Shown: positions 1 to 64,000 of the stretch, in pieces | Layout: the number at the start of each line of letters is the position of its first letter | Numbering within the stretch: position 1 is the stretch's first letter | Source of the DNA: Streptomyces virginiae | Lineage (GTDB): Bacteria; Actinomycetota; Actinomycetes; Streptomycetales; Streptomycetaceae | Reading direction: 5' to 3' | Assembly (NCBI RefSeq): GCF_000720455.1 | Contig: NZ_JOAK01000012.1 | Coordinates: 186,001-250,000, forward strand | Length of the DNA: 64,000 bases | Notes under the pieces: generated by a model | Told to the model about the DNA's origin: nothing | Seen by the model: the letters and a program-made list of their open reading frames with translations, nothing else | The model's database searches: none | Position numbers and translations under genes: made by a program

Positions 1-70
1 GGCCGTTCGTCAGATGTGATGCCTAACGTCTTTGGCAAGCACACCGATTCAGGAAAGCTCGGGAGACGCC

Positions 71-1717
71 ATGCCCAGACCACGCCGCCGACTGGTGAGC
101 ACCTGCATCGGCTCGGTCACGGCCGGACTGCTCGCCACCGGTGCCGCCCTCGCGGCGCCGGAGGAGAACCGTGCCGAGGACTCCGGCATCGCCATGGGTG
201 CCTATCTCGACTACGGGCCGAACGGGGTGGCCCGCATCCGGCAGCTCTCGCGCTGGCTGGGCGGCAAGGACATCCGGGTCGGCCACACCTATCTCCCCGG
301 CGACCAGTGGGCCGGCATCGAGGGCCGGGTCTCCTTCCTGGAGGACTGGGCGCGGTGGCGTCTCGCGGACGACGACCGGATGTTCGTCCTCAACGTGCCC
401 ATGCAGGCGCGCAACGAGGCACGGGTGTCCGACCAGCAGGTGGGCCGGCTGATCCGGGCGGGCGCGCGGGGCCTGTACGACGAGCACTTCCGCAGGCTCG
501 CCGAGCGGCTGGTGTCGCTGGGCGTCCCGGACACCGTCATCGTGCTCGGCTGGGAGATGAACGGCGTCACCTACACCCACCGCTGCCGCCCCGACCCGGC
601 GAACTGGAAGGTGTACTGGCGGCGCATCGTCGACGTGATGCGCACCGTGCCCGGCCAGAAGTTCAAGTTCGACTTCGCGCCGAACAGGGGTACGGACGCG
701 ATCGGCTGGACCAAGTGCTATCCGGGCGACGACCACGTCGACATCATCGGCATGGATTCGTACGACCAGGATCCCGGGCAGACCTTCGACGACCAGATCT
801 CCCAGCCGTACGGGCTCCAGAAGCACGTCGACTTCGCGCGGGCGCACCGCAAGGCGATCTCGTACCCGGAGTGGGGGCTGTTCCGGCGCGGTGACAACCC
901 GGAGTACATGCGGCGCATGCTGCGGTGGATCGAGCAGAACAAGCCGCTCTACCACACCATCACCGACTACTGCCCGCACGGCGTGTGGCAGTGCAAGCAG
1001 AACCCGGAGTCCACGAAGGTCTTCCGGTCGGCTCTGACGCCGGCGGTCCCCGTCCCGGTGACCCCGACGCCGGTCGTACCGACGCCGGTCGTGCCGACAC
1101 CGGTCGTGCCGACACCCGTGGTGCCCACTCCGGTCGTTCCCACGCCGCAGATCCCGACCCCGGACGTCCCGACCCCGCAGGTCCCGACCCCGCAGGTCCC
1201 CACACCGCAGGTCCCGACTCCCCAGGTCCCGACTCCCCAGGTCCCGACGCCGCAGGTCCCGACGCCGGCGGTACCCACGCCGCAGGTCCCCACACCACAG
1301 GTGCCGACCCCGCAGGTGCCGACGCCGCTCCCCGAGCCCTCGACCACCGAACCGAGCCCGGTCGTGCCGAGCCCCGAGGTCCCGACACCCGTCGGCCCCA
1401 GCCCCAGCCCGCTGGAGCCGGAGCCGGAGCCGAGCCCCGAGGTCCCGGAGCCCGGCACCCCGAGCCCCGCAGTGCCGAAGCCCTCGCCCACCGCGCCCTC
1501 GCCCGTGGGACCGGCACCCGTCACGCCGGGCCCGGCCGTGCCGAAGCCCGAGCCCACGCCGGCCAAGCCCCTGCCGCAGCCGCAGCAGCCGCCGCTCAAC
1601 AGCATGCAGTGGTGCGTGCCGATCAACTTCGGCGAGTGGCTGTCCAAGCTCGTCGGCAAGCAGTCGGTCTGCGTCAAGATCGACCTGGGCGAGGACTTCG
1701 GCTTCTGGCCCTTCTAG
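71..1717 (+). CDS. Secreted GH26-like glycoside hydrolase with VPTP-repeat stalk
   Basis: 548 aa. The ATG at 71 follows a GGGAG ribosome site and opens a signal peptide (basic MPRPRRR, hydrophobic stretch, cleavage near ALAAPEE). Residues about 40-320 resemble the GH26 beta-mannanase barrel: GWEMNGV holds a candidate acid/base Glu and SYPEWGLF a candidate nucleophile Glu. Residues about 330-430 are proline-rich VPTP repeats, then a Pro/Glu-rich linker, then a conserved-looking cysteine-containing tail (CVPINFGEWL...GFWPF). I infer an extracellular enzyme that trims or binds mannan-like polysaccharide, fitting its position tail-to-tail with the exopolysaccharide operon. Substrate is not shown. 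The tail might attach the protein to the cell surface, but there is no LPxTG motif. Confidence 0.8.
   Translation: MPRPRRRLVSTCIGSVTAGLLATGAALAAPEENRAEDSGIAMGAYLDYGPNGVARIRQLSRWLGGKDIRVGHTYLPGDQWAGIEGRVSFLEDWARWRLADDDRMFVLNVPMQARNEARVSDQQVGRLIRAGARGLYDEHFRRLAERLVSLGVPDTVIVLGWEMNGVTYTHRCRPDPANWKVYWRRIVDVMRTVPGQKFKFDFAPNRGTDAIGWTKCYPGDDHVDIIGMDSYDQDPGQTFDDQISQPYGLQKHVDFARAHRKAISYPEWGLFRRGDNPEYMRRMLRWIEQNKPLYHTITDYCPHGVWQCKQNPESTKVFRSALTPAVPVPVTPTPVVPTPVVPTPVVPTPVVPTPVVPTPQIPTPDVPTPQVPTPQVPTPQVPTPQVPTPQVPTPQVPTPAVPTPQVPTPQVPTPQVPTPLPEPSTTEPSPVVPSPEVPTPVGPSPSPLEPEPEPSPEVPEPGTPSPAVPKPSPTAPSPVGPAPVTPGPAVPKPEPTPAKPLPQPQQPPLNSMQWCVPINFGEWLSKLVGKQSVCVKIDLGEDFGFWPF
1048..1332 (+). repeat. Tandem VPTP-coding repeat
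   Basis: Roughly 15-nt units such as GTCCCGACCCCGCAG repeat about twenty times inside the GH26-like gene, encoding P-x-VPTP units (PVVPT first, then PQVPT). The homogeneous PQVPT block suggests slippage expansion. It is a protein linker, not a CRISPR array. Confidence 0.85.
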
Positions 1718-1740
1718 GAACCGTCCGCAACCTGGACGGG

Positions 1741-2883
1741 TCATCGCACCCGCAGTTCGTTGAGCCGCGCCCGCCAGTCCCTGGCGGCCGGCAGCGCCTC
1801 CCGCAGCACGTCCACCGCCCGCTCGCGCCCCGCCACCTGCGACTCGTGCAGCCGCAGCAGGGGCGCGAGCGCGCTCGTGGCCATCAGGAAGCGCTGGTTG
1901 ACGACCGTCGCCGGCCGCCAGTGGTTCTTGTACGGCTCGTTGCCCCGCAGGAAGCTCACCACCGGCCGGCCCTCCTCCAGCGCCCGCCCGGCCTCGTAGC
2001 GCAGCAGCAGCGTCGCCACGTCCACCTTGCGCGCCCGCAGGTCCGGGTCCGCCCCGTAGAGGTAGCCGCCGCTCAGTCCCGCCGACAGCAGCGTGACGTT
2101 GGCGGCCACCACCTTCCCGTCCAGCCGGAACTCCGTCAGCCGCCCCTCCCCCGCCCGCACCATCCGGCGGGTGGCCCGGGTCAGGTGCTCGGCGAAGCGG
2201 GGCCGCAGGTGCTCCGGCGTCACACCGCGCCCGCGCCACTGCTTCTCGTGCAGCCGCAGCAGGTTGCGCACCGCACGCGGCACCTCCTGCTCGGTGGCCT
2301 CGTGCTCCTCGATCCCGGCCGCGTCGGTCTTGCGCAACTTCGCCCGCACCCGCTGGGCTCCGGAGGCCGGCATCCGCTTGACCAGTTCGTCGAACGGCAG
2401 GGTCGGCAGTTCCATGCACGTGGAGTCGGCGAGCCTGGTGCCGATCCCGGGCCACTGCCGGTACAGCTCCTCGGCGGCGGCCCCGGGGCGGACCTCCCGC
2501 AGGTCGACCACCGCGCCGCGGGCCGCCCGGTGCAGCCCGTGGGCCAGCGCCGGTACGACCTGGCCCGCGTGCTCGGCGGCCACCAGCACGTCGAAGTAGT
2601 CCGTGATCGGACCGCCGAGGGGCACCAGCAGCGGAATCGGCCGGTGTACGAGCATCAGGGCCGCCGCGCCGACCAGTTCCCCGCCGCGCCGGACGAGGAC
2701 GATCCGCAGCCGGCCGTCCTTCCCGTACGTCAGCCACCAGGAGTGCAGCCAGGCGTGGCTCTGGAAGGGGGTGGCGCTGGGACAGGCGCGGACGAGCCGG
2801 TTCCACGGCTCCTCCAGCGCGGCGAACTGCCGGGGGTCGCGGCACAGCGTCACCGACAGGGCCCCGGCGGAGCCCGAACTCAT
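1741..2883 (-). CDS. FemAB/CelD-type GNAT acyltransferase
   Basis: 380 aa with the layout of the GNAT 'CelD/BcsL' group (PF13480): FQSHAWLHSWW near residues 41-51, a second half with LHEKQWRGRG and a C-terminal core VVAANVTLLSAG...GGYLYGADPD...LRYEAGRALEEG. Such proteins acylate polysaccharide or cell-wall precursors in the cytoplasm. It is the last gene of the exopolysaccharide operon, overlaps the Wzz-like gene by 4 bp (ATGA) and is therefore probably translationally coupled to it. A role in decorating the polymer is inferred from context; the acyl donor cannot be read from the sequence. Confidence 0.8.
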   Translation of the reverse strand: MSSGSAGALSVTLCRDPRQFAALEEPWNRLVRACPSATPFQSHAWLHSWWLTYGKDGRLRIVLVRRGGELVGAAALMLVHRPIPLLVPLGGPITDYFDVLVAAEHAGQVVPALAHGLHRAARGAVVDLREVRPGAAAEELYRQWPGIGTRLADSTCMELPTLPFDELVKRMPASGAQRVRAKLRKTDAAGIEEHEATEQEVPRAVRNLLRLHEKQWRGRGVTPEHLRPRFAEHLTRATRRMVRAGEGRLTEFRLDGKVVAANVTLLSAGLSGGYLYGADPDLRARKVDVATLLLRYEAGRALEEGRPVVSFLRGNEPYKNHWRPATVVNQRFLMATSALAPLLRLHESQVAGRERAVDVLREALPAARDWRARLNELRVR

Positions 2884-3659
2884 CGAACGGACTCCTTCTC
2901 CTTGGCCGAGGCCGGCTCACCCTGCGCGGGGAGGGTGGCGTACTCCTCGGCCGGGGCCCCGGCCACGTGCTCCGCCACGGGCCGGTCCACGGGACCGGCG
3001 GCGGGCGCGGCCGCACCCTCCTCGGGGCGCCGCGCGCGGCCGGGCCGGGCCAGCAGCCACAGGCCGCCCAGCAGCCCGCCGGCGCACATCCCGACGGCAC
3101 CGCTGATGGCGGCGGACGGGGAGGCGGGGTCGGCGGGGGCCACGGCCTGGTTGAAGAGGAGCAGCTGGACGCCGGTGTTCTTGGCGGCCTGGTTGCTGCT
3201 CAGCGACAGGGCGTCGGCGACCGCGTTCGCGATGTCGGCGGCCTCGGAGGGGCTCGTGGAGGTACCGGTGATGGCGATCATCGGGGACTCGGGGGAGGTC
3301 TCGGCCCGCACCTGGGTGCGCAGCTGACGCGCCGTGAGGCCCGCGCGGGGCTGCGCGTAGGCAAGGGTGGAACTGCTGGTGGCGATCCGGGCGTACGCCT
3401 GCGCGAAGCCGAGGGCGGTGGCGGGCTCGGTGGTGTCGTCGGGGACGGCGACGACATAGCTGGTGGCGGCGTACTCGGGGGCCTTGAGCACCCCGTACGC
3501 CCCGCCGGCGGCGAGCCCCAGCACGGCGCAGACGGGCAGCGGCCACCACACGGGGGGACGGGTGAAGCGCCGCCTGGGCCTCTTCCCGGAGCGGTGGTCC
3601 GCCTTCTTCTCCGGCTTCTCGGACTTCTTCTCGGACTTCTTCTCGGCGCTGTCGGCCAT
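2880..3659 (-). CDS. Wzz-like polysaccharide chain-length/export protein
   Basis: 259 aa membrane protein. A Lys-rich N-terminus (EKKSEKKSEKPEKKADH) precedes TM1 at about residues 38-58 (WPLPVCAVLGLAAGGAYGVL). An extracytoplasmic alpha/beta region with the Wzz pattern (ATSYVVAVPDD...LGFAQAYARIATSS...) follows, then TM2 at about 183-205 and a cytoplasmic Pro/Ala/Glu tail. This matches actinobacterial chain-length-determinant proteins without a fused kinase. It sits between a GT4 and the acyltransferase in the polysaccharide operon and likely controls polymer length or the export complex. No Walker kinase motif is present. Confidence 0.75.
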   Translation of the reverse strand: MADSAEKKSEKKSEKPEKKADHRSGKRPRRRFTRPPVWWPLPVCAVLGLAAGGAYGVLKAPEYAATSYVVAVPDDTTEPATALGFAQAYARIATSSSTLAYAQPRAGLTARQLRTQVRAETSPESPMIAITGTSTSPSEAADIANAVADALSLSSNQAAKNTGVQLLLFNQAVAPADPASPSAAISGAVGMCAGGLLGGLWLLARPGRARRPEEGAAAPAAGPVDRPVAEHVAGAPAEEYATLPAQGEPASAKEKESVR

Positions 3660-3729
3660 GGTCGTGCTCGCTTCCTGGAGGGAGGTGGGTTCCTGTGGGT
3701 CCCGGCCGGGACCCTTCGGGTGTGGGGGG

Positions 3730-5010
3730 TCAGCCGCCGGCGCCGGGCGTCTGCCGGGGGGAGCCGGGCCCGGGCACCGTCAGCCCCGCCGGCGACCGCT
3801 GTGCGGGGCCCGGCGCGGGGTCCTGCGCCTGCGGATCCGGCGCGGAGCCCCGGCCCGTCCCCGCCGCGCGCGGCGCGGCCGAGAGGGCGAGGTCGTACAC
3901 GTCCAGCAGCCGGCGCGCGCTGCCCGCGATGTCGTAGCGGCGCACGACCGGCGGTGGGGGCAGCCGGCGCACGCCCGCCTCCATGTGGCCGCGCAGCGCG
4001 GCGACGAGTTCCTCGGTGCCGGTGCCGATGCGGCGGGCTCCGGGGGCCTGGGCGGCGGGCAGGTCGTCGATGGCCGGGCAGGTCACGTGCAGGACGGGAA
4101 GCCCGGCGGCCAGGGCCTCCACGACCGCCAGCCCGAAGGCCTCCTCCCGCGACGGCGAGACGAAGACGTCCATGGCGGCCAGCAGGGCCGGGATGCCGGG
4201 GGTACGGCCGTCCGCGCTGTCGCCCAGCGGGTCCCGCTCCCCCAGCAGGTGGATCCGGCTCTGCGCGCCGAGCTCGGCGGCCAGCCGGCGCAGCCCCGCC
4301 CGCTGCGGACCGTCCCCTGCCAGCAGCAGGTGGGCGCCGGGCAGCGCCGCCACGGCCCGGACCAGCACGTCGAAGCGTTTGCCCGGGACCAGCCGGCCGA
4401 CCCCGCCGACCACGAAGGCCCGCTCGGGCAGCCCGGTGCGGGCGCGGGTGGCCCGCCGGACGCCCTCGTCGAAACGGAAGCGGACGGCCTCGATCCCGTT
4501 CGGTACGACGTGGACCCGCGCGGCCGGCACCCCCCACCCCTCCAGCCGGGCGGCGACGGTGTCGGACACGGCCACGGTCGCCGCGCCCAACCGTTCACTG
4601 GCCAGGTACAGGGCCCGGACCCCGCCCGAGAGGGGCCGGCCCTCGATCTCGCCCTCACCGAGGGAGTGCTCGGTGGCGACGGTCGCCGCGGTGCCCGCGA
4701 GGCGGGCCGCGATGCGCCCGTACACGCAGGCCCGGTACAGGTGCGTGTGCACCAGGTCGTACTGGCCGCGCCGGATGAACCGCACGAGCCGGGGCAGCGC
4801 CCCCAGGTCCCGGTTGCCGCGCATCCCCAGGTGCACGACCCGTACCCCGTCGGCGCGCAGGCCTTCGGCCACCGGGCCGGGGTTGGTCAGCGTCAGCACG
4901 TCGCACCGCATCGGCATGTGCCGCAGCAGCAGCCGCAGTTGCTGCTCGGCGCCGCCGACTCCGAGGCCGGTGATGACGTGCAGCGCCCTGACCGACTCCA
5001 TCGCCTTCAC
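3730..5010 (-). CDS. GT4-family glycosyltransferase
   Basis: About 426 aa. N-terminal GT-B motif VGGAEQQLR, DLVHTHLYRA, and the C-terminal donor-site motif PSREEAFGLAVVEALAAGLPV with the E-x7-E arrangement of GT4 enzymes. The GTG at 5010 overlaps the deacetylase stop (GTGA), giving V-K-A-M-E-S; the ATG at 5001 is the alternative. It probably transfers a nucleotide-sugar-derived residue onto the lipid-linked exopolysaccharide repeat unit. The C-terminal 50 residues are low-complexity Pro/Gly/Ala. Donor and acceptor are unknown. Confidence 0.85.
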   Translation of the reverse strand: MKAMESVRALHVITGLGVGGAEQQLRLLLRHMPMRCDVLTLTNPGPVAEGLRADGVRVVHLGMRGNRDLGALPRLVRFIRRGQYDLVHTHLYRACVYGRIAARLAGTAATVATEHSLGEGEIEGRPLSGGVRALYLASERLGAATVAVSDTVAARLEGWGVPAARVHVVPNGIEAVRFRFDEGVRRATRARTGLPERAFVVGGVGRLVPGKRFDVLVRAVAALPGAHLLLAGDGPQRAGLRRLAAELGAQSRIHLLGERDPLGDSADGRTPGIPALLAAMDVFVSPSREEAFGLAVVEALAAGLPVLHVTCPAIDDLPAAQAPGARRIGTGTEELVAALRGHMEAGVRRLPPPPVVRRYDIAGSARRLLDVYDLALSAAPRAAGTGRGSAPDPQAQDPAPGPAQRSPAGLTVPGPGSPRQTPGAGG

Positions 5011-5783
5011 CGGTACACCGCCCGCCACAGCTCCCGGACCTGGTGGCGCAGGTGCTTGGCCCGCAGCCGGACACCGCCGTCGGCCTGGCTGACGTGCGTG
5101 CGGGGCAGGGCGTGCGGGCCGGCGAGCCGCCCGGGGTCGATGGCGCAGGCGTAGCCGTAGCCGGCCGCCCGCGTCGCGTCGACGACCCGGGCGTCGAGGT
5201 GCCCGTACGGGTAGCAGAATCCCTCGGGCAGGGTTCCGGTCAGCTCGCGCAACAGGTCGCGGCTGCCGCGCAGTTCCTGCAGGAGCACGTCGTCGGCGGC
5301 CGCGGTGAGGTCCTGGTGGAGCAGGCCGTGCGAACCGATCTCCTGCCCGGCGGAGGCGACTTCGCGGATGCCTTCGGCGGTGAGCAGGGACTTGCGGGGG
5401 CCCAGCGGGTCCCACACGTTGTCCACGCCGAGCCGTCCGGGCAGCACGAAGAGGGTGGCGGTGCAGTCGTGGCGCTGGAGCAGCGGCACCGCGTGGGTCA
5501 GGAAGTCGGTGTAGCCGTCGTCGAAGGTCAGTCCGACCAGCCCGGCTCCCCGGCCGGCCGCCCGGGCCCGCAGCAGCTCGCCGACGGAGACCCCGCGCAG
5601 GCCCCGGGAGCGCAGCCACAGCAGCTGGGCCTCCAGGGCGAGGGGGGTGACGGTGATCCCGTACGGGTCCTCGGCGGGGTCGGTGAACTCGGCGACCGAG
5701 TGGTACATCAGGACCCACGGTGGAGCGGTCCGGCGGGCGGGGACCACCACGGCGGCGGGGGCCGTGTCGGTGTCAGCGGACAT
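5007..5783 (-). CDS. Polysaccharide deacetylase (NodB/CE4)
   Basis: 258 aa with CE4 signatures: TFDDGY (first metal Asp pair, about residues 84-89), GSHGLLHQ (HxxxH metal ligands) and FCYPYGHLD. It lacks a signal peptide or TM segment, so it may act on the cytoplasmic lipid-linked repeat unit or be membrane-associated through partners. It overlaps MurJ by 11 bp upstream and the GT4 by 4 bp downstream, inside the exopolysaccharide operon. Its probable role is N-deacetylation of an N-acetylhexosamine in the polymer. Confidence 0.85.
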   Translation of the reverse strand: MSADTDTAPAAVVVPARRTAPPWVLMYHSVAEFTDPAEDPYGITVTPLALEAQLLWLRSRGLRGVSVGELLRARAAGRGAGLVGLTFDDGYTDFLTHAVPLLQRHDCTATLFVLPGRLGVDNVWDPLGPRKSLLTAEGIREVASAGQEIGSHGLLHQDLTAAADDVLLQELRGSRDLLRELTGTLPEGFCYPYGHLDARVVDATRAAGYGYACAIDPGRLAGPHALPRTHVSQADGGVRLRAKHLRHQVRELWRAVYR

Positions 5784-8070
5784 TGCGGAACCTCTGCGTG
5801 AACTGGGAGATCTGAGCGGGCAGGGCGGTGACTTCGAGGGCGCGTATGGCGGTGCCGGTGGCGCAGAACATGGCCGGGACGAGCAGGCATCCGAGGCCGG
5901 CGCTGAGCAGCGGATCGGGGATCATCGGACCGGCGATCCATCCGGTGGCGCAGGCGGCGCTGGCGGCCACCGCGAGCCGTCCGATGCCGGTGGCGACCCG
6001 GCGGACGTGGATGGCGATGATCCGCGGGCCGAGGCCGGTGAGGAGCAGGGCGGCGGCGGTGGAGATGCCGGCGGCGTTGGCGGCGGCGATCCCGTAGGTG
6101 CCCCACCAGCGGACGGCGAAGGCTCCGGCCACGATGTTGACGAGCAGTCCGGCACCCATCGCGAGCGCCGGGAACCAGGTGGGCCGGGCGGTCGAGAAGA
6201 AGGGCCGGGACAGTGCCCCGACGAGGCAGTGGCCGAGCAGTCCGAGTCCGTAGACCCGCATGACGGAGGCGGTGGCGAGGGTGTCCTGGTGGGTGAAGGC
6301 GCCGCGTTCGAAGAGGACCTGGATGATCTGGGGGGCGTATCCGATGACGAGTGCGGTGCCCATCAGGACGGCGAGGGAGGCCAGTGCCAGGTCCCGTTCC
6401 ACCCGTCGGCGGGCCTTCTCCCGCTCGCCGCCGGCCATGGCCTGGGCGACGACGGGGAAGGTGACGGTGCAGATCATCAGCGACAGCACCATCGGCATCT
6501 GCGCGACCTTCTGCGCGTAGTTGAGGTGCGAGATCGCCCCGGACGGGAGCGAGGCGGCCAGGAACCGCTCGACGAGCACCTGTGACTGGCGGAAGACCGC
6601 GAAGAGGACGACGGGGGCGATGACCCCGAAGGCGATGAGGGTGGGGCGGTCGCGGTCGCGCTGGCTGCGCGGGGCGGCGGCCCGTTTGGCGCGGGGCGGG
6701 CCGAAGCCCACGTGGCGGATGAAGGCGGGGAGTTGGACGAGCGCCATCAGCAGCCCGCCGGCGGCGACGCCCGCGGCGGCGGCCCGCACGCCCCACAGGG
6801 TGTGCAGGGCCACCATGGTGGCGATGATGCCGATGTTGTACGAGACGTAGATCGCGGCGGGCGGTACGAAGGAGCGGTGCGCGCGCAGCGCCGCGCTGAA
6901 GTAGCCGGCGATGCCGAAGGAGAGCACGGTCAGTGCGGTCAGGCGGGTGCATTCGACGGCCAGCCCGGGGTCGGGCAGGCCGGGGGCGAGCACGGCGACG
7001 ACGGCCGGCGCGGCGACGACGAGGACGGAGGCGACGACGGCCAGGAACACCAGCAGCCGCGGCAGGGTCGCCCCGACCAGCAGCCGTACGGGGTCCTGCG
7101 CGCGGGCCTCGCTGCGGGTCAGCCCGGCCCGGCTGGCGGCCCGGCGGGCCAGGGCGTGGCTGAAGGCGGGGACCATCAGCAGTGCCATGGCGTCCTCGAT
7201 CAGCAGCGTCGAGGCCATCTCCGGCAGGGTCCAGGCGATGAGGAAGGCGTCGCTGGCGTGCCCGGCGCCGTAGAGGTGGGCGATGGTCTGGTCGCGCACC
7301 AGCCCGAGCAGGGACCCGGCGGCGGTGAGCCCGGCGGTGACGGCGGCGGCCTTGGCCAGGAACCGCCCCAGCGGTGCCCCTGCGCCTGGGGCGGGCTCGG
7401 CGGGTACGGCGGGCTCGCCGCGTCGGCGGCCACGTCCGAACCGGCTCGCCCCGGAGGTGGCGGGACCGGCCGACCCGGCCGGGTCGCGGTCGCGGCGGAC
7501 ACCGCCGACCCGCTCGCCACCGGGGGTGGAGCGTACGGAGGCCGCGCCCCGGCCGTGCGCGGCACGGGGCTGTCCCCCGCCCGGCCCGGCGGAACCGTCC
7601 TCGCGGCGGACATCGCCGAGCCCGTCGGCCGATGCCCGGGCTCCGGGCGCGCCGGCGGTTGCGCTCGTGGTGCGCGCCGCCACCCGCACGCCGAGCCCCG
7701 CCGGGGCGCCGCCGGGATACCCGGCGGCGCCGAAGAGCGGCTCCCGAACGGCGGACTCGCCGCCCGGCAGGCCTCCGGCGACGAACCCCGGGTCCGCCGG
7801 AACCGGTGTGGCCGCACGGCGGGGCAGCCGGGCTCCGCCGCCGAACCGCGTGGCGGCCGCCACCGGCACGGCCGGATCCGGTGTCGCCCCGTGGCCGGGA
7901 CGGCCCGGCCGGCCGGAGGCCGTCGGGTCCGGCTCGCCCCCGGGCGCGCCGGCCGCGGGCGCGTCCGGTACGTACCCGGCGGTGAAGACGGGGCCGGTCG
8001 GCGGGACACGGGTGGGGCCCGCCCCGGCCGGGGGGCCGGGGGCGGGCCGCCGGGGCGTGGCGCCCGTCAC
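5773..8070 (-). CDS. MurJ/MviN-like lipid-linked oligosaccharide flippase with long disordered N-terminus
   Basis: About 765 aa from the GTG at 8070, which overlaps the upstream stop (GTGA). Residues about 250-765 carry the MOP-superfamily fold of MurJ (LGLVRDQTIAHLYG, GHASDAFLIAWTLPEM, then around fourteen hydrophobic segments). The first roughly 245 residues are Pro/Gly/Ala/Arg-rich with no hydrophobic segment and look disordered. Because it lies between the O-antigen-ligase-like gene and the deacetylase, it more likely flips exopolysaccharide repeat units (a Wzx role) than lipid II. A start further inside the ORF is possible; the GTGA coupling favours the long form. Confidence 0.8.
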   Translation of the reverse strand: MTGATPRRPAPGPPAGAGPTRVPPTGPVFTAGYVPDAPAAGAPGGEPDPTASGRPGRPGHGATPDPAVPVAAATRFGGGARLPRRAATPVPADPGFVAGGLPGGESAVREPLFGAAGYPGGAPAGLGVRVAARTTSATAGAPGARASADGLGDVRREDGSAGPGGGQPRAAHGRGAASVRSTPGGERVGGVRRDRDPAGSAGPATSGASRFGRGRRRGEPAVPAEPAPGAGAPLGRFLAKAAAVTAGLTAAGSLLGLVRDQTIAHLYGAGHASDAFLIAWTLPEMASTLLIEDAMALLMVPAFSHALARRAASRAGLTRSEARAQDPVRLLVGATLPRLLVFLAVVASVLVVAAPAVVAVLAPGLPDPGLAVECTRLTALTVLSFGIAGYFSAALRAHRSFVPPAAIYVSYNIGIIATMVALHTLWGVRAAAAGVAAGGLLMALVQLPAFIRHVGFGPPRAKRAAAPRSQRDRDRPTLIAFGVIAPVVLFAVFRQSQVLVERFLAASLPSGAISHLNYAQKVAQMPMVLSLMICTVTFPVVAQAMAGGEREKARRRVERDLALASLAVLMGTALVIGYAPQIIQVLFERGAFTHQDTLATASVMRVYGLGLLGHCLVGALSRPFFSTARPTWFPALAMGAGLLVNIVAGAFAVRWWGTYGIAAANAAGISTAAALLLTGLGPRIIAIHVRRVATGIGRLAVAASAACATGWIAGPMIPDPLLSAGLGCLLVPAMFCATGTAIRALEVTALPAQISQFTQRFRNVR

Positions 8071-9449
8071 CGGCCGCTCGAACTCTCGGGGGCCCGGCCC
8101 CCGCGCAGCGGACCCGCATGGCCCGGGGAGGCGCCCGGGGAGGCGAGCGCCCACCAGGCCGCCAGACCGATGATGACGCCGGTCAGGACGGTGGACGGGC
8201 CGCCGATGTCCGCGTAGAGGAAGTCGGTCAGCTGCCACACGAACAGCCCGGTGGCGATCAGCCCGCAGTCCCGCATCCGCGCCGCCGTGCCGGAGGCGAG
8301 CCGTCGCAGCCCCGCGACCAGCAGCGCCGCCCAGCCGCCCACCAGCGCGATCAGCCCGATCAGGCCCTGCTCGCTCAGGATCAGCAGGTACATGTTGTGC
8401 GGGGAGAGCAGCGGCTGGCGGACGTACGCCTGTCCCGCGCCGGCGGTGTCGCTGCCGGAGGAGAGCCCGAGCGAGGCGTGGCCGTCGCGGTGGGCGGGGA
8501 AGCCCTTGAGGCCCACGCCCGCCGCCGGCCGTTCGCGCCACATCGACTCGGCGGCGGCCCACATCGTGTAGCGGTCGGTCACCGACTGGTCGGGGGCGCT
8601 GGAGACCTGCGTGATGGAGGTCAGCCGCTCGGCGACCATCTCGGAGCCGACGCCGAGCCCGCCCACCAGGACCACCCCGGCGGCGGCCAGCGCGGCGAGG
8701 ACGGTGAGGGCCCGCCGGATCCCGGCCAGCGCCATCACCAGCAGGGCCGCGCCGAGGGTGGCGATCCAGGCACCCCGGCTGAAGGACAGCACCAGCGGCA
8801 GGACCAGCACCAGGGCGCAGCCCGCGGAGATCCGCCGCAGGCGCGGCGGCAGTCCGGGGGCGAGGGCGGCCGCGGTCGCGACGACCAGCCCGTAGGCGAC
8901 GACCGTGGCCATGCCCATGACGTCGCCGGGGCCGAAGGTGCCCACAGCCCGGATGTCCTCGCCCTGGTAGGAGGCGCCGGTGTGGGTCGCGTACTGCACG
9001 ACCCCCACCGCGCCCTGCACCAGCGCCAGGACCACGAAGCAGCCGGCCGCGATCCGGAACTCCCGCGCGTCGCGGACCAGCAGCACCACGGCGGCCGGGA
9101 CGAGCACGAAGACCTGGAGGTAGCGGACGAAGCCCGGGAGGGCCGCGTACGGGTCCCCCGCGGTCACCGTCGCGACCGCGAGGCCGACGGCCGGTGCCCC
9201 GAGGACGAGGACCCCCAGCGGGGTCAGCGCCCGTACCCGGCCGCGCAGCGCCTGCACGGCGCAGACGAGGACGAGGAGCAGCGAAGCGGCGTCGGCCGGG
9301 CCGACCTTGCCGGAGGCGGTCGCGTCCCCGGCCGGGAGCGGGGCCAGCAGGAACAGCACGGTCGCGGCGAGCGGCAGCAGCGGCCAGTGCCGGCGCACCA
9401 TGCCCGGTACGTCCGGCCGGGCCCGGAGGCCGGGGGCGGCGAGGCTCAT
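8067..9449 (-). CDS. O-antigen ligase/Wzy-like membrane protein
   Basis: About 460 aa, polytopic with roughly ten or more TM helices and a large extracytoplasmic loop (ERPAAGVGLKGFPAHRDGHASLGLSS...SPHNMYLLILSEQGLIGL). The PHNMYL...EQGLIG pattern is typical of the O-antigen ligase/polymerase family (PF04932). The ATG at 9449 overlaps the upstream sugar transferase stop (ATGA). In this operon it is the probable polymerase or ligase acting on flipped repeat units at the outer membrane face. Confidence 0.85.
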   Translation of the reverse strand: MSLAAPGLRARPDVPGMVRRHWPLLPLAATVLFLLAPLPAGDATASGKVGPADAASLLLVLVCAVQALRGRVRALTPLGVLVLGAPAVGLAVATVTAGDPYAALPGFVRYLQVFVLVPAAVVLLVRDAREFRIAAGCFVVLALVQGAVGVVQYATHTGASYQGEDIRAVGTFGPGDVMGMATVVAYGLVVATAAALAPGLPPRLRRISAGCALVLVLPLVLSFSRGAWIATLGAALLVMALAGIRRALTVLAALAAAGVVLVGGLGVGSEMVAERLTSITQVSSAPDQSVTDRYTMWAAAESMWRERPAAGVGLKGFPAHRDGHASLGLSSGSDTAGAGQAYVRQPLLSPHNMYLLILSEQGLIGLIALVGGWAALLVAGLRRLASGTAARMRDCGLIATGLFVWQLTDFLYADIGGPSTVLTGVIIGLAAWWALASPGASPGHAGPLRGGRAPESSSGR

Positions 9450-10984
9450 CAGCTGCCCCCCAGCCGGAAGCGGAAGAAGGAGGCCGCGGTGCGGGCGAGG
9501 ATCCACAGGTCCTGCCACAGCGACCAGGTGTCGATGTAGTGGTTGTCGAAGCGGGCCCGGTCCTCGATGGAGGTGTCCCCGCGCAGGCCGTTGATCTGGG
9601 CGAGGCCGGTGATGCCGACGGGCATCCGGTGGCGGGCCTCGTAGCCGGGGTGGACGGTGGAGAACTTGGCGACGAAGAACGGCCGTTCCGGGCGCGGTCC
9701 GACCAGGCTCATGTCACCCCGGACGACGTTCCACAGCTGCGGCAGTTCGTCGAGGGAGGACTTGCGCAGGAAGGAGCCGACACCGCTCATCCGGCAGTCC
9801 CCGGCGACGGTCCAGCGGGTGGCGGACTCGTGCGCGTCGGCGCGCAGCGTCCGGAACTTCAGCAGGGTGAAGGGGCGCCCGTACAGGCCGACCCGCTCCT
9901 GCCGGAAGATCACCCCCGGCCCGTCCCAGAGGCGTACGGCCGCCGCGCAGAGCAGCATCACGGGCGCGGCGGCGACCAGGGCGACGAGGGCGAGCGCGGA
10001 GTCGATCAGGCGCTTGGCCCAGCGCTCCAGCGGCCGGGCCGGGCGCGGCAGCAGCGGCTGGACGGCGTACCCCCACAGCTGGTCGGCGGGATGGGCCAGC
10101 CGCATGCCGGTGACCTTGGCGGTGCCGGCCGGGTCCGCGAGCCACAGCCGGCAGCCGTGGTCGTGGAAGAGCCGGACCAGGGAGGCGGTGCGCTCGTCGG
10201 CTTCGGGCGGCCGGGTGAACACCGCGTGCCGGACGGAGTTCTGGATGACCGCGCGCCGGATGTCCTCGTGGGTGGCGAGGAGCGGGAGGGCGCCGGTGTC
10301 CGTGTCGGCGGCGGCCGCGGTGTCGGCGAGCCCGACCGGGCGCAGACCGAACTCGGGGCGGCTGTGCAGGGCGGCGGCCACCGCGCTCGCCCCGGCGCCG
10401 GGTCCGACGACGAGGGTGGAGGCGGGCCGGCGCAGGGCCGCGCGGCGGTGCAGCTGGTTGGCGATGCCGCGGCCCGCGCAGACCAGTACGGCCTGCAGGC
10501 ACACGGCGGTCAGCAGCACGCTCCAGCCCATGGCGCGGGCGGGCGCCAGGGCGGCCGTGACGGCGGCCGCCGCGCACCACAGGACGGCGGAGCGCCCCAC
10601 CAGCGCGGGCAGTTCGAGGACGGCGGAGGGGGCGAGCCGTGGCCGGTAGAGGCCCGCCTGCGCGTGCAGTGCGACGAGCAGGACGGGCAGCGCGGCGACG
10701 GCGGGCGCGGCCGCCGGGGCGGGCAGCGCCGGTCCGGGCAGGGTGGCCGCGGTGAGTACGGCGGCCAGCGCGTCGGCGGTGAGCAGCGGGAGCACCCGGC
10801 TGCGGCGGCGGACGCGCCGCGGGCGTACGGCGGACCGGGCCTGCTCGGCCCTGGGCCCGCGCGGCGGGTGGATGGCGGTCGCGGAACGGCGGGCTGCCGC
10901 GTGGGGCGCGGGCGCGAAGGCGCTGCCGCCGGGCCCTGTGCCGCCCTGCCCGGTGTGCCGGGCGGGTGCGCTGTCCATCGTCAT
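9449..10984 (-). CDS. Polyprenyl glycosylphosphotransferase (WbaP/CpsE type)
   Basis: 511 aa. An N-terminal half with hydrophobic segments and a CoA-binding-like domain (TLVVGPGAGASAVAAAL) leads into the C-terminal bacterial sugar transferase domain: KRLIDSALALVAL, VIFRQERVGLYGRPFTLLKFRTL, SFLRKSSLDELPQLWNVVRGDMSLVGPRPE and GITGLAQINGLRG. It transfers a sugar-1-phosphate to undecaprenyl phosphate, starting repeat-unit synthesis at the membrane. ATG at 10984 overlaps the preceding stop. This is the diagnostic gene that makes the operon an exopolysaccharide locus. Confidence 0.92.
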   Translation of the reverse strand: MTMDSAPARHTGQGGTGPGGSAFAPAPHAAARRSATAIHPPRGPRAEQARSAVRPRRVRRRSRVLPLLTADALAAVLTAATLPGPALPAPAAAPAVAALPVLLVALHAQAGLYRPRLAPSAVLELPALVGRSAVLWCAAAAVTAALAPARAMGWSVLLTAVCLQAVLVCAGRGIANQLHRRAALRRPASTLVVGPGAGASAVAAALHSRPEFGLRPVGLADTAAAADTDTGALPLLATHEDIRRAVIQNSVRHAVFTRPPEADERTASLVRLFHDHGCRLWLADPAGTAKVTGMRLAHPADQLWGYAVQPLLPRPARPLERWAKRLIDSALALVALVAAAPVMLLCAAAVRLWDGPGVIFRQERVGLYGRPFTLLKFRTLRADAHESATRWTVAGDCRMSGVGSFLRKSSLDELPQLWNVVRGDMSLVGPRPERPFFVAKFSTVHPGYEARHRMPVGITGLAQINGLRGDTSIEDRARFDNHYIDTWSLWQDLWILARTAASFFRFRLGGS

Positions 10985-12168
10985 CGGCTGATGCGCTCCT
11001 GGTTCAAGGGCCGGGGCCTGCCCAGCAGTTCGTGGTACAGGCCGCTGACCGCGTCCGTGGTCCGCCGCACGTCGAAGTCGGTCCTGGCGTGCTGCCGGGC
11101 CTGCTCCCCGAGTTCGGCGAGGAGCCGCGGCTCGGCGAGCAGCCGTCCCAGGGCCTTGGCCAGTGCCGTCGGGTCCCCCGGCGGTACCAGGCACTGGCGT
11201 CCCTGGCCGGGCGGCAGGCTCTCCCGGGCACCGCTGACGTCGGAAACCAGGACCGGTCGGCCACAGGCCATGGCTTCGAGCGGGGCGAGCGCCATGCCTT
11301 CCCACCGCGACGGCAGTACAACGAGATCGGCGGCCCGAAGCCACGGTCGGATGTCGGCGGCGGTGCCCGCGAAGTGCACTCGGGGCGGGGCCGTGCGCCG
11401 CAGCCGTTCGGTGTCGGGTCCGTCGCCGACGAGGGCGAGGCGGGCCGTGGGGACGGTCGCGAGCACCTCCGGCCAGGCCCGCAGCAGGACGTCCTGCCCC
11501 TTCTGGGGGCAGATCCGGCCGACGCAGACCGCGAGCGGCCCGTCGGCCGGGAAGGACGGCGGGAGCGGCAGGGCGGCGCGGGACTCGGCCCGGTCGCGGC
11601 CCGGGTCGGGTGCGCCGGGCCGGAAGTGGTCGAGGTCCACGCCGTTGCGGATCACCGTCCAGTGGGCGCTGATGCCCTCGGTCTCGCCCGCGCGGCGTTC
11701 GGCCTCGCTGACGCAGAGCACCCGGTCGGCCCAGCGGGCCCCGTACCGCTCCCAGCGCAGGGCGAGCGCGGCGGTGGCTCCGCCGACGGCGTCGAAGGAC
11801 CAGGCGTGGGGCTGGAAGACGGTGGGCAGCGTCCCGCGCGCCGCGAGCCGTCCGGCCAGTCCGGCCTTGGCGCTGTGGGCGTGCAGGAGGTCGGGCCGGA
11901 CGCGGCGCAGCAGCCCGCGGGCGCCGGCCAGTTCGGCGGGGAGGCGGGGGCCGGGGGACCGGCCGGCCCGCCAGGTGAACACCTCGGCCCCGGCCGACCG
12001 GGCCGCGTCGCCGAGCGTGCCGCCGGGCGGGCAGCCGACGACGGCGCGGATGCCCTCGGCGGTCTGGGCGCGGACGAGGTCGGTGACGACCCTGGCCACA
12101 CCGCCGTCGACGGGCTGTACGAGATGGAGGACGGTCGTGGGCTGTGCCGCCCGGGGTTGCGTGGGCAC
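10981..12168 (-). CDS. GT4-family glycosyltransferase
   Basis: About 395 aa from a GTG at 12168 preceded by AGGAGA eight bases upstream; the open frame extends to 12222 but lacks a good ribosome site there. GT-B features: VDGGVARVVTDLVRA, LHAHSAKAG, VGRICPQKGQDVLL and the donor motif PSRWEGMALAPLEAMACGRPVL. It is the second gene of the exopolysaccharide operon, 4-bp overlapping the initiating sugar transferase, and probably adds an early sugar to the lipid-linked unit. Confidence 0.85.
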   Translation of the reverse strand: MPTQPRAAQPTTVLHLVQPVDGGVARVVTDLVRAQTAEGIRAVVGCPPGGTLGDAARSAGAEVFTWRAGRSPGPRLPAELAGARGLLRRVRPDLLHAHSAKAGLAGRLAARGTLPTVFQPHAWSFDAVGGATAALALRWERYGARWADRVLCVSEAERRAGETEGISAHWTVIRNGVDLDHFRPGAPDPGRDRAESRAALPLPPSFPADGPLAVCVGRICPQKGQDVLLRAWPEVLATVPTARLALVGDGPDTERLRRTAPPRVHFAGTAADIRPWLRAADLVVLPSRWEGMALAPLEAMACGRPVLVSDVSGARESLPPGQGRQCLVPPGDPTALAKALGRLLAEPRLLAELGEQARQHARTDFDVRRTTDAVSGLYHELLGRPRPLNQERISR

Positions 12169-12187
12169 GTGGAGTGGTCTCCTGCGT

Positions 12188-13279
12188 TCAGCGGCGCGCG
12201 TCTGTCTGAACGAAGAGCACACCGAGGAAATGACCCTGACTTTCGCCCGTGAACGTGAAGTTCAGGCTGCGGGCGCCACCGGACAGGGCGGGACTCAGGT
12301 CGAGCACGTCCGCGTCATATCCGAGATTATTCATATGATCTGGCTGCCGTACGAACGGCTGGCCTCCGAATTCCGTGATGGTGGAATTCATAACATCATT
12401 AAAAGGATTTTCTCCGTCACTGAGGCTCACCCGGCGACCACTGTCGGCCGTCACGATGAGTGAGTCCCCGAGGGTGCCGCGGTCCCCGTCGTAGCCGACC
12501 ACGCCGACCTTGCCCCCCGCGCCGGCCGGCGCGTCCAGGCCCTCGATCTCCACCGTCCCGTCACCGGCCCGGGCGGCGAGCGACTCGAAGCCCTCCCACA
12601 GCGAGATCCGGCGCAACGGCTCCTGCGGGTGCTCGTAGGCGACGACCAGCGTCCAGCCGCCCCAGGCGCCGACCTCGGAGTGCCCCATGGCGATGTTCAG
12701 CTGCGAGACCGTCCACATCCCGGCGCCGCCCTTGCGCACCAGCGGGGTCACGTCCGCGGACGCCTGGTAGGCGTCGCTGCCGGCGTCCGTGCGGTGGCCC
12801 ATCACCGTGTCGGCGAGGACCTCCTTGTACGCCCCGCCCGGCTCGGCCACCAGCACCCGGCCGTTGTCCTCCGGCGGCTTCTGCTCGCCCACCCGCAGGT
12901 TCCCGCCCCAGTAGAGCCGGGCGTACGAGACCTTCGCGCCTTCGGGGACCTTGAGCTCGGCCCGGGTGGAGTTGTAGGTGTCCGGGTCCTTGTCGACCTC
13001 GCTGTAGAACATCTCGAACTCGCCGTTGACCCCCGCCGCACCCCGCTTGACCTCGGCGCACGGCTCCGCCTGCGGGGACTGCTCCTTGCGGCAGCTGATG
13101 CCGGAGTTGGAGGCGCGGACCAGCCCGCCGTGCTGCACGGCCTGGTAACGCTGGGTGAACGGGACCCGGGGCAGCTCCTTGGGGGCGGGCGCGGCCGCGG
13201 AGGCCGCAGGGGCGTTCACGGAAAGTGCGAGGCAGGACATCAGACCGAGCGCGCCGAGGATTCTGCCGGAGGAACCCAT
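12188..13279 (-). CDS. Secreted protein of unknown function heading the exopolysaccharide operon
   Basis: 363 aa. ATG at 13279 with GGAGG upstream. A signal peptide (MGSSGRILGALGLMSCLALSVNAPAASA) is followed by a beta-rich domain with YARLYWGGNL, GAWGGWTLVVAYEHP, RRISLWEGFESL and GESQGHFLGVLFV. This recalls extracellular beta-sandwich proteins of filamentous actinobacteria, but I do not recognise a named family with confidence. It lies only 19 bp upstream of the first glycosyltransferase on the same strand, so it is probably co-transcribed with the polysaccharide genes. A polymer-binding or envelope role is a guess. Its DNA near 12330-12420 is more AT-rich than the surroundings. Confidence 0.75.
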   Translation of the reverse strand: MGSSGRILGALGLMSCLALSVNAPAASAAAPAPKELPRVPFTQRYQAVQHGGLVRASNSGISCRKEQSPQAEPCAEVKRGAAGVNGEFEMFYSEVDKDPDTYNSTRAELKVPEGAKVSYARLYWGGNLRVGEQKPPEDNGRVLVAEPGGAYKEVLADTVMGHRTDAGSDAYQASADVTPLVRKGGAGMWTVSQLNIAMGHSEVGAWGGWTLVVAYEHPQEPLRRISLWEGFESLAARAGDGTVEIEGLDAPAGAGGKVGVVGYDGDRGTLGDSLIVTADSGRRVSLSDGENPFNDVMNSTITEFGGQPFVRQPDHMNNLGYDADVLDLSPALSGGARSLNFTFTGESQGHFLGVLFVQTDARR

Positions 13280-13453
13280 GACCCTGCCTCCATTTTCGAT
13301 CAAGGGAACAAAACAGGAGTGAACTTTGTCAGAAATCGGGCTGGAAATCACGTCGGACTCGCTCGTACGGCCTTTTGGGCGATGGCACGCACCCTCGCAA
13401 CGGGCGGGTCGTTATGAGGTGCACCATTGTTCGAACCGAAAGGAAATACGCAG

Positions 13454-13705
13454 ATGAAGAAGAGGCTGGTGCGCGGCACCACCATCGCCGCCGCGGGTGT
13501 CGCCGTGCTGATGGGCGGCGCGGGCCTCGCCTCCGCGCACGGGGGCGGCGCGACGGCCGACGGCCTCGCCGCCGGGTCCCCGGGCGTACTGAGCGGCAAC
13601 CTCGCCCAGGTCCCGGTCCACGTCCCGGTGAACGTCTGCGCCCTCACCGTGAACGTGGTCGGCGCACTGAACCCCGCGTTCGGCAACACCTGCGTGAACG
13701 CCTGA
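13454..13705 (+). CDS. Short chaplin
   Basis: 83 aa. Signal peptide MKKRLVRGTTIAAAGVAVL...ASA, then a single chaplin domain: AAGSPGVLSGNLAQVPVHVPVNVC...NPAFGNTCVNA, with the two conserved cysteines that form an intramolecular disulfide. Chaplins are secreted, assemble into amyloid-like fibrils at the air-water interface and coat aerial hyphae. The usual VNVCGNSVNVVG reads VNVCALTVNVVG here, so the CGN triplet is changed. ATG at 13454 follows an AAAGGAAA purine tract. It diverges from the exopolysaccharide operon across 174 bp. Confidence 0.93.
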   Translation: MKKRLVRGTTIAAAGVAVLMGGAGLASAHGGGATADGLAAGSPGVLSGNLAQVPVHVPVNVCALTVNVVGALNPAFGNTCVNA

Positions 13706-13749
13706 ACGTCAATCGCGCCGCCCGAAACGGCTGCATCCGAGTGAAGCCA

Positions 13750-13778
13750 CGCAACCCGAGCCGGGTCGCGGCCGTTGA
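13750..13778 (+). promoter_or_regulatory. BldN-like promoter of rodlin gene 1
   Basis: CGCAAC (13750-13755), 17 bp, CGTTGA (13773-13778). The developmental sigma factor BldN recognises CGTAAC-N16-CGTTGA-like sites, and rodlin genes are known BldN targets in S. coelicolor. The segment after the -10 is nearly repeated before the second rodlin gene (17671 on). The assignment is by inspection. Confidence 0.55.
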
Positions 13779-13823
13779 TCCGGGTGCTCCACTACCGGGC
13801 AATCCTGCAAAAAAGGGACGACA

Positions 13824-14234
13824 ATGATCAAGAAGATGATGGCCTCGGCCGCGGTTGCCGCCTCGGTCGTGGGCATGGGTGCCGCGATGGCGCCGCAGGC
13901 GATGGCGGTCGGCAACGACAACGGCATCAACACCGTCAACGGCAACAACTCCGCGCAGATCTACGGCAACCAGGCCACCTACGGCAACATGAGCCCGCAG
14001 ATGGCGCTCATCCAGGGCTCCTTCAACAAGCCCTGCATCGCGCTCCCCGCGAAGGCCAACGTCCAGTCCGTGCTGGCCCTGGTCAACGTCGGCGTCCAGG
14101 ACATCCCGGTCCTGTCCAGCCCGCAGAACCAGCAGTGCACCGAGAACTCCACGCAGGCCAAGGGCGACGAGGCCCTCTCGCACATCCTCAGCAACATCCC
14201 GGTCCTCTCCGGCAACGCCTCCGCCGGCAGCTGA
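13824..14234 (+). CDS. Rodlin (RdlA/RdlB family)
   Basis: 136 aa. Signal peptide MIKKMMASAAVAASVVGMGAAMAPQAMA, then VGNDNGINTVNGNNSAQIYGNQATYGN, PCIALPAKANVQS and NQQCTENSTQAKGDEALSHILSNIPVLSGN. This is the standard rodlin architecture with two cysteines. Rodlins organise chaplin fibrils into the rodlet layer on aerial hyphae and spores. It has its own upstream BldN-like promoter and ends at a hairpin (14250-14286). Together with the second copy at 17722 it brackets the chaplin genes. Confidence 0.93.
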   Translation: MIKKMMASAAVAASVVGMGAAMAPQAMAVGNDNGINTVNGNNSAQIYGNQATYGNMSPQMALIQGSFNKPCIALPAKANVQSVLALVNVGVQDIPVLSSPQNQQCTENSTQAKGDEALSHILSNIPVLSGNASAGS

Positions 14235-14249
14235 CCGCTCCCCGCGCAC

Positions 14250-14286
14250 GCGAGGCCGCCGCACCTTCGGGTCGCGGCGGCCTCGC
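14250..14286 (+). terminator. Rodlin 1 terminator
   Basis: Perfect 13-bp stem GCGAGGCCGCCGC / GCGGCGGCCTCGC with an 11-nt loop, starting 16 bases after the rodlin stop. No U tract, as usual in Streptomyces. Confidence 0.8.
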
Positions 14287-14474
14287 CGCATATCTCGCGG
14301 AACCGCATCACCGGAATTGGCGACGCAAATAGCCGGAAGGCCGGCCGACCGAATTCCGGCGGAGCATCGGGGTGAATTACCGGACGACCGCCGAAAAGGC
14401 GCGGTTTCTTTTACCCCGGCGGCTCGTTGTTAATTCTGCAGTGGATACGCCTCTGCGGGAAGGATCGAAACGAA

Positions 14475-14708
14475 ATGACGTACAAGAAGGCCGTGGTACT
14501 GGCCGCCGGCGCTCTGATGGCAGCTGGTGCCGCCTCCCCCGCCATGGCCGACTCGGTGGCCGACGCCAAGGCCGCGGGCTCCCCCGGTGTCCTCTCCGGC
14601 AACGCGGTGCAGGTCCCGGTCAACATCCCGGTCAACCTCTGCGGCAACAGCGTGAACGTCGTCGGGCTGCTGAACCCCGCGTTCGGCAACACCTGCGTCA
14701 ACGCCTGA
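14475..14708 (+). CDS. Short chaplin
   Basis: 77 aa. Signal peptide MTYKKAVVLAAGALMAAGAASPAMA, then one canonical chaplin domain (GSPGVLSGNAVQVPVNIPVNLCGNSVNVVGLLNPAFGNTCVNA) with both cysteines. It belongs to the short secreted chaplins (ChpD-H type), which lower surface tension and form the fibrous layer of aerial hyphae. ATG 14475 follows a purine-rich AGGATCGAAACGAA stretch. It is followed directly by a strong hairpin and the long chaplin gene. Confidence 0.93.
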   Translation: MTYKKAVVLAAGALMAAGAASPAMADSVADAKAAGSPGVLSGNAVQVPVNIPVNLCGNSVNVVGLLNPAFGNTCVNA

Positions 14709-14744
14709 CGCAGCGCGTGCGCCCGCGAGGGCAGACCTCCTCGC

Positions 14745-14786
14745 AGGTGGCCTCGGAGTGCACGGCGGTGCACTCCGAGGCCACCT
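14745..14786 (+). terminator. Strong hairpin between short and long chaplin genes
   Basis: Perfect 19-bp inverted repeat AGGTGGCCTCGGAGTGCAC (14745-14763) and its complement (14768-14786) with a GGCG tetraloop, 36 bases after the chaplin stop. It is a likely terminator; only 43 bases remain before the next ATG, so read-through or a start within the hairpin may drive the long chaplin. Confidence 0.8.
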
Positions 14787-14829
14787 CCGATTCACCACCG
14801 GCGCCCGCCGGTAGACAGGGTAAGGACCC

Positions 14830-15963
14830 ATGCGACAGGTACTGAGCCGACAGGTTCTGGGCAAGGGCATGCTCACGGCGGCAGCCGCGTCGAGCCTGCT
14901 GTCGATCGCGACCGGTGCGGCCTGCGCGGCTTCCGGGGCGGCCGAGGTCTCGCATTCGCCGGGCGTGCTCGCCGGCAACAGCGTCTCGGTACCGATCACC
15001 CTCTCGCCGAACGTGTGCGGCAACAGCGTGGACGGCGGCGCGGCGCTCAACCCCGCGATGGGGAACACCTGCGCCACCGGCTCCGGCGCGCACACCGACG
15101 AGGGCCACGACTACGGGCGCTACCTGAGCCCCGAGCACGCCGAGGCCTTCGAGCGCTACCTCGACGAGCGCTCGGGCCGCCACGCCGTCCCGGAGCAGCG
15201 CCAGGAACCGCGGCGCTACGAGGTGCCGCGGCAGGAGGTGCCGCAGCAGCAGGCCCCCCGGAAGGAGGGCCCCCGCCACGCCAAGCCGCGCCACGAGGAG
15301 CCGCGCCACGAGGGCGGCTACGGCGGCCCCGGCGAGCAGCGGCAGGGCCCGGAGGAGGAGTGCGACGACCACCCCGCGCCGCCCCCGCCGGCGCACCACG
15401 CCCCGCCCGCGCCCGAGCACCCGCACCCGATGCCGGAGCCGGTGGAGGACCACCCGGCCCCGCTGCCCGGCCCGGGGCCGGTCCAGGAGGCGCCCGCGCC
15501 GCCCGCCGAGCAGCCCGTACCGCTCCCGGCACCCGCACCCGCCCCGCAGCCTCAGCCGCCGGCCGGGGAGGAGGCCCCGCACACGCTCCCCGCCCCGGCG
15601 CCCGGCCCGGCCCCCGTGACCGAGGAGGAGGCGCCGCCCGCGCCGCCGCACGGCAGCCACCCCGTGGAGCGCCCCGCTCCGGCCCCCGGCCCGGAGGCCG
15701 CACCGCCCGCGGACCAGCCGCCGGCCGCCCCGACCGGTGACACCCCCGTCCACCTGCCGCCGGCACCTGCCCCGGCACCGGCTCCCGCCCCCGCGCCGCT
15801 GCCCGCCCCGGCTCCTGCTCCGGCCCCTGCTCCGGCCCCCGCCCAGGTCGGCGCGCCCGTACTGGCCGAGACCGGCGCGGGCCAGCCCGCGGCCGCGGCC
15901 GTCCTCGCATCGGCCCTGATCCTGGGCGGCGCCATTCTGTACCGGCGCTCGCGCGTCGCCTGA
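14830..15963 (+). CDS. Long chaplin with single chaplin domain and class E sortase signal
   Basis: 377 aa. Signal peptide to about residue 34, one chaplin domain at about 37-77 (HSPGVLAGNSVSVPITLSPNVCGNSV...GNTC), a charged Gln/Arg/Glu-rich segment (to about 180), a roughly 170-residue Pro/Ala stalk with (AP)n runs, then LAETGAG, a hydrophobic membrane segment (AAAAVLASALILGGAILY) and RRSRVA. This is the layout of sortase-anchored chaplins ChpA-C (LAxTG, SrtE substrate), which tether the fibril layer to the wall. ChpA-C usually carry two chaplin domains; this one has a single domain and a much longer stalk, so it may be a hybrid form. Confidence 0.9.
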   Translation: MRQVLSRQVLGKGMLTAAAASSLLSIATGAACAASGAAEVSHSPGVLAGNSVSVPITLSPNVCGNSVDGGAALNPAMGNTCATGSGAHTDEGHDYGRYLSPEHAEAFERYLDERSGRHAVPEQRQEPRRYEVPRQEVPQQQAPRKEGPRHAKPRHEEPRHEGGYGGPGEQRQGPEEECDDHPAPPPPAHHAPPAPEHPHPMPEPVEDHPAPLPGPGPVQEAPAPPAEQPVPLPAPAPAPQPQPPAGEEAPHTLPAPAPGPAPVTEEEAPPAPPHGSHPVERPAPAPGPEAAPPADQPPAAPTGDTPVHLPPAPAPAPAPAPAPLPAPAPAPAPAPAPAQVGAPVLAETGAGQPAAAAVLASALILGGAILYRRSRVA

Positions 15964-15993
15964 CCGGCAATACCGGTAATCGGAAGAAATATC

Positions 15994-16024
15994 GGCCGGA
16001 GAATCCTCGTCGGATTCTCCGGCC
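15994..16024 (+). terminator. Long chaplin terminator
   Basis: Perfect 13-bp stem GGCCGGAGAATCC / GGATTCTCCGGCC with a 5-nt loop, about 30 bases after the chaplin stop. Confidence 0.8.
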
Positions 16025-16138
16025 GCTGTCATGTACCCGCGTTCCGTTTCCACCGCGCCCGGGAATCGTTACGCAGGGAGAAAGCGGCGCGCCGGTCGCC
16101 GCTCATGCCTCTGTCCACGAAAGAAGAGGATTTCGATA

Positions 16139-16486
16139 ATGAAGCTCACGAAGGTCGCCGCTGTCGTCGTCGGCTCCGTCGCCGCCCTCGGCGCCTCCGG
16201 TACCGCGTTCGCCGCCGAGCCGGCCGCCGCGATGCCCCCCATGAGCCTGACCGGTGGGGTGACGGAGACCCTGGACGCCGTCGCCCCCGTCACCGAGAAC
16301 CTTCCGCAGACGGTGGGCAACGGGCTGGCCGAGCAGGGGGACACCGTCAACAAGGTCGTGGGCACGGCCCAGAAGGTCAACAAGGTCCGCAACGACGTGC
16401 CCGGCACCGTCCTCGGCCTCGCGAACGGCGCCACCCAGGCGTCCCCGATGCTGGGCGGCGTACAGCTCAACGGCGGCAAGGGCTGA
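16139..16486 (+). CDS. Small secreted protein in chaplin island
   Basis: 115 aa from ATG 16139 with an AAGAAGAGGA ribosome site. Signal peptide MKLTKVAAVVVGSVAALGASGTAFA, then a mature part of about 90 residues (VTETLDAVAPVTENLPQTVGNGLAEQGDTVNKVVGTAQKVNKVRND...) predicted amphipathic helical and without cysteines. Similar small secreted proteins occur beside chaplin genes in Streptomyces, but I do not know their function. Its own hairpins flank it on both sides, so it is probably a separate transcript. Confidence 0.8.
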   Translation: MKLTKVAAVVVGSVAALGASGTAFAAEPAAAMPPMSLTGGVTETLDAVAPVTENLPQTVGNGLAEQGDTVNKVVGTAQKVNKVRNDVPGTVLGLANGATQASPMLGGVQLNGGKG

Positions 16487-16540
16487 ACCGCCCCGGCCGG
16501 GCTGCGGCCGGCCGGGAACCGTGCGGCAGCTGCCGACACG

Positions 16541-16578
16541 ACTGTGGGCGCCACCGGCAAGGCCGGGGCGCCCACAGT
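16541..16578. terminator. Bidirectional terminator between convergent genes
   Basis: 12-bp perfect stem ACTGTGGGCGCC / GGCGCCCACAGT around a 14-nt loop that can itself pair CCGG with CCGG. It lies between a plus gene ending at 16486 and a minus chaplin ending at 16596. Confidence 0.8.
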
Positions 16579-16595
16579 CAGTTGTGCAACCGACC

Positions 16596-16835
16596 TCAGT
16601 TGTTGACGCAGGTGTTACCGAACGCCGGGTTCAGCAGGGCGATCACGTTCACGGTGTTGCCGCAGACGTTGACCGGGACGTGGACCGGGACCTGCACCAG
16701 GTTGCCGGAGAGGACGCCGGGGGAACCCACGGCCGCGCCCTCGGCCGACGAGTCGGCGACGGCGGAGCCGGCGGCGCCGGCCGCGGCGAGACCAGCGGTG
16801 GCCAGGACCAGGGCGGCCTTCTTGGCAGAGTTCAT
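16596..16835 (-). CDS. Short chaplin
   Basis: 79 aa. ATG at 16835. Signal peptide MNSAKKAALVLATAGLAAAGAAGSAVA, then one chaplin domain (GSPGVLSGNLVQVPVHVPVNVCGNTVNVIALLNPAFGNTCVNN) with both cysteines. It is encoded opposite to the other chaplins of the island. The role is in the hydrophobic coat of aerial structures, as for the other short chaplins. Confidence 0.93.
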   Translation of the reverse strand: MNSAKKAALVLATAGLAAAGAAGSAVADSSAEGAAVGSPGVLSGNLVQVPVHVPVNVCGNTVNVIALLNPAFGNTCVNN

Positions 16836-16980
16836 GGGAAGTGCACCTTCTGTTCGACGTTCCGCCCCGCTCCGGGGCTCACACCGAGCGAAACGGTCCA
16901 CACTCCCAGACGACACGGTTCTGCGCACGATCAGACCTGTTCGGCTCAATCGCCGTCGCCGTGTTGCCGTTCGGCGGCCG

Positions 16981-17445
16981 TTACGGGAGGGCGGGGAGCT
17001 GGAGGTCGGGGAGTTCGACCTCGGGGACCTCCACCTCGGGGACCTCCACGTCGGGGACCTCCGGCACGAGTTCCACGGGAGCCGCCGGATCGGGCAGCGC
17101 CGGCGGGGTGAGCGGCGGCAGTTGCGGGATCTCGACCCCCGGGATCTCGGGGAGTTGCACCCCCGGGATGCTCGGCAGGTTGATCTCCGGGAGCTTGATC
17201 TCGGGCAGCTTGATCTCCGGGATCTTGATGTCCGGCAGGGTGACGCCCGCCGGGAGCAGGGCCTTGATCTGCTCGAGGAGGCCGTTGAGGAGGTCGTCGA
17301 TCGGACCGGCCGGGGCCGCCTTGGTGGACACCGCACCGGAGCCCGAGTCGACGGCGCTCGCGGGTGCCGCCGCGCCGGTGAGTATGACGACGGCGAGCGC
17401 CGAGGGGACGAGGAGGCGGGCGCGGGACGGCTTCGTGCGGTGCAT
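16981..17445 (-). CDS. Secreted IPEIKLPEI-repeat protein
   Basis: 154 aa. Signal peptide MHRTKPSRARLLVPSALAVVILTGAAAPASA, a short helical region (IDDLLNGLLEQIKALL), then 90 residues of quasi-repeats of [ILV]P-[ED]-[ILV]-x: IKIPEIKLPEIKLPEINLP, LPEIPGVEIPQLPPL, VPDVEVPEVEVPEVELP. Alternating hydrophobic/acidic residues punctuated by proline suggest an extended or polyproline/beta structure. No cysteines and no anchor are present. I do not recognise a characterised family. Position and secretion suggest a surface-layer accessory protein. Confidence 0.8.
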   Translation of the reverse strand: MHRTKPSRARLLVPSALAVVILTGAAAPASAVDSGSGAVSTKAAPAGPIDDLLNGLLEQIKALLPAGVTLPDIKIPEIKLPEIKLPEINLPSIPGVQLPEIPGVEIPQLPPLTPPALPDPAAPVELVPEVPDVEVPEVEVPEVELPDLQLPALP

Positions 17446-17648
17446 GGGAGTTCCTTCGCGTGGGGACACGGGGACACGTGAGCGCACCCGGTCGGGCCGC
17501 TCCTTACTCACCGTGGGAACACCTCTTACAGAGCGCAACAGGAACGGGGGCGACTGGGGCCACGTGCGGGTCTCGCGCACGTGTCCGCAGGCGGCTCACC
17601 CGGGGTGGGGAAAACTTCGCGGCGCGCGGGCCGTTTGAGTGAAGCAGC

Positions 17649-17676
17649 GGAACCAACCCCCTGGCCGGGCGGTTGA
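17649..17676 (+). promoter_or_regulatory. BldN-like promoter of rodlin gene 2
   Basis: GGAACC (17649-17654), 16 bp, GGTTGA (17671-17676). The -10 and the following leader (GTTGATC-GGG-GCTCCA-CGGGCA-TGC pattern) match the leader of rodlin 1 at 13774 onward, supporting a shared regulatory origin. The -35 is a poor match to BldN. Confidence 0.45.
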
Positions 17677-17721
17677 TCAGGGCGCTCCATCAGCGGGCAC
17701 TCGTGCGACAAAAGGATCAAG

Positions 17722-18270
17722 ATGTTCAAGAAGTTCATGACCGCCGCCGCGGTTTCCGCCGTTGCAGTCGGCGCGGGCGCTGCTGCCGCGGCCCCGGCCA
17801 TGGCCATCGGCAACGACAACGGGGTCAACACCGTCAACGGCAACGGTGCCCAGCAGATCTACGGCAACCAGAAGACCCACGGCGACCAGAGCCCGCAGCT
17901 CAGCCTCGTCCAGGGCTCCCTGAACAAGCCCTGCATCGGCCTGCCGGCGAAGGTCAACGCCCAGTCGCTGATCGCCGCGCTCAACATCGGTGTCCAGGAC
18001 ATCAACGTCCTGTCGAACCCGCAGAACCAGCAGTGCACCGAGAACTCCACCCAGGCCAAGGGCGACGAGCCGCTCTCCCACATCCTGGACAACATCCCGG
18101 TCCTGTCCGGCAACTGTGTGACAGGGCCCCGGCAGCGTCCAGCTGCCGGGGCCCTCGCACGTGCCGCGAACGCGGCGGTCAGCCGGTCCAGAAGTCCCAC
18201 CACCGGGTCAGGACCAGCATCCCGATCACCCCGATGTGCAGGGCGGGCGGGGCCCAGCCGAACTCGGTGA
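17722..18270 (+). CDS. Rodlin with lost stop and aberrant C-terminal extension
   Basis: Residues 1-132 are a normal rodlin: signal peptide MFKKFMTAAAVSAVAVGAGAAAAAPAMA, IGNDNGVNTVNGNGAQQIYGNQ, PCIGLPAKVNAQS, NQQCTENSTQAKGDEPLSHILDNIPVLSGN. The family ends a few residues after SGN (the other copy ends SGNASAGS). Here the frame continues CVTGPRQRP... for about 50 Arg/Ser/Pro-rich residues to 18270, through a perfect terminator hairpin (18123-18155) and into the 3' end of the convergent VKOR gene. A TGA lies at 18119-18121 in the +1 frame, so a one-base change near the end explains the extension. Either a real frameshift or a sequence error. Confidence 0.8.
   Translation: MFKKFMTAAAVSAVAVGAGAAAAAPAMAIGNDNGVNTVNGNGAQQIYGNQKTHGDQSPQLSLVQGSLNKPCIGLPAKVNAQSLIAALNIGVQDINVLSNPQNQQCTENSTQAKGDEPLSHILDNIPVLSGNCVTGPRQRPAAGALARAANAAVSRSRSPTTGSGPASRSPRCAGRAGPSRTR
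18123..18155 (+). terminator. Terminator inside the rodlin 2 extension
   Basis: Perfect 14-bp stem AGGGCCCCGGCAGC / GCTGCCGGGGCCCT with a 5-nt loop. A terminator 2 bases after the expected stop, but inside the current open frame, argues that the extension is not original. Confidence 0.8.
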
Positions 18271-18829
18271 AGAAGACCCGCAGCGGGCCGGGGGCGGGGA
18301 GCACGCCCGTACGGACGTTGTGCGCGGTGACCGCCCAGAACATCAGCAGGGTCGCGACCCAGGCCAGGCAGCACCACAGGCAGAGCGCGTTGATCTCGTA
18401 GAGCGACTGGGTCATGAGCCAGCTGCAGAAGCCGACGCCGAAGACCGTGCCGGCGTTCAGTCCGAGCCAGAACCAGCCGCGGTAGCGGGCACCCGCCAGC
18501 AGGCCCGCGCCGACGCAGACGACGACGGCGTAGGCGACCAGTCCCAGCACGGGGTTGGGGAAGCCGAAGGCCTGCGCCTGCTCGCTCTGCATCACGCTGC
18601 CGCAGGAGACCACCGGGTTGAGACTGCAGGCCGGCTTGAAGTTCGGGTCCTCCAGCAGGAGGAACTTGTCGAGGGTGATCACCCAGGAGGCCAGCACCCC
18701 GGCCGCGCCGGTGGCGGCCAGCAGCCACGCCAAGCCCCTTGGGGCGGCGTCCCGTTCGTCCTCGTGTCCGCTGCGGGGCCGCCCCTGCTGACGCGGGACG
18801 CCCACTGTATTCGTTGCCATGTGGCCCAT
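18179..18829 (-). CDS. Vitamin K epoxide reductase (VKOR) family membrane protein
   Basis: About 216 aa. ATG at 18829 sits close behind GGGAG; ATG at 18820 is the alternative. Four to five TM helices (GLAWLLAATGAAGVLASWVITLDKF, PVLGLVAYAVVVCVGAGLLAG, NAGTVFGVGFCSWLMTQ, LAWVATLLMFWAVT). Loop cysteines CSLNPVVSCGSVM and the active-site CLWC in TM4 match VKOR. The enzyme oxidises DsbA-like partners using membrane quinone, supporting disulfide formation in secreted proteins. That suits a neighbourhood of disulfide-bonded chaplins and rodlins. Confidence 0.9.
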   Translation of the reverse strand: MGHMATNTVGVPRQQGRPRSGHEDERDAAPRGLAWLLAATGAAGVLASWVITLDKFLLLEDPNFKPACSLNPVVSCGSVMQSEQAQAFGFPNPVLGLVAYAVVVCVGAGLLAGARYRGWFWLGLNAGTVFGVGFCSWLMTQSLYEINALCLWCCLAWVATLLMFWAVTAHNVRTGVLPAPGPLRVFFTEFGWAPPALHIGVIGMLVLTRWWDFWTG

Positions 18830-19012
18830 AGTCTCCCGCCTCCACCCAGAGCGGGTCCAACCATGCCCATCCGTACGCAAGTTGACCTGAAGGTGTGGCG
18901 GGAACCCCCGATGCTTCCCGGACGTTTTACCGAACCCCGGACGTGATGTCAGAGCCAGGGGTTACGTTGAGCTTCCGCGAAGTGACAAGCTGCGACGGCC
19001 TGGAGACCCACC

Positions 19013-19783
19013 TTGAGCGATCCGTACGAGACAACCGAGGCGCACCTCGACCGACTCCTCGGCCGCGCCCTCAACTCCTTCGACCTGCCCGACCGGCTGG
19101 TCGAGCGCCTCGGTACGGCGCTCGCCCACAGCTCTTCGCTCTGCACCACCCACCACAACCCGGCGGCGGGCGTCTGGCGGGAGACGCGCCGGCACACCTA
19201 CCTGCTGGCCGACGGCGGTTCGGTCTCGCTGTGGGAGCTGTCGTACCGGCTGGAGGGCGACCGGGCCGTGCGGCACGAGGTCTTCGCGGGCAAGGCGGAG
19301 ACCTGCCTGGCCGTGGCCCGGCTGTTCGGCGAGGCCGCCGCCGGGGCGGTCCCCGATCCGCTGCCGCTCCCCGGCGAGGAGGAGCACGACGACGACCCGG
19401 CGGCGTTCGGCGCGCTGTTCGCCGCCCGGGGGCCGGCGGCCCGGCACCGGGAGTACGTGGTGGAGGAGTCCGCCGACCACGCCCGGCGGGTGCTGCGCCG
19501 CGCGGAGAACCCGGACCGGCCCGGCGAGGAGGTGGCTGCGCTGCTGCGGGCGGCGTACGCGCACCACATCACGCAGGCGTTCGGTACGCGGCAGTTCCTG
19601 CCGAACGGGCGGGGCGCGGGCTTCAGCCTGTACGAGCACGCCTTCGTGCTGCTGGACGGGACCGAGCTGAGCCTGTGGGAGGTCGAGCACACGGCGACGC
19701 CCGACGGGCGGCACATGTGCGAGGTGTACGAGAGCGAGGCCGCCGCGCGCGGGGCGATGGAGCTGCGCGCCCGCGTCGGCTGA
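19013..19783 (+). CDS. DUF6227-like conserved Streptomyces protein
   Basis: 256 aa from a TTG at 19013 preceded by GGAG. It begins MSDPYETTEAHLDRLLGRALNSFDLPDRLVERLGTAL and contains two similar blocks: HTYLLADGGSVSLWELSYRLEGD and HAFVLLDGTELSLWEVEHTATPDG. This suggests an internal duplication of a beta-hairpin-rich fold with SLWE motifs. I recognise it as the Streptomyces DUF6227 family from memory. No signal peptide or TM segment; function unknown. Confidence 0.75.
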   Translation: MSDPYETTEAHLDRLLGRALNSFDLPDRLVERLGTALAHSSSLCTTHHNPAAGVWRETRRHTYLLADGGSVSLWELSYRLEGDRAVRHEVFAGKAETCLAVARLFGEAAAGAVPDPLPLPGEEEHDDDPAAFGALFAARGPAARHREYVVEESADHARRVLRRAENPDRPGEEVAALLRAAYAHHITQAFGTRQFLPNGRGAGFSLYEHAFVLLDGTELSLWEVEHTATPDGRHMCEVYESEAAARGAMELRARVG

Positions 19784-19806
19784 CCCCGTCCCGGTTCCCG
19801 GCCGCG

Positions 19807-20757
19807 TCAGGGCGTCCCGGGCTCGGCGAGGGGGAGGTCCAGGGGCAGGTCCCGCGTGATGCGGACCTCGGCCTGCCGCAGGTCCGAGGGGGCGGGCATG
19901 ACCGGTCCCGGGAGCCGGTCCGCGGCCGCGCCGTGGGCCAGGGCGGAGCGGAGGGCGCCGGGTCCGTCGCCGCCGGCGATCAGGAAGCCGGCGAGGGCGG
20001 CGGAGCCCGAGCCCACGGTGCTGCGGGCGGCCACGGACGGCGCGGTCCCGTGGCAGGCGCCCTGCTCGCCCACGAGGAGCAGGCCGTCCCGGCCGAGGCA
20101 GGCCAGTACCGTCCCCGCGCCCAGCGCGCGGAGCTCCTGCGCCGCCTGGACGGCGTCGCCCAGGGTGGACAGCGGGCGGCCCGCGGTCGTCGCGAGTTCC
20201 GAGGTGTTCGGCTTGATCACGTCGGGGCCGGCGGGCAGTGCCGCGCGCAGGGCCGAGCCCGGGGCGTCCAGCGCGACGCGGGCGCCCGCGGCGCGGCCCG
20301 CGGCCACCAGGTCTGCGTACCACTCGGGCCCGAGGCCGCCGGGGAGGCTGCCGCAGCCTGCGATCCAGGAGGCGTCGGCGCGGGAGGTGCGGACGGTGTC
20401 CAGGAGGAGGGCGGACTCCCGCGGCGAGAGCTCCGGCCCGGTCGCGTTGATCTTGGTGAGGGTGCCGTCCGGTTCGGCGAGCGAGATGTTCGAACGGGTC
20501 CGGCCGGTGATGGAGACGGCCGTGACGTCCACGCCCTGCCCGCCGAGGAGTTCGGCGAGGAGGACGCCGGGGGCGCCGCCGAGAGGGAGGACCGCCGTCG
20601 TGGGGACGCCCGCGGCGGCCGCCGCGCGGGAGACGGTGACGCCCTTGCCCCCGGGGTCGACCCGGTCCCCGGCGGCGCGCAGCACCCGGCCCCGGTCCAG
20701 CGAGGGCAGCTCGTAGGTCCGGTCGAGGGAGGGGTTGGGCGTGACGGTGAGGATCAT
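19807..20757 (-). CDS. fruK: 1-phosphofructokinase-like PfkB protein lacking the catalytic Asp
   Basis: 316 aa. PfkB hallmarks: N-terminal TVTPNPSLDRTYEL, DPGGKGVTVSRAAAAAG (sugar-phosphate loop), GPDVIKPNTSEL and the C-terminal anion-hole region STVGSGSAALAGFL. The enzyme should phosphorylate fructose-1-P to fructose-1,6-bisphosphate. In active family members the last motif reads GAGD/GSGD with Asp as catalytic base; here it is GSGS. The ATG overlaps the DeoR regulator stop by 4 bp. The fructose PTS gene fruA, which accompanies fruK and fruR in S. coelicolor, is not beside it: fruK ends 24 bp from the convergent DUF6227-like gene. The protein may be inactive or have another role. Confidence 0.8.
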   Translation of the reverse strand: MILTVTPNPSLDRTYELPSLDRGRVLRAAGDRVDPGGKGVTVSRAAAAAGVPTTAVLPLGGAPGVLLAELLGGQGVDVTAVSITGRTRSNISLAEPDGTLTKINATGPELSPRESALLLDTVRTSRADASWIAGCGSLPGGLGPEWYADLVAAGRAAGARVALDAPGSALRAALPAGPDVIKPNTSELATTAGRPLSTLGDAVQAAQELRALGAGTVLACLGRDGLLLVGEQGACHGTAPSVAARSTVGSGSAALAGFLIAGGDGPGALRSALAHGAAADRLPGPVMPAPSDLRQAEVRITRDLPLDLPLAEPGTP

Positions 20758-21515
20758 ACGAGCACGACTTCCGTACCGGCGGCCTCGACGGCCGCTCTGT
20801 GAGCGGGGGCGAGCCCCGTGTCCGTGAGGAGGAGGTCCACGTCCGCGAAGGAGCCGAAGCGCGCGAAGTGCTCCTGGCCCGCCTTCGTGGAGTCGGCGAG
20901 GAGGACGACGCGGCGGGCGGCGGCGATCGCGGCGCGTTTGACGGCGGCCTCGGCGAGGTCGGGGGTGGTCAGGCCGCCTTCGGCCGAGAAGCCGTTGGTG
21001 GCGAGGAAGAGGACGTCGGCGCGGATCTCGGCGTACGCGCGCAGCGCCCAGGCGTCGACGGCGGCGCGGGTGCGGTGGCGGACGCGGCCACCGACGATGT
21101 GCAGGTCGATGCCGGTGTGGTCGGCGAGCCGGGCGGCCACGGGCAGCGCGTGGGTGACCACGGTGAGGGCGAGGTCGACGGGGATCGCGGCCGCCAGGCG
21201 GGACACCGTGCTGCCGGCGTCGAGGACGACGCTGCCGCCGTCGGGGAGCTGCGAGAGCGCGGCGGCGGCGATGCGGTCCTTCTCCCCGGCGGCGGTCGCC
21301 TCGCGCTCGGTGAGGTCCGGCTCGAAGTCGAGGCGGCCGGCGGGGATGCCCCCGCCGTGCACCCGGCGCACCAGACCGGCCCGGTCCAGGGCGGTGAGGT
21401 CGCGGCGCACGGTCTCGGCGGTGACCTGGAAGCGGTCGGCGAGGGAGAGCACGTCGACGCTGCCCGCCTCGCGGGCGAGGCGGAGGATCTCCTGGCGGCG
21501 CTCCTGTGCGTACAT
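20754..21515 (-). CDS. DeoR/GlpR-family regulator (FruR-like)
   Basis: 253 aa. N-terminal DeoR helix-turn-helix: QERRQEILRLAREAGSVDVLSLADRFQVTAETVRRDLTALDRAGLVRRVHGG. C-terminal DeoR sensor domain with KDRIAAAALSQLPDGGSVVLDAGSTVSRLA and LLTDTGL. It is translationally coupled to the PfkB gene (ATGA), so it is the probable fructose-1-P-responsive repressor of that operon. The 156-bp upstream gap holds an AT-rich stretch with a repeated ACGGACA (21575 and 21595 region) that may be its operator. Confidence 0.88.
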   Translation of the reverse strand: MYAQERRQEILRLAREAGSVDVLSLADRFQVTAETVRRDLTALDRAGLVRRVHGGGIPAGRLDFEPDLTEREATAAGEKDRIAAAALSQLPDGGSVVLDAGSTVSRLAAAIPVDLALTVVTHALPVAARLADHTGIDLHIVGGRVRHRTRAAVDAWALRAYAEIRADVLFLATNGFSAEGGLTTPDLAEAAVKRAAIAAARRVVLLADSTKAGQEHFARFGSFADVDLLLTDTGLAPAHRAAVEAAGTEVVLV

Positions 21516-21595
21516 GTGGTTCTGCGTCCGTTCCGTGCCCGGGGTGGTCGGTTTCCCCCACCGTACGCATATTTACGGACAGAAACAAAGAAAAA

Positions 21596-21630
21596 CGGAC
21601 ATGCCCACCCATGAAGGGCGGGCATGTCCG
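21596..21630 (-). terminator. Exporter terminator upstream of the fru genes
   Basis: 15-bp stem with one mismatch (CGGACATGCCCACCC / GGGCGGGCATGTCCG) and a 5-nt loop, 41 bases after the DHA2 exporter stop on the minus strand. Confidence 0.7.
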
Positions 21631-21671
21631 CAGGAGAAGGCGGGGCCGCGGCCCCGGGAGCGGGCACGACC

Positions 21672-23243
21672 TCAGTGGGCGGGAACCTTCTCCGGGGACT
21701 CCGGGGCGGCGCCCGTGTGCTCGGCGGCGCCTTCGCGCTCCTCCATCGGGATCGCCTTGCGCGGCAGCATGAACATCACCATGGAGATCACGACCAGCAC
21801 GCCCACGACCCACCAGAGCGCGCCGCGGAAGGCCTCGACGTAGGGCGGGCCGAAGACCATGTCGTCCTCGATCAGCCCGAAGAAGACGACCGAGGTCAGG
21901 GCGAGGCCCAGCGCATTGCCCATCTGGCCGGTGGTGTTGATCAGCCCGGAGGCCGAGCCGGCGTCGCGGCGGGGCACCTCGGACAGCGTGGTGTCGTTGA
22001 GCGGGGCGACGATCAGACCCATGCCGACGCCCATCAGGATCAGCGGGGCGGCCATCTGCCAGGACGCTATCTCCATGCCGTAGTGCTCGGACTCCCAGAT
22101 GTAGAGGATCAGCCCGGCGGCCATGACCAGGGCGCCCGCCTGGAGCACCTTGCGGCCGAAGCGCGGGACGAGCTTCTCGACCGACAGGCCCGCGGCCACC
22201 GAGACGGCGATGGAGAAGGGGATGCCGGTGGTGCCCGCACGCAGGGCGCTCCAGCCGAGGCCCATCTGCATGTAGAGCGTCCAGACCAGGAAGAAGATGC
22301 CGGTCGCGATGCCGAACGTCAGCTGGACCGCGATGCCGCCGGCGAAGCTCTTGACCTTGAAGAGGGAGAGCTCGACGAGCGGGGAGCCGTCCTTCTTGAT
22401 CTTGTACTTCTCGTAGGCGATGAACGCGGCGAAGACGAACGGCGACGCGATCATGAGGGCGAAGCCCCACAGCGGCCAGCCGTTCTCGCGGCCCTGGGTG
22501 AGCGGGAAGATCAGCATGACGAGGGCGAGGGTCGCGAGGACGACGCCGACCAGGTCCAGCCGCAGGGCCTGCGGGGCCTTGGACTCACTGATGAACTTGC
22601 GGCCCAGGATCACGCCCGCGATGCCGACGGGCAGGTTGATCAGGAAGATCGGGCGCCATTCGAGGCCGAAGAGGTTCCACTCGGTGAGCAGCGCGCCGAG
22701 CATGGGGCCGGAGACGGCGCCGAGGCCCACGATCGCGCCGAACATCCCGAAGACCTTGCCGCGTTCCTGGGGCGGGAAGGTGACGTGGATGATGGCCAGC
22801 ACCTGCGGCACCATCATGGCGGCCATGCCGCCCTGGAGGATGCGGGAGGCGACGAGCATGGCCGGGTCGGCCGCGATCCCGCAGAGCAGGGAGGCGGCGG
22901 TGAAGCCGGATATGCCGATGAGGAAGAGGCGCTTGCGCCCGTAGATGTCACCGAGACGGCCGCCGGTGATGAGACCCGCGGCGAAGGCGAGCGCGTAGCC
23001 GGCGGTGATCCACTGGATCGCGCTGGTGGAGGCGCCGAAGTTCTGGCGCATGGTGGGTATCGCGATGTTGACGATCGTGACGTCGACCAGGTCCATGAAG
23101 GCCGCGGTCATCACGATGGCGAGCGCCAGCCAGCGGCGGCGGTCGGGGGGTGAGCTGGGTGCGTCGTGGGCTACGTCGTTCCGCTCTTCTTGTACGGGCC
23201 CGTTCTCTCTTTCGGGCGATGTCTTGGACGTCTCGGTGGTCAT
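21672..23243 (-). CDS. DHA2-family MFS multidrug exporter (EmrB/QacA type)
   Basis: 523 aa, about 14 TM helices. Motif C region FMDLVDVTIVNIAIPTM, motif A GGRLGDIYGRKRLFLIG and GLINTTGQMGNALG. Proton-antiport export of drugs or metabolites across the cytoplasmic membrane. ATG 23243 follows a GAGGAGAAA site. It diverges from a WYL regulator with only 63 bp between the starts, which implies local control by that protein. Confidence 0.9.
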   Translation of the reverse strand: MTTETSKTSPERENGPVQEERNDVAHDAPSSPPDRRRWLALAIVMTAAFMDLVDVTIVNIAIPTMRQNFGASTSAIQWITAGYALAFAAGLITGGRLGDIYGRKRLFLIGISGFTAASLLCGIAADPAMLVASRILQGGMAAMMVPQVLAIIHVTFPPQERGKVFGMFGAIVGLGAVSGPMLGALLTEWNLFGLEWRPIFLINLPVGIAGVILGRKFISESKAPQALRLDLVGVVLATLALVMLIFPLTQGRENGWPLWGFALMIASPFVFAAFIAYEKYKIKKDGSPLVELSLFKVKSFAGGIAVQLTFGIATGIFFLVWTLYMQMGLGWSALRAGTTGIPFSIAVSVAAGLSVEKLVPRFGRKVLQAGALVMAAGLILYIWESEHYGMEIASWQMAAPLILMGVGMGLIVAPLNDTTLSEVPRRDAGSASGLINTTGQMGNALGLALTSVVFFGLIEDDMVFGPPYVEAFRGALWWVVGVLVVISMVMFMLPRKAIPMEEREGAAEHTGAAPESPEKVPAH

Positions 23244-23306
23244 GAGGAGAAACCTAGACGGGATGTAGGTCAGTGAGTGTCCTATTTCGCTGGCAACCTG
23301 GATCAC

Positions 23307-24275
23307 ATGACCGACACACCGGCACGGCTGCTGTCCCTGCTGTCCCTCCTCCAGACCCCGCGCGAGTGGCCCGGGAGCGAGCTGGCGGAGCGGCTGCGGG
23401 TGAGTTCGCGGACCATCCGGCGCGACATCGAGCGGCTGCGTGAGCTCGGCTACCCGGTGGAGGCCACTCTCGGCGCCGAGGGCGGATACCGGCTGGTGGC
23501 GGGTGCGGCGATGCCGCCGCTGCTGCTCGACGACGAGGAGGCCGTCGCCATCGCGGTCGGGCTGCGGGCGGGGGCCGGGCACGCGATCGAGGGGGTCGAG
23601 GAGGCCTCCGTACGCGCTCTGGCGAAGCTGGAGCAGGTCCTTCCGTCGCGGCTGCGGTACCGGGTGGGGGCGCTGCAGTCGGCCACGATCGCGCTGACGC
23701 GCGGGGACGGGGCCAGCGTGGACCCGCGGACGCTGACGACCATGGCGTCGGCGGTGGCGGGGCCGGAGCGGCTGCGGTTCGCCTACCGGGCGCGGGACGG
23801 GGCCGAGTCACGGCGGCTGGTGGAGCCGTACCGGCTCGTCAGTACGGGCAGCCGGTGGTACCTGGTCGCCTACGACATGGAGCGGGAGGACTGGCGGACC
23901 TTCCGGGTGGACCGGGTGGCCGAGGCCTTCGCGACGGGCGCCCGGTTCGCACCGCGGGAGCTGCCGATGGACGCGCAGGAGTTCGTCCGGCGGGGGCTCG
24001 GCTCGCACGGCGCGCAGACGTACGCGGTGGAGGTCGCCTTCGAGGCGGGGGCCGCGGAGCTGCCGGAGTGGCTGAGGGCGGCCGCGGCGCCGGGCGGGGG
24101 GACGCCGACCGTGGTCCGATTCGACAGCAGGGACGCGCCGGAGTGGCTCGCGGCCCGGCTGGCGCTGACGGGCCTGCCCTTCACGGTGCGGGAGCCGAGT
24201 TCCTTGGCGGAGGCGGCTCGGCTGCTGGGGGCGCGCCTGAGCGGAGCCGGCTCTTTCCGGGCGGCTGACGGCTAG
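23307..24275 (+). CDS. WYL-domain transcriptional regulator
   Basis: 322 aa. N-terminal HTH (RLLSLLSLLQTPREWPGSELAERLRVSSRTIRRDIERLRELGYPVEATLGAEGGYRL), then a WYL ligand-binding domain (RWYLVAYDMEREDWRTFRVDRV) and a C-terminal WCX extension. WYL proteins bind nucleotides or nucleic acid and control stress and export genes. The divergent DHA2 exporter is its obvious target. It ends at a bidirectional hairpin shared with hrdD. Confidence 0.9.
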   Translation: MTDTPARLLSLLSLLQTPREWPGSELAERLRVSSRTIRRDIERLRELGYPVEATLGAEGGYRLVAGAAMPPLLLDDEEAVAIAVGLRAGAGHAIEGVEEASVRALAKLEQVLPSRLRYRVGALQSATIALTRGDGASVDPRTLTTMASAVAGPERLRFAYRARDGAESRRLVEPYRLVSTGSRWYLVAYDMEREDWRTFRVDRVAEAFATGARFAPRELPMDAQEFVRRGLGSHGAQTYAVEVAFEAGAAELPEWLRAAAAPGGGTPTVVRFDSRDAPEWLAARLALTGLPFTVREPSSLAEAARLLGARLSGAGSFRAADG

Positions 24276-24320
24276 GGCGTGCCTTTCGGACCTTGCCGGA
24301 TCGGGCCGGACGGACAGGGG

Positions 24321-24357
24321 GAGCCCCGGCGCCTGGGGGGGATAGGCACCGGGGCTC
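24321..24357. terminator. Bidirectional terminator between WYL gene and hrdD
   Basis: 14-bp stem with one mismatch: GAGCCCCGGCGCCT (24321-24334) and AGGCACCGGGGCTC (24344-24357), 9-nt loop, between two convergent genes. Confidence 0.75.
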
Positions 24358-24382
24358 GTTCAGGGGGCTCGACGGCGGACGG

Positions 24383-25360
24383 TCAGGCGACCGCGTCGAA
24401 GCCGGTGTCGTGCGCCATCCGCTTGAGCTCCAGCAGGGCGTGCTTCTCGATCTGGCGGATCCGCTCGCGGGTCAGGCCGTGCTGCTTGCCGACCTCCGTC
24501 AGGGTCCGCTCACGGCCGTCGTCGATGCCGTACCGCATCTTGATGATCGACGCGGTGCGCTGGTCGAGCTTGCCGAGCAGGTCCTCCAGCTCCTCGCTGC
24601 GCAGCAGCGAGAGCACGGACTGCTCGGGGGAGATCGCCGAGGTGTCCTCCAGGAGGTCGCCGAACTGCGTGTCGCCCTCGTCGTCCACCGACATGTTCAG
24701 GCTGACCGGGTCGCGCGCCCAGTCCAGTACGTCGCCGACGCGCTTCTCCGTCGTGTCCAGCTCGGCGGCGATCTCGGCGTGCTCGGGGTCGCGGCCGTTC
24801 TCGCGGTTGAACTCGCGCTGGATCCGTCGGATCCGGCCGAGCTCCTCGACCAGGTGGACGGGGAGGCGGATGGTGCGGGACTGGTCGGCGATGGACCGGG
24901 TGATCGCCTGGCGGATCCACCACGTGGCGTACGTGGAGAACTTGAAGCCCTTGGTGTAGTCGAACTTCTCCACGGCGCGCACCAGGCCGGCGTTGCCCTC
25001 CTGGATCAGGTCGAGGAGGGGCAGGCCGCTGCGCGGATAGCGGCGGGCGACGGCGACGACGAGGCGGAGGTTGGAGCGGATGAAGACTTCCTTGGCCCGC
25101 TCCCCTTCGGCGGCCAGCGCCTCCAGTTCCTCGCGGGTGGGGGTGTCCCCGTCGCGCTCTATCGCGCCTTCGAGGATCTGCCGGGCGTAGACACCGGCCT
25201 CGATGATCTGGGAGAGCTCCACTTCCCTGGCGGCGTCGAGGAGCGGGGTGCGCGCGATCTCGTCCAGGTACATGCCGACCAGGTCGCGGTCTGCGATCTC
25301 CCCGCCCACAGCGCGTGCGCTGCTCGTGGACTGACGGCGGGCGACGGCGCGGGTTGCCAT
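24383..25360 (-). CDS. hrdD: RNA polymerase principal-like sigma factor HrdD
   Basis: 325 aa from ATG 25360 (MATRAVARRQS...). Region 1.2 GGEIADRDLVGMYLDEIARTPLL, region 2 SNLRLVVAVARRYPRSGLPLLDLIQEGNAGLVRAVEKFDYTKGFKFSTYATWWIRQAITRSI, region 3 and region 4 (TLTEVGKQHGLTRERIRQIEKHALLELK). Length and sequence match Streptomyces HrdD, a non-essential group 2 sigma-70 factor that recognises HrdB-like promoters. No extended region 1.1 is present, unlike HrdB. A consensus SigR promoter lies about 110 bp upstream, placing hrdD under thiol-oxidative stress control, as reported for S. coelicolor. Confidence 0.95.
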   Translation of the reverse strand: MATRAVARRQSTSSARAVGGEIADRDLVGMYLDEIARTPLLDAAREVELSQIIEAGVYARQILEGAIERDGDTPTREELEALAAEGERAKEVFIRSNLRLVVAVARRYPRSGLPLLDLIQEGNAGLVRAVEKFDYTKGFKFSTYATWWIRQAITRSIADQSRTIRLPVHLVEELGRIRRIQREFNRENGRDPEHAEIAAELDTTEKRVGDVLDWARDPVSLNMSVDDEGDTQFGDLLEDTSAISPEQSVLSLLRSEELEDLLGKLDQRTASIIKMRYGIDDGRERTLTEVGKQHGLTRERIRQIEKHALLELKRMAHDTGFDAVA

Positions 25361-25856
25361 GCGTGCTCCCTTGCGATGAGTTCGGTCGCGGTGCGGCTGC
25401 CGGACGGCCACCGGTGGTGCGGTGGTGCGCCCTCGGACACTCTCCCGAGTGCCCGCTTCCGAAGGAAACAACGACTGGAAACGGGACAGAATTCCCACGC
25501 TGATCCCTCTTTTCCGAGATCTTGCAGTATCCTGCCCCGCCACGAGAGGGAGCCGGATCACGCGGAACCTCGAAGAGGTGCAGGTCAGACCGGGAACGGG
25601 GGCCGATCCGACGTCGCCCACGGACCCGTGAGGGTCACCGGTCCGTGAGACGGCCGTCACGCTCGGCGCACCGTGTTCACTCCGGAACAGCGCCGCTCTT
25701 GGCTGCACTCTGCCCCTGAAGACGACCTCCACCGGCTTCTGGTTGCCTGGACACCCGTTCGGGTGAGCCTCGGGCATATTTCGCCGGCATGGGACGCGTC
25801 CTCCGTGGCGTCGAGGGCGTCGACGAGTCGATCACCGGCGCCCTGAAGGACACCCG
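25361..25856. other. 496-bp intergenic region upstream of hrdD
   Basis: It contains the hrdD leader and promoter region. I see the SigR-type promoter, a possible 23-codon ORF at its far end and no other gene. The leader beyond the SigR site may hold further hrdD promoters, which I could not assign. Confidence 0.6.
25470..25495 (-). promoter_or_regulatory. SigR-type promoter of hrdD
   Basis: On the minus strand GGAAT (25495-25491), exactly 18 bp, GTT (25472-25470), in the context GGGAAT-N18-GTTG. This is the full consensus for the thiol-stress sigma factor SigR. It lies about 110 bp upstream of the hrdD start codon, correctly oriented. Confidence 0.8.
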
Positions 25857-25860
25857 CTAG
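25789..25860 (+). CDS. Possible 23-codon small ORF
   Basis: ATG 25789 to TAG 25860 reads MGRVLRGVEGVDESITGALK plus three residues. No clear ribosome site precedes it and its 3' end overlaps the stop of the convergent dioxygenase gene. It could be a small protein or the fossil end of a lost gene. I do not recognise it. Confidence 0.2.
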   Translation: MGRVLRGVEGVDESITGALKDTR

Positions 25861-26675
25861 CCGAACTGGAGGCTGCGCTTCGACAGGCCCATCCAGAAGC
25901 CTTCCACCGGGTCGCGGCGGGCCGTGAGGTCACCGGCGGCTTCGGCCGCGCCGAGGGTGACGAAGAGCGGGGCGAAGTGTTCCGTACGGGGGTGGGCCAG
26001 GCGGCCGGAGGGGGACTTGGCCTCGAAGTCGAGCAGCGAGTCCAGGTCGCCGGCGGCCAGCGCCTCGTGGCCCCACGCGTCGAACTCCGCGGACCAGGCG
26101 GGGACGCCCGGGCCCGTGTGGCGCAGTGCGGCCAGGTTGTGGGTGAAGAAGCCGCTGCCGACGATGAGGACGCCCTCGTCGCGCAGGGGGGCGAGCTTGC
26201 GGCCGATGTCCATCAGGCGGCGCGGGTCCAGCGTCGGCATGGATATCTGGAGGACCGGTATGTCGGCCTCCGGGAACATCTCCACGAGCGGGACGTACGC
26301 GCCGTGGTCCAGGCCGCGGTCCGGGATGTCCTGGACGGGGGTGCCGGGGGCCCGCAGCAGCGCCCGGACCGAGGCGGCGAGCTCCGGGGCGCCCGGGGCG
26401 TCGTAGCGGACCCGGTAGTAGTGCTCGGGGAAGCCCCAGAAGTCGTAGACCAGCGGGGCGGGTTCGGTGGCGCCGAGGGCCAGGGGGGCCTCCTCCCAGT
26501 GGGCGGAGACCATGAGGATCGCCGTGGGGCGGGGCAGGCCGGCCGACCAGGCGGACAGCTCGCCCGGCCAGACCGGGTCGTCCGCGAGCGGCGGCGCACC
26601 GTGGCTGAGGTACAGCGCCGGCATGCGCGTCCCTCCGGTGGCCGTGGGGGCCTGTGCTGCGGGGGCCGGGGTCAT
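25857..26675 (-). CDS. DODA/LigB-type extradiol ring-cleavage dioxygenase family protein
   Basis: 272 aa. ATG 26675 with a GGAGGAG site. Class III extradiol (4,5-DOPA dioxygenase, YgiD-like) motifs: YLSHGAPPL, MVSAHWEE, GLDHGAYVPLVEMFP, GSGFFTHNL and EHFAPLFVTLGAA. These supply the His/His/Glu-type metal site. The family opens catechol rings using nonheme iron or zinc; the actual substrate is unknown. A 34-bp perfect palindrome with a TTCAAATTTGAA centre lies 46-79 bp upstream, typical of MarR-type operators, but no MarR gene is adjacent. Confidence 0.85.
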   Translation of the reverse strand: MTPAPAAQAPTATGGTRMPALYLSHGAPPLADDPVWPGELSAWSAGLPRPTAILMVSAHWEEAPLALGATEPAPLVYDFWGFPEHYYRVRYDAPGAPELAASVRALLRAPGTPVQDIPDRGLDHGAYVPLVEMFPEADIPVLQISMPTLDPRRLMDIGRKLAPLRDEGVLIVGSGFFTHNLAALRHTGPGVPAWSAEFDAWGHEALAAGDLDSLLDFEAKSPSGRLAHPRTEHFAPLFVTLGAAEAAGDLTARRDPVEGFWMGLSKRSLQFG

Positions 26676-26720
26676 GGGGGCGCTCCTCCGTCGTCGTACA
26701 GGGCTGCCTCGAAAAGACTA

Positions 26721-26754
26721 ACCCCGCTTGGTTCAAATTTGAACCAAGCGGGGT
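26721..26754. promoter_or_regulatory. 34-bp perfect palindrome, probable operator
   Basis: Half-site ACCCCGCTTGGTTCAAA (26721-26737) followed directly by its exact complement (26738-26754), no spacer. The AT-rich TTGGTTCAAATTTGAACCAA core stands out from GC-rich DNA and resembles MarR-family operators. It could also fold as a terminator for the exporter ending at 26787. Confidence 0.65.
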
Positions 26755-26786
26755 GTCCAGTCATTCCCGCGGACCTGCGGCCGGGG

Positions 26787-28325
26787 TCAGTGGGCGATCA
26801 CCGGGATCTTGAACTCGGCGTCCTCGGCGGAGCCGGACCCGGAGGCCACCGGGTCGCCCGCACCCGGACGGCCGGTGTTGATCAGCGTCAGGGCGATGGC
26901 CGCGCTGGCGGCCAGGATGCCGACCGCCCACCAGATGGCGGAGGCGTAGCCCTCGACCATGGCCTGCGCCTGCACCAGCTGGGCAGCGGCGCCGCCGCCG
27001 GCGGCCTCGGCCGCGTGGTCGGTCAGGTACGCCGTGGTGGCCGAGGCGGCGATGGTGTTCAGCAGCGCCGTACCGATGGCGCCGCCGACCTGCTGCGAGG
27101 TGTTGACCATGGCGGAGGCGACACCGGCGTCGGCCGGGTTCACCCCGTGCGTGGACAGGGACATGGCCGGCATGAAGGCCGTGCCCATGCCGAGGCCGAG
27201 CAGCAGCTGCGCCGGCAGGATCAGCGCCGGGTACGAGGAGCCGACCTCCAGCTGGGTCAGCAGCAGCATGCCGGCGGCTGCGACCAGGAAGCCCGGGCCC
27301 ATCAGCAGGCGCGGTGCGACGCGGGTCATCAGGCGGGCGCCGATCTGGGTGGAGCCCAGGATCATGCCCGCGATCATCGGCAGGAAGGCGAAGCCGGTCT
27401 TGACGGGCGAGAAGCCCTTCACGACCTGGAGGTAGTAGGTGAGGAAGAGGAACAGGCCGAACATCGCGATGACGGCCAGGCCGAGCGAGAGGTAGACACC
27501 GCCGCGGTTGCGCTCCAGCAGGACGCGCAGCGGCAGCAGCGGGGACTTCACCTTGGACTCGACGAAGACGAACGCCGCCAGGAGGAGGGCCGAGGCGATG
27601 AACATGGCAACGGTCACCGTGTCCGACCAGCCGGCCGACTCGGCGCGGGTGAAGCCGTACACGAGGGCCACGAGACCGGTGGTGGACAGGACCACGCCGG
27701 GGATGTCCAGCGGGGCGCGGTTGCGGGAGCCGGCGGGCTCGCGGATGACCATCCAGGCGCCCACGGCCGCGACGATCGCGAACGGGATGTTGACGAAGAA
27801 GGTCCAGCGCCAGTTGAGGTACTCGGTGAGGAAGCCGCCGAGGATCAGGCCGACGGCGCCGCCGCCGCCCGCGATCGCGCCGTAGATGCCGAAGGCCTTG
27901 GCGCGCTCCTTGGCGTCGGTGAACATCACCGCGAGCAGGGAGAGGGCCGCCGGTGCGAGCAGCGCGCCGAAGGCACCCTGCAGGGCGCGGGCGCCGAGCA
28001 TCATGGCCTCGCCGTTCGCGGCGCCGCCGAGCGCGGAGGCCAGGGCGAAGCCGATGAGACCGACGACGAAGGCGTTCTTGCGGCCCCACTTGTCGGCGAT
28101 GCGGCCGCCGAAGAGGAGCAGTCCGCCGAAGGCCAGTGCGTACGCGGTGATGACCCACTGGCGGTTGCCGTCGGAGATGCCGAGGTCGGTCTGGGCCGAG
28201 GGCAGGGCGATGTTCACGATGGTCGCGTCGAGGACCACCATCAGCTGGGCCAGGGCTATGAAGACGAGCGCCTTCCAGCGGCTGGGATCGGCAGCCGACG
28301 GGGATGTCGCGGCTGTTTTCGGCAT
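26787..28325 (-). CDS. DHA2-family MFS drug exporter
   Basis: 512 aa from ATG 28325; an in-frame GTG 12 bases earlier is the alternative. About 14 TM helices; LMVVLDATIVNIALPSAQ, FGGRIADKWGRKNAFVVGLIG, and VNTSQQVGGAIGTALLNT. Proton-coupled efflux. It lies 62 bp downstream of a TetR gene on the same strand, and TetR/DHA2 pairs normally respond to the drug exported. The substrate is unknown. Confidence 0.9.
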   Translation of the reverse strand: MPKTAATSPSAADPSRWKALVFIALAQLMVVLDATIVNIALPSAQTDLGISDGNRQWVITAYALAFGGLLLFGGRIADKWGRKNAFVVGLIGFALASALGGAANGEAMMLGARALQGAFGALLAPAALSLLAVMFTDAKERAKAFGIYGAIAGGGGAVGLILGGFLTEYLNWRWTFFVNIPFAIVAAVGAWMVIREPAGSRNRAPLDIPGVVLSTTGLVALVYGFTRAESAGWSDTVTVAMFIASALLLAAFVFVESKVKSPLLPLRVLLERNRGGVYLSLGLAVIAMFGLFLFLTYYLQVVKGFSPVKTGFAFLPMIAGMILGSTQIGARLMTRVAPRLLMGPGFLVAAAGMLLLTQLEVGSSYPALILPAQLLLGLGMGTAFMPAMSLSTHGVNPADAGVASAMVNTSQQVGGAIGTALLNTIAASATTAYLTDHAAEAAGGGAAAQLVQAQAMVEGYASAIWWAVGILAASAAIALTLINTGRPGAGDPVASGSGSAEDAEFKIPVIAH

Positions 28326-28387
28326 GGGGATACCCACTTCACTGTGCGGAATGACTGAAAAAGGCTAGTTCGTAAGCTTTGGCGGTG

Positions 28388-29116
28388 TCACATGGTTTTC
28401 AGCGTCAGATCTTCCAAAGTGGCTGCCGAACCGGGGAGTTCGGAACGGGCCGGGGCCCGCAGCCCGTCGAGGAAGAGCTGGAGGTGGCGGTGGGCGAAGC
28501 TGTCGGTGTCGAAGCAGGCGGTGCCCGGGAGGGGGCGGCTGAGCTGGGACAGGGCGACCATCAGGTCGCCGGCGCCGATGTCCGCGCGGACCAGTCCGGC
28601 CTCCTGGCCGGCGGCCAGCAGGGTCTCGACGGCAGCCGCCAGGGCCGTGCTCGCCGCGAGGAGTTCGGGGTGGTCGCGGTCGAAGCCGTCGGCGAGCATC
28701 GGGCACAGGGCGCCGATCCGCTCGTCGGCGGCGGCGTGCGTGAACCGGCACAGCGCGGCGAAGGCGTCGGGCTCCTCGGCGAGGGAGGCCTCGGCCGAGG
28801 CCGTGACCCGCTCCGTGGTGAAGAGCACGACGTGGTGGACGAGGGTCTCGCGGTCGGGGAAGTGCCGGTAGAGGGTGGCGTTGCCGATGCCCGCCCGGCG
28901 GGCCACCTCGTCGAGGGGGGCCGACGAGCCGAATTCGACGAAGGCCTCGCGGGCCGCCGCCAGGATCCGCTCGCGGTTGCGGACGGCGTCGGCGCGCGGC
29001 CGAGGCACGGCGCCCTCGCGGGAGGCGCGGGAGCGGCCGGACTCCGGGGCCGCCGGTTCCACGGCCGCCTTCGGGGCGGGCGGGGCCGCCACGGCGGTCG
29101 TGGTGGGGCGCTTCAT
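28388..29116 (-). CDS. TetR-family regulator of the adjacent exporter
   Basis: 242 aa. About 45 N-terminal disordered Pro/Ala residues precede the TetR HTH: RERILAAAREAFVEFGSSAPLDEVARRAGIGNATLYRHFPDRETLV. A C-terminal ligand domain of the SbtR-like type follows (ALCRFTHAAADERIGALCPMLADGFD). GGAGG-type site before ATG 29116. Two CGGGGA-N5-TCCCCG sites lie 59-114 bp upstream, consistent with autorepression and control of the downstream DHA2 exporter. Confidence 0.88.
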   Translation of the reverse strand: MKRPTTTAVAAPPAPKAAVEPAAPESGRSRASREGAVPRPRADAVRNRERILAAAREAFVEFGSSAPLDEVARRAGIGNATLYRHFPDRETLVHHVVLFTTERVTASAEASLAEEPDAFAALCRFTHAAADERIGALCPMLADGFDRDHPELLAASTALAAAVETLLAAGQEAGLVRADIGAGDLMVALSQLSRPLPGTACFDTDSFAHRHLQLFLDGLRAPARSELPGSAATLEDLTLKTM

Positions 29117-29174
29117 CGCGGGGCCTCCCTGGGGCGGTGACGAGCGGATCGGACGTACGGACCGGCCCACCAAA

Positions 29175-29230
29175 CGGGGAGCCGTTCCCCGCTTGGCGGG
29201 ACTCACGTACAAACGGGGAACCGCTCCCCG
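29175..29230. promoter_or_regulatory. Tandem CGGGGA-N5-TCCCCG operators
   Basis: Two near-identical inverted repeats, 29175-29191 and 29214-29230, with centres 39 bp apart (about four helical turns, same face). Both are embedded in an AAACGGGGA...TCCCCG context. They lie upstream of the TetR gene and are probable TetR dimer sites. Confidence 0.65.
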
Positions 29231-29389
29231 GTTATTTCACCCCTCCGTGTGAGCCGGGTCACGCTGTCGAGGGCCGCCCGTCACCGTTTGGCCTCTTCCG
29301 ACGCGCGGGCGCGGCGCGCCCGGCGGAGGGTGAGCGCACAGGGCGCAGACCGGACAGGGCCGGCTGCCGCGGACCCGAAGGCGATCTCC

Positions 29390-30667
29390 ATGACGCAGAC
29401 CCGCCACCGGATACGCAGACCACGCCTCACCGGCGCGTACATCGGCCTGACCGCGCTGGCGATCGGCGTCACCGCGACCGCGAGCACGGGGATATCCGGC
29501 CGCGGCCAGTCCGCGGCCGGACCGGTGGCCACGACCGTCGAATCGGCGCTCGCGCCGTGCCGGATCGCCGGGACGATGGGTGTGCAGATGTCCGAGGGCA
29601 TGCCGACCCCGCCCGGGTACTCGCGCTCGACGGGAGAGGTCCGGGCGCTGAACCTGATGATCGACTTCCCCGACGCCAAGGGCGAGGGCACGGCCCTGGA
29701 CCGGCTGGCGGAGTTCTTCCCCCAGACCTCCGACTGGTTCCGCACCAGCTCCTACGGCCGGCTGGCCTACCGGGCCGAGGCGCCGATAAGGACCTGGCTG
29801 CGGATGCCGATGCCCTTCGCGGCGTACGGGATCGAGCGCGGGTCCTCCTACGAGCCGGGCTACCGGCAGCTCGTCGAGCACATCGCGAAGGCCGCCGACG
29901 CCGAGGTGGACTTCAGCCGGTACGACCTGATCAACATCCTGGTCACCCCGAACGCCGGGCCCTCCGCCCTGGACACCGTCCTGTCGGTGACCTTCTCGGG
30001 CAACGGCGAGGCGCCGATGGCGGACGGGGTCCCGCTGTCCAACACGTCCTTCGTCTACAGCCGGCAGGACGACGGCTCGGGCACCTACCGGGAGACCGGC
30101 TACCGGGTGCTCCCGCACGAGAACGGGCACGTCTTCGGGCTGCCCGACCTCTACACCTCCGACGGCGGGAACACGGTCGGGCACTGGGACATCATGAGCG
30201 AGGACTGGGGTGCCAACAACGACCTGATGGGCTGGCACAAGTGGAAGCTGGGCTGGCTGGACAGCACGCAGATCTCCTGCGCGTCGAAGTCGGGCACCAG
30301 CGACCACGTCCTGACGCCGCTGGCGGTGGAGGGCGGCATGAAGCTGGCCTTCGTCCCGCTGTCGGAGAGCGTCGGGTACGCCGTGGAGGTGCGGACCCGG
30401 GCCGGCAACGACGAGGCCGTCTGCAGGCCCGGCGTCCTCGTCTACAAGGTGGACTCCGACGTGGACACCGGCCACGGGCCGGTGACCGTCTCGGACAGCT
30501 CGGGCGCGAGCGGCGGCTGTACGCGCCGGCCCAACGTGCACGCCGAGCTGTCGGACGCGCCGTTCCGGCCGGGTGAGACCTTCACCGACGACAAGGCCGG
30601 CATCAGCATCTCGGTGGTGGGCGAACTGCGCGACGGCAGCTACCAGATCCGCGTCACCCGCCCGTAA
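29390..30667 (+). CDS. Secreted M6-family metalloprotease domain protein
   Basis: 425 aa. Basic N-terminus and hydrophobic stretch (RRPRLTGAYIGLTALAIGVTATAS) act as a signal peptide. The zinc site is LPHENGHVFGLPDLY (HExxH with downstream Asp) and the Met-turn is HWDIMSEDWG, as in M6 (immune inhibitor A-like) peptidases. EVRALNLMIDFPDA and the C-terminal beta domain (VLVYKVDSD, GETFTDDKAGISISV) match the family. Without the long C-terminal domains of InhA it is a compact version. Likely extracellular proteolysis; no propeptide cleavage site can be assigned. Confidence 0.85.
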   Translation: MTQTRHRIRRPRLTGAYIGLTALAIGVTATASTGISGRGQSAAGPVATTVESALAPCRIAGTMGVQMSEGMPTPPGYSRSTGEVRALNLMIDFPDAKGEGTALDRLAEFFPQTSDWFRTSSYGRLAYRAEAPIRTWLRMPMPFAAYGIERGSSYEPGYRQLVEHIAKAADAEVDFSRYDLINILVTPNAGPSALDTVLSVTFSGNGEAPMADGVPLSNTSFVYSRQDDGSGTYRETGYRVLPHENGHVFGLPDLYTSDGGNTVGHWDIMSEDWGANNDLMGWHKWKLGWLDSTQISCASKSGTSDHVLTPLAVEGGMKLAFVPLSESVGYAVEVRTRAGNDEAVCRPGVLVYKVDSDVDTGHGPVTVSDSSGASGGCTRRPNVHAELSDAPFRPGETFTDDKAGISISVVGELRDGSYQIRVTRP

Positions 30668-30981
30668 CGCCCTCCCGGGGGTACGGATCGCGCTCCGGAG
30701 CCGGGGCCACGCCAGGCGTGGCCCCGGCTCCTCGGCATGCCCGCGGCCGGAAGGTACGTGGTCCACGCAACTAAGCTTTGGCTAAAGCCGGTTCGTGCAT
30801 GCTGGTTAAATTCCGGACGCCTGGCGACGGTATGTCCGTTATGCAGACATCCTTCCGGAATCGGCGTTGGTAGCTTCCCCATAAGCGATCGTCGGAGGGG
30901 GGCCGGCTTTCCGAGCCGTACGGCGGACCGCTCCTCCTGACCCGCATCACTTACGGGACGTTCATGAGGAGTGACCACCCC
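30668..30981. other. 314-bp intergenic region
   Basis: It contains the protease terminator and the promoter region of the next gene. An AT-richer segment (30770-30880) includes ATGTC-N9-GACAT (30833-30851 region), a possible regulator site. No gene was seen. Confidence 0.6.
30697..30731 (+). terminator. M6 protease terminator
   Basis: GGAGCCGGGGCCACGCC followed almost immediately by its complement; a 14-bp stem (30697-30710 with 30718-30731) around a 7-nt loop is the likely fold, about 30 bases after the stop. Confidence 0.8.
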
Positions 30982-31521
30982 ATGTCGATGAAGACCACCA
31001 TGCGCATCACCCTGGCCACCGCGACCACCTTCGCGGCGCTGGGCGTCGCCGCCCCGCAGGCCGCCGTGGCCGACACCCCCGGGCGCCATTTCACCGTCGC
31101 CTCCCAGGCCTCGGCCTCGACCCAGAGCCTCGTGGCGGCGAACGCGCAGGCGGCCGCAGCGGGCGCCACCGCCTGCGGCGCCGGCTACACCGAGATCATC
31201 CTGGCGGAGCGGCTGCCGAGCGCCACCACCCGCTACGCCACGGTGTACGTCTACACCAACGGCCAGGAGTCCGGCCCGCGGATCTACGACAAGCCGACCT
31301 GCGCCGTGCTCCACAACGAGACCGGCTCGGCCCAGTACATGGGTGTCCGCCTGAAGGACAACTACACCGACACCCCGGACACCGAGGACTTCGGCACCTT
31401 CTCGTCCTACGCCGGCCCCGTCTACCAGAACAAGGGCTGGTGCGGCCAGGTGTACTCGTACATGAAGAAGTCCGGCAAGGTCGTCGTCGACCACCTGCGC
31501 GGCGTCGGCTCCTGCAACTGA
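30982..31521 (+). CDS. Small secreted cysteine-containing protein, unknown function
   Basis: 179 aa from ATG 30982, which has GAGGAG about ten bases upstream; ATG 30964 overlaps that ribosome site and is less likely. Signal peptide MSMKTTMRITLATATTFAALGVAAPQAAVA. The mature part has four cysteines (ATACGAGY, PTCAVLHN, GWCGQVY, GVGSCN), likely two disulfides, and a beta-rich pattern. Single-gene transcript with its own promoter region. I do not recognise the family; similar small secreted proteins are common in Streptomyces. Confidence 0.8.
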   Translation: MSMKTTMRITLATATTFAALGVAAPQAAVADTPGRHFTVASQASASTQSLVAANAQAAAAGATACGAGYTEIILAERLPSATTRYATVYVYTNGQESGPRIYDKPTCAVLHNETGSAQYMGVRLKDNYTDTPDTEDFGTFSSYAGPVYQNKGWCGQVYSYMKKSGKVVVDHLRGVGSCN

Positions 31522-31700
31522 CCGCAGCGACGCCTTTCGACCCGCCACCACCCGGCACCTCCGTCCCGGCGCTCCGCCGGCCGGGAGACCGGGCCCTCCG
31601 GCGTGCAGCGATCTGACATGAGCATCACAACTCTGGCCCCGGTGTCCGTCCCCGGGCCCGGTCGGATCCTGCCGCCGGCTCCACCGCGAGAGAGCGAAGA

Positions 31701-34700
31701 GTGAACCGAAGTAGCCTGAGGCGTGCGCGGATACCCGTGACCGCCGCCATCACCCTGTCCCTGGCCGCCGGCGTCTCGACGTCGCAGGCCTTCTCGGCCC
31801 CGGCGCCGACCCCGCCCACGAACGCGAGGGCCGACCCGGCCGCCCCCGCCACCGGCGCCGAGGCGCCCAAGCCCGAGGCCGTTCCGGAGAAGGACCGCTC
31901 CGCGACCCTCGGGAAGGACTACCGCGGGTCCAAGGACCGCGCGTGGACCACGTCCGGCGACGGCACGGGCTTCCACGTCCTGCTCGCCGACGAGAAGGAC
32001 GGCTACAAGTGGCGCACCGCCGCCACGCTGGCCGAGCCCGGCTTCGACACCGACACCTGGATCGGCAACGCCTGTCTGACCCAGTCCGGTACGCACGCCG
32101 CCGTCGCGTACGCGCCGCGCACCTTCACCAACAAGCCGGAGCTCATGGCGCGCGGTGCCTTCACCGCGATCGTCGACCTGAAGACCGGTCAGGTGACCAA
32201 GCTGCCCGTGCAGGCCAGCCTCGGCTACTTCTCCCCGGGCTGCGGCACGGGCGACACGGCCGTCTTCTCGCAGTTCGCGGACGAGACGGCCCCGAAGAAC
32301 GAGACGCGCCTCGTCACGATCGACGCCCCGACGGCCAAGTCCGACATCCTGACCGTGCCCGGCCAGGTCACCTCGGCCATCCCGGTGGGCGGCGAGATCG
32401 TCGCCGCCCAGGGTCCGACCCTGGTCAAGGTGTCCAAGGGCGCCGGGGTCCGGCCGATCAAGAAGACCTCGGCCGTCCCGTTCCAGCTGATGGCGGACGC
32501 CGAGGGCGGCGTCACCTACATCGACCGCGTCCAGCCCGGCGCCAAGAACGCCGGCAAGCCCGGCAGCGGCCTGCTCGCCCCCTCGGCGAAGGGCGGCCCC
32601 GCCGCCCCCGAGCCCACGGGCGAGGTCAGCCGGATCACCGCGGACGACGTGAAGAAGGCCGACGGCACGGCCGCGGGCACCCAGGTGGCCACCGGCCGGC
32701 TGGAGGCCTTCGACCTGGCCCGCACCCCGTCCGGCACCGTCTTCGTCACCGGTACGGCCACCACCACCGGCAGCCTGCCGGGCACGGTGAAGAACCCGGG
32801 CGGCCTCGCCAAGGACTCCTCGGTCTCCAGCGAGGGCCAGGCCTCCGTCATGACCCGCTGGGCCGACGGCAAGGACTCCCGCCTGCGCCCCGAGGACGCG
32901 CTGAGCGCCCGCGCCGCGCGCACCTCGGTCAAGGCACTGGACACGGGCAGGACCGTCGAGCTCGACGCCCTCCCGACCTCGGACCCGATCGGCGGCGAGA
33001 AGTCCCTCAAGGACGGCCAGGCCACCTCCCCCGCCCTGGAGAACGCCGCGGGCGGTTCGGCCCCGGCCCCGAAGCCGGCCGCCAAGAACGCCCCCTCCGC
33101 CGTCTCCTCGGCAGCGGCGGCGGCTCCGGCCAACGACACCGTCGACGCGGACCGCTACTGCTCCGTCCCGCGCAACGACCCCCGCAAGCAGGCCTTCCAG
33201 CCGACGCCGCGGCAGGTCGAGTGGGCGGTCAACCAGACCGTCATCGGCCAGCTCAACAAGGGCGCCAGCCGTCCGGCGAACTGGAAGAACACGGGCATGG
33301 CGGCGTACGCGCCGCAGTCCCTCTTCCCGCTCACGGTGCTGGACGGCGACCCCAACGGCACTCCGGACCGCGGTGACGAGTGGCACGTGCCCTCGCAGGT
33401 GATGCTGGGCATCACCGCGCAGGAGTCCAACATGTGGCAGGCCACGCGCTACGCCGTGCCGGGTGTCACCGCCAACTCGCTGATCGGCAACTTCTACGGC
33501 GTCAAGTACGCCTCCAACGGCCAGCAGCAGGACCCGTGGGCCATCGACTGGGCGGACGCCGACTGCGGTTACGGCATCACCCAGGTGACCGACGGCATGC
33601 GCGTGCACGGCAAGGAGAAGAAGGACGAGAAGCCCAAGACGGCCGTCCAGCAGGAGGCCGTGGCCCTCGACTACGCCGCCAACATCGCCTCCGGCGTCAA
33701 CATCCTGATCGAGAAGTGGAACTCCACCCGCCGTGACGGGCTGGTCATCAACGACGGCCACCCGAAGTGGATCGAGAACTGGACGTACGCCCTCTGGGCC
33801 TACAACGCCGGCTACCACCCGAAGTCGACCGCCGGCGCCAACAGCGGCAAGTGGGGCGTGGGCTGGACCAACAACCCGGCGAACCCGCTGTGGAAGGCGA
33901 ACCGGACCCCGTTCCTGGAGGACGCGCTGGGCAACAGCGCCTACTACCACGCGGCCAGTCCGCAGCACTGGCCGTACCAGGAGAAGGTGATCGGCTGGGC
34001 GGCCCGCCCGATCGAGGCCATGGAGAAGCCGGGCAAATTCGGCGCCGGCTTCCGCGAGGCCTGGTGGCTCAACCCGGGTGACCGCACCCGCGCGATGCCC
34101 CCGATCGGGCTGTTCTGCGACGCCTCCAACGACTGCGACAAGTCGAAGATCGGCGAGAGCGACTCGAACAAGACCGGCCAGGGTGCCTGCCTGCTCCCGG
34201 GTGACCCGGACACCAAGAACCCGCTCTACCTGAAGTGCTGGTACAACAAGCCGGCCACGTGGAAGAACTGCAAGGACGCCCAGTGCGGCACCCCGGTGCA
34301 CCGGTTCAACGACACCTACCCCGAGCAGCCTGACGAGGCCTCGTACCCGCCGCGCTGCACCATCGGCCTGCCCGAGGGCACGCTCATCGTCGACGACATG
34401 CCGAACGGCGCCTATCCGGCGGGCGGGGCGCGCAACTGCGCCAACGCCGAGTCGGCCGGATCGTTCCAGTTCACCTTCAGCGGGTCGGGCGGGGTCTACC
34501 CGAGCAAGATCGACACGCACCAGATCGGCGCGGGCTTCCGCAACCACTTCTGGTTCACGCACACGCGTGACAAGGACACCGCCGAGGGCGCCAGGCTGGC
34601 CGCGTCCGGTACCTGGACGCTGAACAAGCCCAACCGCGGCTGGATGCGCGTCTGGGTCCACATCCCGGACCACGGGGCGCACACGCGCCAGGCCTCCTAC

Positions 34701-35861
34701 CAGGTCAAGGGGACCGACTCCAGCAGCCCGGTGCGCGTGCAGCCGCAGCGGGTGCTGGAGAACAAGTGGGCCGACCTCGGCGTGTTCAACTTCGTCAACA
34801 CGCCCCAGGTCATCCTCGACAGCCACTCCCGCGACGGTGACGGCAGCGAGGACATCGCCTGGGACGCCGTCGGCTTCCAGCCGCTCGGCGCCAAGCCGGC
34901 GAACTTCGTGGTCGCCATGGGTGACTCGTACTCCTCCGGCGAAGGCGCCTCCGTCTCGGGCGGCGGCGACTACTACAAGGAGACGGACCTCCTCGGCAAG
35001 GACGAGAAGCTCCGCAACGCCTGCCACCGCTCGAAGCACGCGTGGTCGCGTCAGGCCACCCTGCCAGGGCACTCCAAGTCGATCGGCGCCATGTCGGACG
35101 ACCGTGACGGCAACATGGACTACCACCTGGTCGCCTGCTCCGGCGCGCAGACGGAGAACATCCTCTCCGCCAACGACCAGGTCGGGCCGGTGAAGGGCGC
35201 CAAGAACGCCGAGGGCCAGTCCGGTCAGTCCTCCTACGGCGAGCTCCCGCAGCTGGACAAGGGCTACCTGGACCAGAACACCACCCTGGTGACGATGTCG
35301 ATCGGTGGCAACGACGCCCGCTTCACGGACGTCATCACCGAATGCATGATCATGGCCGGTCTCAAGAACTGCCAGGACGCCGAGCTCAGCGACCAGTCGG
35401 AGCCCCTCAGGATCACGGAGCCGCGGCTGATCAAGGAGAAGGTGCGGCCCTCGATCGTCACCACGCTGAAGGAGATCGCAGAGAGGGCACCCAAGGCCAA
35501 GATCGTGCTGATGGGTTACCCCAAGCTCCTCGAGGGCGAGGTCTGCGTCCCGGGCATCCACAAGGAGGAGCAGCCCTGGGTCAACAGCATCGGCGCACTG
35601 CTCACCGAGCAGATGGCCGGCGCCGCCGCCGACGCCCGGGCAGCCGGTGTGAAGGCATGGTTCTCCGACCCCACTGCCGCGTTCAAGGGCCAGGGGATCT
35701 GCGGTAGCCCCGAGACGATCCACGGCATCGTCACGGACAAGACCCCGGGCGACAAGGACGACCTCAAGCCTTCCGCCCAGTCCTTCCACCCCAAGATCGC
35801 CGGCGCCAGGCTGTACGCCAACTCCCTGCAGAGCACGCTCAACAGTCCGGAAATGAAGTAA
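31701..35861 (+). CDS. Large secreted protein: muramidase-like, golvesin-like and SGNH hydrolase domains
   Basis: 1386 aa from GTG 31701. Signal peptide (RARIPVTAAITLSLAAGVSTSQAFS). Residues about 50-480 form a beta-propeller-like or beta-rich region. At about 555-720 a lytic-transglycosylase-like segment shows MLGITAQESNMWQATRYA (candidate catalytic Glu), YGITQVTDGM and WTYALWAYNAGYH. At about 890-1045 a golvesin/Xly CBD-like beta domain follows. At about 1066-1380 an SGNH/GDSL esterase has GDSYSSGEG (Ser near 1075), GGND and SFHPKIAG (His). The domain set suggests a cell-wall or extracellular-matrix hydrolase with esterase activity. The muramidase assignment is the weakest part. Ends at a strong hairpin. 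Confidence 0.8.
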   Translation: MNRSSLRRARIPVTAAITLSLAAGVSTSQAFSAPAPTPPTNARADPAAPATGAEAPKPEAVPEKDRSATLGKDYRGSKDRAWTTSGDGTGFHVLLADEKDGYKWRTAATLAEPGFDTDTWIGNACLTQSGTHAAVAYAPRTFTNKPELMARGAFTAIVDLKTGQVTKLPVQASLGYFSPGCGTGDTAVFSQFADETAPKNETRLVTIDAPTAKSDILTVPGQVTSAIPVGGEIVAAQGPTLVKVSKGAGVRPIKKTSAVPFQLMADAEGGVTYIDRVQPGAKNAGKPGSGLLAPSAKGGPAAPEPTGEVSRITADDVKKADGTAAGTQVATGRLEAFDLARTPSGTVFVTGTATTTGSLPGTVKNPGGLAKDSSVSSEGQASVMTRWADGKDSRLRPEDALSARAARTSVKALDTGRTVELDALPTSDPIGGEKSLKDGQATSPALENAAGGSAPAPKPAAKNAPSAVSSAAAAAPANDTVDADRYCSVPRNDPRKQAFQPTPRQVEWAVNQTVIGQLNKGASRPANWKNTGMAAYAPQSLFPLTVLDGDPNGTPDRGDEWHVPSQVMLGITAQESNMWQATRYAVPGVTANSLIGNFYGVKYASNGQQQDPWAIDWADADCGYGITQVTDGMRVHGKEKKDEKPKTAVQQEAVALDYAANIASGVNILIEKWNSTRRDGLVINDGHPKWIENWTYALWAYNAGYHPKSTAGANSGKWGVGWTNNPANPLWKANRTPFLEDALGNSAYYHAASPQHWPYQEKVIGWAARPIEAMEKPGKFGAGFREAWWLNPGDRTRAMPPIGLFCDASNDCDKSKIGESDSNKTGQGACLLPGDPDTKNPLYLKCWYNKPATWKNCKDAQCGTPVHRFNDTYPEQPDEASYPPRCTIGLPEGTLIVDDMPNGAYPAGGARNCANAESAGSFQFTFSGSGGVYPSKIDTHQIGAGFRNHFWFTHTRDKDTAEGARLAASGTWTLNKPNRGWMRVWVHIPDHGAHTRQASYQVKGTDSSSPVRVQPQRVLENKWADLGVFNFVNTPQVILDSHSRDGDGSEDIAWDAVGFQPLGAKPANFVVAMGDSYSSGEGASVSGGGDYYKETDLLGKDEKLRNACHRSKHAWSRQATLPGHSKSIGAMSDDRDGNMDYHLVACSGAQTENILSANDQVGPVKGAKNAEGQSGQSSYGELPQLDKGYLDQNTTLVTMSIGGNDARFTDVITECMIMAGLKNCQDAELSDQSEPLRITEPRLIKEKVRPSIVTTLKEIAERAPKAKIVLMGYPKLLEGEVCVPGIHKEEQPWVNSIGALLTEQMAGAAADARAAGVKAWFSDPTAAFKGQGICGSPETIHGIVTDKTPGDKDDLKPSAQSFHPKIAGARLYANSLQSTLNSPEMK

Positions 35862-35875
35862 CAGCCTCCGGCTGA

Positions 35876-35907
35876 AGGGGCCCTGAGTATCCGTACTCAG
35901 GGCCCCT
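35876..35907 (+). terminator. SGNH gene terminator
   Basis: Perfect 14-bp stem AGGGGCCCTGAGTA / TACTCAGGGCCCCT with a TCCG tetraloop, 15 bases after the stop. Confidence 0.85.
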
Positions 35908-35933
35908 GACCGTTCCTCTGAAAGGCTTCCCCC

Positions 35934-36392
35934 ATGGACAAGACCTACCGGGCGGTCGGGGCCCTCGTCGTCGGCGCCTTCACCGGGTGGCTGGCGCTCG
36001 GCCTGTGGGAGTGGGCCGACGGCGAGCAGAAGCGCAGCTGCGCGAACGACACGGCGGTCTGCGTCACCCCGTATCCGCTGATCGGCATCGGCCTGTGGGT
36101 GGTGCTGGCCGTGGTGGTCCTCGCCGTCGCCCTGCCCCTGCTGGGGGTGCGGCCGCGCAAGACGGTGACGGTGGCCGCCTTCTCCCTCCAGGCGTACGCG
36201 ATCGCGATCCTCGGTTCCCTCGCGCCCCGCGACGTGCCCGCCACGGACGCCCCGAACCTGATCGCCCTGGCGCTCGGTCCGGCGCTCGTCGCCGTCTGCA
36301 CGGTGCCGGGGTGGCGCCAGGCCGGTTTCATCGCCACCGCCGTGCTGGTGGTGGCGGCGTTCATCACGCTGGGTGTCCTGGACGGGTTCTAG
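35934..36392 (+). CDS. Four-TM membrane protein, unknown function
   Basis: 152 aa. Hydrophobic segments at about 7-26 (AVGALVVGAFTGWLALGLW), 48-72 (IGIGLWVVLAVVVLAVALPLLG), 78-98 and 104-150, with a short extracytoplasmic loop CANDTAVC holding two cysteines. No recognised motif. It starts 72 bp after the SGNH protein and has its own strong downstream terminator, which I take as the left boundary of the biosynthetic cluster. Confidence 0.75.
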   Translation: MDKTYRAVGALVVGAFTGWLALGLWEWADGEQKRSCANDTAVCVTPYPLIGIGLWVVLAVVVLAVALPLLGVRPRKTVTVAAFSLQAYAIAILGSLAPRDVPATDAPNLIALALGPALVAVCTVPGWRQAGFIATAVLVVAAFITLGVLDGF

Positions 36393-36406
36393 GGGGTGTC
36401 TCGCCG

Positions 36407-36447
36407 ACACCGATGGGCCCCCGCTTCGCGCGGGGGCCCATCGGTGT
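36407..36447. terminator. Strong bidirectional terminator at cluster edge
   Basis: Perfect 18-bp stem ACACCGATGGGCCCCCGC / GCGGGGGCCCATCGGTGT with a 5-nt loop, between the plus membrane-protein gene and the convergent phosphonate operon. Confidence 0.88.
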
Positions 36448-36468
36448 TTCCGCAGGCCGCCGGGAGGG

Positions 36469-38667
36469 TCAGCGGCCCGTGGCTCTGGGCCAGAAGGCGT
36501 CCAGCCAGACGAGGGTGTCCCGCATGACGTAGTGGTCGGCGTTCGGGCGCAGCGCGGAGAGCAGGAAGGAGCGTGCGCCCTCGGAGGGCACCCCGAGGAC
36601 GGTGAGCCGGGGGTCCGGGGTGCCGTCCGGGGCGACGGGGTGGAACTGCGGGGTCAGGTCGAGGCCGCCCGGCCGGAAGACCTCGCCGTCCGCCGACTCG
36701 TTGCACCACAGCCGCACCAGGCCCCGGTCGAGGAGGTTGCGGTAGAGCGGCAGGACGTCGAGCCGCGGGTCGAAGCCGTGCATGCGGGCCTCGACCAGGA
36801 CGTCGACGGGCCGGGACAGGCCGGTGTGCGGGCCTTCGACCACGGTCTTCCCGGTGGCCTCGTCGAGCCGGGCGCGCGCTCCCGGTCCGGCACCGACGTC
36901 GAGCAGCCCGCAGTCGACGAGGGCGGCCATCTTCGCCATGATCTCGGCCGCGGCCCCGTTCGCCAGCCGGTTGTGGTGGCGAACGTAGGTCCCCAGGAAG
37001 TGGCGCTGGGAGGCGGGGGTCAGGCCCGCGTGGTCCACGGCGTACGAGATGACGTGGCGCAGGTCGCGCCAGACGCCGTCGGCGGCGGCCTTGTGGGGGT
37101 TCCTCAGGTTGCCCTGCCGGGCCCACAGCTGGTCGCGGGCCATGAACGCGGCGACGGACGCGCGGAACTCCTCGGGCGAGGCGCCGGGCGGGACCGGTGA
37201 GACGGCGCGGTGCCAGTCGAAGCGGTTGCCGTGGAGGTAGGTCTCCAGCCCCCATGCGGAGTCGAGGGGGTCGGTGACCGGGCCGGGCGGCAGGGACCGG
37301 TCGACGCACCGGCGGACCTCGGCCTCGGCCGAGGGCCCGTACACGGTCCTCGTCCAGTGCAGCAGCACGTCGCGGACCGGCCAGGACACGGTGGCCTGGG
37401 CCCCGAACAGCGCGCACTTGCCGCGCAGTACGCCCTCCAGGACGTCGGCGATCTCGTCCACGGCGCGTTCCAGCGGGGCGGTCAGGGCGCCGGGCCCGTC
37501 GGCGGGCGTGCCGGTCACGAAGGCCAGGTAGCCGGGGAGCGCGCGCTGGGTCAGCAGCAGCGCGGCGGCGGGGCCGAAGAGGGTGACGTAGTGCAGGTGG
37601 GCCATCTCCAGGACGACCAGCGGCAGGAGGTCTCGTTCGAAGTCCAGCTGCCGGCGGCCGGTGGCGTCGCCGCCCGGCGGCCGGCCGGCGTGGGCGCGCA
37701 GCTGGTCGACGGCCTCGCGCGTCAGGAAGGTGCCGGGGTGGTCGCCGCCGCCGTCGCTGGGCTTGTGGTTGTCGGGGCGGGCGAAGGTGAACAGGCCGGA
37801 GCCGCTGAACGCCACGACGGCCGCGGGCTCCCGGCCGGAGGGCCGGTAGACCAGGCGCGGGCCGTCCTGGTGGAAGGTGCCGCCGCGGCCCTCGGTGAGG
37901 TGCAGGACCGTGTCGATGGCGGTGAGGCCCATGCCGGCGCAGCCGACGACCGTGTCCGGCCCGCAGCTGTCGGCGTCGAGCTCCTCCTCCAGCGGGTACG
38001 GGTGGGGTACGTGGCGGGTCGCGCCGCCGGCGGCCGGGCGGTCCGCGGCGGAGCGGCCCGGGTCGTGGTACGAGTGGCCCGTCAGCAGGAGCACCTCGTC
38101 GGCGGTGCGGCGGCCGCCGTCGGCGGTGACGACCTCCAGCCGGTCGCCGGCGGCGGGGGCGATGTCCACGACCTCGGCGTGGTGCAGGTGGAGTTCGGCG
38201 CCGGGGTGGCGGCGCAGGTCCGCGGCGAAGGCGTCGAACATGTCGCGCAGGGCCAGTCCGTGGACGTAGCGCTTGGGCCAGTCCTCGGGGCCGAGGTCGA
38301 AGTCCGGGTCGCCGGTCTCCTCGAAGCGGCGGCGGCACCACTGGTGCAGGGTGGGCCGCTCGGCGGGCGGGCGCAGCGGTCCGGCGCCGGTCACCGTCTC
38401 GTCGGCGGCGAAGCCCACCTGGGCGCCGATGCGGTTGAGGTAGCTGGTGCGTGCCTGGTCGGGGGCGTGCGCGCGGCCGGCGCCGAACGCGCCGGTGCGT
38501 TCGTAGAGGTGGACCTCCAGGCGGTGCCCCTCCCCCAGCCGGTCGATCGTCGCCGACAGCCGCTCCAGGGCGTACGTGGCCCTGGGCCCGCCACCCACCA
38601 CGGCGAGCCGGTAGGGCTCGGGCGTTGCCGCGGGTCGGCCGGATGCGTCAGCTCGGGGGGTGGTCAC
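36469..38667 (-). CDS. Large FAD/NAD(P)-binding protein, candidate N-oxygenase of the phosphonate pathway
   Basis: About 732 aa from GTG 38667 with GAGG upstream. N-terminal Rossmann motif LAVVGGGPRATYALERL (residues 21-37), then EVHLYERTGAFGAGRAH, a second NAD(P) motif VVGCAGMGLTAIDTVLHL and a helical C-terminal half (LETYLHGNRFDWH...HHNRLANGAAAEIMAKMAALVDCG...). This is the PF13454-type FAD/NAD(P) group. I recall CreE/FzmM-type enzymes, which N-hydroxylate aspartate in cremeomycin and fosfazinomycin, as having a similar layout. As last gene of the phosphonate operon it may oxidise AEP nitrogen or a derivative. The specific reaction is inference. Confidence 0.7.
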   Translation of the reverse strand: MTTPRADASGRPAATPEPYRLAVVGGGPRATYALERLSATIDRLGEGHRLEVHLYERTGAFGAGRAHAPDQARTSYLNRIGAQVGFAADETVTGAGPLRPPAERPTLHQWCRRRFEETGDPDFDLGPEDWPKRYVHGLALRDMFDAFAADLRRHPGAELHLHHAEVVDIAPAAGDRLEVVTADGGRRTADEVLLLTGHSYHDPGRSAADRPAAGGATRHVPHPYPLEEELDADSCGPDTVVGCAGMGLTAIDTVLHLTEGRGGTFHQDGPRLVYRPSGREPAAVVAFSGSGLFTFARPDNHKPSDGGGDHPGTFLTREAVDQLRAHAGRPPGGDATGRRQLDFERDLLPLVVLEMAHLHYVTLFGPAAALLLTQRALPGYLAFVTGTPADGPGALTAPLERAVDEIADVLEGVLRGKCALFGAQATVSWPVRDVLLHWTRTVYGPSAEAEVRRCVDRSLPPGPVTDPLDSAWGLETYLHGNRFDWHRAVSPVPPGASPEEFRASVAAFMARDQLWARQGNLRNPHKAAADGVWRDLRHVISYAVDHAGLTPASQRHFLGTYVRHHNRLANGAAAEIMAKMAALVDCGLLDVGAGPGARARLDEATGKTVVEGPHTGLSRPVDVLVEARMHGFDPRLDVLPLYRNLLDRGLVRLWCNESADGEVFRPGGLDLTPQFHPVAPDGTPDPRLTVLGVPSEGARSFLLSALRPNADHYVMRDTLVWLDAFWPRATGR

Positions 38668-38780
38668 GGGCACCTCATTCAGGGGTCGGAGGAGATCTGC
38701 CGGGGCGCGGGGCCGGCCGGCCCGTCGGTCGCGGGCGGTCCGGCCGCCGGCCGTCGGTGGCGGGCCGTCGGCCGAGGCGG

Positions 38781-39896
38781 TCAGCCGCGGGCCGTCAGGA
38801 TCCGGGTGAGCGCGGCGAGGAAGCGGTCGATGTCCCGCTGCGTCATCTGCCCCATCGTGGAGAGCCGGAAGAAGTCCGCCGCCAGCTGTTCCTGGGCGCT
38901 GTAGATGACGAAGCCCTCCGCGCGCAGCCCGCCGTGCAGCTCGGCGTAGCCGCAGCCGGCCGGGATGCGGACGGCGGTCAGGGAGGCGGCCCGCTGCTCC
39001 GGCGGGAGCAGGATCTCCAGGCCGAGCGTCTCCAGGCCGTCGCGCAGCCGCCGGGCGAGGGCGGTGTAGCGGGCGTGGCGGGCCTCCCAGCCTTCTGCGA
39101 GGGCCAGGTCGAGGGCGGCGTCGAAGGCGTAGAAGCCGGGGATGGCCGGGGTGAACGCGGGGGCCTGGGCCTTCTCCTGGGCGGCGTAGTGCCGGTGCAG
39201 GTCGAGGTAGTAGCCGCGGCGGGGGTGGCCCGCCAGGGCTTCGAAGGAGGTCCTGGCGGCGCTGACGAAGCCGAGGCCGGGGGCGCCTTCGAGGCACTTG
39301 TTGGCGGAGCCCGCCAGCCAGTCGACGCCGTCGGCGGCCAGGGAGATGCGTTCGGCGCCGATGCTGCTGACGGCGTCCACGACGACCTCGCGGCCGTGGG
39401 CGTGGGCGATCCGGGTCACGGCGGCGACGTCGTTGAGCATGCCGCTGCTGGTCTCGTGGTGGACCACGCCGACGTGGGTCAGGCCGGGGTCCGCGGCCAG
39501 CGCCCGGTCGACGGCGTCGAGGTCCACGGGCGTGGCCCAGCCCAGTTCGAGCCGGTGAGCGCGGATGCCGTGGGCGTCCGCGATGTGCCGGAACCGTTCG
39601 CCGTAGTGCCCGTTGTCGATGACCAGCAGGCCGCCGCCGTGGGGCACGGCCGAGCTGACGGCGGCCTCCACCGCGGCGGTGCCCGAGCCGGTGAGGACGA
39701 CGGAGGTGTGCCGCCCGTCGCCGCCCGCGGCGAGGGTGGTCTTGTGCCGGACGCGGGTGAGGAGGTCGGAGAACTCCGGCTCGCGGTGGCACATGTCGGG
39801 TCCGGCGAGCGCCGCGCGCACCCGGTCGTCGGTGATGACGGGGCCGGGGTTCATCAGGACGAGGCGCTCCGGGCGCGGCGCCGTGCTGTCGTTCAT
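38781..39896 (-). CDS. phnW: 2-aminoethylphosphonate transaminase (PhnW-like)
   Basis: 371 aa. Fold-type I aminotransferase class V. MNPGPVITDDRVRAAL and MCHREPEF match the N-terminus of AEP:pyruvate transaminases; LTGSGTAAVEA binds the cofactor phosphate, VVDAVSSIG holds the ring-contacting Asp, and SANKCLEGAPG places the PLP Lys at residue 200. In this direction it aminates phosphonoacetaldehyde to AEP. ATG 39896 overlaps the decarboxylase stop (ATGA). Its position behind pepM and ppd indicates biosynthesis, not phosphonate degradation. Confidence 0.92.
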   Translation of the reverse strand: MNDSTAPRPERLVLMNPGPVITDDRVRAALAGPDMCHREPEFSDLLTRVRHKTTLAAGGDGRHTSVVLTGSGTAAVEAAVSSAVPHGGGLLVIDNGHYGERFRHIADAHGIRAHRLELGWATPVDLDAVDRALAADPGLTHVGVVHHETSSGMLNDVAAVTRIAHAHGREVVVDAVSSIGAERISLAADGVDWLAGSANKCLEGAPGLGFVSAARTSFEALAGHPRRGYYLDLHRHYAAQEKAQAPAFTPAIPGFYAFDAALDLALAEGWEARHARYTALARRLRDGLETLGLEILLPPEQRAASLTAVRIPAGCGYAELHGGLRAEGFVIYSAQEQLAADFFRLSTMGQMTQRDIDRFLAALTRILTARG

Positions 39897-41017
39897 CGGG
39901 CGATCGCTTCCTTGAATCGGGCCGCCGAGGCGGGCGGGGCGAGGGCCGGGCGGCCGAGGTTCGGGTCCGATCCGGGGGCGATGCGGACGCGGACCAGGTG
40001 CGCGCCGCCGTCCTGTTGTGCGCGCAGGACGGCGGCGCGCAGGGCGTCGGCGTCGCGCACGTCGTGGGTGGACCGGTAGCCGCAGGCCGCGGCGATCCCC
40101 GCGAAGTCCACCCCGGCGGAGGCGGTGGGCTGCCCGCCGGTGGATTCGTAGGACTCGTTGTCCAGCAGGAGGTGGCACAGGTCGGTGCCGGAGTGGCGGC
40201 CGATGGTGGCCATGGCCTCCAGCCGCATCAGGGCCGCGCCGTCGCCGTCGAGTACGGCGACCCTGCGGTCGGGGGTGTTCAGGGCGACGCCGAGGGCCAC
40301 GCTGGAGGCGCAGCCCATGGAGCCGACGACGTACAGGTTCTGCGGGCGGTCCCAGTCGCGTTCCAGTTCCCGGGCCGTCTTGCCGGTGGTGGCGACGAGC
40401 AGGGTGTCGGGGTCCATGGCGGAGACGATGTGGCCGATCGCCTCGGCCCGCTTCATCAGCGGCGGGCCGGCGGCCGGGGCGGGGGCCGCGGCGGCGGCCT
40501 CGTAGGGGGCGACGGCCCCCTTGGGCACGATGAACGCGAAGGGCAGTCCGGTGGTGTCCATGTGCCCGGCGGCCACGTCGAGGCGCTCGGCGAGGAGCGC
40601 GGGGTCGTCGGGGAGCACCTCGTTGCGCACGCCCATGGACGTCAGCATGTCCTGGGTGATCCGGCCCATCAGCTCGTGCTGCGGCTCGTCGGGGCGGCCG
40701 GGGCGGCCGCGCCAGGTGACCAGGAGCAGGACCGGCAGGCGCAGGGTGTGGCAGAGGGAGGTCAGCGGGTTGACGGTGTTGCCGAGGCCGGAGTTCTGGA
40801 GGATGACCACCGGGCGGCGCCCGGCGAGGACGGCGCCGGCGGCCAGGGCCACGGCCTCGCCCTCGTTGGCCGCGATGACGTACTCCTGCGGGTGTTCGGC
40901 TTCCAGGCAGGAGATGACCGGGCCGAGGAAGGAGCAGGGCACGCCGGTGAACGGGCCGTGCCCGTGTTCCCTGAGCAGTTCGACCAGGGTGCGCGCCTGG
41001 AGGGCTCCGGTGCTCAC
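39893..41017 (-). CDS. ppd: Phosphonopyruvate decarboxylase
   Basis: 374 aa from GTG 41017, overlapping the pepM stop (GTGA). Thiamine-diphosphate enzyme of the Ppd family: N-terminal PYR domain with FTGVPCSFLGPVI, ANEGEAVALAAG and QNSGLGNTVNPLTSL, and PP domain with the ThDP motif LDGDGAALMRLEAMATIGRH...LDNESYESTGGQPT. It removes CO2 from phosphonopyruvate, making phosphonoacetaldehyde and pulling the unfavourable PepM reaction forward. Length and motifs are complete. Confidence 0.94.
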   Translation of the reverse strand: MSTGALQARTLVELLREHGHGPFTGVPCSFLGPVISCLEAEHPQEYVIAANEGEAVALAAGAVLAGRRPVVILQNSGLGNTVNPLTSLCHTLRLPVLLLVTWRGRPGRPDEPQHELMGRITQDMLTSMGVRNEVLPDDPALLAERLDVAAGHMDTTGLPFAFIVPKGAVAPYEAAAAAPAPAAGPPLMKRAEAIGHIVSAMDPDTLLVATTGKTARELERDWDRPQNLYVVGSMGCASSVALGVALNTPDRRVAVLDGDGAALMRLEAMATIGRHSGTDLCHLLLDNESYESTGGQPTASAGVDFAGIAAACGYRSTHDVRDADALRAAVLRAQQDGGAHLVRVRIAPGSDPNLGRPALAPPASAARFKEAIAR

Positions 41018-42609
41018 TGGCCGCCCTCCCGGGTGGCGAACAGCTCGGTGGCGCGGGCGATGTCCTGCGCGGTCCGCAGTTCCAGCCAGCCGGAGCCGAT
41101 CTCGACCGCGCCGACCCGGTGTCCGGCGGCGAGCAGGTCGGTGAGCAGGTCGGCCAGCGTGCCCTCGGTGCCGTCGGCGCGGCGCTTCTCGGCGACCTGG
41201 CGCAGTGCGGCGAAGCCCTGGGCGGAGAAGGCCGCGGCGCCGGCGAACTCGCCGTCCGCCTCGGGGCCGGCGACGGCGAGGACCTCGCTGCCGGAGGCGC
41301 CGCCGAGCCGGCGGCCGCCGCGGGCCGTGGAGTCCAGGGTCAGCGGCAGGGCGTCGGCGCGGCGCTCGACGCCGGGTCCGTCGGACACGTCGACGAGGAC
41401 GGCGATGTCGCCGCCCGCCGCGAGGAGGCGGCGCAGCGGCTCGCCCTCGACGAAGACGTCGCCGGAGACCAGCACGGTGCCGCTCAGGGCGTCGTCGTCC
41501 AGGGCGAGTACGGCGCCGGTGGCGTCGGCCTGGGCGGGCAGGAGCGTGACGTCCTGCGGGGCCCGTGCGGCGTCGTCGCCCGCGGTGGCGGACACCGACT
41601 CGATGTCCGCCCGGCGCAGTGCGGCGCTCTGCTCGGCGAGCAGGCCGGCGGCGGGGGCGGTGGGCCGGCCGGGGACCACGACGGCCCGGGCGCGGCCGGC
41701 GTACGGGGTGATGAACTCGGCCTCGTGGCGCTTCTGGAGGGGCATGCCCTGGAGGTCGAACACGGTGGACAGGGGGGCGATCCGGTCCTCGATGCCGGTG
41801 GTGCGGTCGTCGCGCAGGATCGAGGCGAAGGTCTCGGTGACGGCGGCGATGCCCGCGCGCAGACCGTGGTTGGCGTAGATGACCATCTTGGCGCCGGCTT
41901 CGGCCAGTTCGGTGGCGGTGATGGTGTGGTAAGTGGTGGGGACGACGACCACGGGGGTGGGCAGGGTCCAGCGTTCGAGGAAGCGCAGGACCGGCTCCGG
42001 GGAGGTGCCCTTGGCGTGGATCAGTACGGCGTCCGCGCCGGCGGCCGCGTAGGCCTCGCCGCGGCGCAGTGCCTCGTCCATGCCCCATCCCGCGATGAGG
42101 GCCTCGATCCGGGCGATGACCATGAGGTCCGGGGTGGTCTGGGCGGCCTTGGCGGCGCGCAGCTTGCCGCAGAACTCGGCGATGGGGGCCAGTTCCTGAC
42201 GGCCCGGGATGAAGCTGTTGACCTTCGGGAACCGCTTGTCCTCGATGGACACGCCGGCGATCCCGGCCGCCTCGTAGCGGCGGATCATGTTCATGACGTT
42301 GTGGGCGTTGCCGTAGCCGGCGTCGCAGTCGGCGACGACGGGGACGTCGACGGCGGCCGCCAACGAGGTGGCGGTGGCGAGGAGTTCGCTCATGGTCAGG
42401 ATGTCGGTGTCGGGGACGCCCTGGGAGGCGGAGACCTCCAGACCGCTCGACCAGACGCCGTCGAAGCCGGCCCGCTCGGCGAGGCGCGCACCGAGCGGGT
42501 TGTGCGCGCCGATGATGCGTACGGTGCCCGGGCGGGCGAAGAGGTCGCGGAGCTGCCGGGCTCCGGTCGTCCTGTGGTCCCCGCGTGCCTCTGTCGTCCC
42601 AGTAGTCAT
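41014..42609 (-). CDS. pepM: PEP mutase fused to a nucleotidyltransferase-like domain
   Basis: 531 aa from ATG 42609 with AGGAG upstream. Residues about 15-295 are phosphoenolpyruvate mutase: GAHNPLGARLAERAGFDGVWSSGLEVSAS, CDAGYG and the signature EDKRFPKVNS (123-132), the EDK-x5-NS pattern that separates PepM from isocitrate-lyase relatives. It forms the C-P bond of phosphonopyruvate. Residues about 300-531 look like a MobA/CTP-transferase fold (RARAVVVPG, LSGTVLVSGDVFVEGEPL, GWLELRTAQDIARATELF), but the usual Gly-rich nucleotide loop after the first strand is poor. Such fusions occur in pathways that activate phosphonates as CMP esters for attachment to lipids or glycans. Confidence 0.92.
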   Translation of the reverse strand: MTTGTTEARGDHRTTGARQLRDLFARPGTVRIIGAHNPLGARLAERAGFDGVWSSGLEVSASQGVPDTDILTMSELLATATSLAAAVDVPVVADCDAGYGNAHNVMNMIRRYEAAGIAGVSIEDKRFPKVNSFIPGRQELAPIAEFCGKLRAAKAAQTTPDLMVIARIEALIAGWGMDEALRRGEAYAAAGADAVLIHAKGTSPEPVLRFLERWTLPTPVVVVPTTYHTITATELAEAGAKMVIYANHGLRAGIAAVTETFASILRDDRTTGIEDRIAPLSTVFDLQGMPLQKRHEAEFITPYAGRARAVVVPGRPTAPAAGLLAEQSAALRRADIESVSATAGDDAARAPQDVTLLPAQADATGAVLALDDDALSGTVLVSGDVFVEGEPLRRLLAAGGDIAVLVDVSDGPGVERRADALPLTLDSTARGGRRLGGASGSEVLAVAGPEADGEFAGAAAFSAQGFAALRQVAEKRRADGTEGTLADLLTDLLAAGHRVGAVEIGSGWLELRTAQDIARATELFATREGGQ

Positions 42610-42678
42610 GCCGATTCTCCTGTTGTCCGCATTCGTGCGTGAGGGGGCGCAGCATCATCGGGGCGGCCCACATAATGC

Positions 42679-42692
42679 AATTGCCGGTAATT
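42679..42692. promoter_or_regulatory. AT-rich inverted repeat upstream of pepM
   Basis: AATTGCCGGTAATT, a 12-of-14 palindrome in a local AT-rich patch (42669-42700) about 70-85 bp upstream of the pepM start. Possible operator or internal promoter within the minus-strand operon. Confidence 0.35.
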
Positions 42693-42751
42693 CAAATTGG
42701 TCGGGGTGGAGGGAGGTGCCGGATATGCGGCCCGCGGCCCGCGGGACCCGG

Positions 42752-43426
42752 TCATACGGTGACGGCCGTGAATACCAGGCCGTCGGCCACCAGCCAGCGT
42801 CCGTCGAAATGCCGGACGGTGCGGCCGGCCACCTCGGGGCCGTCGACCAGGAGGCGGGCGTGGAACTCGCCGTCGGTGGTGGCCGGGCCAGGTTCCGGGT
42901 GGAACCGCAGTTCGGCCTGGGTGAAGTCGAGCCAGCGCCCGGTGAGCGGGAACCACGTCTTGTAGACGGACTCCTTGGCGCTGAAGAGGACCGTGTCCCA
43001 GTGCAGACCCGGCCTGGACCGGGCCAGCGTCCGGAGCCGGACGCGCTCGTGCGGGAGCGCCACCGCCTCCAGGACCCCCGGGGGGAGCGGGACGTGCGGT
43101 TCGGCGTCGATGCCGAGTCCCGTCAGATCGGTGGACCGGGCGGCGGCCGCCGCCCGGTAGCCGTCGCAGTGGGTGATGGCGCCGGCCACTCCCGGGGGCC
43201 ACAGCGGCTCTCCGGAGCCGCCCACGGGGACGGGCCCGGCGGGCACCCCCAGGTGGTCCAGTGCGCGGCGGGCGCAGAGCCGTCCGGTGGCGAAGGTCCG
43301 TCTGCGTCCTTCGGAGGCGCGCGCCACGGCCGCCCGTTCCACGGGGTGGAGGCGAAAGACGGCGCCGGGCGGGTCCGCGTACTCCGCCGAACTGGCCACG
43401 CACGCGGGCAGGATCCGCTCGATCAC
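42752..43426 (-). CDS. EntD/Sfp-superfamily 4'-phosphopantetheinyl transferase
   Basis: About 224 aa from GTG 43426, overlapping the exporter stop. Magnesium-site motif GIDAEP, and FSAKESVYKTWFPLTGRWLDF, the KEs...K signature of EntD-type PPTases. Substrate-side motifs include ATGRLCARRALDHLG and ITHCDGYRAAA. It converts apo-ACP to holo-ACP by attaching phosphopantetheine to the active Ser. The natural clients are the two discrete ACPs and the PKS ACP of this cluster, linking the phosphonate operon physically to the acyl-assembly operon. Confidence 0.92.
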   Translation of the reverse strand: MIERILPACVASSAEYADPPGAVFRLHPVERAAVARASEGRRRTFATGRLCARRALDHLGVPAGPVPVGGSGEPLWPPGVAGAITHCDGYRAAAAARSTDLTGLGIDAEPHVPLPPGVLEAVALPHERVRLRTLARSRPGLHWDTVLFSAKESVYKTWFPLTGRWLDFTQAELRFHPEPGPATTDGEFHARLLVDGPEVAGRTVRHFDGRWLVADGLVFTAVTV

Positions 43427-45072
43427 TTCGTGCGCCCCCCGCCCGCGCGCTCCGCGTCCGCGTGTTCCGGTTGCGCGTGTTCCGGTTCGGCGTGTTCCGT
43501 GCCCGCCCGGCCGGGGCCCGCGAAGAGGCCTGCCACCGCGCCGAGGGCGGCCACCGCCGCGGTGGCGAGCAGGGCGTGCTGCATGCCCTCCAGGAACACG
43601 GTCCGGGAGATGTCCGTGAGGGTGGAGCGCGCAGCGTCCACGGTCCCGGGATCCGGTGCGAGGCCCACGGCCACGGCGCGTACGGCCGCGTCCAGGGCGC
43701 CGGGGGCGATCTCGACGCCCTGCGCGGCGAGGCGTCCGGGCAGGGCGGAAGCGGCGTGGGCGGCGACGAGGGCGCCCGCGGTGGCGGTGCCCAGGCTGCC
43801 GCCCACCTGCATGGCCGTCTGCTGCATGCCGCCGGCGACGCCCGACAGTTCGACCGGTGCGCTGCTGATGACGAGCTTGGTGGCGCCCACCATGACCGGG
43901 CTGAAGCCGAGCCCGAGCAGGAAGAAGCACAGCGTCGTCTCCAGCGTCCCGGACTGCGCGTCGAGACGGGACAGGGCGCACATGGCCGTTGCGGTCACCA
44001 GGAGCCCTGCGACCACCGGGGCCCGGGGCCCGGACCTGCTGATCCACATCGCCGCGAACGGCGCGCCGACGATCATCAGCAGGGTCAGCCCCAGGACGCG
44101 GACGCCCGACTCGGCCGGGGTCAGCCCGAGCACGTTCTGCAGGTAGAAGATCAGGACGAACGGCGCGCCGAACATCACGAAGGACATGGCGAGCATGGCC
44201 AGGACGCCGACGGTGAACCGGACCGACCGGAAGATGCGGGGCGGTACCAGCGGGTCGGCGGCGCGCCGCTCCCACCAGGTGAAGAAGGCGCCGAGGAGCA
44301 GCGCCGAGGCCAGCAGCGCCAGGGTGCGGGCGTCGGGCCGGCCCTGGTCGGCGACCGTGGCCAGGCCTCCGACGAACAGGCACAGCGCGGCGCCCAGGAC
44401 GGCCATGCCGGTCAGGTCCAGGCGGCCGGCCGGCCGCTCGCCGCGTACGTCGCGCAGCACGGTGACGCCGAGGGCCAGGGCGACCGCGCCGAGCGGCACG
44501 TTCAGGAAGAACACCCAGCTCCACGAGGCGTGTTCGACGAGCAGGCCGCCGACGACGGGGCCGGCCGCGGTGGACGCGGCGATGACGGCGCTGCGCACGG
44601 CGATCGGCATGTTGAGCCGGTCGGCCGGGAAGGCGGTGCGCAGCAGGCCGAGGGTGGCGGGCTGCATCAGCGCGCCGAACACGCCCTGGAGGACGCGCAG
44701 TGCGATGACCCAGCCCAGGCTGCCGGAGGCGCCGATGGCCACCGAGGTGGCCGTGAAGCCGGCGGCGCCGATGAGGAAGACGGTGCGGTGGCCGTAGCGG
44801 TCTCCGAGCCTGCCGGCGGCGATGAGCAGGGCGGCGACGGCGAGCAGGTAGCCGTTCGTCACCCACTGGATGCCGGTCAGGCTCGCGTCGAGGTCGGCCT
44901 GCATGGCCGGCTGGGCGACGGTGACGATGGTGCCGTCGAGCGAGACCATCATGGCCCCGACCGACAGGGTCAGCAGGGTCAGCCAGGGGTGGCCCCGTAC
45001 CCCGCGGCGCGGCGGGGAGGGCGGGCCGCCCTGCCCCTCCGCGGCCGCGGTGTGTCCGGTCACCCTGCTCAT
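43423..45072 (-). CDS. DHA2-family MFS exporter of the cluster
   Basis: 549 aa, about 14 TM helices. SLDGTIVTVAQPAMQADL, AAGRLGDRYGHRTVFLIG (motif A), VVGGLLVEHASWSWVFFLNVPLG and MQQTAMQVGGSLGTA. It ends with a charged Glu/His/Ala repeat tail (HAEPEHAQPEHADAE). It is overlapped on both sides by 4 bp (hydroxylase and PPTase) and is the likely product exporter and self-resistance pump. Confidence 0.9.
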   Translation of the reverse strand: MSRVTGHTAAAEGQGGPPSPPRRGVRGHPWLTLLTLSVGAMMVSLDGTIVTVAQPAMQADLDASLTGIQWVTNGYLLAVAALLIAAGRLGDRYGHRTVFLIGAAGFTATSVAIGASGSLGWVIALRVLQGVFGALMQPATLGLLRTAFPADRLNMPIAVRSAVIAASTAAGPVVGGLLVEHASWSWVFFLNVPLGAVALALGVTVLRDVRGERPAGRLDLTGMAVLGAALCLFVGGLATVADQGRPDARTLALLASALLLGAFFTWWERRAADPLVPPRIFRSVRFTVGVLAMLAMSFVMFGAPFVLIFYLQNVLGLTPAESGVRVLGLTLLMIVGAPFAAMWISRSGPRAPVVAGLLVTATAMCALSRLDAQSGTLETTLCFFLLGLGFSPVMVGATKLVISSAPVELSGVAGGMQQTAMQVGGSLGTATAGALVAAHAASALPGRLAAQGVEIAPGALDAAVRAVAVGLAPDPGTVDAARSTLTDISRTVFLEGMQHALLATAAVAALGAVAGLFAGPGRAGTEHAEPEHAQPEHADAERAGGGRTK

Positions 45073-46022
45073 GTCAGGAGCTCACCCGGCTGTCCCGTGG
45101 CCGCCGCGGCGGTCGTCCGGCCGGCGCCGTCGCGCCCGACGGAGCCGCCGGGGCCGCCCGCGCCGTCCTCGGCGGGCTTCCAGCCGGGCGGGCCGAAGAC
45201 GTAGCCGAGCTTGTGGCGCAGCGTGCTCGCGCCGCGCACGTCGCGGAACATGTTGCCGAACTCGTGGACCTGGATCTTCCAGATGGAGAAGGTCTCGATC
45301 TGCTTGGTCAGGCCGTACGTGGGGCGCTGCACCTCGGGCTGGAAGGTCCCGAAGATCCGGTCCCAGAGGATGAGGATGCTGCCGAAGTTCTTGTCCAGGT
45401 ATTCCGGGTCGTTGCCGTGGTGGACACGGTGGTGCGAGGGCGTCACGAAGACGTACTCGAACCAGCGCGGCAGCTTTCCGATCTTCTCGGTGTGCGCGAA
45501 GAGCCCGTAGACGAGGTGGGCCGAGTGCATCGTGAAGACCAGCGCGGGGTGCACGCCGAGCAGCGGGAGCGGCAGCCAGATCATCTTCTCGAACCACTGG
45601 GCCCACTTGCGGCGCAGCGCGGTCGAGAGGTTGAAGTACTGGCTGGAGTGGTGCACCTGGTGGCCGGCCCAGATGAGCCGGATGCCGTGCGCGGCGCGGT
45701 GGTACCAGTAGAGGAGGAACTCCACGCCGAAGAAGAGGACGACCCACGTGGTCCAGGACGAGGACGACAGGTGCCAGGGCGCCACGTACTCGTACACGAG
45801 CAGGTAGAGCGCGAGCGCCACGGTCCGCAGCATGGTGGACGAGAACAGTGCGCCGAAGCCCGTGAGGATGCTCGCCCGGTGGTCCCGCAGGTCGTATCCG
45901 GGCCGCTCGTCGTGGTCGTCGCCGAACTTGATCGCCAACATCTCGATCACGATCAGCAACGCCATGGCGGGCAGGGCGTAGACCGCTGGATCGTGCAGCC
46001 GGTCTATGACCTTATCGAGCAT
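45069..46022 (-). CDS. Fatty-acid hydroxylase/sterol desaturase family membrane di-iron enzyme (AGMO-like)
   Basis: 317 aa. ATG 46022 with a GGAGAG site. Several TM segments (VYALPAMALLIVIEML, ALALYLLVYEYV, WTTWVVLFFGVEFLLYWYH). The eight-histidine di-iron signature is visible as HRAAH, HQVHHSSQYFN, HSAHLVYG and HHRVHHGND. Within the superfamily (PF04116) the pattern is closer to alkylglycerol-monooxygenase-type proteins than to sterol C4 oxidases. It should hydroxylate or desaturate a lipid chain at the membrane. As first gene of the minus operon, opposite the acyl-assembly operon, it probably acts on the cluster's lipid product. Confidence 0.85.
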   Translation of the reverse strand: MLDKVIDRLHDPAVYALPAMALLIVIEMLAIKFGDDHDERPGYDLRDHRASILTGFGALFSSTMLRTVALALYLLVYEYVAPWHLSSSSWTTWVVLFFGVEFLLYWYHRAAHGIRLIWAGHQVHHSSQYFNLSTALRRKWAQWFEKMIWLPLPLLGVHPALVFTMHSAHLVYGLFAHTEKIGKLPRWFEYVFVTPSHHRVHHGNDPEYLDKNFGSILILWDRIFGTFQPEVQRPTYGLTKQIETFSIWKIQVHEFGNMFRDVRGASTLRHKLGYVFGPPGWKPAEDGAGGPGGSVGRDGAGRTTAAAATGQPGELLT

Positions 46023-46251
46023 CGCTCTCTCCTCGTTTCGACTTCCGCAAAAGCCTAAACACGCTCCCTAAAAAGCTCCCTAAAGCCCGCCTTAACTTGC
46101 ACTCTCACCAGGACAAAACCCCTGCGGACAGAACTGTTTAGTGTCGTTTTAGCATGCCCCCGGTACGCTCGCCGTCGGCTTGGCAGGAAATCGCAATTTC
46201 CGGATCGTCGCCACTTTTTCGAGGAACTGGCCGCAATGATCCAGGAACGGG
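46023..46251. promoter_or_regulatory. Divergent promoter region of the cluster
   Basis: It separates the two main operons. An AT-rich stretch carries CCTAAAC, CCTAAAA, CCTAAAG and CCTTAAC starting at 46054, 46067, 46079 and 46090 (13, 12 and 11 bp apart), the later two parts of a GCTCCCTAAA direct repeat. Direct repeats at about one helical turn are typical of SARP-type activators. No regulator gene is in the visible cluster. Confidence 0.5.
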
Positions 46252-47061
46252 GTGCGAATGGGCGGGAACGGTCTCGCGGTCCGCATGGAGCGGCCGGCCC
46301 GCGGCGCCGGCCCGGTGCGCGTGCTCGCCCTGCACGGGCTGGCCGCGAGCGCGACCACCTGGACGGCCTTCGGGGAACACGCCTCGGACGACGTGGAGTT
46401 GTGGACGGCCGAGCTGCCGTGGGGAGTCGCCGGCCCGACCTCGTGGAGCCACCGCGGCGACCCCGCCGAGTGGATCGGCCGCGCCCTGGGCGCGGTCCCC
46501 GGCGGGGCCGACGTCCTGGTCGCGCACTCCTTCTCCGCCGTCCTCGCCGTCGAGCACCTCGCCCGCGCCCCGCACTCCGGACGGCCCCGCGCCCTGGTCG
46601 CCGTGTCGCCCTTCCACCGCCGGGACCCGGCCGACTTCCACTGGGACGACGCCGGCCACTACCTCGGCATCTTCCAGGAGGTGTTCGAGGAGGCGCTGGG
46701 CATCGCCTCGGCGCGCCGCCTGTCCCCGCAGACCCGCCGGGACATGGCCCTGCTCGTGCGCGACCGCGTCGGCCCGTACGGCTGGACGCGCTTCTGGGAG
46801 AGCTACCTGCGCAGCCCCTTCGTCGACCTCGGCGGCCTCGACCTGCCGGTGCTCGTCGTGGCCGGGGAGCAGGACCGCTTCGCGCCGCCGCCGGAGGCCG
46901 GGCTGCTGGCGGCCGCACTGCCGCAAGGACGCCTCGAACTGCTGCGGGACTGCGGGCACTTCCCGATGACCGAGCGGCCCGGGCCGTTCGCCGACGCCGT
47001 CCGCCGGCTGATCGCCGGGTCGGCCGCGCAGCCGTATGCGGCTCCCACGAGAGTGAGTTGA
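46252..47061 (+). CDS. Alpha/beta hydrolase (BioH/MenH-like)
   Basis: About 269 aa from GTG 46252; ATG 46258 is equally possible given AGGA at 46243. Alpha/beta hydrolase core: VLALHGLAASATTW (oxyanion region), nucleophile Ser in VAHSFSAVLAVEHL, Asp in VVAGEQDRFAPP and His in CGHFPMTERP. The nucleophile elbow is AHSFS, not GxSxG, which tolerates the change but is unusual. It leads the acyl-assembly operon, 4 bp before KS1, so it may release or edit ACP-bound chains; the type I PKS has no thioesterase domain. Confidence 0.85.
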   Translation: MRMGGNGLAVRMERPARGAGPVRVLALHGLAASATTWTAFGEHASDDVELWTAELPWGVAGPTSWSHRGDPAEWIGRALGAVPGGADVLVAHSFSAVLAVEHLARAPHSGRPRALVAVSPFHRRDPADFHWDDAGHYLGIFQEVFEEALGIASARRLSPQTRRDMALLVRDRVGPYGWTRFWESYLRSPFVDLGGLDLPVLVVAGEQDRFAPPPEAGLLAAALPQGRLELLRDCGHFPMTERPGPFADAVRRLIAGSAAQPYAAPTRVS

Positions 47062-47064
47062 CCC

Positions 47065-48273
47065 TTGCGCCCCTCTGCCACCCCCGACGTCTTCGTGACC
47101 GGAATCGGCGCCGTCAGCTGCCTCGGCGCCACCGCGGACGCGTTCTGGACCGGGCTGAAGGCCGCCGCCTCGCGGCCCACCCCCGTACCGGGCCTGACCG
47201 AGCACGTGCCCGACGTACTCGCCTACCAGGTGCCCGACGACGGGACCGCCGCGGCGGACGCGTCGCCCGGCGCCCTGGGCCGTGCCGCGCGCTTCGCGCT
47301 GACCGCCGCCCGTGAGGCGGTCACCGACGCCGGCCTGGGCGCGCACGAGGTCGCGGAAGCCGCCGTGGTGATCGGAACCGCCGTCGGCGAGAGCGGGGGG
47401 CGCGAGGGTGGCCACGACGGCGAGGGCGCCGGGGACGGGACCCCTGAACCGGCGGCAGGGTCCTGGGAGCCCATGTTCTCCGTCGCGTCCGCGGTCGGCG
47501 CCGAACTCGCCACCTTCGGGCCGAACATCAGCGTGAGCAACGCCTGCGCCGCGAGCGGCTACGCGCTGTCCGTCGCCGTGGACCTGATCCGCCGCGGCGA
47601 GGCCGACACCGTGCTGCTCGGGGGTGCGGAGGGCATCGCCCGGGTGCCCCTGGCCAGCTTCAGCCGGCTGGGCGCGGCCGACCCCGAGACCTGCCGGCCC
47701 TTCGACGCCGGCCGCCGGGGGACCGTCTTCGGTGAGGGGGCCGCCGTACTGGTCCTGCAGTCCGCCCGGGCCGCGGCCGGCCGACCCGTCTACGGCAGGG
47801 TGCTGGGGACCGCGTGGAGCTGCGACGCCCACCACCCCACCGCGCCCGACCCCGGCGGCGAGCAGCTGGTACGGGTGGCCCGCGCGGCCCTGGAGGAGGC
47901 CGGGCGCGGCCCCGGCGACGTCGGGTGCGTCGTCCCGCACGGCACCGGCACCCGGCAGAACGACGTGGTCGAGTACCAGGTCCTGCGGGAGGTCCTCGGC
48001 GACCGCGCCGCGCACACCCCGCTGTTCAGCCTGAAGGCCTTCATCGGCCACACCGCCGGCGCCGCGGCCGCATTCGCCGCCGTGTCCGCGGCGCTGATGG
48101 TCCGGCACGGGGAGATCCCGGCGAACATCGCGCTCGCGCGGCAGGACCCGGAGTGCCCGGTCTGGCTGCCGCAGGACGGACCGACCGCGCTGCGGCAGCC
48201 GAACGTACTGGTCAACGCGTACGCGTTCGGCGGCAGCAACTTCACGATGGTGTTCGGGGGCGGGTCGCGGTGA
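47065..48273 (+). CDS. Type II ketosynthase, pair 1 (catalytic subunit)
   Basis: 402 aa from a TTG at 47065. FabF-type KS with all catalytic residues: Cys161 in VSNACAASGYAL, His292 in VVPHGTGTRQND, Lys324 and His329 in KAFIGHTAGAA, and the C-terminal NAYAFGGSN loop. It condenses malonyl-ACP with an acyl chain. It overlaps the next gene by 4 bp (GTGA), whose product lacks the Cys, so the two form a KS/CLF heterodimer. A Gly/Glu-rich insertion (about residues 110-130) is unusual for FabF. Confidence 0.9.
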   Translation: MRPSATPDVFVTGIGAVSCLGATADAFWTGLKAAASRPTPVPGLTEHVPDVLAYQVPDDGTAAADASPGALGRAARFALTAAREAVTDAGLGAHEVAEAAVVIGTAVGESGGREGGHDGEGAGDGTPEPAAGSWEPMFSVASAVGAELATFGPNISVSNACAASGYALSVAVDLIRRGEADTVLLGGAEGIARVPLASFSRLGAADPETCRPFDAGRRGTVFGEGAAVLVLQSARAAAGRPVYGRVLGTAWSCDAHHPTAPDPGGEQLVRVARAALEEAGRGPGDVGCVVPHGTGTRQNDVVEYQVLREVLGDRAAHTPLFSLKAFIGHTAGAAAAFAAVSAALMVRHGEIPANIALARQDPECPVWLPQDGPTALRQPNVLVNAYAFGGSNFTMVFGGGSR

Positions 48274-49241
48274 CGGTTCGTGTCGTGGTGGCCGAGTCCG
48301 TCGTCCACGGTGCGGGACTGGTCCTGCCGCCGGAGGGGACCGGCCCGGCGGAGTCGTGGTTCGACCACCGGGCACGGCTCGGCCGCGGGTACAAGTACCT
48401 GCCGCCCGCCTGCCAGTACCTGCTCGCGGCGGCCCGGACGGCCCTGGAGGACTGCGGCCCGGAGGCGGACCCGCTCGCCGCGGCCCCGGAGCTGCGCGGC
48501 GCCGTCGTCGGCACCAACAGCGCCGTGGCGGCCCTGCACGCGGCCATCGACGAGACCGTCCGCCGCGAGGGGGCCTCCGCGCTGAGCCCGATGAGCGTGC
48601 CGTACTTCGCGGTGAACCTCGTCGCAGGCCGCCTGTCGACCGAGCACGTGCTCAAGGGCTTCAACCTGACCGTGACCTCGCCGCGGGTGGCCGGCGTCGA
48701 GGCCCTGCACCTGGCCGCCCTCGAACTGGCCGCGGGCCGCGCCGCCGTGACCCTGGCCGGGGCCGCCGAGGCCCCCGACCCGCGGGCCGCAGACGCCGAA
48801 CCGGAAGCGGGAGCGGCGCTGTTCGTGCTCCGCCCGGGCGGCGGGCCCGTACCGGCCGGCGGCCGGGTACTGCGGACCGTACTGCGCTTCGTCCCGCCGC
48901 CGGCCCTGGCCGCCGCGGAAGGCCGCCGGCTCGCCCGGGACTCCGTACGGCGGGCCCTGGACGCGCTGCACTCGGGCGGGCCCGCCCCGGACGAGGTCGA
49001 GCTGCTGGCCGACCCCTCGCCCGTCGGTGACGCCGTCGCCGACGCCCTGCGCTCCTGGTGCGCCGACCGCGCACCGGTGTCCACGCGCCGGTCCGGGGCG
49101 CGGGCCGGGGCCCTGACCCCGGTGGTCCGGCTGGCCGCACGCCCCCTCCCGGCGGGCGCCGGCCGCCGGCTCGTCGTCACCGCCTCCCGCGCGGGCAACG
49201 TCGCGCTCGCCACGGCACACACCCCCGAACACACCGACTGA
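48270..49241 (+). CDS. Degenerate KS-like chain-length factor, pair 1
   Basis: 323 aa from GTG 48270. KS fold without catalytic residues. The Cys segment aligns as TVTSPRVAGVEAL against VSNACAASGYAL of KS1, putting Arg at the Cys position. No HGTGT motif is present. At 323 aa it is shorter than normal CLFs (about 400 aa); the N-terminus and middle are reduced. It probably pairs with KS1 and shapes the chain-length pocket. Alternatively it is a decaying copy, but perfect coupling to KS1 and an intact frame argue for function. Confidence 0.8.
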   Translation: MTVRVVVAESVVHGAGLVLPPEGTGPAESWFDHRARLGRGYKYLPPACQYLLAAARTALEDCGPEADPLAAAPELRGAVVGTNSAVAALHAAIDETVRREGASALSPMSVPYFAVNLVAGRLSTEHVLKGFNLTVTSPRVAGVEALHLAALELAAGRAAVTLAGAAEAPDPRAADAEPEAGAALFVLRPGGGPVPAGGRVLRTVLRFVPPPALAAAEGRRLARDSVRRALDALHSGGPAPDEVELLADPSPVGDAVADALRSWCADRAPVSTRRSGARAGALTPVVRLAARPLPAGAGRRLVVTASRAGNVALATAHTPEHTD

Positions 49242-49250
49242 GAGGTACGC

Positions 49251-50045
49251 ATGCTGACTTCCCTCAAGGGCTCCTGGTGCCTGATCCTGGGCGCCTCCAG
49301 CGGCATGGGCCGGGCCACCGCCCTGGCCATGGCCAAGGAGGGCGCCAACATCTTCGGCGTCCACTTCGGCACGGCGGCCCAGCAGGAAGAGGCCGACGAG
49401 CTGGTGGCCGAGCTGCGCGCCACGGGCGTGCAGGTGTCCTTCCACAACTGCAACGCCGCCAGCAAGCAGACCCGCGCCGAACTCGTCCCGGTCCTCAAGG
49501 AGCTGACCGGGCCCGAGGGCGTACGGGTGCTGCTGCACTCCCTCGCCTTCGGCAGCCTGCTGCCCTTCCTCCCGCAGGAGGGCCAGGAGGACGTCATCAC
49601 CCCGCGCCAGATGGACATGACCGTCGACGTCATGGGCCACAGCCTCGTGTACTGGGTGCGCGACCTGTACGTGGCCGGGCTGCTGCCGCGCGGCGCCAAG
49701 GTGTTCGCGCTCACCAGCCGCGGCGACGGCCGGGTGATGCCCAGCTACGGCGCCGTCTCCGCCGCCAAGTCCGCCCTGGCCTCGCACGTGCGCCAGCTCG
49801 CCGTCGAACTGGCGCCCGCCGGCGTCTCGGTGAACGCCCTGCGCGCCGGCCTGACCCTCACCCCGGCGCTGCTGCGCATCCCCGGCAGCGAGGGACTGGC
49901 CCGGTACGCGACGGACTCCAACCCGCACGGCCGCCTGACGGTCCCCGAGGACGTCGCCGAGGCCGTCGTCATGCTCTCGGCCACCGACTCGTCGTGGATG
50001 ACCGGCAACGTCATCGACGTCGACGGCGGCGAAGGCCTCGTCTGA
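49251..50045 (+). CDS. Enoyl-ACP reductase-like SDR (FabI/FabL type, YX6K)
   Basis: 264 aa. Nucleotide motif LGASSGMG (residues 14-20) and catalytic Tyr166-x6-Lys173 (SYGAVSAAKSAL). The YX6K spacing is that of FabI/FabL enoyl reductases; ketoreductases use YX3K. HSLAFGSLLPFL resembles the FabI HSIAFA segment, and the C-terminus has GNVIDVDGG. It should reduce trans-2-enoyl-ACP to acyl-ACP in the type II system. It might also serve as a resistant duplicate of a fatty-acid enzyme. Lies between the CLF and ACP genes. Confidence 0.85.
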   Translation: MLTSLKGSWCLILGASSGMGRATALAMAKEGANIFGVHFGTAAQQEEADELVAELRATGVQVSFHNCNAASKQTRAELVPVLKELTGPEGVRVLLHSLAFGSLLPFLPQEGQEDVITPRQMDMTVDVMGHSLVYWVRDLYVAGLLPRGAKVFALTSRGDGRVMPSYGAVSAAKSALASHVRQLAVELAPAGVSVNALRAGLTLTPALLRIPGSEGLARYATDSNPHGRLTVPEDVAEAVVMLSATDSSWMTGNVIDVDGGEGLV

Positions 50046-50091
50046 CCCCTCCCCCGCACGACCCGCACACCCACCCCAGGAGAGAACGATC

Positions 50092-50358
50092 ATGCCCGAG
50101 CAGACCACCAGCGCCGCCGCCGTACTGGACACCGAGGACCTGCGCTCCACCATCGCGGAGATCCTGGACGTCGACCCCTCCGAGGTGACCGACACCGCCG
50201 ACTTCAAGGAGGACCTCGACGTCGACTCCCTGCTGGCGCTGGAGATCCTCGTCACCCTGGAGCGCAAGTACCAGGTGAAGATGGAGGAGTCGAACCTCCA
50301 GCTGATGCGGTCCTTCAAGGTCGTCCACGACCTGCTGGCCGAGAAGCTCGCCGCCTGA
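50092..50358 (+). CDS. Acyl carrier protein 1
   Basis: 88 aa. Four-helix ACP with phosphopantetheine Ser46 in DLDVDSLLALEIL. AGGAGAG ribosome site before ATG 50092. It carries growing chains for the two KS/CLF pairs, the ketoreductase and the enoyl reductase, after activation by the PPTase at 42752. Its TGA overlaps the next ATG (TGATG). Confidence 0.93.
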   Translation: MPEQTTSAAAVLDTEDLRSTIAEILDVDPSEVTDTADFKEDLDVDSLLALEILVTLERKYQVKMEESNLQLMRSFKVVHDLLAEKLAA

Positions 50359-51104
50359 TGCCGCACGACACGCGCAAGGTCGCGGTCGTCACCGGCGGGT
50401 CGCGCGGCATCGGCCGGGCCGTCGTGGAGCGGTTCCTCTCCGACGGGTACGACGTCGGCTACTGCTACCGCTCCCGGCCCGCCGACGCCGACGCCGTCGA
50501 GCGCCTCGCCGCCGAGCACGGCGGCCGGGTCTTCGACGCGTCCGTGGACGTGACCGACGCCGACGCCGTACGCGGCTTCCTGGAGCGGACGCAGGAACGG
50601 CTCGGGGAGATCGACGCACTCGTCACCAGCGCGGGCATCGTCCACGACGGACCGCTGGTGACGATGGACCAGGCCGCCTGGAACAGCGTCATCGACACCA
50701 ACCTGACCGGCACCTACAACGTGTGCCGGGCCGCCGTCTTCACCCTCATGAAGCAGGGCCGGGGAAGCATCGTCACCGTGTCGTCCGTGGCGGGCGTCCG
50801 CGGCAGCGCCACGCAGGCCAACTACGCGGCCTCCAAGGCCGGGATCATCGGCTTCACCAAGTCGCTGTCCAAGGAAGTGGCCCGCTTCGGCATCCGCGCC
50901 AACGTGGTGGCGCCCGGCCTGATCGCGACCGACATGACCGACGGCATGACGGCGAAGGCCCGCGACGGCGTCATCGCCACGATCCCGCTGCGCCGGATCG
51001 GCACCGCGTGGGAGGTGGCCGACACCGTGGCGTTCCTCGCGTCGGAGCGCGCCGCCTACATCACGGGACAGGTGATCCGGGTCGATGGCGGCATCAGCAA
51101 CTGA
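50358..51104 (+). CDS. FabG-type 3-ketoacyl-ACP reductase
   Basis: 248 aa SDR. VVTGGSRGIGRAV (NADPH site), NLTGTYNVCR, catalytic Ser in VTVSSVAGVRG and Tyr/Lys in NYAASKAG (YX3K), ending in GQVIRVDGGISN. Full FabG length. It reduces beta-ketoacyl-ACP1 to the 3-hydroxy form. No discrete dehydratase is encoded nearby, so dehydration must come from the host FabZ-like enzyme or the PKS DH. Confidence 0.93.
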   Translation: MPHDTRKVAVVTGGSRGIGRAVVERFLSDGYDVGYCYRSRPADADAVERLAAEHGGRVFDASVDVTDADAVRGFLERTQERLGEIDALVTSAGIVHDGPLVTMDQAAWNSVIDTNLTGTYNVCRAAVFTLMKQGRGSIVTVSSVAGVRGSATQANYAASKAGIIGFTKSLSKEVARFGIRANVVAPGLIATDMTDGMTAKARDGVIATIPLRRIGTAWEVADTVAFLASERAAYITGQVIRVDGGISN

Positions 51105-51116
51105 GGGAGCGCGGTG

Positions 51117-52346
51117 ATGGCAGCGATGGCAGCGCAGACGGGGCCCGCACGGGTCGTCGTGACCGGGCTCGGCGTGCTCACGCCGATCGGCACGACCGTG
51201 GCGGGCTTCTGGGACGCCGCGGTCCGCGGAGTGGTGGGCACGGGCCCGCTGACCCGTCCCGACGCGGCCGACTTCCCGGCCGCGCTGGCCGGCGAGGTCG
51301 CCGGCTTCGACGCGCCGCGGGCCGGCGGCGAGCGCAGCCTGGCGCTCGCCAGGGCCGCGGCCGCCGCGGCGGCGGCCGACGCGGGGATCCACCGGTGGAC
51401 CGGCGACCCGTACCGGGCCGGCGTCTGCCTGGGCACGCTCCTGGGCAGCCGCGCCGGGCTCGAACCGGCCGTGACCGGCTTCCACCGCGCAGCGGACGCC
51501 CACGGGGCGCCGTACCCGGGGCCGCGGGCGGCGCCGGACCTCACGGACGCGGTGGCCCGCGAACTGGGCTTCCTCGGACCGGGCCTGGCCGTGGCCACGG
51601 CCTGCGCCTCGGGCAACAGCGCGCTCGCCCACGCCGCGGACACCATCCGGGCGGGCCGCGCCGACGTGATGATCGCCGGCGGTGTCGACGAACTGTCCAG
51701 CGGCATCATGATGATGTTCTCCAGCCTGCGCTCGCTGGCCCCCGACTTCCTGCGGCCCTTCGACCGCGACCGCGCGGGGCTCATCGTCTCGGAGGGGGCC
51801 GCCGCCCTGGTCCTGGAGTCCTACGAGCACGCCCGGCGGCGCGGCGCGCACGTCCACGCCGAACTGGCGGGCTGGGCCTCGGCGTCGGACGCCCACCACA
51901 TGACGGCCCCGCACCCGCAGGGCAGCGGCGCCCGCCGTTCCATGCTGCGGGCCCTGAAGTCCGCCGGGATCTCCCCCGACCGCGTCGACCACGTCAGCGC
52001 CCACGGCACCGGCACCCCCTCCAACGACCGCGTCGAGGCGCAGGCCCTGCGGGAGGTCTTCGGGCCCCGCACACCCGCCGTGACCTCGCTGAAGGGGGCC
52101 CTCGGGCACACCCAGGGCGCGGCCAGCGCCATCGAGGCGGTCGCGTGCGTCCTGGCGCTGCGCGACGGGGTGGTCCCGCCCACGGCCAACCTGGTCGAAC
52201 TGGACCCGGAGTGCGACGTCGACGTCGTGCGCGGCCGGGCGCGCGAGATGCCGGTGCGGGTCGCCGTCAACAACGCCTTCGGCTTCGGGGGCAACACCGC
52301 ATGCACCGTCTTCACCCGCCCGAGCACAGCAGGGAGCGCACGATGA
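51117..52346 (+). CDS. Type II ketosynthase, pair 2 (catalytic subunit)
   Basis: 409 aa from ATG 51117; GTG 51114 is the alternative, both behind GAGGGAG. Catalytic residues complete: Cys163 in VATACASGNSAL, His296 in SAHGTGTPSND, Lys326/His331 in KGALGHTQGAA and NNAFGFGGN. Closer to FabF/KS-alpha consensus than pair 1. Overlaps the following CLF-like gene by 4 bp (ATGA). A second full KS/CLF pair suggests two elongation stages, or two chain lengths, on the same ACP. Confidence 0.92.
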   Translation: MAAMAAQTGPARVVVTGLGVLTPIGTTVAGFWDAAVRGVVGTGPLTRPDAADFPAALAGEVAGFDAPRAGGERSLALARAAAAAAAADAGIHRWTGDPYRAGVCLGTLLGSRAGLEPAVTGFHRAADAHGAPYPGPRAAPDLTDAVARELGFLGPGLAVATACASGNSALAHAADTIRAGRADVMIAGGVDELSSGIMMMFSSLRSLAPDFLRPFDRDRAGLIVSEGAAALVLESYEHARRRGAHVHAELAGWASASDAHHMTAPHPQGSGARRSMLRALKSAGISPDRVDHVSAHGTGTPSNDRVEAQALREVFGPRTPAVTSLKGALGHTQGAASAIEAVACVLALRDGVVPPTANLVELDPECDVDVVRGRAREMPVRVAVNNAFGFGGNTACTVFTRPSTAGSAR

Positions 52347-53527
52347 GCCCCACGGCCGCCGTCACCGGCATCGCCCTGGCCAGTCCGCTCGGCGGCAGCC
52401 TCGACGCGACCTGGGAGGCGCTCCTGGCCGGGCGGACCGGCTTCACACCGTGCACCGCCACCGACGGCCTGTACCCGGGCGACGCCAAGGCCACGGCCGG
52501 CGCGCTCGCCGACGACCTGCCGGACGTGCCGGCCTTCGGCCGCAAGCGGCTGCGCGCGCTCAGCCGCGAGTCCCTGCTGGTCTCCCGGGTCGGGATGCTC
52601 GCCTGGCAGGACGCCGGATTCGGGCCGGGGAAGGCCCCGGACCCGGAGGAGACCGCCGTCGTCCTGGGCACCGCCGCCGGCGGCCTGACGGGCTACCTCC
52701 AGGTGATGCGCGACGGCCTGACCCTCGGCCCGGAGCTGGTCAGCCCGTACGCGGGCCCGCAGGGCAGCCTGAACGCCGCGGCCTCGGACCTGTCCATCGC
52801 CGCCGGCGCGCAGGGCAGCATCGTCACCGTCACGGCCGGCCGCTGCTCCGGGGCGCACGCGCTGACCGTCGCCGCCGACTACGTCCGTACGGGGCAGGCG
52901 CAGGCCGTGCTCGTGGCGGCCGTGGACGTACTGGACCCGCTGCGGCTGGCCGCCGGTGAACGGGCGGGCACGCCACGGCCGTTCGGCGCGGACCGGGCCG
53001 GCGCCCCGCCCGGCGAGGCGGCCGTGGTGCTCGTCGTCGAGGACGCCGCACGGGCGCGGGCCCGGGGTGCCCGGGTGCACGCCGAGATCGCGGGCGTGAG
53101 CGCCCTTCGGGGCGGCGCCGACGGCGCGAGCGCCGCCGCTCCCGCTTTCGCGGCGGCCCTGGCCGAGGCCGGCGTCGCGGCCGGGGACCTCTCCCTCGTC
53201 TGTTCCTCCGCCGCCGGCGACCCGCTCACCGACCGCGCCGAGGCCTTCGCCGTGCACGGGGCCGTCGGATCCGGCACCCCCGTGCACAGCCCCTTCGGCG
53301 CCCTCGGGGACTGCGCGGGCGCCACCGCCCTGCTCCAGGTCGCGCTGACCGCGCGGGCCCTGGCCGACCGGTGCGCCCCGCCCACCGCGGGCCGGGGGGC
53401 CGCGGATCCGGACCTGCCCGCCGTCGCCATCTCGGACGGCCCGCGGGACCTGGCGGGCGGGCCCGCGCTGGTCCTGACGACCGACACCTACGGCCAGGCC
53501 TCGGCCGTGGTGCTGCGCACCCCGTAG
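52343..53527 (+). CDS. Chain-length factor-like KS homologue, pair 2
   Basis: 394 aa, full KS fold length. The active-site segment reads VTVTAGRCSGAHAL; aligned with KS pair 2 (VATACASGNSAL) the catalytic Cys is Arg167, with a Cys one residue later. The HGTGT loop is replaced by SSAAGDPLTD. GALGDCAGATALLQ keeps the position of the GHT loop without its His. It is therefore catalytically incompetent and most likely the CLF partner of the upstream KS. Like the CLF of pair 1 it has Arg where classic aromatic CLFs have Gln. Confidence 0.85.
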   Translation: MSPTAAVTGIALASPLGGSLDATWEALLAGRTGFTPCTATDGLYPGDAKATAGALADDLPDVPAFGRKRLRALSRESLLVSRVGMLAWQDAGFGPGKAPDPEETAVVLGTAAGGLTGYLQVMRDGLTLGPELVSPYAGPQGSLNAAASDLSIAAGAQGSIVTVTAGRCSGAHALTVAADYVRTGQAQAVLVAAVDVLDPLRLAAGERAGTPRPFGADRAGAPPGEAAVVLVVEDAARARARGARVHAEIAGVSALRGGADGASAAAPAFAAALAEAGVAAGDLSLVCSSAAGDPLTDRAEAFAVHGAVGSGTPVHSPFGALGDCAGATALLQVALTARALADRCAPPTAGRGAADPDLPAVAISDGPRDLAGGPALVLTTDTYGQASAVVLRTP

Positions 53528-53624
53528 GCCGAGTCCCGCCGGTCCGCCCGGCCCCGCGTACCAGAACCCATGAACGAACCAGGGAGAACCGGAGCTCCGG
53601 CCCCCTGCCGTACGGAGGTAGGAA

Positions 53625-56600
53625 GTGCATCACGACCCGGCTGAGCTGATCGCCATCGTGGGGATGGCGGGGCGATTCCCCGAGGCTCCCGACACGGACC
53701 GGTTCTGGGACCTGCTCATGGACCGCGGCGACGCGATCCGCCCCATCCCTTCGGCCCGTTGGAAGACCGACCAGCCACTGGACCCGGAGAAGGAGATCCA
53801 GGGCCACGGCGGCTTCCTCGAGGGCATCGACGAGTTCGACGCGGCGTTCTTCGGCGTCTCGCCGCGCGAGGCGGAGGTCCTCGACCCCCAGCAGCGGCTG
53901 ATGCTGGAGACGAGCTGGCTGGCGCTCGAGGACGCCGGAGTGCCCACCGCGAGCCTGAGCGGCACCCGGACCGGCGTCTACTTCGGCGGACTGTGGCAGG
54001 ACTACGAGCGGCTGCGCGAGGACCGCGGCGCCCGCCCGACCCAGCACTCCATATCCGGCAACGCCCTCGACATGCTGTCCGCGCGGATCTCCTACTTCCT
54101 CGGTCTCACCGGTCCCAGCCTGACCCTGGAGACCGGCTGCTCCTCCTCCCTCGTCGCCCTGCACCTGGCCTGCCAGGCGATCCGGGCCGGCGACGTCGAC
54201 GGCGCGCTGGTCGGCGCGGCCAACCTGATGCTGACCCCGGACGTGACCATCGGCCTCACCCACTTCGGCGGTCTCTCCCCCAAGGGCCGGTGCAGCGCCT
54301 TCGGCGCCGGCGCGGACGGCTTCGTACGCGGTGAGGGCGTGGCCGCCGTCTACCTCAAGACCCTGGAGCGGGCCCGCCGGGACGGGGACCGCGTGCACGC
54401 CGTGATCGTGCGCACCGCCTCGAACAACGACGGCGGCGGCACCAGCCTGGTGACGCCCAGCCTGGCCGGCCAGGAGGACCTGCTGCGCCGCGTCTACACC
54501 GACTCCGGCATCCCCGTCGCCCGGGTCGCGTACGTGGAGGCGCACGGCACCGGCACCCGGGCGGGCGACCCGGTCGAGGCGACCGCGCTGGGCAGGGTGC
54601 TGGGGCAGGCACCCGAGCGGGCGGGCCGGCCGCTCGGCATCGGGTCGGTGAAGACGAACATCGGGCACCTCGAACCGGTGGCCGCGCTCGCCGGGCTCTT
54701 CAAGGCGGTGCTCTCGCTGAAGAACGGCGTCGTGCCGCCCAGCCTGCACTCCGCCGAGCTCAACCCGGACATCCCCTTCGGCGAACTGGGCCTGGAGGTC
54801 GTACGGGAGCCGCTGGCGCTGCCCGCGGACGGCGGCCCGGTCTACCTGGGCGTCAGCTCCTTCGGCTGGGGCGGCACCAACGCCCACGCCGTGATCACCG
54901 CGGCCCCGCCGGCCAGCGGGGCGGCGGACGGGGCCGCGCCGCAGGACCGCGGCCGGGCGCCCTTCGTCCTGCCGCTCAGCGCCCACAGCCAGGCGGCCCT
55001 CGTCCAGCGCGCCCGCGACGTGCGCGAGGCCCTGGACGCCCCCGGCGCCGACCCGCGGGAGATCGCCGCCACCCTCGGCTGGCAGCGCGACCAGTTCCCC
55101 TTCCGGGCGGGCCTCGTCGCCACGGACGGAGACGGCCTGCGCGCCGCGCTCGACGCCTACGCCGCCGACCCGGAGGCCACCTCGTCGGGCACCGTCGGCG
55201 GCCGGGCCCGCGACCGCGGCCGTACCGCCTTCGTCTTCCCCGGCCAGGGCTCGCAGTGGGCCGCCATGGGCGCCCGGCTGTACGCCGAGGACCCGGCGTT
55301 CGCCGCGGTGATCGACCGGTGCGCCGCGGCGCTCGCCCCGCACACCGACTGGTCCCTGACCGAGGTGCTCACCGGCCGCGACGGCGACGCCTGGATGGGC
55401 CGCGTCGACATCGTCCAGCCGGTGCTGTGGGCGGTCTCCGTCGCCCTGGCCGCCGCCTGGCGCACGGCCGGCGTGGAACCGGACGTCGTCGTCGGACACA
55501 GCCAGGGCGAGATCGCCGCCGCCACCGTGGCCGGGATCCTCTCCCTGGAGGACGCCGCCCTCGTCGTGGCCCGGCGCAGCGCCGTCCTGCTGCGCACCGC
55601 CGCCGGCACCGGTCGGATGCTCGCCGTCGACCTCGACGCCGACGCGGCAACCGCCGCCCTGGAGGGCTTCGAGGACTGCGTGGCGCTCGCCGTGCACAAC
55701 GGCCCCAGCTCCTGCGTGCTCTCCGGCGACGGCGACTCGGTACTGCTGCTGAAGGAACTCCTGGAGGCGGACGGCACGTACTGCCGTCTGATCAACGTGG
55801 ACTACGCCTCCCACAGCCCGCTCATGCTCGACCTGACCGACGAACTGCACGAGGTGCTCGCCCCGGTCCGGCCCGGCGAGGGCTCGATCCGCCTCATGTC
55901 CACGGTGCGCGCCGCGGAGCTGGCCGGCCCGGAGATGGACGGCTCCTACTGGGTGGAGAACCTGTGCCGCCCGGTGCGCTTCGCGCAGGCCCTGGACGCG
56001 CTCCTCGACGAGGGCGTCACCCATGTCGTGGAGGTCAGCGCGCACCCGGTGCTGGTGCCGGCGCTGGAGCAGATCGGCGCGCTGCGCAAGGAGCCGCCGG
56101 CCGTGCTGGGCACCCTGCACCGCGACCGCGGCGCCCCCGAGGACCTCGCCGAGAGCTTCGCGCAGGGCCACGTGGCGGGCCTGACGGCGTACGGGCCGCG
56201 CCCGACGTCGCGCGACGCGGGCGTGCCCGCCTACCCGTGGCAGCGCGAGAGCTACTGGGTCGGGGCGCCGCAACGCGGAGCGGGCCGTTCGGCCGCGTTC
56301 GCCTTCCCGCTCGTCCCGCTGCCCACCGAGGCCGGCACCTGGCACGGCACCACCGAGATCGGCACCGGATCCCACCCCTGGCTCGCCGACCACCAGGTGC
56401 ACGACGCCGTCGTCGTGCCCGCCGCGGCCTCGATCGAGCTGTGTCTGGGCACGGCGGCCGCCCGTACCGGCGGTGTCCCGCAGTCGCTGCGCGGCCTGTC
56501 CTTCCTCAGCGACATGACCCTCGCGGACGGCGGGCTGCACCTGGGCGGCGTCTGGCGGGAGGACGCCGGCGAGGGCGCCGGTCTGGAGGTGCTGTCGCTG

Positions 56601-59600
56601 CCCGACGGCGCCGACGGCTGGACCCGGCACATGACGGCGCACGCCTCCTACCGCGCCGAGCAGGCGGCCCCGCCGGTCTTCCCCACCGACCTGCTGAGGC
56701 AACCGGCCGTCGACGGGGCCTCGTTCTACCGCTCCTGCACCGCCCGCGGCCTGCGGTACGGCCCGGCCTTCCAGGGCGTCGGCGAACTGCGCGTGCACGG
56801 CGACGAGGCCCTCGGCCGGGTGACCCTGGCCGAGCAGTGCCGGCCCGGCGCCCGCCGGTTCGTCCTCCACCCGGCCCTGTGGGACGGGGCGTTCCAGGTC
56901 TCCCTCGCGCTGTGCGCCCACGAGGACACCGTGGTGCCCGTCGCGATCGAGCGGCTCGCGCTGCTGCCGGGGCGGCCCTCGGACCTGACCGAGCTGTGGG
57001 TGCACGCGGTGCGCCGCCCCGACGGGCACTTCGACCTGGCCCTGTACGGGCCGGACCGCCAGCCGGTGGCCCGCGTGAGCGGGCTGGAGCTGCGCCGCCT
57101 GCGCAGCGGCGAGCGGTCCGGGCCGGCCCCCGAGCGCGTGCACCGGTTCGGCTTCCACGAACGCCCGTACGCGGAACCGGCAGCCGGCGCGGAGCAGGGG
57201 CCCTGGCTGGTGTGCGGCCCGGACTCGGCCCGCACCACCGCCGTCGAACTGGCCGGCGCGCTCGGCGGGACCGCCGTGACGCTGCCGCGGGCCTGGGCCG
57301 ACGGGACACAGGCCTGGGCCGAGGCGTTGCGGGCCGCCGACGGCGGGGAGGTCGTGTTCGTCGCCCCGGACCGGGCGGCGGGCGAGGAGGAGCAGCGGGC
57401 GGGCCTGGAGGCACTCGGCGCGCTCGCCGGGGCCTGCGCGGACCGGCCCGTGGCGCCCCGCCTGACGGTGCTGACCACGCGGGCCCAGGCGGCGTCGGCC
57501 ACCGAGGCGCCCGATCCGGGAGCGGCCCTGTACTGGGGCTTCGTACGGGTGGTGCAGGGCGAGCACCCGGGGCTGGCGGCGCGGCTGGTGGACACCGCGG
57601 GTGACGACGGGTGGACGGCCGGCGTCGTGCGGGAACTGCTGGACGCCGAGCGCGAGGACCAGGTCCTCAGCCGCGGGGAGCGGCGCCTGGCGGGCCGGCT
57701 GGAGCGCGGCGGGCACCGCCCGGACGACTCCGCCGCGCCGCTGCCGTACACGGGCCGCCAGCCGTTCCGGCTGCACCCGGGCCCGCGGCCCGGACTGTGG
57801 GAGTCCCTGCGCTACCTGCCGCTGGTGCGCCGGCGGCCGGGGCCGGGCGAGATCGAGATCGAGGTGGACGCGGCCTCCCTCAACTTCATCGACGTGATGA
57901 AGGCCGTGGGCACCTACCCCGACGAGGCCGGCGGCAAGGAGCTGCTCGGCGGGGACTGCTCCGGCCGGGTCGTCTCGGTGGGCCCCGGCACGGCCGGGTT
58001 CCGCGTCGGCGACCGGGTGGTGGCGTGCGTCTTCGGCGCGATCGTCTCGCACGTGACCGTCCGCGCCGACCACGCACGGCCGGTGCCGGAGGAGATGACG
58101 CAGGAGGACGCCGCCGCGCTGCCGCTGGTCCTGGCGACCGCCTGGTACGCGCTGCACGACCTGGCCCGCACGGAGCCGGGCGAGACCGTCCTGGTCCACT
58201 CGGCGGCCGGCGGTCTGGGGCTGGCCGCCGTCCAGGTGGCCCGGATGCTGGGCGCCGAGGTCATCGCGACGGCGGGCAGCGCCGCCAAGCGCGCCTACCT
58301 GCGGGAACTGGGCGTCGAGCACGTCTTCGACTCGCGCGACCTGTCCTGGGCGGACGCCGTGCTGGAGCGCACGGGCGGCCGGGGCGTCGACGTCGTCCTC
58401 AACTCGCTGACCGGCGCCGCCATCGCGCGCGGCCTGGAGGTGCTCGCCGAGGACGGCCGGTTCGTCGAGGTCGGCAAGAAGGACATCCACGGCGAGCGCA
58501 CCCTGGGCCTCGCCCCCTTCCGCAAGGGCGTCAGCTTCGCGGCGGTGGACCTGGAGGGGCTCGTCATGCGGCGGCCCCAGCGGTTCGCCCGCCTCTTCCG
58601 CGCGGTCTGGGACGAGGTGGAGGCGGGCCGGCTCACGGCCCTGCCCGTCACCCAGTACACCTTCGACAACGCGGCCGAGGCGCTGCGGGCCATGTCGCAC
58701 GGCGACCACATCGGCAAGTTCGTGCTGTACGGACCGCAGAGCGTCGAGCGGGTGGTGGCGGACCCGCTGCCGTACGGCCGGTTCCGCGCCGACGGCACGT
58801 ACCTGATCACCGGCGGTCTGGGCGACCTCGGACTCTCCCTGGCCGAGCACCTGGTGGAGCGCGGGGCCACCGCCCTGGCCCTGCTGGGCCGTTCGGAGCC
58901 CTCCCCGCAGGCCGCGGACCGCCTCGCGGCGCTGCGCGCGGCCGGCGCACGGGTCTCGGTGGTGCACGCGGACGTCGCCGACGCCACCTCCCTGGACCTG
59001 GCGCTCGCCCGGGTGCGGGCCGAACTCCCTGCGCTGCGCGGCGTGTTCCACGCGGCGGGTGTCCTCTCCGACGCCGTCGTGCGCAACCTCGACGCGGCGG
59101 ACGTGGCCCGTGTGCTGGCGCCGAAGGTCGACGGCGCCGCCGAACTGGACCGGCTGACGGCGGACGATCCGCTGGACCTCTTCGTGCTGTTCTCCTCGGC
59201 CGCCGGTCTCGTCGGCAACGTCGGCCAGTCCGCCTACGCGGCGGCCAACACCTACATGGACGCGCTGGCCGTGGCCCGGCGGGCCGCGGGCCGGCCCGCC
59301 CTCAGCGTCCAGTGGGGCACCTTCGACGGCATCGGCCTGGCGGCCCGGTCCGCCGAGCGCGGCGAGCGCCTCGCGGACCGCGGCATGGACGGCTTCGAGG
59401 CCGCCGAGGCCTGGCGGGCGCTGGAGTCCTTCCTCGCGGACGGCGAGAGCGTCGTGGGGTACGTGGCCCTGGACCCGCGCCGCTGGTTCGAGACGTACCC
59501 GGCGGCGGCGGGCCTGCCCAGCTGGAGCCTGCTGCGCACGACGAGGGAGCCGGGCGCCGGCTCGGGCGGCGACTTCCGCCAGTTGCTGGGCGGCTGTCCC

Positions 59601-59858
59601 GAGGAGGAGCGGCACGCGGTGGTCGAGGAGCGCGTACGGCAGCTCGCCGGCCGGGTGCTGCGGCTGTCGGCTGACTCCATCGACCGTGAGACGCCGCTGA
59701 AGTCGCTCGGCCTGGACTCGCTGATGAGCCTGGAGCTGCGCAACCGGCTGGAGGCCGATCTGGGGCTGCGGCTGTCGCCGACGCTCCTGTGGACGTACGG
59801 GGCGCTGCGGCCGCTGGCCGGCGCGCTGGTGGAGCGGCTCGCGGAACAGGAGGCCTGA
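53625..59858 (+). CDS. Highly reducing type I PKS, one module KS-AT-DH-ER-KR-ACP
   Basis: 2077 aa from GTG 53625 behind GGAGG. KS: Cys172 (TLETGCSSSLV), His307 (VEAHGTGT), His348 (KTNIGHLEP). AT: VFPGQGSQW, Ser626 in GHSQGEIAAA, RVDIVQP and YASH (727-730), the methylmalonyl-CoA signature. DH: His923 (WLADHQVHDAVVVP) and Asp1087 (LWDGAFQ). ER: VLVHSAAGGLGLAAVQVARMLGAEV near 1526. KR: TGGLGDLG near 1727, Tyr1871 (SAYAAANTYMDAL), B-type-like LSD. ACP: Ser2032 (LGLDSLMSLE). No loading module or thioesterase. It probably adds one fully reduced methyl-branched unit, or acts iteratively, on a chain from the type II system. Confidence 0.93.
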   Translation: MHHDPAELIAIVGMAGRFPEAPDTDRFWDLLMDRGDAIRPIPSARWKTDQPLDPEKEIQGHGGFLEGIDEFDAAFFGVSPREAEVLDPQQRLMLETSWLALEDAGVPTASLSGTRTGVYFGGLWQDYERLREDRGARPTQHSISGNALDMLSARISYFLGLTGPSLTLETGCSSSLVALHLACQAIRAGDVDGALVGAANLMLTPDVTIGLTHFGGLSPKGRCSAFGAGADGFVRGEGVAAVYLKTLERARRDGDRVHAVIVRTASNNDGGGTSLVTPSLAGQEDLLRRVYTDSGIPVARVAYVEAHGTGTRAGDPVEATALGRVLGQAPERAGRPLGIGSVKTNIGHLEPVAALAGLFKAVLSLKNGVVPPSLHSAELNPDIPFGELGLEVVREPLALPADGGPVYLGVSSFGWGGTNAHAVITAAPPASGAADGAAPQDRGRAPFVLPLSAHSQAALVQRARDVREALDAPGADPREIAATLGWQRDQFPFRAGLVATDGDGLRAALDAYAADPEATSSGTVGGRARDRGRTAFVFPGQGSQWAAMGARLYAEDPAFAAVIDRCAAALAPHTDWSLTEVLTGRDGDAWMGRVDIVQPVLWAVSVALAAAWRTAGVEPDVVVGHSQGEIAAATVAGILSLEDAALVVARRSAVLLRTAAGTGRMLAVDLDADAATAALEGFEDCVALAVHNGPSSCVLSGDGDSVLLLKELLEADGTYCRLINVDYASHSPLMLDLTDELHEVLAPVRPGEGSIRLMSTVRAAELAGPEMDGSYWVENLCRPVRFAQALDALLDEGVTHVVEVSAHPVLVPALEQIGALRKEPPAVLGTLHRDRGAPEDLAESFAQGHVAGLTAYGPRPTSRDAGVPAYPWQRESYWVGAPQRGAGRSAAFAFPLVPLPTEAGTWHGTTEIGTGSHPWLADHQVHDAVVVPAAASIELCLGTAAARTGGVPQSLRGLSFLSDMTLADGGLHLGGVWREDAGEGAGLEVLSLPDGADGWTRHMTAHASYRAEQAAPPVFPTDLLRQPAVDGASFYRSCTARGLRYGPAFQGVGELRVHGDEALGRVTLAEQCRPGARRFVLHPALWDGAFQVSLALCAHEDTVVPVAIERLALLPGRPSDLTELWVHAVRRPDGHFDLALYGPDRQPVARVSGLELRRLRSGERSGPAPERVHRFGFHERPYAEPAAGAEQGPWLVCGPDSARTTAVELAGALGGTAVTLPRAWADGTQAWAEALRAADGGEVVFVAPDRAAGEEEQRAGLEALGALAGACADRPVAPRLTVLTTRAQAASATEAPDPGAALYWGFVRVVQGEHPGLAARLVDTAGDDGWTAGVVRELLDAEREDQVLSRGERRLAGRLERGGHRPDDSAAPLPYTGRQPFRLHPGPRPGLWESLRYLPLVRRRPGPGEIEIEVDAASLNFIDVMKAVGTYPDEAGGKELLGGDCSGRVVSVGPGTAGFRVGDRVVACVFGAIVSHVTVRADHARPVPEEMTQEDAAALPLVLATAWYALHDLARTEPGETVLVHSAAGGLGLAAVQVARMLGAEVIATAGSAAKRAYLRELGVEHVFDSRDLSWADAVLERTGGRGVDVVLNSLTGAAIARGLEVLAEDGRFVEVGKKDIHGERTLGLAPFRKGVSFAAVDLEGLVMRRPQRFARLFRAVWDEVEAGRLTALPVTQYTFDNAAEALRAMSHGDHIGKFVLYGPQSVERVVADPLPYGRFRADGTYLITGGLGDLGLSLAEHLVERGATALALLGRSEPSPQAADRLAALRAAGARVSVVHADVADATSLDLALARVRAELPALRGVFHAAGVLSDAVVRNLDAADVARVLAPKVDGAAELDRLTADDPLDLFVLFSSAAGLVGNVGQSAYAAANTYMDALAVARRAAGRPALSVQWGTFDGIGLAARSAERGERLADRGMDGFEAAEAWRALESFLADGESVVGYVALDPRRWFETYPAAAGLPSWSLLRTTREPGAGSGGDFRQLLGGCPEEERHAVVEERVRQLAGRVLRLSADSIDRETPLKSLGLDSLMSLELRNRLEADLGLRLSPTLLWTYGALRPLAGALVERLAEQEA

Positions 59859-59860
59859 CG

Positions 59861-61630
59861 GTGGAACAGGACAGCGGCAAGGCGGCGGGCACGGTCCGCG
59901 CCACCCCGGTCAGCCGGGCCATGGAGACGATCCGCGCCCTGCGCGAGGAGCTGGCGGCGCTGCGGGGCGCCCAGCCGGTCGCCGTGGTCGGCGTCGGCCT
60001 GCGGGCCCCCGGCGGCATCGAGGACCTCGACGGCTACTGGTCGGCGCTGGCGTCGGGGACGGACGCGGTGCGCCCGATCCCGCAGTCGCGGCGGGCCCCC
60101 TTCGGGGACGCCTGGGACGACGTGCCGCACCGGGGCGGGTTCCTGGACGAGGTGCTGGAGTTCGACGGACCGTTCTTCGGTGTCGCGCCCCGCGAGGGGC
60201 GCTCCCTGGACCCGCAGCACCGGTTGCTGCTCGAAGTGGTCTGGGAGGCCCTGGACGACGCCGGCATCCCCGCCGGCCGGGCGGCGGCGGCCGCGACGGG
60301 CCTGTACGTGGGCATCACCGGCCAGGACTACCGGGAGTGGATGAGCGAGGGGCCCGACTCGTACTGGGCCACCGGCAACGGGCACTGCTTCTCCGCCGGG
60401 CGGCTCGCGCACACGCTGGGCCTGACCGGCCCGGCCATGGCCGTGGACACGGCCTGCTCCTCCTCACTGGTGACGGTCCACCTGGCGCGGCAGGCGCTGC
60501 GCAGCGGCGAGTGCGACATCGCGGTGGCCGGCGGGGTGAACCTGGTGCTGTCACCGCACGGGACCGCGCTCGCGGCGCGCACGGGCGCCCTCTCCCCGGA
60601 CGGGGTGTGCCGTCCCTTCGACGCGCGGGCCAACGGCTTCACCCGTTCCGAGGGCTGCGGCATCGTGGTCCTCAAGCGGCTGGCGGACGCCGTGCGCGAC
60701 GGCGACCGGGTGCACGCGGTGATCCACGGTTCGGCGGTCAACCACGACGGTCGGGCCTCGGGCTTCACCGCGCCCAACGTGCTGGCGCAGACCCGGCTGG
60801 TGGAGCGGGCGCTGGCGGAGGCGGGCCTGGGCCCGGCCGACATCGGCCACGTGGAGGCCCACGGCACCGGTACCTCGCTGGGCGACCCGATCGAGGTGGA
60901 GGCGCTGGCGGCGGCCCTGGGCCGGCCGGGCGGCGCGGGTGCGCCGGTCCTGCTCGGCTCGGCCAAGGCGAACCTGGGCCACACGGAGTCGGCGGCGGGC
61001 GTGCTGGGCCTGATCAAGGCCGTGCTGAGCCTGCGGCACCGGGCGGTGCCGCCCGTACCGCACTTCACCACCCTGAACCCGCGCATCGACCTGTCGGGGA
61101 CGGGCTTTCGCATCCCGACCGAACTGGAGCCGTGGCCCGCCGGCGCCGGGGCGTACGCGGGCGTCAGTTCCTTCGGTATGAGCGGTACCAACGCGCACGT
61201 CGTGCTCGGCGCACCGGACCCGGTCGCGGAGCGGGCCGCGGGCCCGGTCGCGGCAGCCGCCGTCGCCGTGACCGGCTTCGAGGTGTCGGCCCGGACCCCG
61301 GCCGCGCTGCGGGCGTACGCGGCGCGGCTGGCCGCGCGCCTGGCCGGCATCAAGGACGAGGAGTACGCCTCCTTCGCCTACACCGTCACGCACGGCCGTA
61401 CGGCCCTGGCCACCCGCATCCGGGTCGAGGCCTGCGACCGGCACGCGGCGGCGGCCGCCCTGAACGCCGTCGCCGAGGGCCTGACCCCGCCGGCGGTGCG
61501 GGAGGTCGCGGCGGACACGGCCCCCGGGTTCGCGGACCTGCCCCGACGGGTCGTAGACCTGCCGGCGTACCCGTGGGAACGGCGGCGCTACGCCCCGTTC
61601 GACGCGGAGCGCCCGGCCGCGGGCGGCTGA
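59861..61630 (+). CDS. Stand-alone type I KS with excised AT
   Basis: 589 aa from GTG 59861, two bases after the PKS stop. N-terminal coiled-coil docking helix (SRAMETIRALREELAALRG), then a complete cis-type KS (Cys199 in VDTACSSSL, VEAHGTGTSLGDP, KANLGHTESAAGV). After TNAHVVLGAP comes the start of the KS-AT linker, then about 45 residues (EYASFAYTVTHGRTALATRIRVEAC...) that jump straight to the post-AT linker DLPAYPWERRRY near residue 570. The AT, including GHSxG, is absent. It may act on AT-less substrates, accept an in-trans acylated ACP (the ACP at 61706 is a candidate), or be a condensing/cyclising domain. Confidence 0.88.
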   Translation: MEQDSGKAAGTVRATPVSRAMETIRALREELAALRGAQPVAVVGVGLRAPGGIEDLDGYWSALASGTDAVRPIPQSRRAPFGDAWDDVPHRGGFLDEVLEFDGPFFGVAPREGRSLDPQHRLLLEVVWEALDDAGIPAGRAAAAATGLYVGITGQDYREWMSEGPDSYWATGNGHCFSAGRLAHTLGLTGPAMAVDTACSSSLVTVHLARQALRSGECDIAVAGGVNLVLSPHGTALAARTGALSPDGVCRPFDARANGFTRSEGCGIVVLKRLADAVRDGDRVHAVIHGSAVNHDGRASGFTAPNVLAQTRLVERALAEAGLGPADIGHVEAHGTGTSLGDPIEVEALAAALGRPGGAGAPVLLGSAKANLGHTESAAGVLGLIKAVLSLRHRAVPPVPHFTTLNPRIDLSGTGFRIPTELEPWPAGAGAYAGVSSFGMSGTNAHVVLGAPDPVAERAAGPVAAAAVAVTGFEVSARTPAALRAYAARLAARLAGIKDEEYASFAYTVTHGRTALATRIRVEACDRHAAAAALNAVAEGLTPPAVREVAADTAPGFADLPRRVVDLPAYPWERRRYAPFDAERPAAGG

Positions 61631-61649
61631 CCGGCCGCGGGTACGCGCA

Positions 61650-61685
61650 AGGGCCGGTCCCGGACGGTGATCCGGTACCGGCCCT
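61650..61685. terminator. Terminator between acyl-assembly operon and convergent ACP gene
   Basis: 15-bp stem with one mismatch (AGGGCCGGTCCCGGA / TCCGGTACCGGCCCT) and a 6-nt loop, 20 bases after the KS stop. Confidence 0.75.
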
Positions 61686-61705
61686 CCCTGCGCGGATCCG
61701 TCCGG

Positions 61706-61957
61706 TCAGGCCGCCGCCGCGTCCTGGATCAGGGCGACGACCGCAGCGACCGTGAGGTCCTTGGTCAGCGCCTCGAGGGGGACGTCGACGGCGAACTCGC
61801 GCTTGACGGACGCGGTGAGCTCGACGACGCCGAGCGAGTCGATCTCCAGCTCCTCCAGCCTGGCCTGGTCCGTGATCGCGTCGGGCTCCGCCCCGAAGTC
61901 GACGAGTTCGCGCTCGACGAAGGCACGGACGGAAGCAAGATCGGCGGGCTGGGGCAC
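61706..61957 (-). CDS. Acyl carrier protein 2
   Basis: 83 aa from GTG 61957 behind GAGGA; an ATG at 62008 would add a Cys-rich, unlikely leader. ACP with Ser41 in LEELEIDSLGVVELTASVKREF. It diverges from PlsC and is the only cluster gene right of 46 kb on the minus strand, so it has its own promoter. It resembles discrete ACPs that serve stand-alone tailoring steps, as in isonitrile lipopeptide pathways where an ACP carries the substrate for isonitrile installation. That link is inference. Confidence 0.85.
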   Translation of the reverse strand: MPQPADLASVRAFVERELVDFGAEPDAITDQARLEELEIDSLGVVELTASVKREFAVDVPLEALTKDLTVAAVVALIQDAAAA

Positions 61958-62145
61958 GACATCCTCGTCTCTGAATCCTGAGCAGTGAAACGCGCAGCAG
62001 CCTAACAACCGGCGGACTACGCCCCGCTAAAGCGACCCTTTCATCCGGCTGACCGCGGCACTAAATCAGCCTTGCCCGCCCTGTCGACCCCTCCTATATT
62101 CCCGGTGAACGCTCGGCCGAGACGTTCAGAGATGGAGACCTGCAC

Positions 62146-62853
62146 ATGCTCCGGATGCTGCTGAGGCGGCTTCTCCTCATTCCGCTCAGGCTCGTCCTGC
62201 GGCCCCGCGTCAGCGGCGTCGAGAACCTGCCGAAGTCCGGCCCCTTCATCATCGCGGCGAACCACTTGTCCTTTTTCGACTCGATATTCATCGCGCTGTT
62301 GGTCCCACGACACCTCTACTTCGTGGGCAAGCAGGGCTGGCTGGAGATGCCGGGCCTCAAGGGCCGGCTGCAGGGCCTGTTCTTCCGCTCCGTCGGGATG
62401 ATCTCCGTCGACAGCACGAGCGGCTCCGCGACCATGGCGGGCCTGGAGACCTCCCTGCGCATCATGCGCGAGGGGCACGGGGTCGGCGTGCACATCGAGG
62501 GCACCCGGTCGCCCGACGGCCGCCTGTACAAGGGGAACACGGGCACGGCGTGGATCGCGCTGCGGAGCGGGGCGCCGGTGGTCCCCTGCGGGCTGACCGG
62601 CACGGAGCGGGTGCACCCGGCCGGCGCCAAACGGCTCTACGTCTCCCGCTTCGACGTCCGCTTCGGCGCCCCCATGACCTTCCCCGAGCACGCCGGACGA
62701 GAGGACGACCGCCGCGTGCGCCGGACGGTCACGAATCGGATCACGCAGGAGATATCCGCTCTGACCGGCCAGGAGTACGTGGACACCTATGCCGCGACGG
62801 TCAAGAGTCGCGCGGCGGAATCCCGGGCCAAGGCGGCGGCAAGCACGGAATAA
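62146..62853 (+). CDS. PlsC-like 1-acyl-glycerol-3-phosphate acyltransferase family protein
   Basis: 235 aa. N-terminal membrane-associating helix (RRLLLIPLRLVLRP), motif I NHLSFFD (H-x4-D catalytic pair), motif II-like FFRSVGMISVDST, motif III HIEGTRSPDG and motif IV GAPVVPCGLTGTE. It transfers acyl groups from ACP or CoA to a hydroxyl, normally of lysophosphatidate. In this cluster it may attach the specialised acyl chain to a glycerol, phosphonate or other alcohol. AT-richer upstream region with its own start; separate transcript from ACP2. Confidence 0.9.
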   Translation: MLRMLLRRLLLIPLRLVLRPRVSGVENLPKSGPFIIAANHLSFFDSIFIALLVPRHLYFVGKQGWLEMPGLKGRLQGLFFRSVGMISVDSTSGSATMAGLETSLRIMREGHGVGVHIEGTRSPDGRLYKGNTGTAWIALRSGAPVVPCGLTGTERVHPAGAKRLYVSRFDVRFGAPMTFPEHAGREDDRRVRRTVTNRITQEISALTGQEYVDTYAATVKSRAAESRAKAAASTE

Positions 62854-62918
62854 GAAGGGCTTTAGCCCCCGCCGATAGTTTCGTTCCGAGCGCGACTTGA
62901 CCACCGAGAGAGGTTCTC

Positions 62919-63809
62919 GTGAAGATTCTCCGCCAGGAAGACAAGAAGTTCGGCGTAACCGTCGAGGAATTCGATCTCAACACCGCCACGGAAGCGGATT
63001 TCGAAGAGATCAAGAACCGCGTCTACAGCGACAAGATCGTCGTGCTGCGCAACCAGCACCTCTCCTCCCCGGAATTCGCCGAGCTCGGCCGCCGCCTCGG
63101 CACCGTGGAGACGTACTACGAGCCCATGTACCAGCACCCGGAGGTCTCCGAGATCTTCGTGTCCTCGAACGTGGCGAGCTCGGACGGCACCCAGGTCGGC
63201 GTCCCGAAGACCGGCAAGTTCTGGCACGCGGACTACCAGTTCATGCCGAACCCCTTCGGCCTGACGCTCATCTACCCGCAGGTCGTCCCCAAGAAGAACC
63301 GCGGCACCTTCTTCATCGACATGGGCCGCGCCTACGAGGGCCTGTCCGACGAGCTGAAGCACGCCGTCGAGGGCACCCGCGCGGTCCAGAACGTCAGCCG
63401 CTACTTCAAGATCCGCCCCGAGGACGTCTACCGCCCCGTCGGCGAACTGGTCGACGAGATCCAGGCCAAGACGCCCCCGTCGCCCCACCCGACCGCCTTC
63501 AAGCACCCCGCCACCGGCGAGACCGTCCTCTACATCAGCGAGGGCTTCACCACCGGTCTGATCGACGCGGACGGCAACGCGCTGGACAAGTCCCTGCTGA
63601 CCGCCCTCCTGGAGGCGAGCGGCCAGCTGGACGACACGTTCGAGCACGAGAACATCCACCTGCAGACCTTCGAGCAGGGCGACCTCCTCGTCTGGGACAA
63701 CCGCAGCCTCGTCCACCGGGCCCTGCACACCGCCACTCCGGAGCCCGCCGTCTCGCACCGAGTGACCGTGTACGACCAGTACCCCTTCTACGAGGGCCTC
63801 GGCGCCTGA
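62919..63809 (+). CDS. ScoE-like isonitrile-forming Fe(II)/2-oxoglutarate dioxygenase
   Basis: 296 aa from GTG 62919 behind GAGAGAGG. TauD/TfdA fold. Metal ligands His103 and Asp105 ([11 protein letters not shown]) and His266 ([11 protein letters not shown]), 2-oxoglutarate Arg281 (SHRVTVYD). Long stretches recall ScoE from the S. coeruleorubidus isonitrile lipopeptide pathway, including [34 protein letters not shown] and [13 protein letters not shown]. ScoE, SfaA-type and Rv0097 enzymes oxidatively decarboxylate N-carboxymethyl-3-aminoacyl substrates to isonitriles. Substrate-contact tyrosines of the YYEPMY segment are kept. I infer isonitrile formation; the amine substrate here could differ. 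Confidence 0.88.
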
Positions 63810-63863
63810 CGCGGTACGCGCTCCCGCCGGCCCCCCACGAGTTCCGCTCTACAGAGGTGAAGA

Positions 63864-64000
63864 ATGACCGCTCCCCAGTGCCCGGTTGCCCATGAGGTGT
63901 TCGACCAGCAGTACATGCGCGACCCCTACGGGACCTACGCGTCCCTGCACGAGAAGGGGCCCGTCCACCGCATCATGACCCCCGAGGGCTTCCCGGCCTG
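63864..64000 (+). CDS. Cytochrome P450 (5' end, cut by window edge)
   Basis: The first 45 codons from ATG 63864 (AGAGGTGA upstream) read CPVAHEVFDQQYMRDPYGTYASLHEKGPVHRI plus further residues, the typical N-terminus of soluble actinobacterial P450s (DPYxxYxxLRxxGPVxR). The heme-binding Cys region lies outside the window. It starts 54 bp after the ScoE-like gene and is probably in the same operon, as a further oxidative tailoring enzyme. Confidence 0.75.
   Translation, partial: MTAPQCPVAHEVFDQQYMRDPYGTYASLHEKGPVHRIMTPEGFPA

Follow-up and report, generated by a model that had tools for sequence, protein, structure and literature searches.

Separable phosphonate and isonitrile gene modules in a 51 kb Streptomyces virginiae locus point to a probable supercluster

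The phosphonate and isonitrile genes of this Streptomyces virginiae contig belong to a 51 kb locus (36469-87585, in the numbering of the window, the 64,000-nucleotide stretch of DNA that was analyzed) that consists of two separable modules, A and B. Because each module occurs alone, yet the two lie no more than 40 kb apart in eight genomes and in varied arrangements, we favor the explanation (probability about 0.6) that the locus is a supercluster, in which two pathways able to exist apart are held together by selection and yield two products rather than one hybrid. An earlier note on this DNA had reported phosphonate, reduced-polyketide and isonitrile genes together. This is confirmed: all of the genes that it named are found in 36469-64000, and their link looks non-accidental. 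It had also proposed reading to the right of 64 kb. The isonitrile genes continue there, and the locus runs past the window to 87585 with scoD, an ACP, two further PKSs, a KS, a ligase, a TE, a FabH and a SARP, such that the isonitrile half (module B) is completed 1-23 kb past the window end. The TE and SARP are module A genes that flank the KASIII of module B in the window's genome.

Module A is represented in the window by these features:

36469..38667, minus strand: FADox, a FAD/NADPH N-oxygenase of the FzmM/PcxL family (732 amino acids)
38781..39896, minus strand: PhnW, 2-aminoethylphosphonate aminotransferase (TIGR03301, 363.4 versus a cut-off of 360.8)
39893..41017, minus strand: Ppd, phosphonopyruvate decarboxylase (TIGR03297, 399.5 versus a cut-off of 312.5)
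41014..42609, minus strand: PepM, PEP mutase with a C-terminal domain of ~230 amino acids (PF13714, E = 2e-61)
42752..43426, minus strand: Sfp/Npt-type phosphopantetheinyl transferase (PPTase; domain/profile matches, close relatives only)
43423..45072, minus strand: TcmA-like MFS exporter (domain/profile matches)
45069..46022, minus strand: fatty-acid hydroxylase (FAH), weakly OlsE-like (PF04116, E = 5.8e-26)
46023..46257, no strand: divergent promoter region with CCTAAA/TTTTAG repeats (seven-genome alignment)
46258..47061, plus strand: alpha/beta hydrolase (PF12697)
47095..49241, plus strand: KS1 (47095-48273) and CLF1 (48285-49241; domain and motif matches)
49251..51104, plus strand: SDR (49251-50045), ACP1 (50092-50358) and FabG-like KR (50358-51104)
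51117..53527, plus strand: KS2 (51117-52346) and CLF2 (52343-53527)
53625..61630, plus strand: PKS1, KS-AT(YASH)-DH-ER-KR-ACP (53625-59858), and free KS3 (59861-61630)
61706..61957, minus strand: small ACP (ACPx), convergent (PF00550)
62146..62853, plus strand: PlsC-type acyltransferase (PF01553, E = 1.2e-21), the final gene of the F-2580-like block

With PepM, Ppd and PhnW, the catalytic motif included, the module has the genes for forming 2-aminoethylphosphonate (AEP). Their earlier identification holds, with the EDK-x5-NS signature of PepM present as EDKRFPKVNS at residue 123 and with Ppd and PhnW over their cut-offs. The mutase domain of PepM shares 77% identity with the solved structure of Streptomyces platensis PepM (5unc), and the score of PepM with the PEP_mutase NCBIfam model (310.6 versus a cut-off of 319.6) falls 9 bits short. 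No Pfam family matched the C-terminal ~230 amino acids, and the best 50 rows of a Foldseek search with a PepM model cover the mutase domain only. Predicted secondary structure hinted at a nucleotidyltransferase in this C-terminus, a candidate that was rejected because it has no sequence support (best sugar-phosphate nucleotidyltransferase match, E = 0.97). In 12 of 19 loci the FAH adjoins the phosphonate genes; its score with the OlsE model is 55.4 (cut-off 475).

FADox probably starts at the GTG at 38667 and not at 38601, a choice that is supported by the 732-amino-acid length of its S. virginiae homolog. The protein keeps the FAD/NADPH fold and the catalytic arginine cluster of FzmM, but the FzmM aspartate-binding residues R276, N413 and R416 are replaced by D, H and S (and V571 by F), and an identity as an FzmM-type aspartate N-hydroxylase was rejected on these residues. 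Its predicted substrate is AEP. PhnW is adjacent to FADox in 18 of 19 loci, and at least eight of the 120 matches listed are FADox-PepM fusions. Flavin N-oxygenases of the same fold family act in phosphonocystoximate (PcxL/HpxL) and fosfazinomycin (FzmM) biosynthesis, and PcxL is reported to act on AEP (PMC10404684); its likeness to FADox is one of family and context rather than of direct sequence alignment. Unlike in those two pathways, FADox is here surrounded by lipid enzymes and KS/CLF genes.

We propose that module A makes AEP with PepM, Ppd and PhnW, and that the FzmM/PcxL-type flavoenzyme would oxidize the AEP nitrogen to a hydroxylamine or oxime. The KS/CLF proteins and PKS1 could build a reduced chain, probably methyl-branched, that PlsC and/or the alpha/beta hydrolase would attach to the head. 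The FAH would then hydroxylate the lipid and the MFS pump would export it. The product of module A is thus probably an N-oxidized aminoethylphosphonate lipid.

Domain matches bear out two KS/CLF pairs, SDRs, an ACP, a reducing PKS, PlsC and the start of a P450, as read previously. The SDR at 49251-50045 is also present, but its assignment as an enoyl reductase is weak (best FabL model, 128 versus 328). An identity of KS1 and KS2 with cispentacin AmcF was rejected, as their model matches are below cut-off. ACPx is also found in F-2664, F-2580, S. capoamus and the genomes G506 and G392. The CCTAAA/TTTTAG repeats of the divergent promoter occur in most rows of the seven-genome alignment and are not visible in S. 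capoamus. A SARP-box scan returned the CCTAAA repeats of this region as candidate sites, and 7-mer-N4 repeats (candidate SARP boxes) are confined to the 937 bp upstream of the SARP gene. Scans for promoters and terminators over 42600-46300 gave no hits. The shared promoter and the PPTase gene inside the phosphonate operon had both been taken as hints of a single pathway. However, the promoter links the phosphonate operon to the module A KS/CLF genes and not to the isonitrile genes, and the PPTase is not conserved (≥67% in F-2664, F-2580, G506 and G392 only).

Module B consists of scoE, a P450, scoD, an ACP, a ligase, PKS/KS genes and a spare FabH. Two of these fall in the window:

62919..63809, plus strand: ScoE, isonitrile-forming Fe/2OG oxygenase (NF049937, 498.5 versus a cut-off of 400; solved ScoE 6dch, E = 2e-127)
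63864..64000, plus strand: start of a cytochrome P450 (PF00067, heme motif) whose gene ends at 65060, past the window

The oxygenase that had been called ScoE-like carries the HADYQ and VHRALH motifs, and its model score and 6dch match confirm that call and exclude a misnamed taurine dioxygenase. The glycyltransferase-thioesterase scores 211.7 with the FcoT Pfam (cut-off 27) and misses the ScoD NCBIfam model (233.5 versus 250), and the AMP-binding and ACP domains are over cut-off. Chain elongation is represented by PKS2, KS4 and PKS3, the last a two-module enzyme with KSQ loading, and the domain listing has no condensation domain in module B proteins. The module thus has the ScoE oxygenase, FcoT enzyme, ACP and ligase of the amycomicin/aerocyanidin type, with a PKS in place of an NRPS, and one P450 between 62919 and 86704 where amycomicin has three. 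In the predicted pathway, PKS3 would supply a short 2-enoyl-ACP (perhaps 2-pentenoyl), ScoD would add glycine and release the acyl product, and ScoE would convert it to an isonitrile acid. The ligase could load this acid onto ACP2 for lengthening by PKS2 and KS4 and oxidation by the P450. The resulting amycomicin/aerocyanidin-like product would inhibit FabH, and the spare FabH would keep the producer safe from it.

This FabH is a duplicate with an intact catalytic triad. The triad would also suit a starter-unit enzyme, as would retention of the gene (82%) in genome G261, which has no ScoE, and polyketide clusters frequently use KAS III enzymes as starters. We regard a starter function as possible but doubtful. 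PKS3 is itself provided with a KSQ loading module, the FabH gene is absent together with the B block in F-2580, is present with it in F-2664 and the window's own genome and accompanies the block in genome G157, and amycomicin is reported to target FabH (PMC13273461). By analogy, module B probably makes a FabH inhibitor, and the cluster FabH is predicted to be the resistant copy that shields the producer.

Comparison with other genomes separates the modules. NRRL F-2580 has an intact module A (86-90% identity at the DNA level, with collinearity stopping at 62811), whereas the 22-kb B block and FabH are both cleanly absent. Module A is also complete without B in G506 and in G392 (a genome 55% complete), and the phosphonate half lacks scoE in F-2580, S-1022, CB03234, G506 and others; G499 has no ScoE. 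Module B is complete and alone in Streptomyces sp. G157. The stretches read of G157, G134, G104, G072 and G049 contain the isonitrile PKS half but no phosphonate genes, and the 11 flavoprotein matches listed include none of these genomes. The tblastn maps left out matches covering <40% of the query unless they were long. Separation of the halves in relatives, which the earlier note held to be telling against a single pathway, is therefore seen in part, since A occurs without scoE and B without phosphonate genes, yet eight genomes pair both. A single pathway is not favored. The note's fallback of two adjacent clusters is right about separability, but "adjacent" is too weak for neighbors that recur in eight genomes, two families and several arrangements.

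A hybrid, in which the isonitrile polyketide of B is joined to the N-oxidized aminoethylphosphonate head of A and one-module genomes make truncated or different relatives, is rather unlikely. Co-location in the eight genomes would suit it, as would the KASIII of B between the TE and SARP genes of A. So would JH14, where A and B make up a single long run of genes in the same direction, FADox and ScoE being 146 bp apart. JH14 and the Nucisporomicrobium family have no clear counterpart of KS1, CLF1 and PKS1 in the stretches read, so the chain of A must there come from elsewhere, possibly from the PKS of B. However, complete A without B and complete B without A both exist, B is equipped with a ligase and with release and tailoring logic of its own, and A-only genomes keep the head-group genes. 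It is unlikely that the locus makes one isonitrile-headed N-oxidized phosphonate lipid, the first natural product with a C-P bond and an isonitrile, with single-module genomes as derived remnants.

We consider it improbable that two unrelated clusters became neighbors by chance through shared integration hot-spots or common descent. It is common for actinobacterial clusters to accumulate in one place, and each half here also occurs alone. Of two genome samples, one gives a significant A-B association, by tests that ignore relatedness, and the Streptomyces sample does not (p = 0.28 without the window's own genome). Against chance, the pair recurs within 40 kb in different arrangements and families. 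In addition, genomes with both modules are intermixed with A-only genomes on the A tree, where no fewer than four changes are forced, so that the pairing was gained or lost more than once, and one subclade of the B tree has A in six of seven members. These trees exclude G714, G756 and G499, and Kocuria is in neither (it has no gene call that covers FADox well enough). The Streptomyces p value, the single run in JH14, the lack of clear KS1, CLF1 and PKS1 counterparts there and in the Nucisporomicrobium family, the FabH of G261 without ScoE, the alternative starter role of FabH and the ScoD score under cut-off are also points against a supercluster.

Taken singly, both halves are of known types. 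Amycomicin comes from Amycolatopsis sp. AA4 and aerocyanidin from Chromobacterium, and both pathways reportedly use a ScoE-type oxygenase, bifunctional thioesterase, ligase, ACP and PKS (Zheng et al. 2024). Module B has the same set, a likeness of gene content rather than of alignment to amc/aec. It differs from amycomicin in its single P450, two-module PKS3, spare FabH and adjacent phosphonate cluster. SF2768/Sco-type isonitrile lipopeptide pathways share ScoE, ScoD, ACP and ligase, but they use an NRPS where module B has type I PKS. Antibiotic superclusters such as cephamycin-clavulanate have paired pathways with the same retained side-by-side linkage, but the phosphonate and isonitrile pair differs, and no report of it was found in the literature searched. 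AmcQ, AmcB and three P450s are named for amycomicin (PMC13273461), and "amycomicin" clusters are reported in S. virginiae THA-960 (PMC13273461) and in JH14 (PMC10037901). These are probably the same module B, as judged from KS4, which shares 98% identity with a S. virginiae protein, and from JH14, which carries B beside A. The word "phosphonate" is absent from the main text of both papers, so the paired half has apparently gone unnoticed.

If the supercluster reading is true, S. virginiae-like strains studied as amycomicin producers hold an overlooked phosphonate partner pathway. Nature would then have put a FabH inhibitor and a phosphonate lipid together repeatedly. Aminophosphonate N-oxygenases tied to lipid enzymes would also be indicated, a setting that differs from that of phosphonocystoximate. 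Retention of both gene sets in distant relatives suggests that the products function as a pair; they would probably act jointly on bacterial lipid synthesis, and their synergy is a conjecture. A natural drug combination against this process would become testable, and F-2580 (A only) and F-2664 (A and B) offer a natural experiment at hand.

The window (contig C12, 186001-250000) sits in an 8.3-Mb genome that its nearest named protein matches (96% and 98%) place near Streptomyces virginiae. Gene calling with Pfam and NCBIfam searches located all the genes named in the earlier note, and the isonitrile genes are completed by the 56 kb that follow on the right, making that half stronger than was visible from the window. 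Gene calling and profile search place the following genes there (window numbering, continued past 64000):

63864-65060, +, P450
65063-65590, +, ScoD/FcoT
65587-65982, +, ACP2
66037-72489, +, PKS2
72494-73945, +, KS4
73936-75534, +, acyl ligase
75608-76447, +, alpha/beta hydrolase
76513-84936, +, PKS3
84993-85751, -, type II thioesterase
85766-86704, -, FabH (KAS III)
86785-87585, -, SARP

PKD, phosphoesterase and MMPL genes lie past the SARP gene. Because the left neighbors are secreted-looking genes (M6 peptidase-like, GDSL/golvesin), the locus is taken to extend from 36469 to about 87.6 kb. One of these, immediately outside that boundary (31737-35861), encodes a 1374-aa protein that has golvesin and GDSL-like domains; it is present in NRRL strain F-2580 and was not found in strain F-2664. 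The divergent promoter at 46023-46257 carries CCTAAA and TTTTAG repeats, seen in most of seven genomes aligned, that are candidate SARP binding sites.

The decisive comparison for dividing the locus into two modules is with F-2580. In BLAST alignments, whose ends define the positions given, F-2580 and the window are collinear over 28001-62811 (86-90% DNA identity), the 22.2 kb from scoE to PKS3 correspond to 84 bp in F-2580, and the 964-bp FabH gene corresponds to 20 bp between thioesterase and SARP genes that both align. No match to the isonitrile-forming oxygenase ScoE was found at E<=1e-80 across the F-2580 genome. F-2664 matches 36473-87938 at 91%. Streptomyces sp. G157 has SARP, KASIII, ScoE, P450, ScoD, ACP, PKS2, KS4, ligase, hydrolase and PKS3 (50-78% identical); no phosphonate genes were found in the 120 kb examined, and the 11 genomes matching the flavin N-oxygenase FADox at E<=1e-90 do not include G157. 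Since F-2580 has A without B and G157 has B without A, module B comprises FabH and scoE-to-PKS3, and module A the rest.

A search of genome contigs with the flavoprotein FADox gave 19 loci in 18 genomes, with PhnW directly before it in 18 loci and a fatty-acid hydroxylase (FAH) beside the phosphonate genes in 12. ScoE exceeds the cut-off in 5 of the 18 genomes, all within the FAH-bearing 12 and all on the FADox contig, at distances of 24 kb (F-2664), 28 kb (S. capoamus), 38 kb (S. ardesiacus), 12 kb (Nucisporomicrobium flavum) and 146 bp (JH14); it was not found at E<=1e-80 in the remaining 7 FAH-type genomes. Nor was it found in eight further flavoprotein-bearing entries (three repeat named strains and one genome is 55% complete), a set in which no positive control matched, although the same ScoE model did match in other genome sets. 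Among 300 genomes of the Nucisporomicrobium family, which we take to be Micromonosporaceae, 3 carry module A and 9 carry ScoE, and in each of the 3 with module A, ScoE and FADox lie about 12 kb apart. Of the 295 genomes in the genus sample, 24 have ScoE above cut-off and 11 match the flavoprotein at E<=1e-90. With the center genome left out, Fisher tests, which ignore relatedness, give p = 6e-4 for that family, 0.28 for the genus sample and 0.0023 combined. The modules are neighbors in eight genomes, counting the window's own. Two linked pathways are more probable than the single pathway suggested in the earlier note, although the compact run in JH14 and the absence of the A-type PKS from some relatives leave one hybrid pathway some probability. 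A search of parts of the literature listings, covering a minority of subscription papers, found no report of a phosphonate and isonitrile cluster pairing, which may therefore be new.

Enzymes of the PepM, Ppd and PhnW families yield 2-aminoethylphosphonate (AEP), which those of module A would make. The closest PDB match of the flavoprotein, by sequence and by fold (710-aa model, pLDDT 85.6), is the aspartate N-hydroxylase FzmM. PMC10404684 describes conversion of AEP to an oxime by the FzmM relative PcxL, and a V571F change in FzmM that pushes the aspartate KM above 4000 uM. Compared with FzmM, the window flavoprotein has the catalytic arginines, whereas the residues that hold aspartate are replaced, and phenylalanine is native at the position equivalent to V571. 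PepM is fused to the flavoprotein in 8 of 120 homologues listed. Kinship with FzmM and PcxL, the changed aspartate-binding residues and these fusions make N-oxidation of AEP likely. The fusions (P0073, P0074, P0081, P0082, P0088, P0092, P0114 and P0120, two named as Solirubrobacterales MAGs) are possibly an unstudied aminophosphonate N-oxidation family. The acyltransferase PlsC, FAH, the KS/CLF pairs and the PKS1 AT motif, which we read as methylmalonyl-type, suggest a branched lipid tail, which would be joined to the phosphonate head.

The C-terminal ~230 aa of PepM (residues 300-531; 41014-41712) have no Pfam match. They are predicted to form alternating strands and helices, a nucleotidyltransferase-like pattern for which no sequence match gives support. 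PepM is long (480-533 aa) in eight and short (294-325 aa) in four of the 12 FAH-type loci. A protein of 174-187 aa, also without a Pfam match, adjoins an SDR in module A of G714 (L162:9011-9535) and JH14 (L067:2911-3474).

In PKS3, a KSQ loading module whose AT carries the YASH motif precedes KS-AT(HAFH)-DH-KR-ACP. This layout predicts 2-pentenoyl-ACP, which PKS3 would supply as a fitting ScoD/ScoE substrate. ScoD would add glycine before release, ScoE would form the isonitrile, the ligase, ACP2, PKS2 and KS4 would extend the chain, and the P450 would oxidize it. The aerocyanidin/amycomicin study reportedly has the same order of isonitrile formation, PKS extension and P450 action. That order is given in part for amycomicin in PMC13273461, where the THA-960 amycomicin assignment is by accurate mass alone. 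Given the single P450, the product here is not expected to be amycomicin itself. The stretches examined for JH14 and S. ardesiacus gave no PKS3 homologue, so the starter there may differ. The S. ardesiacus supercluster encodes an EPSP-synthase-like enolpyruvyl transferase fused to an AMP-binding domain, then an acyl-CoA dehydrogenase (L051:15332-18367). Between modules A and B, G714 (L161:16677-19247) and G756 (L167:1874-4351) encode an AprA MT2-like methyltransferase, perhaps serving a branched starter unit.

Genome search found three FabH-type genes, one in the cluster; it retains Cys-His-Asn and is 70% identical to a stand-alone copy (C18) and 42% to the housekeeping copy (C2, fabD-fabH-acpP-fabF). 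Seven of nine loci with this type of B have a FabH copy at least about 60% identical; in the other two, the N. flavum contig stops short and the G714 stretch ends at PKS3. Such a copy also occurs in the A-only genome G261, and S-1022, CB03234 and B-1140 have KAS IIIs only 41-47% identical. Because amycomicin targets FabH (PMC13273461), self-resistance is the simplest reading of the cluster copy, its rival being that the enzyme primes the chain.

Quick trees with single-method support bear on how the modules came together. On the FADox+PhnW+Ppd tree (18 module A rows and 5 others), the A+B label requires 5 changes, at least 4 of them forced by well-supported branches, against a shuffled average of 5.2, and so is not clustered. 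On the ScoE+ScoD+PKS2 tree (11 rows) it requires 2, and the subclade of seven sharing the window's B type (support 92) has module A in six, G157 being the exception. The two trees therefore indicate that B was gained or lost repeatedly beside A and that this type of B mostly accompanies A.
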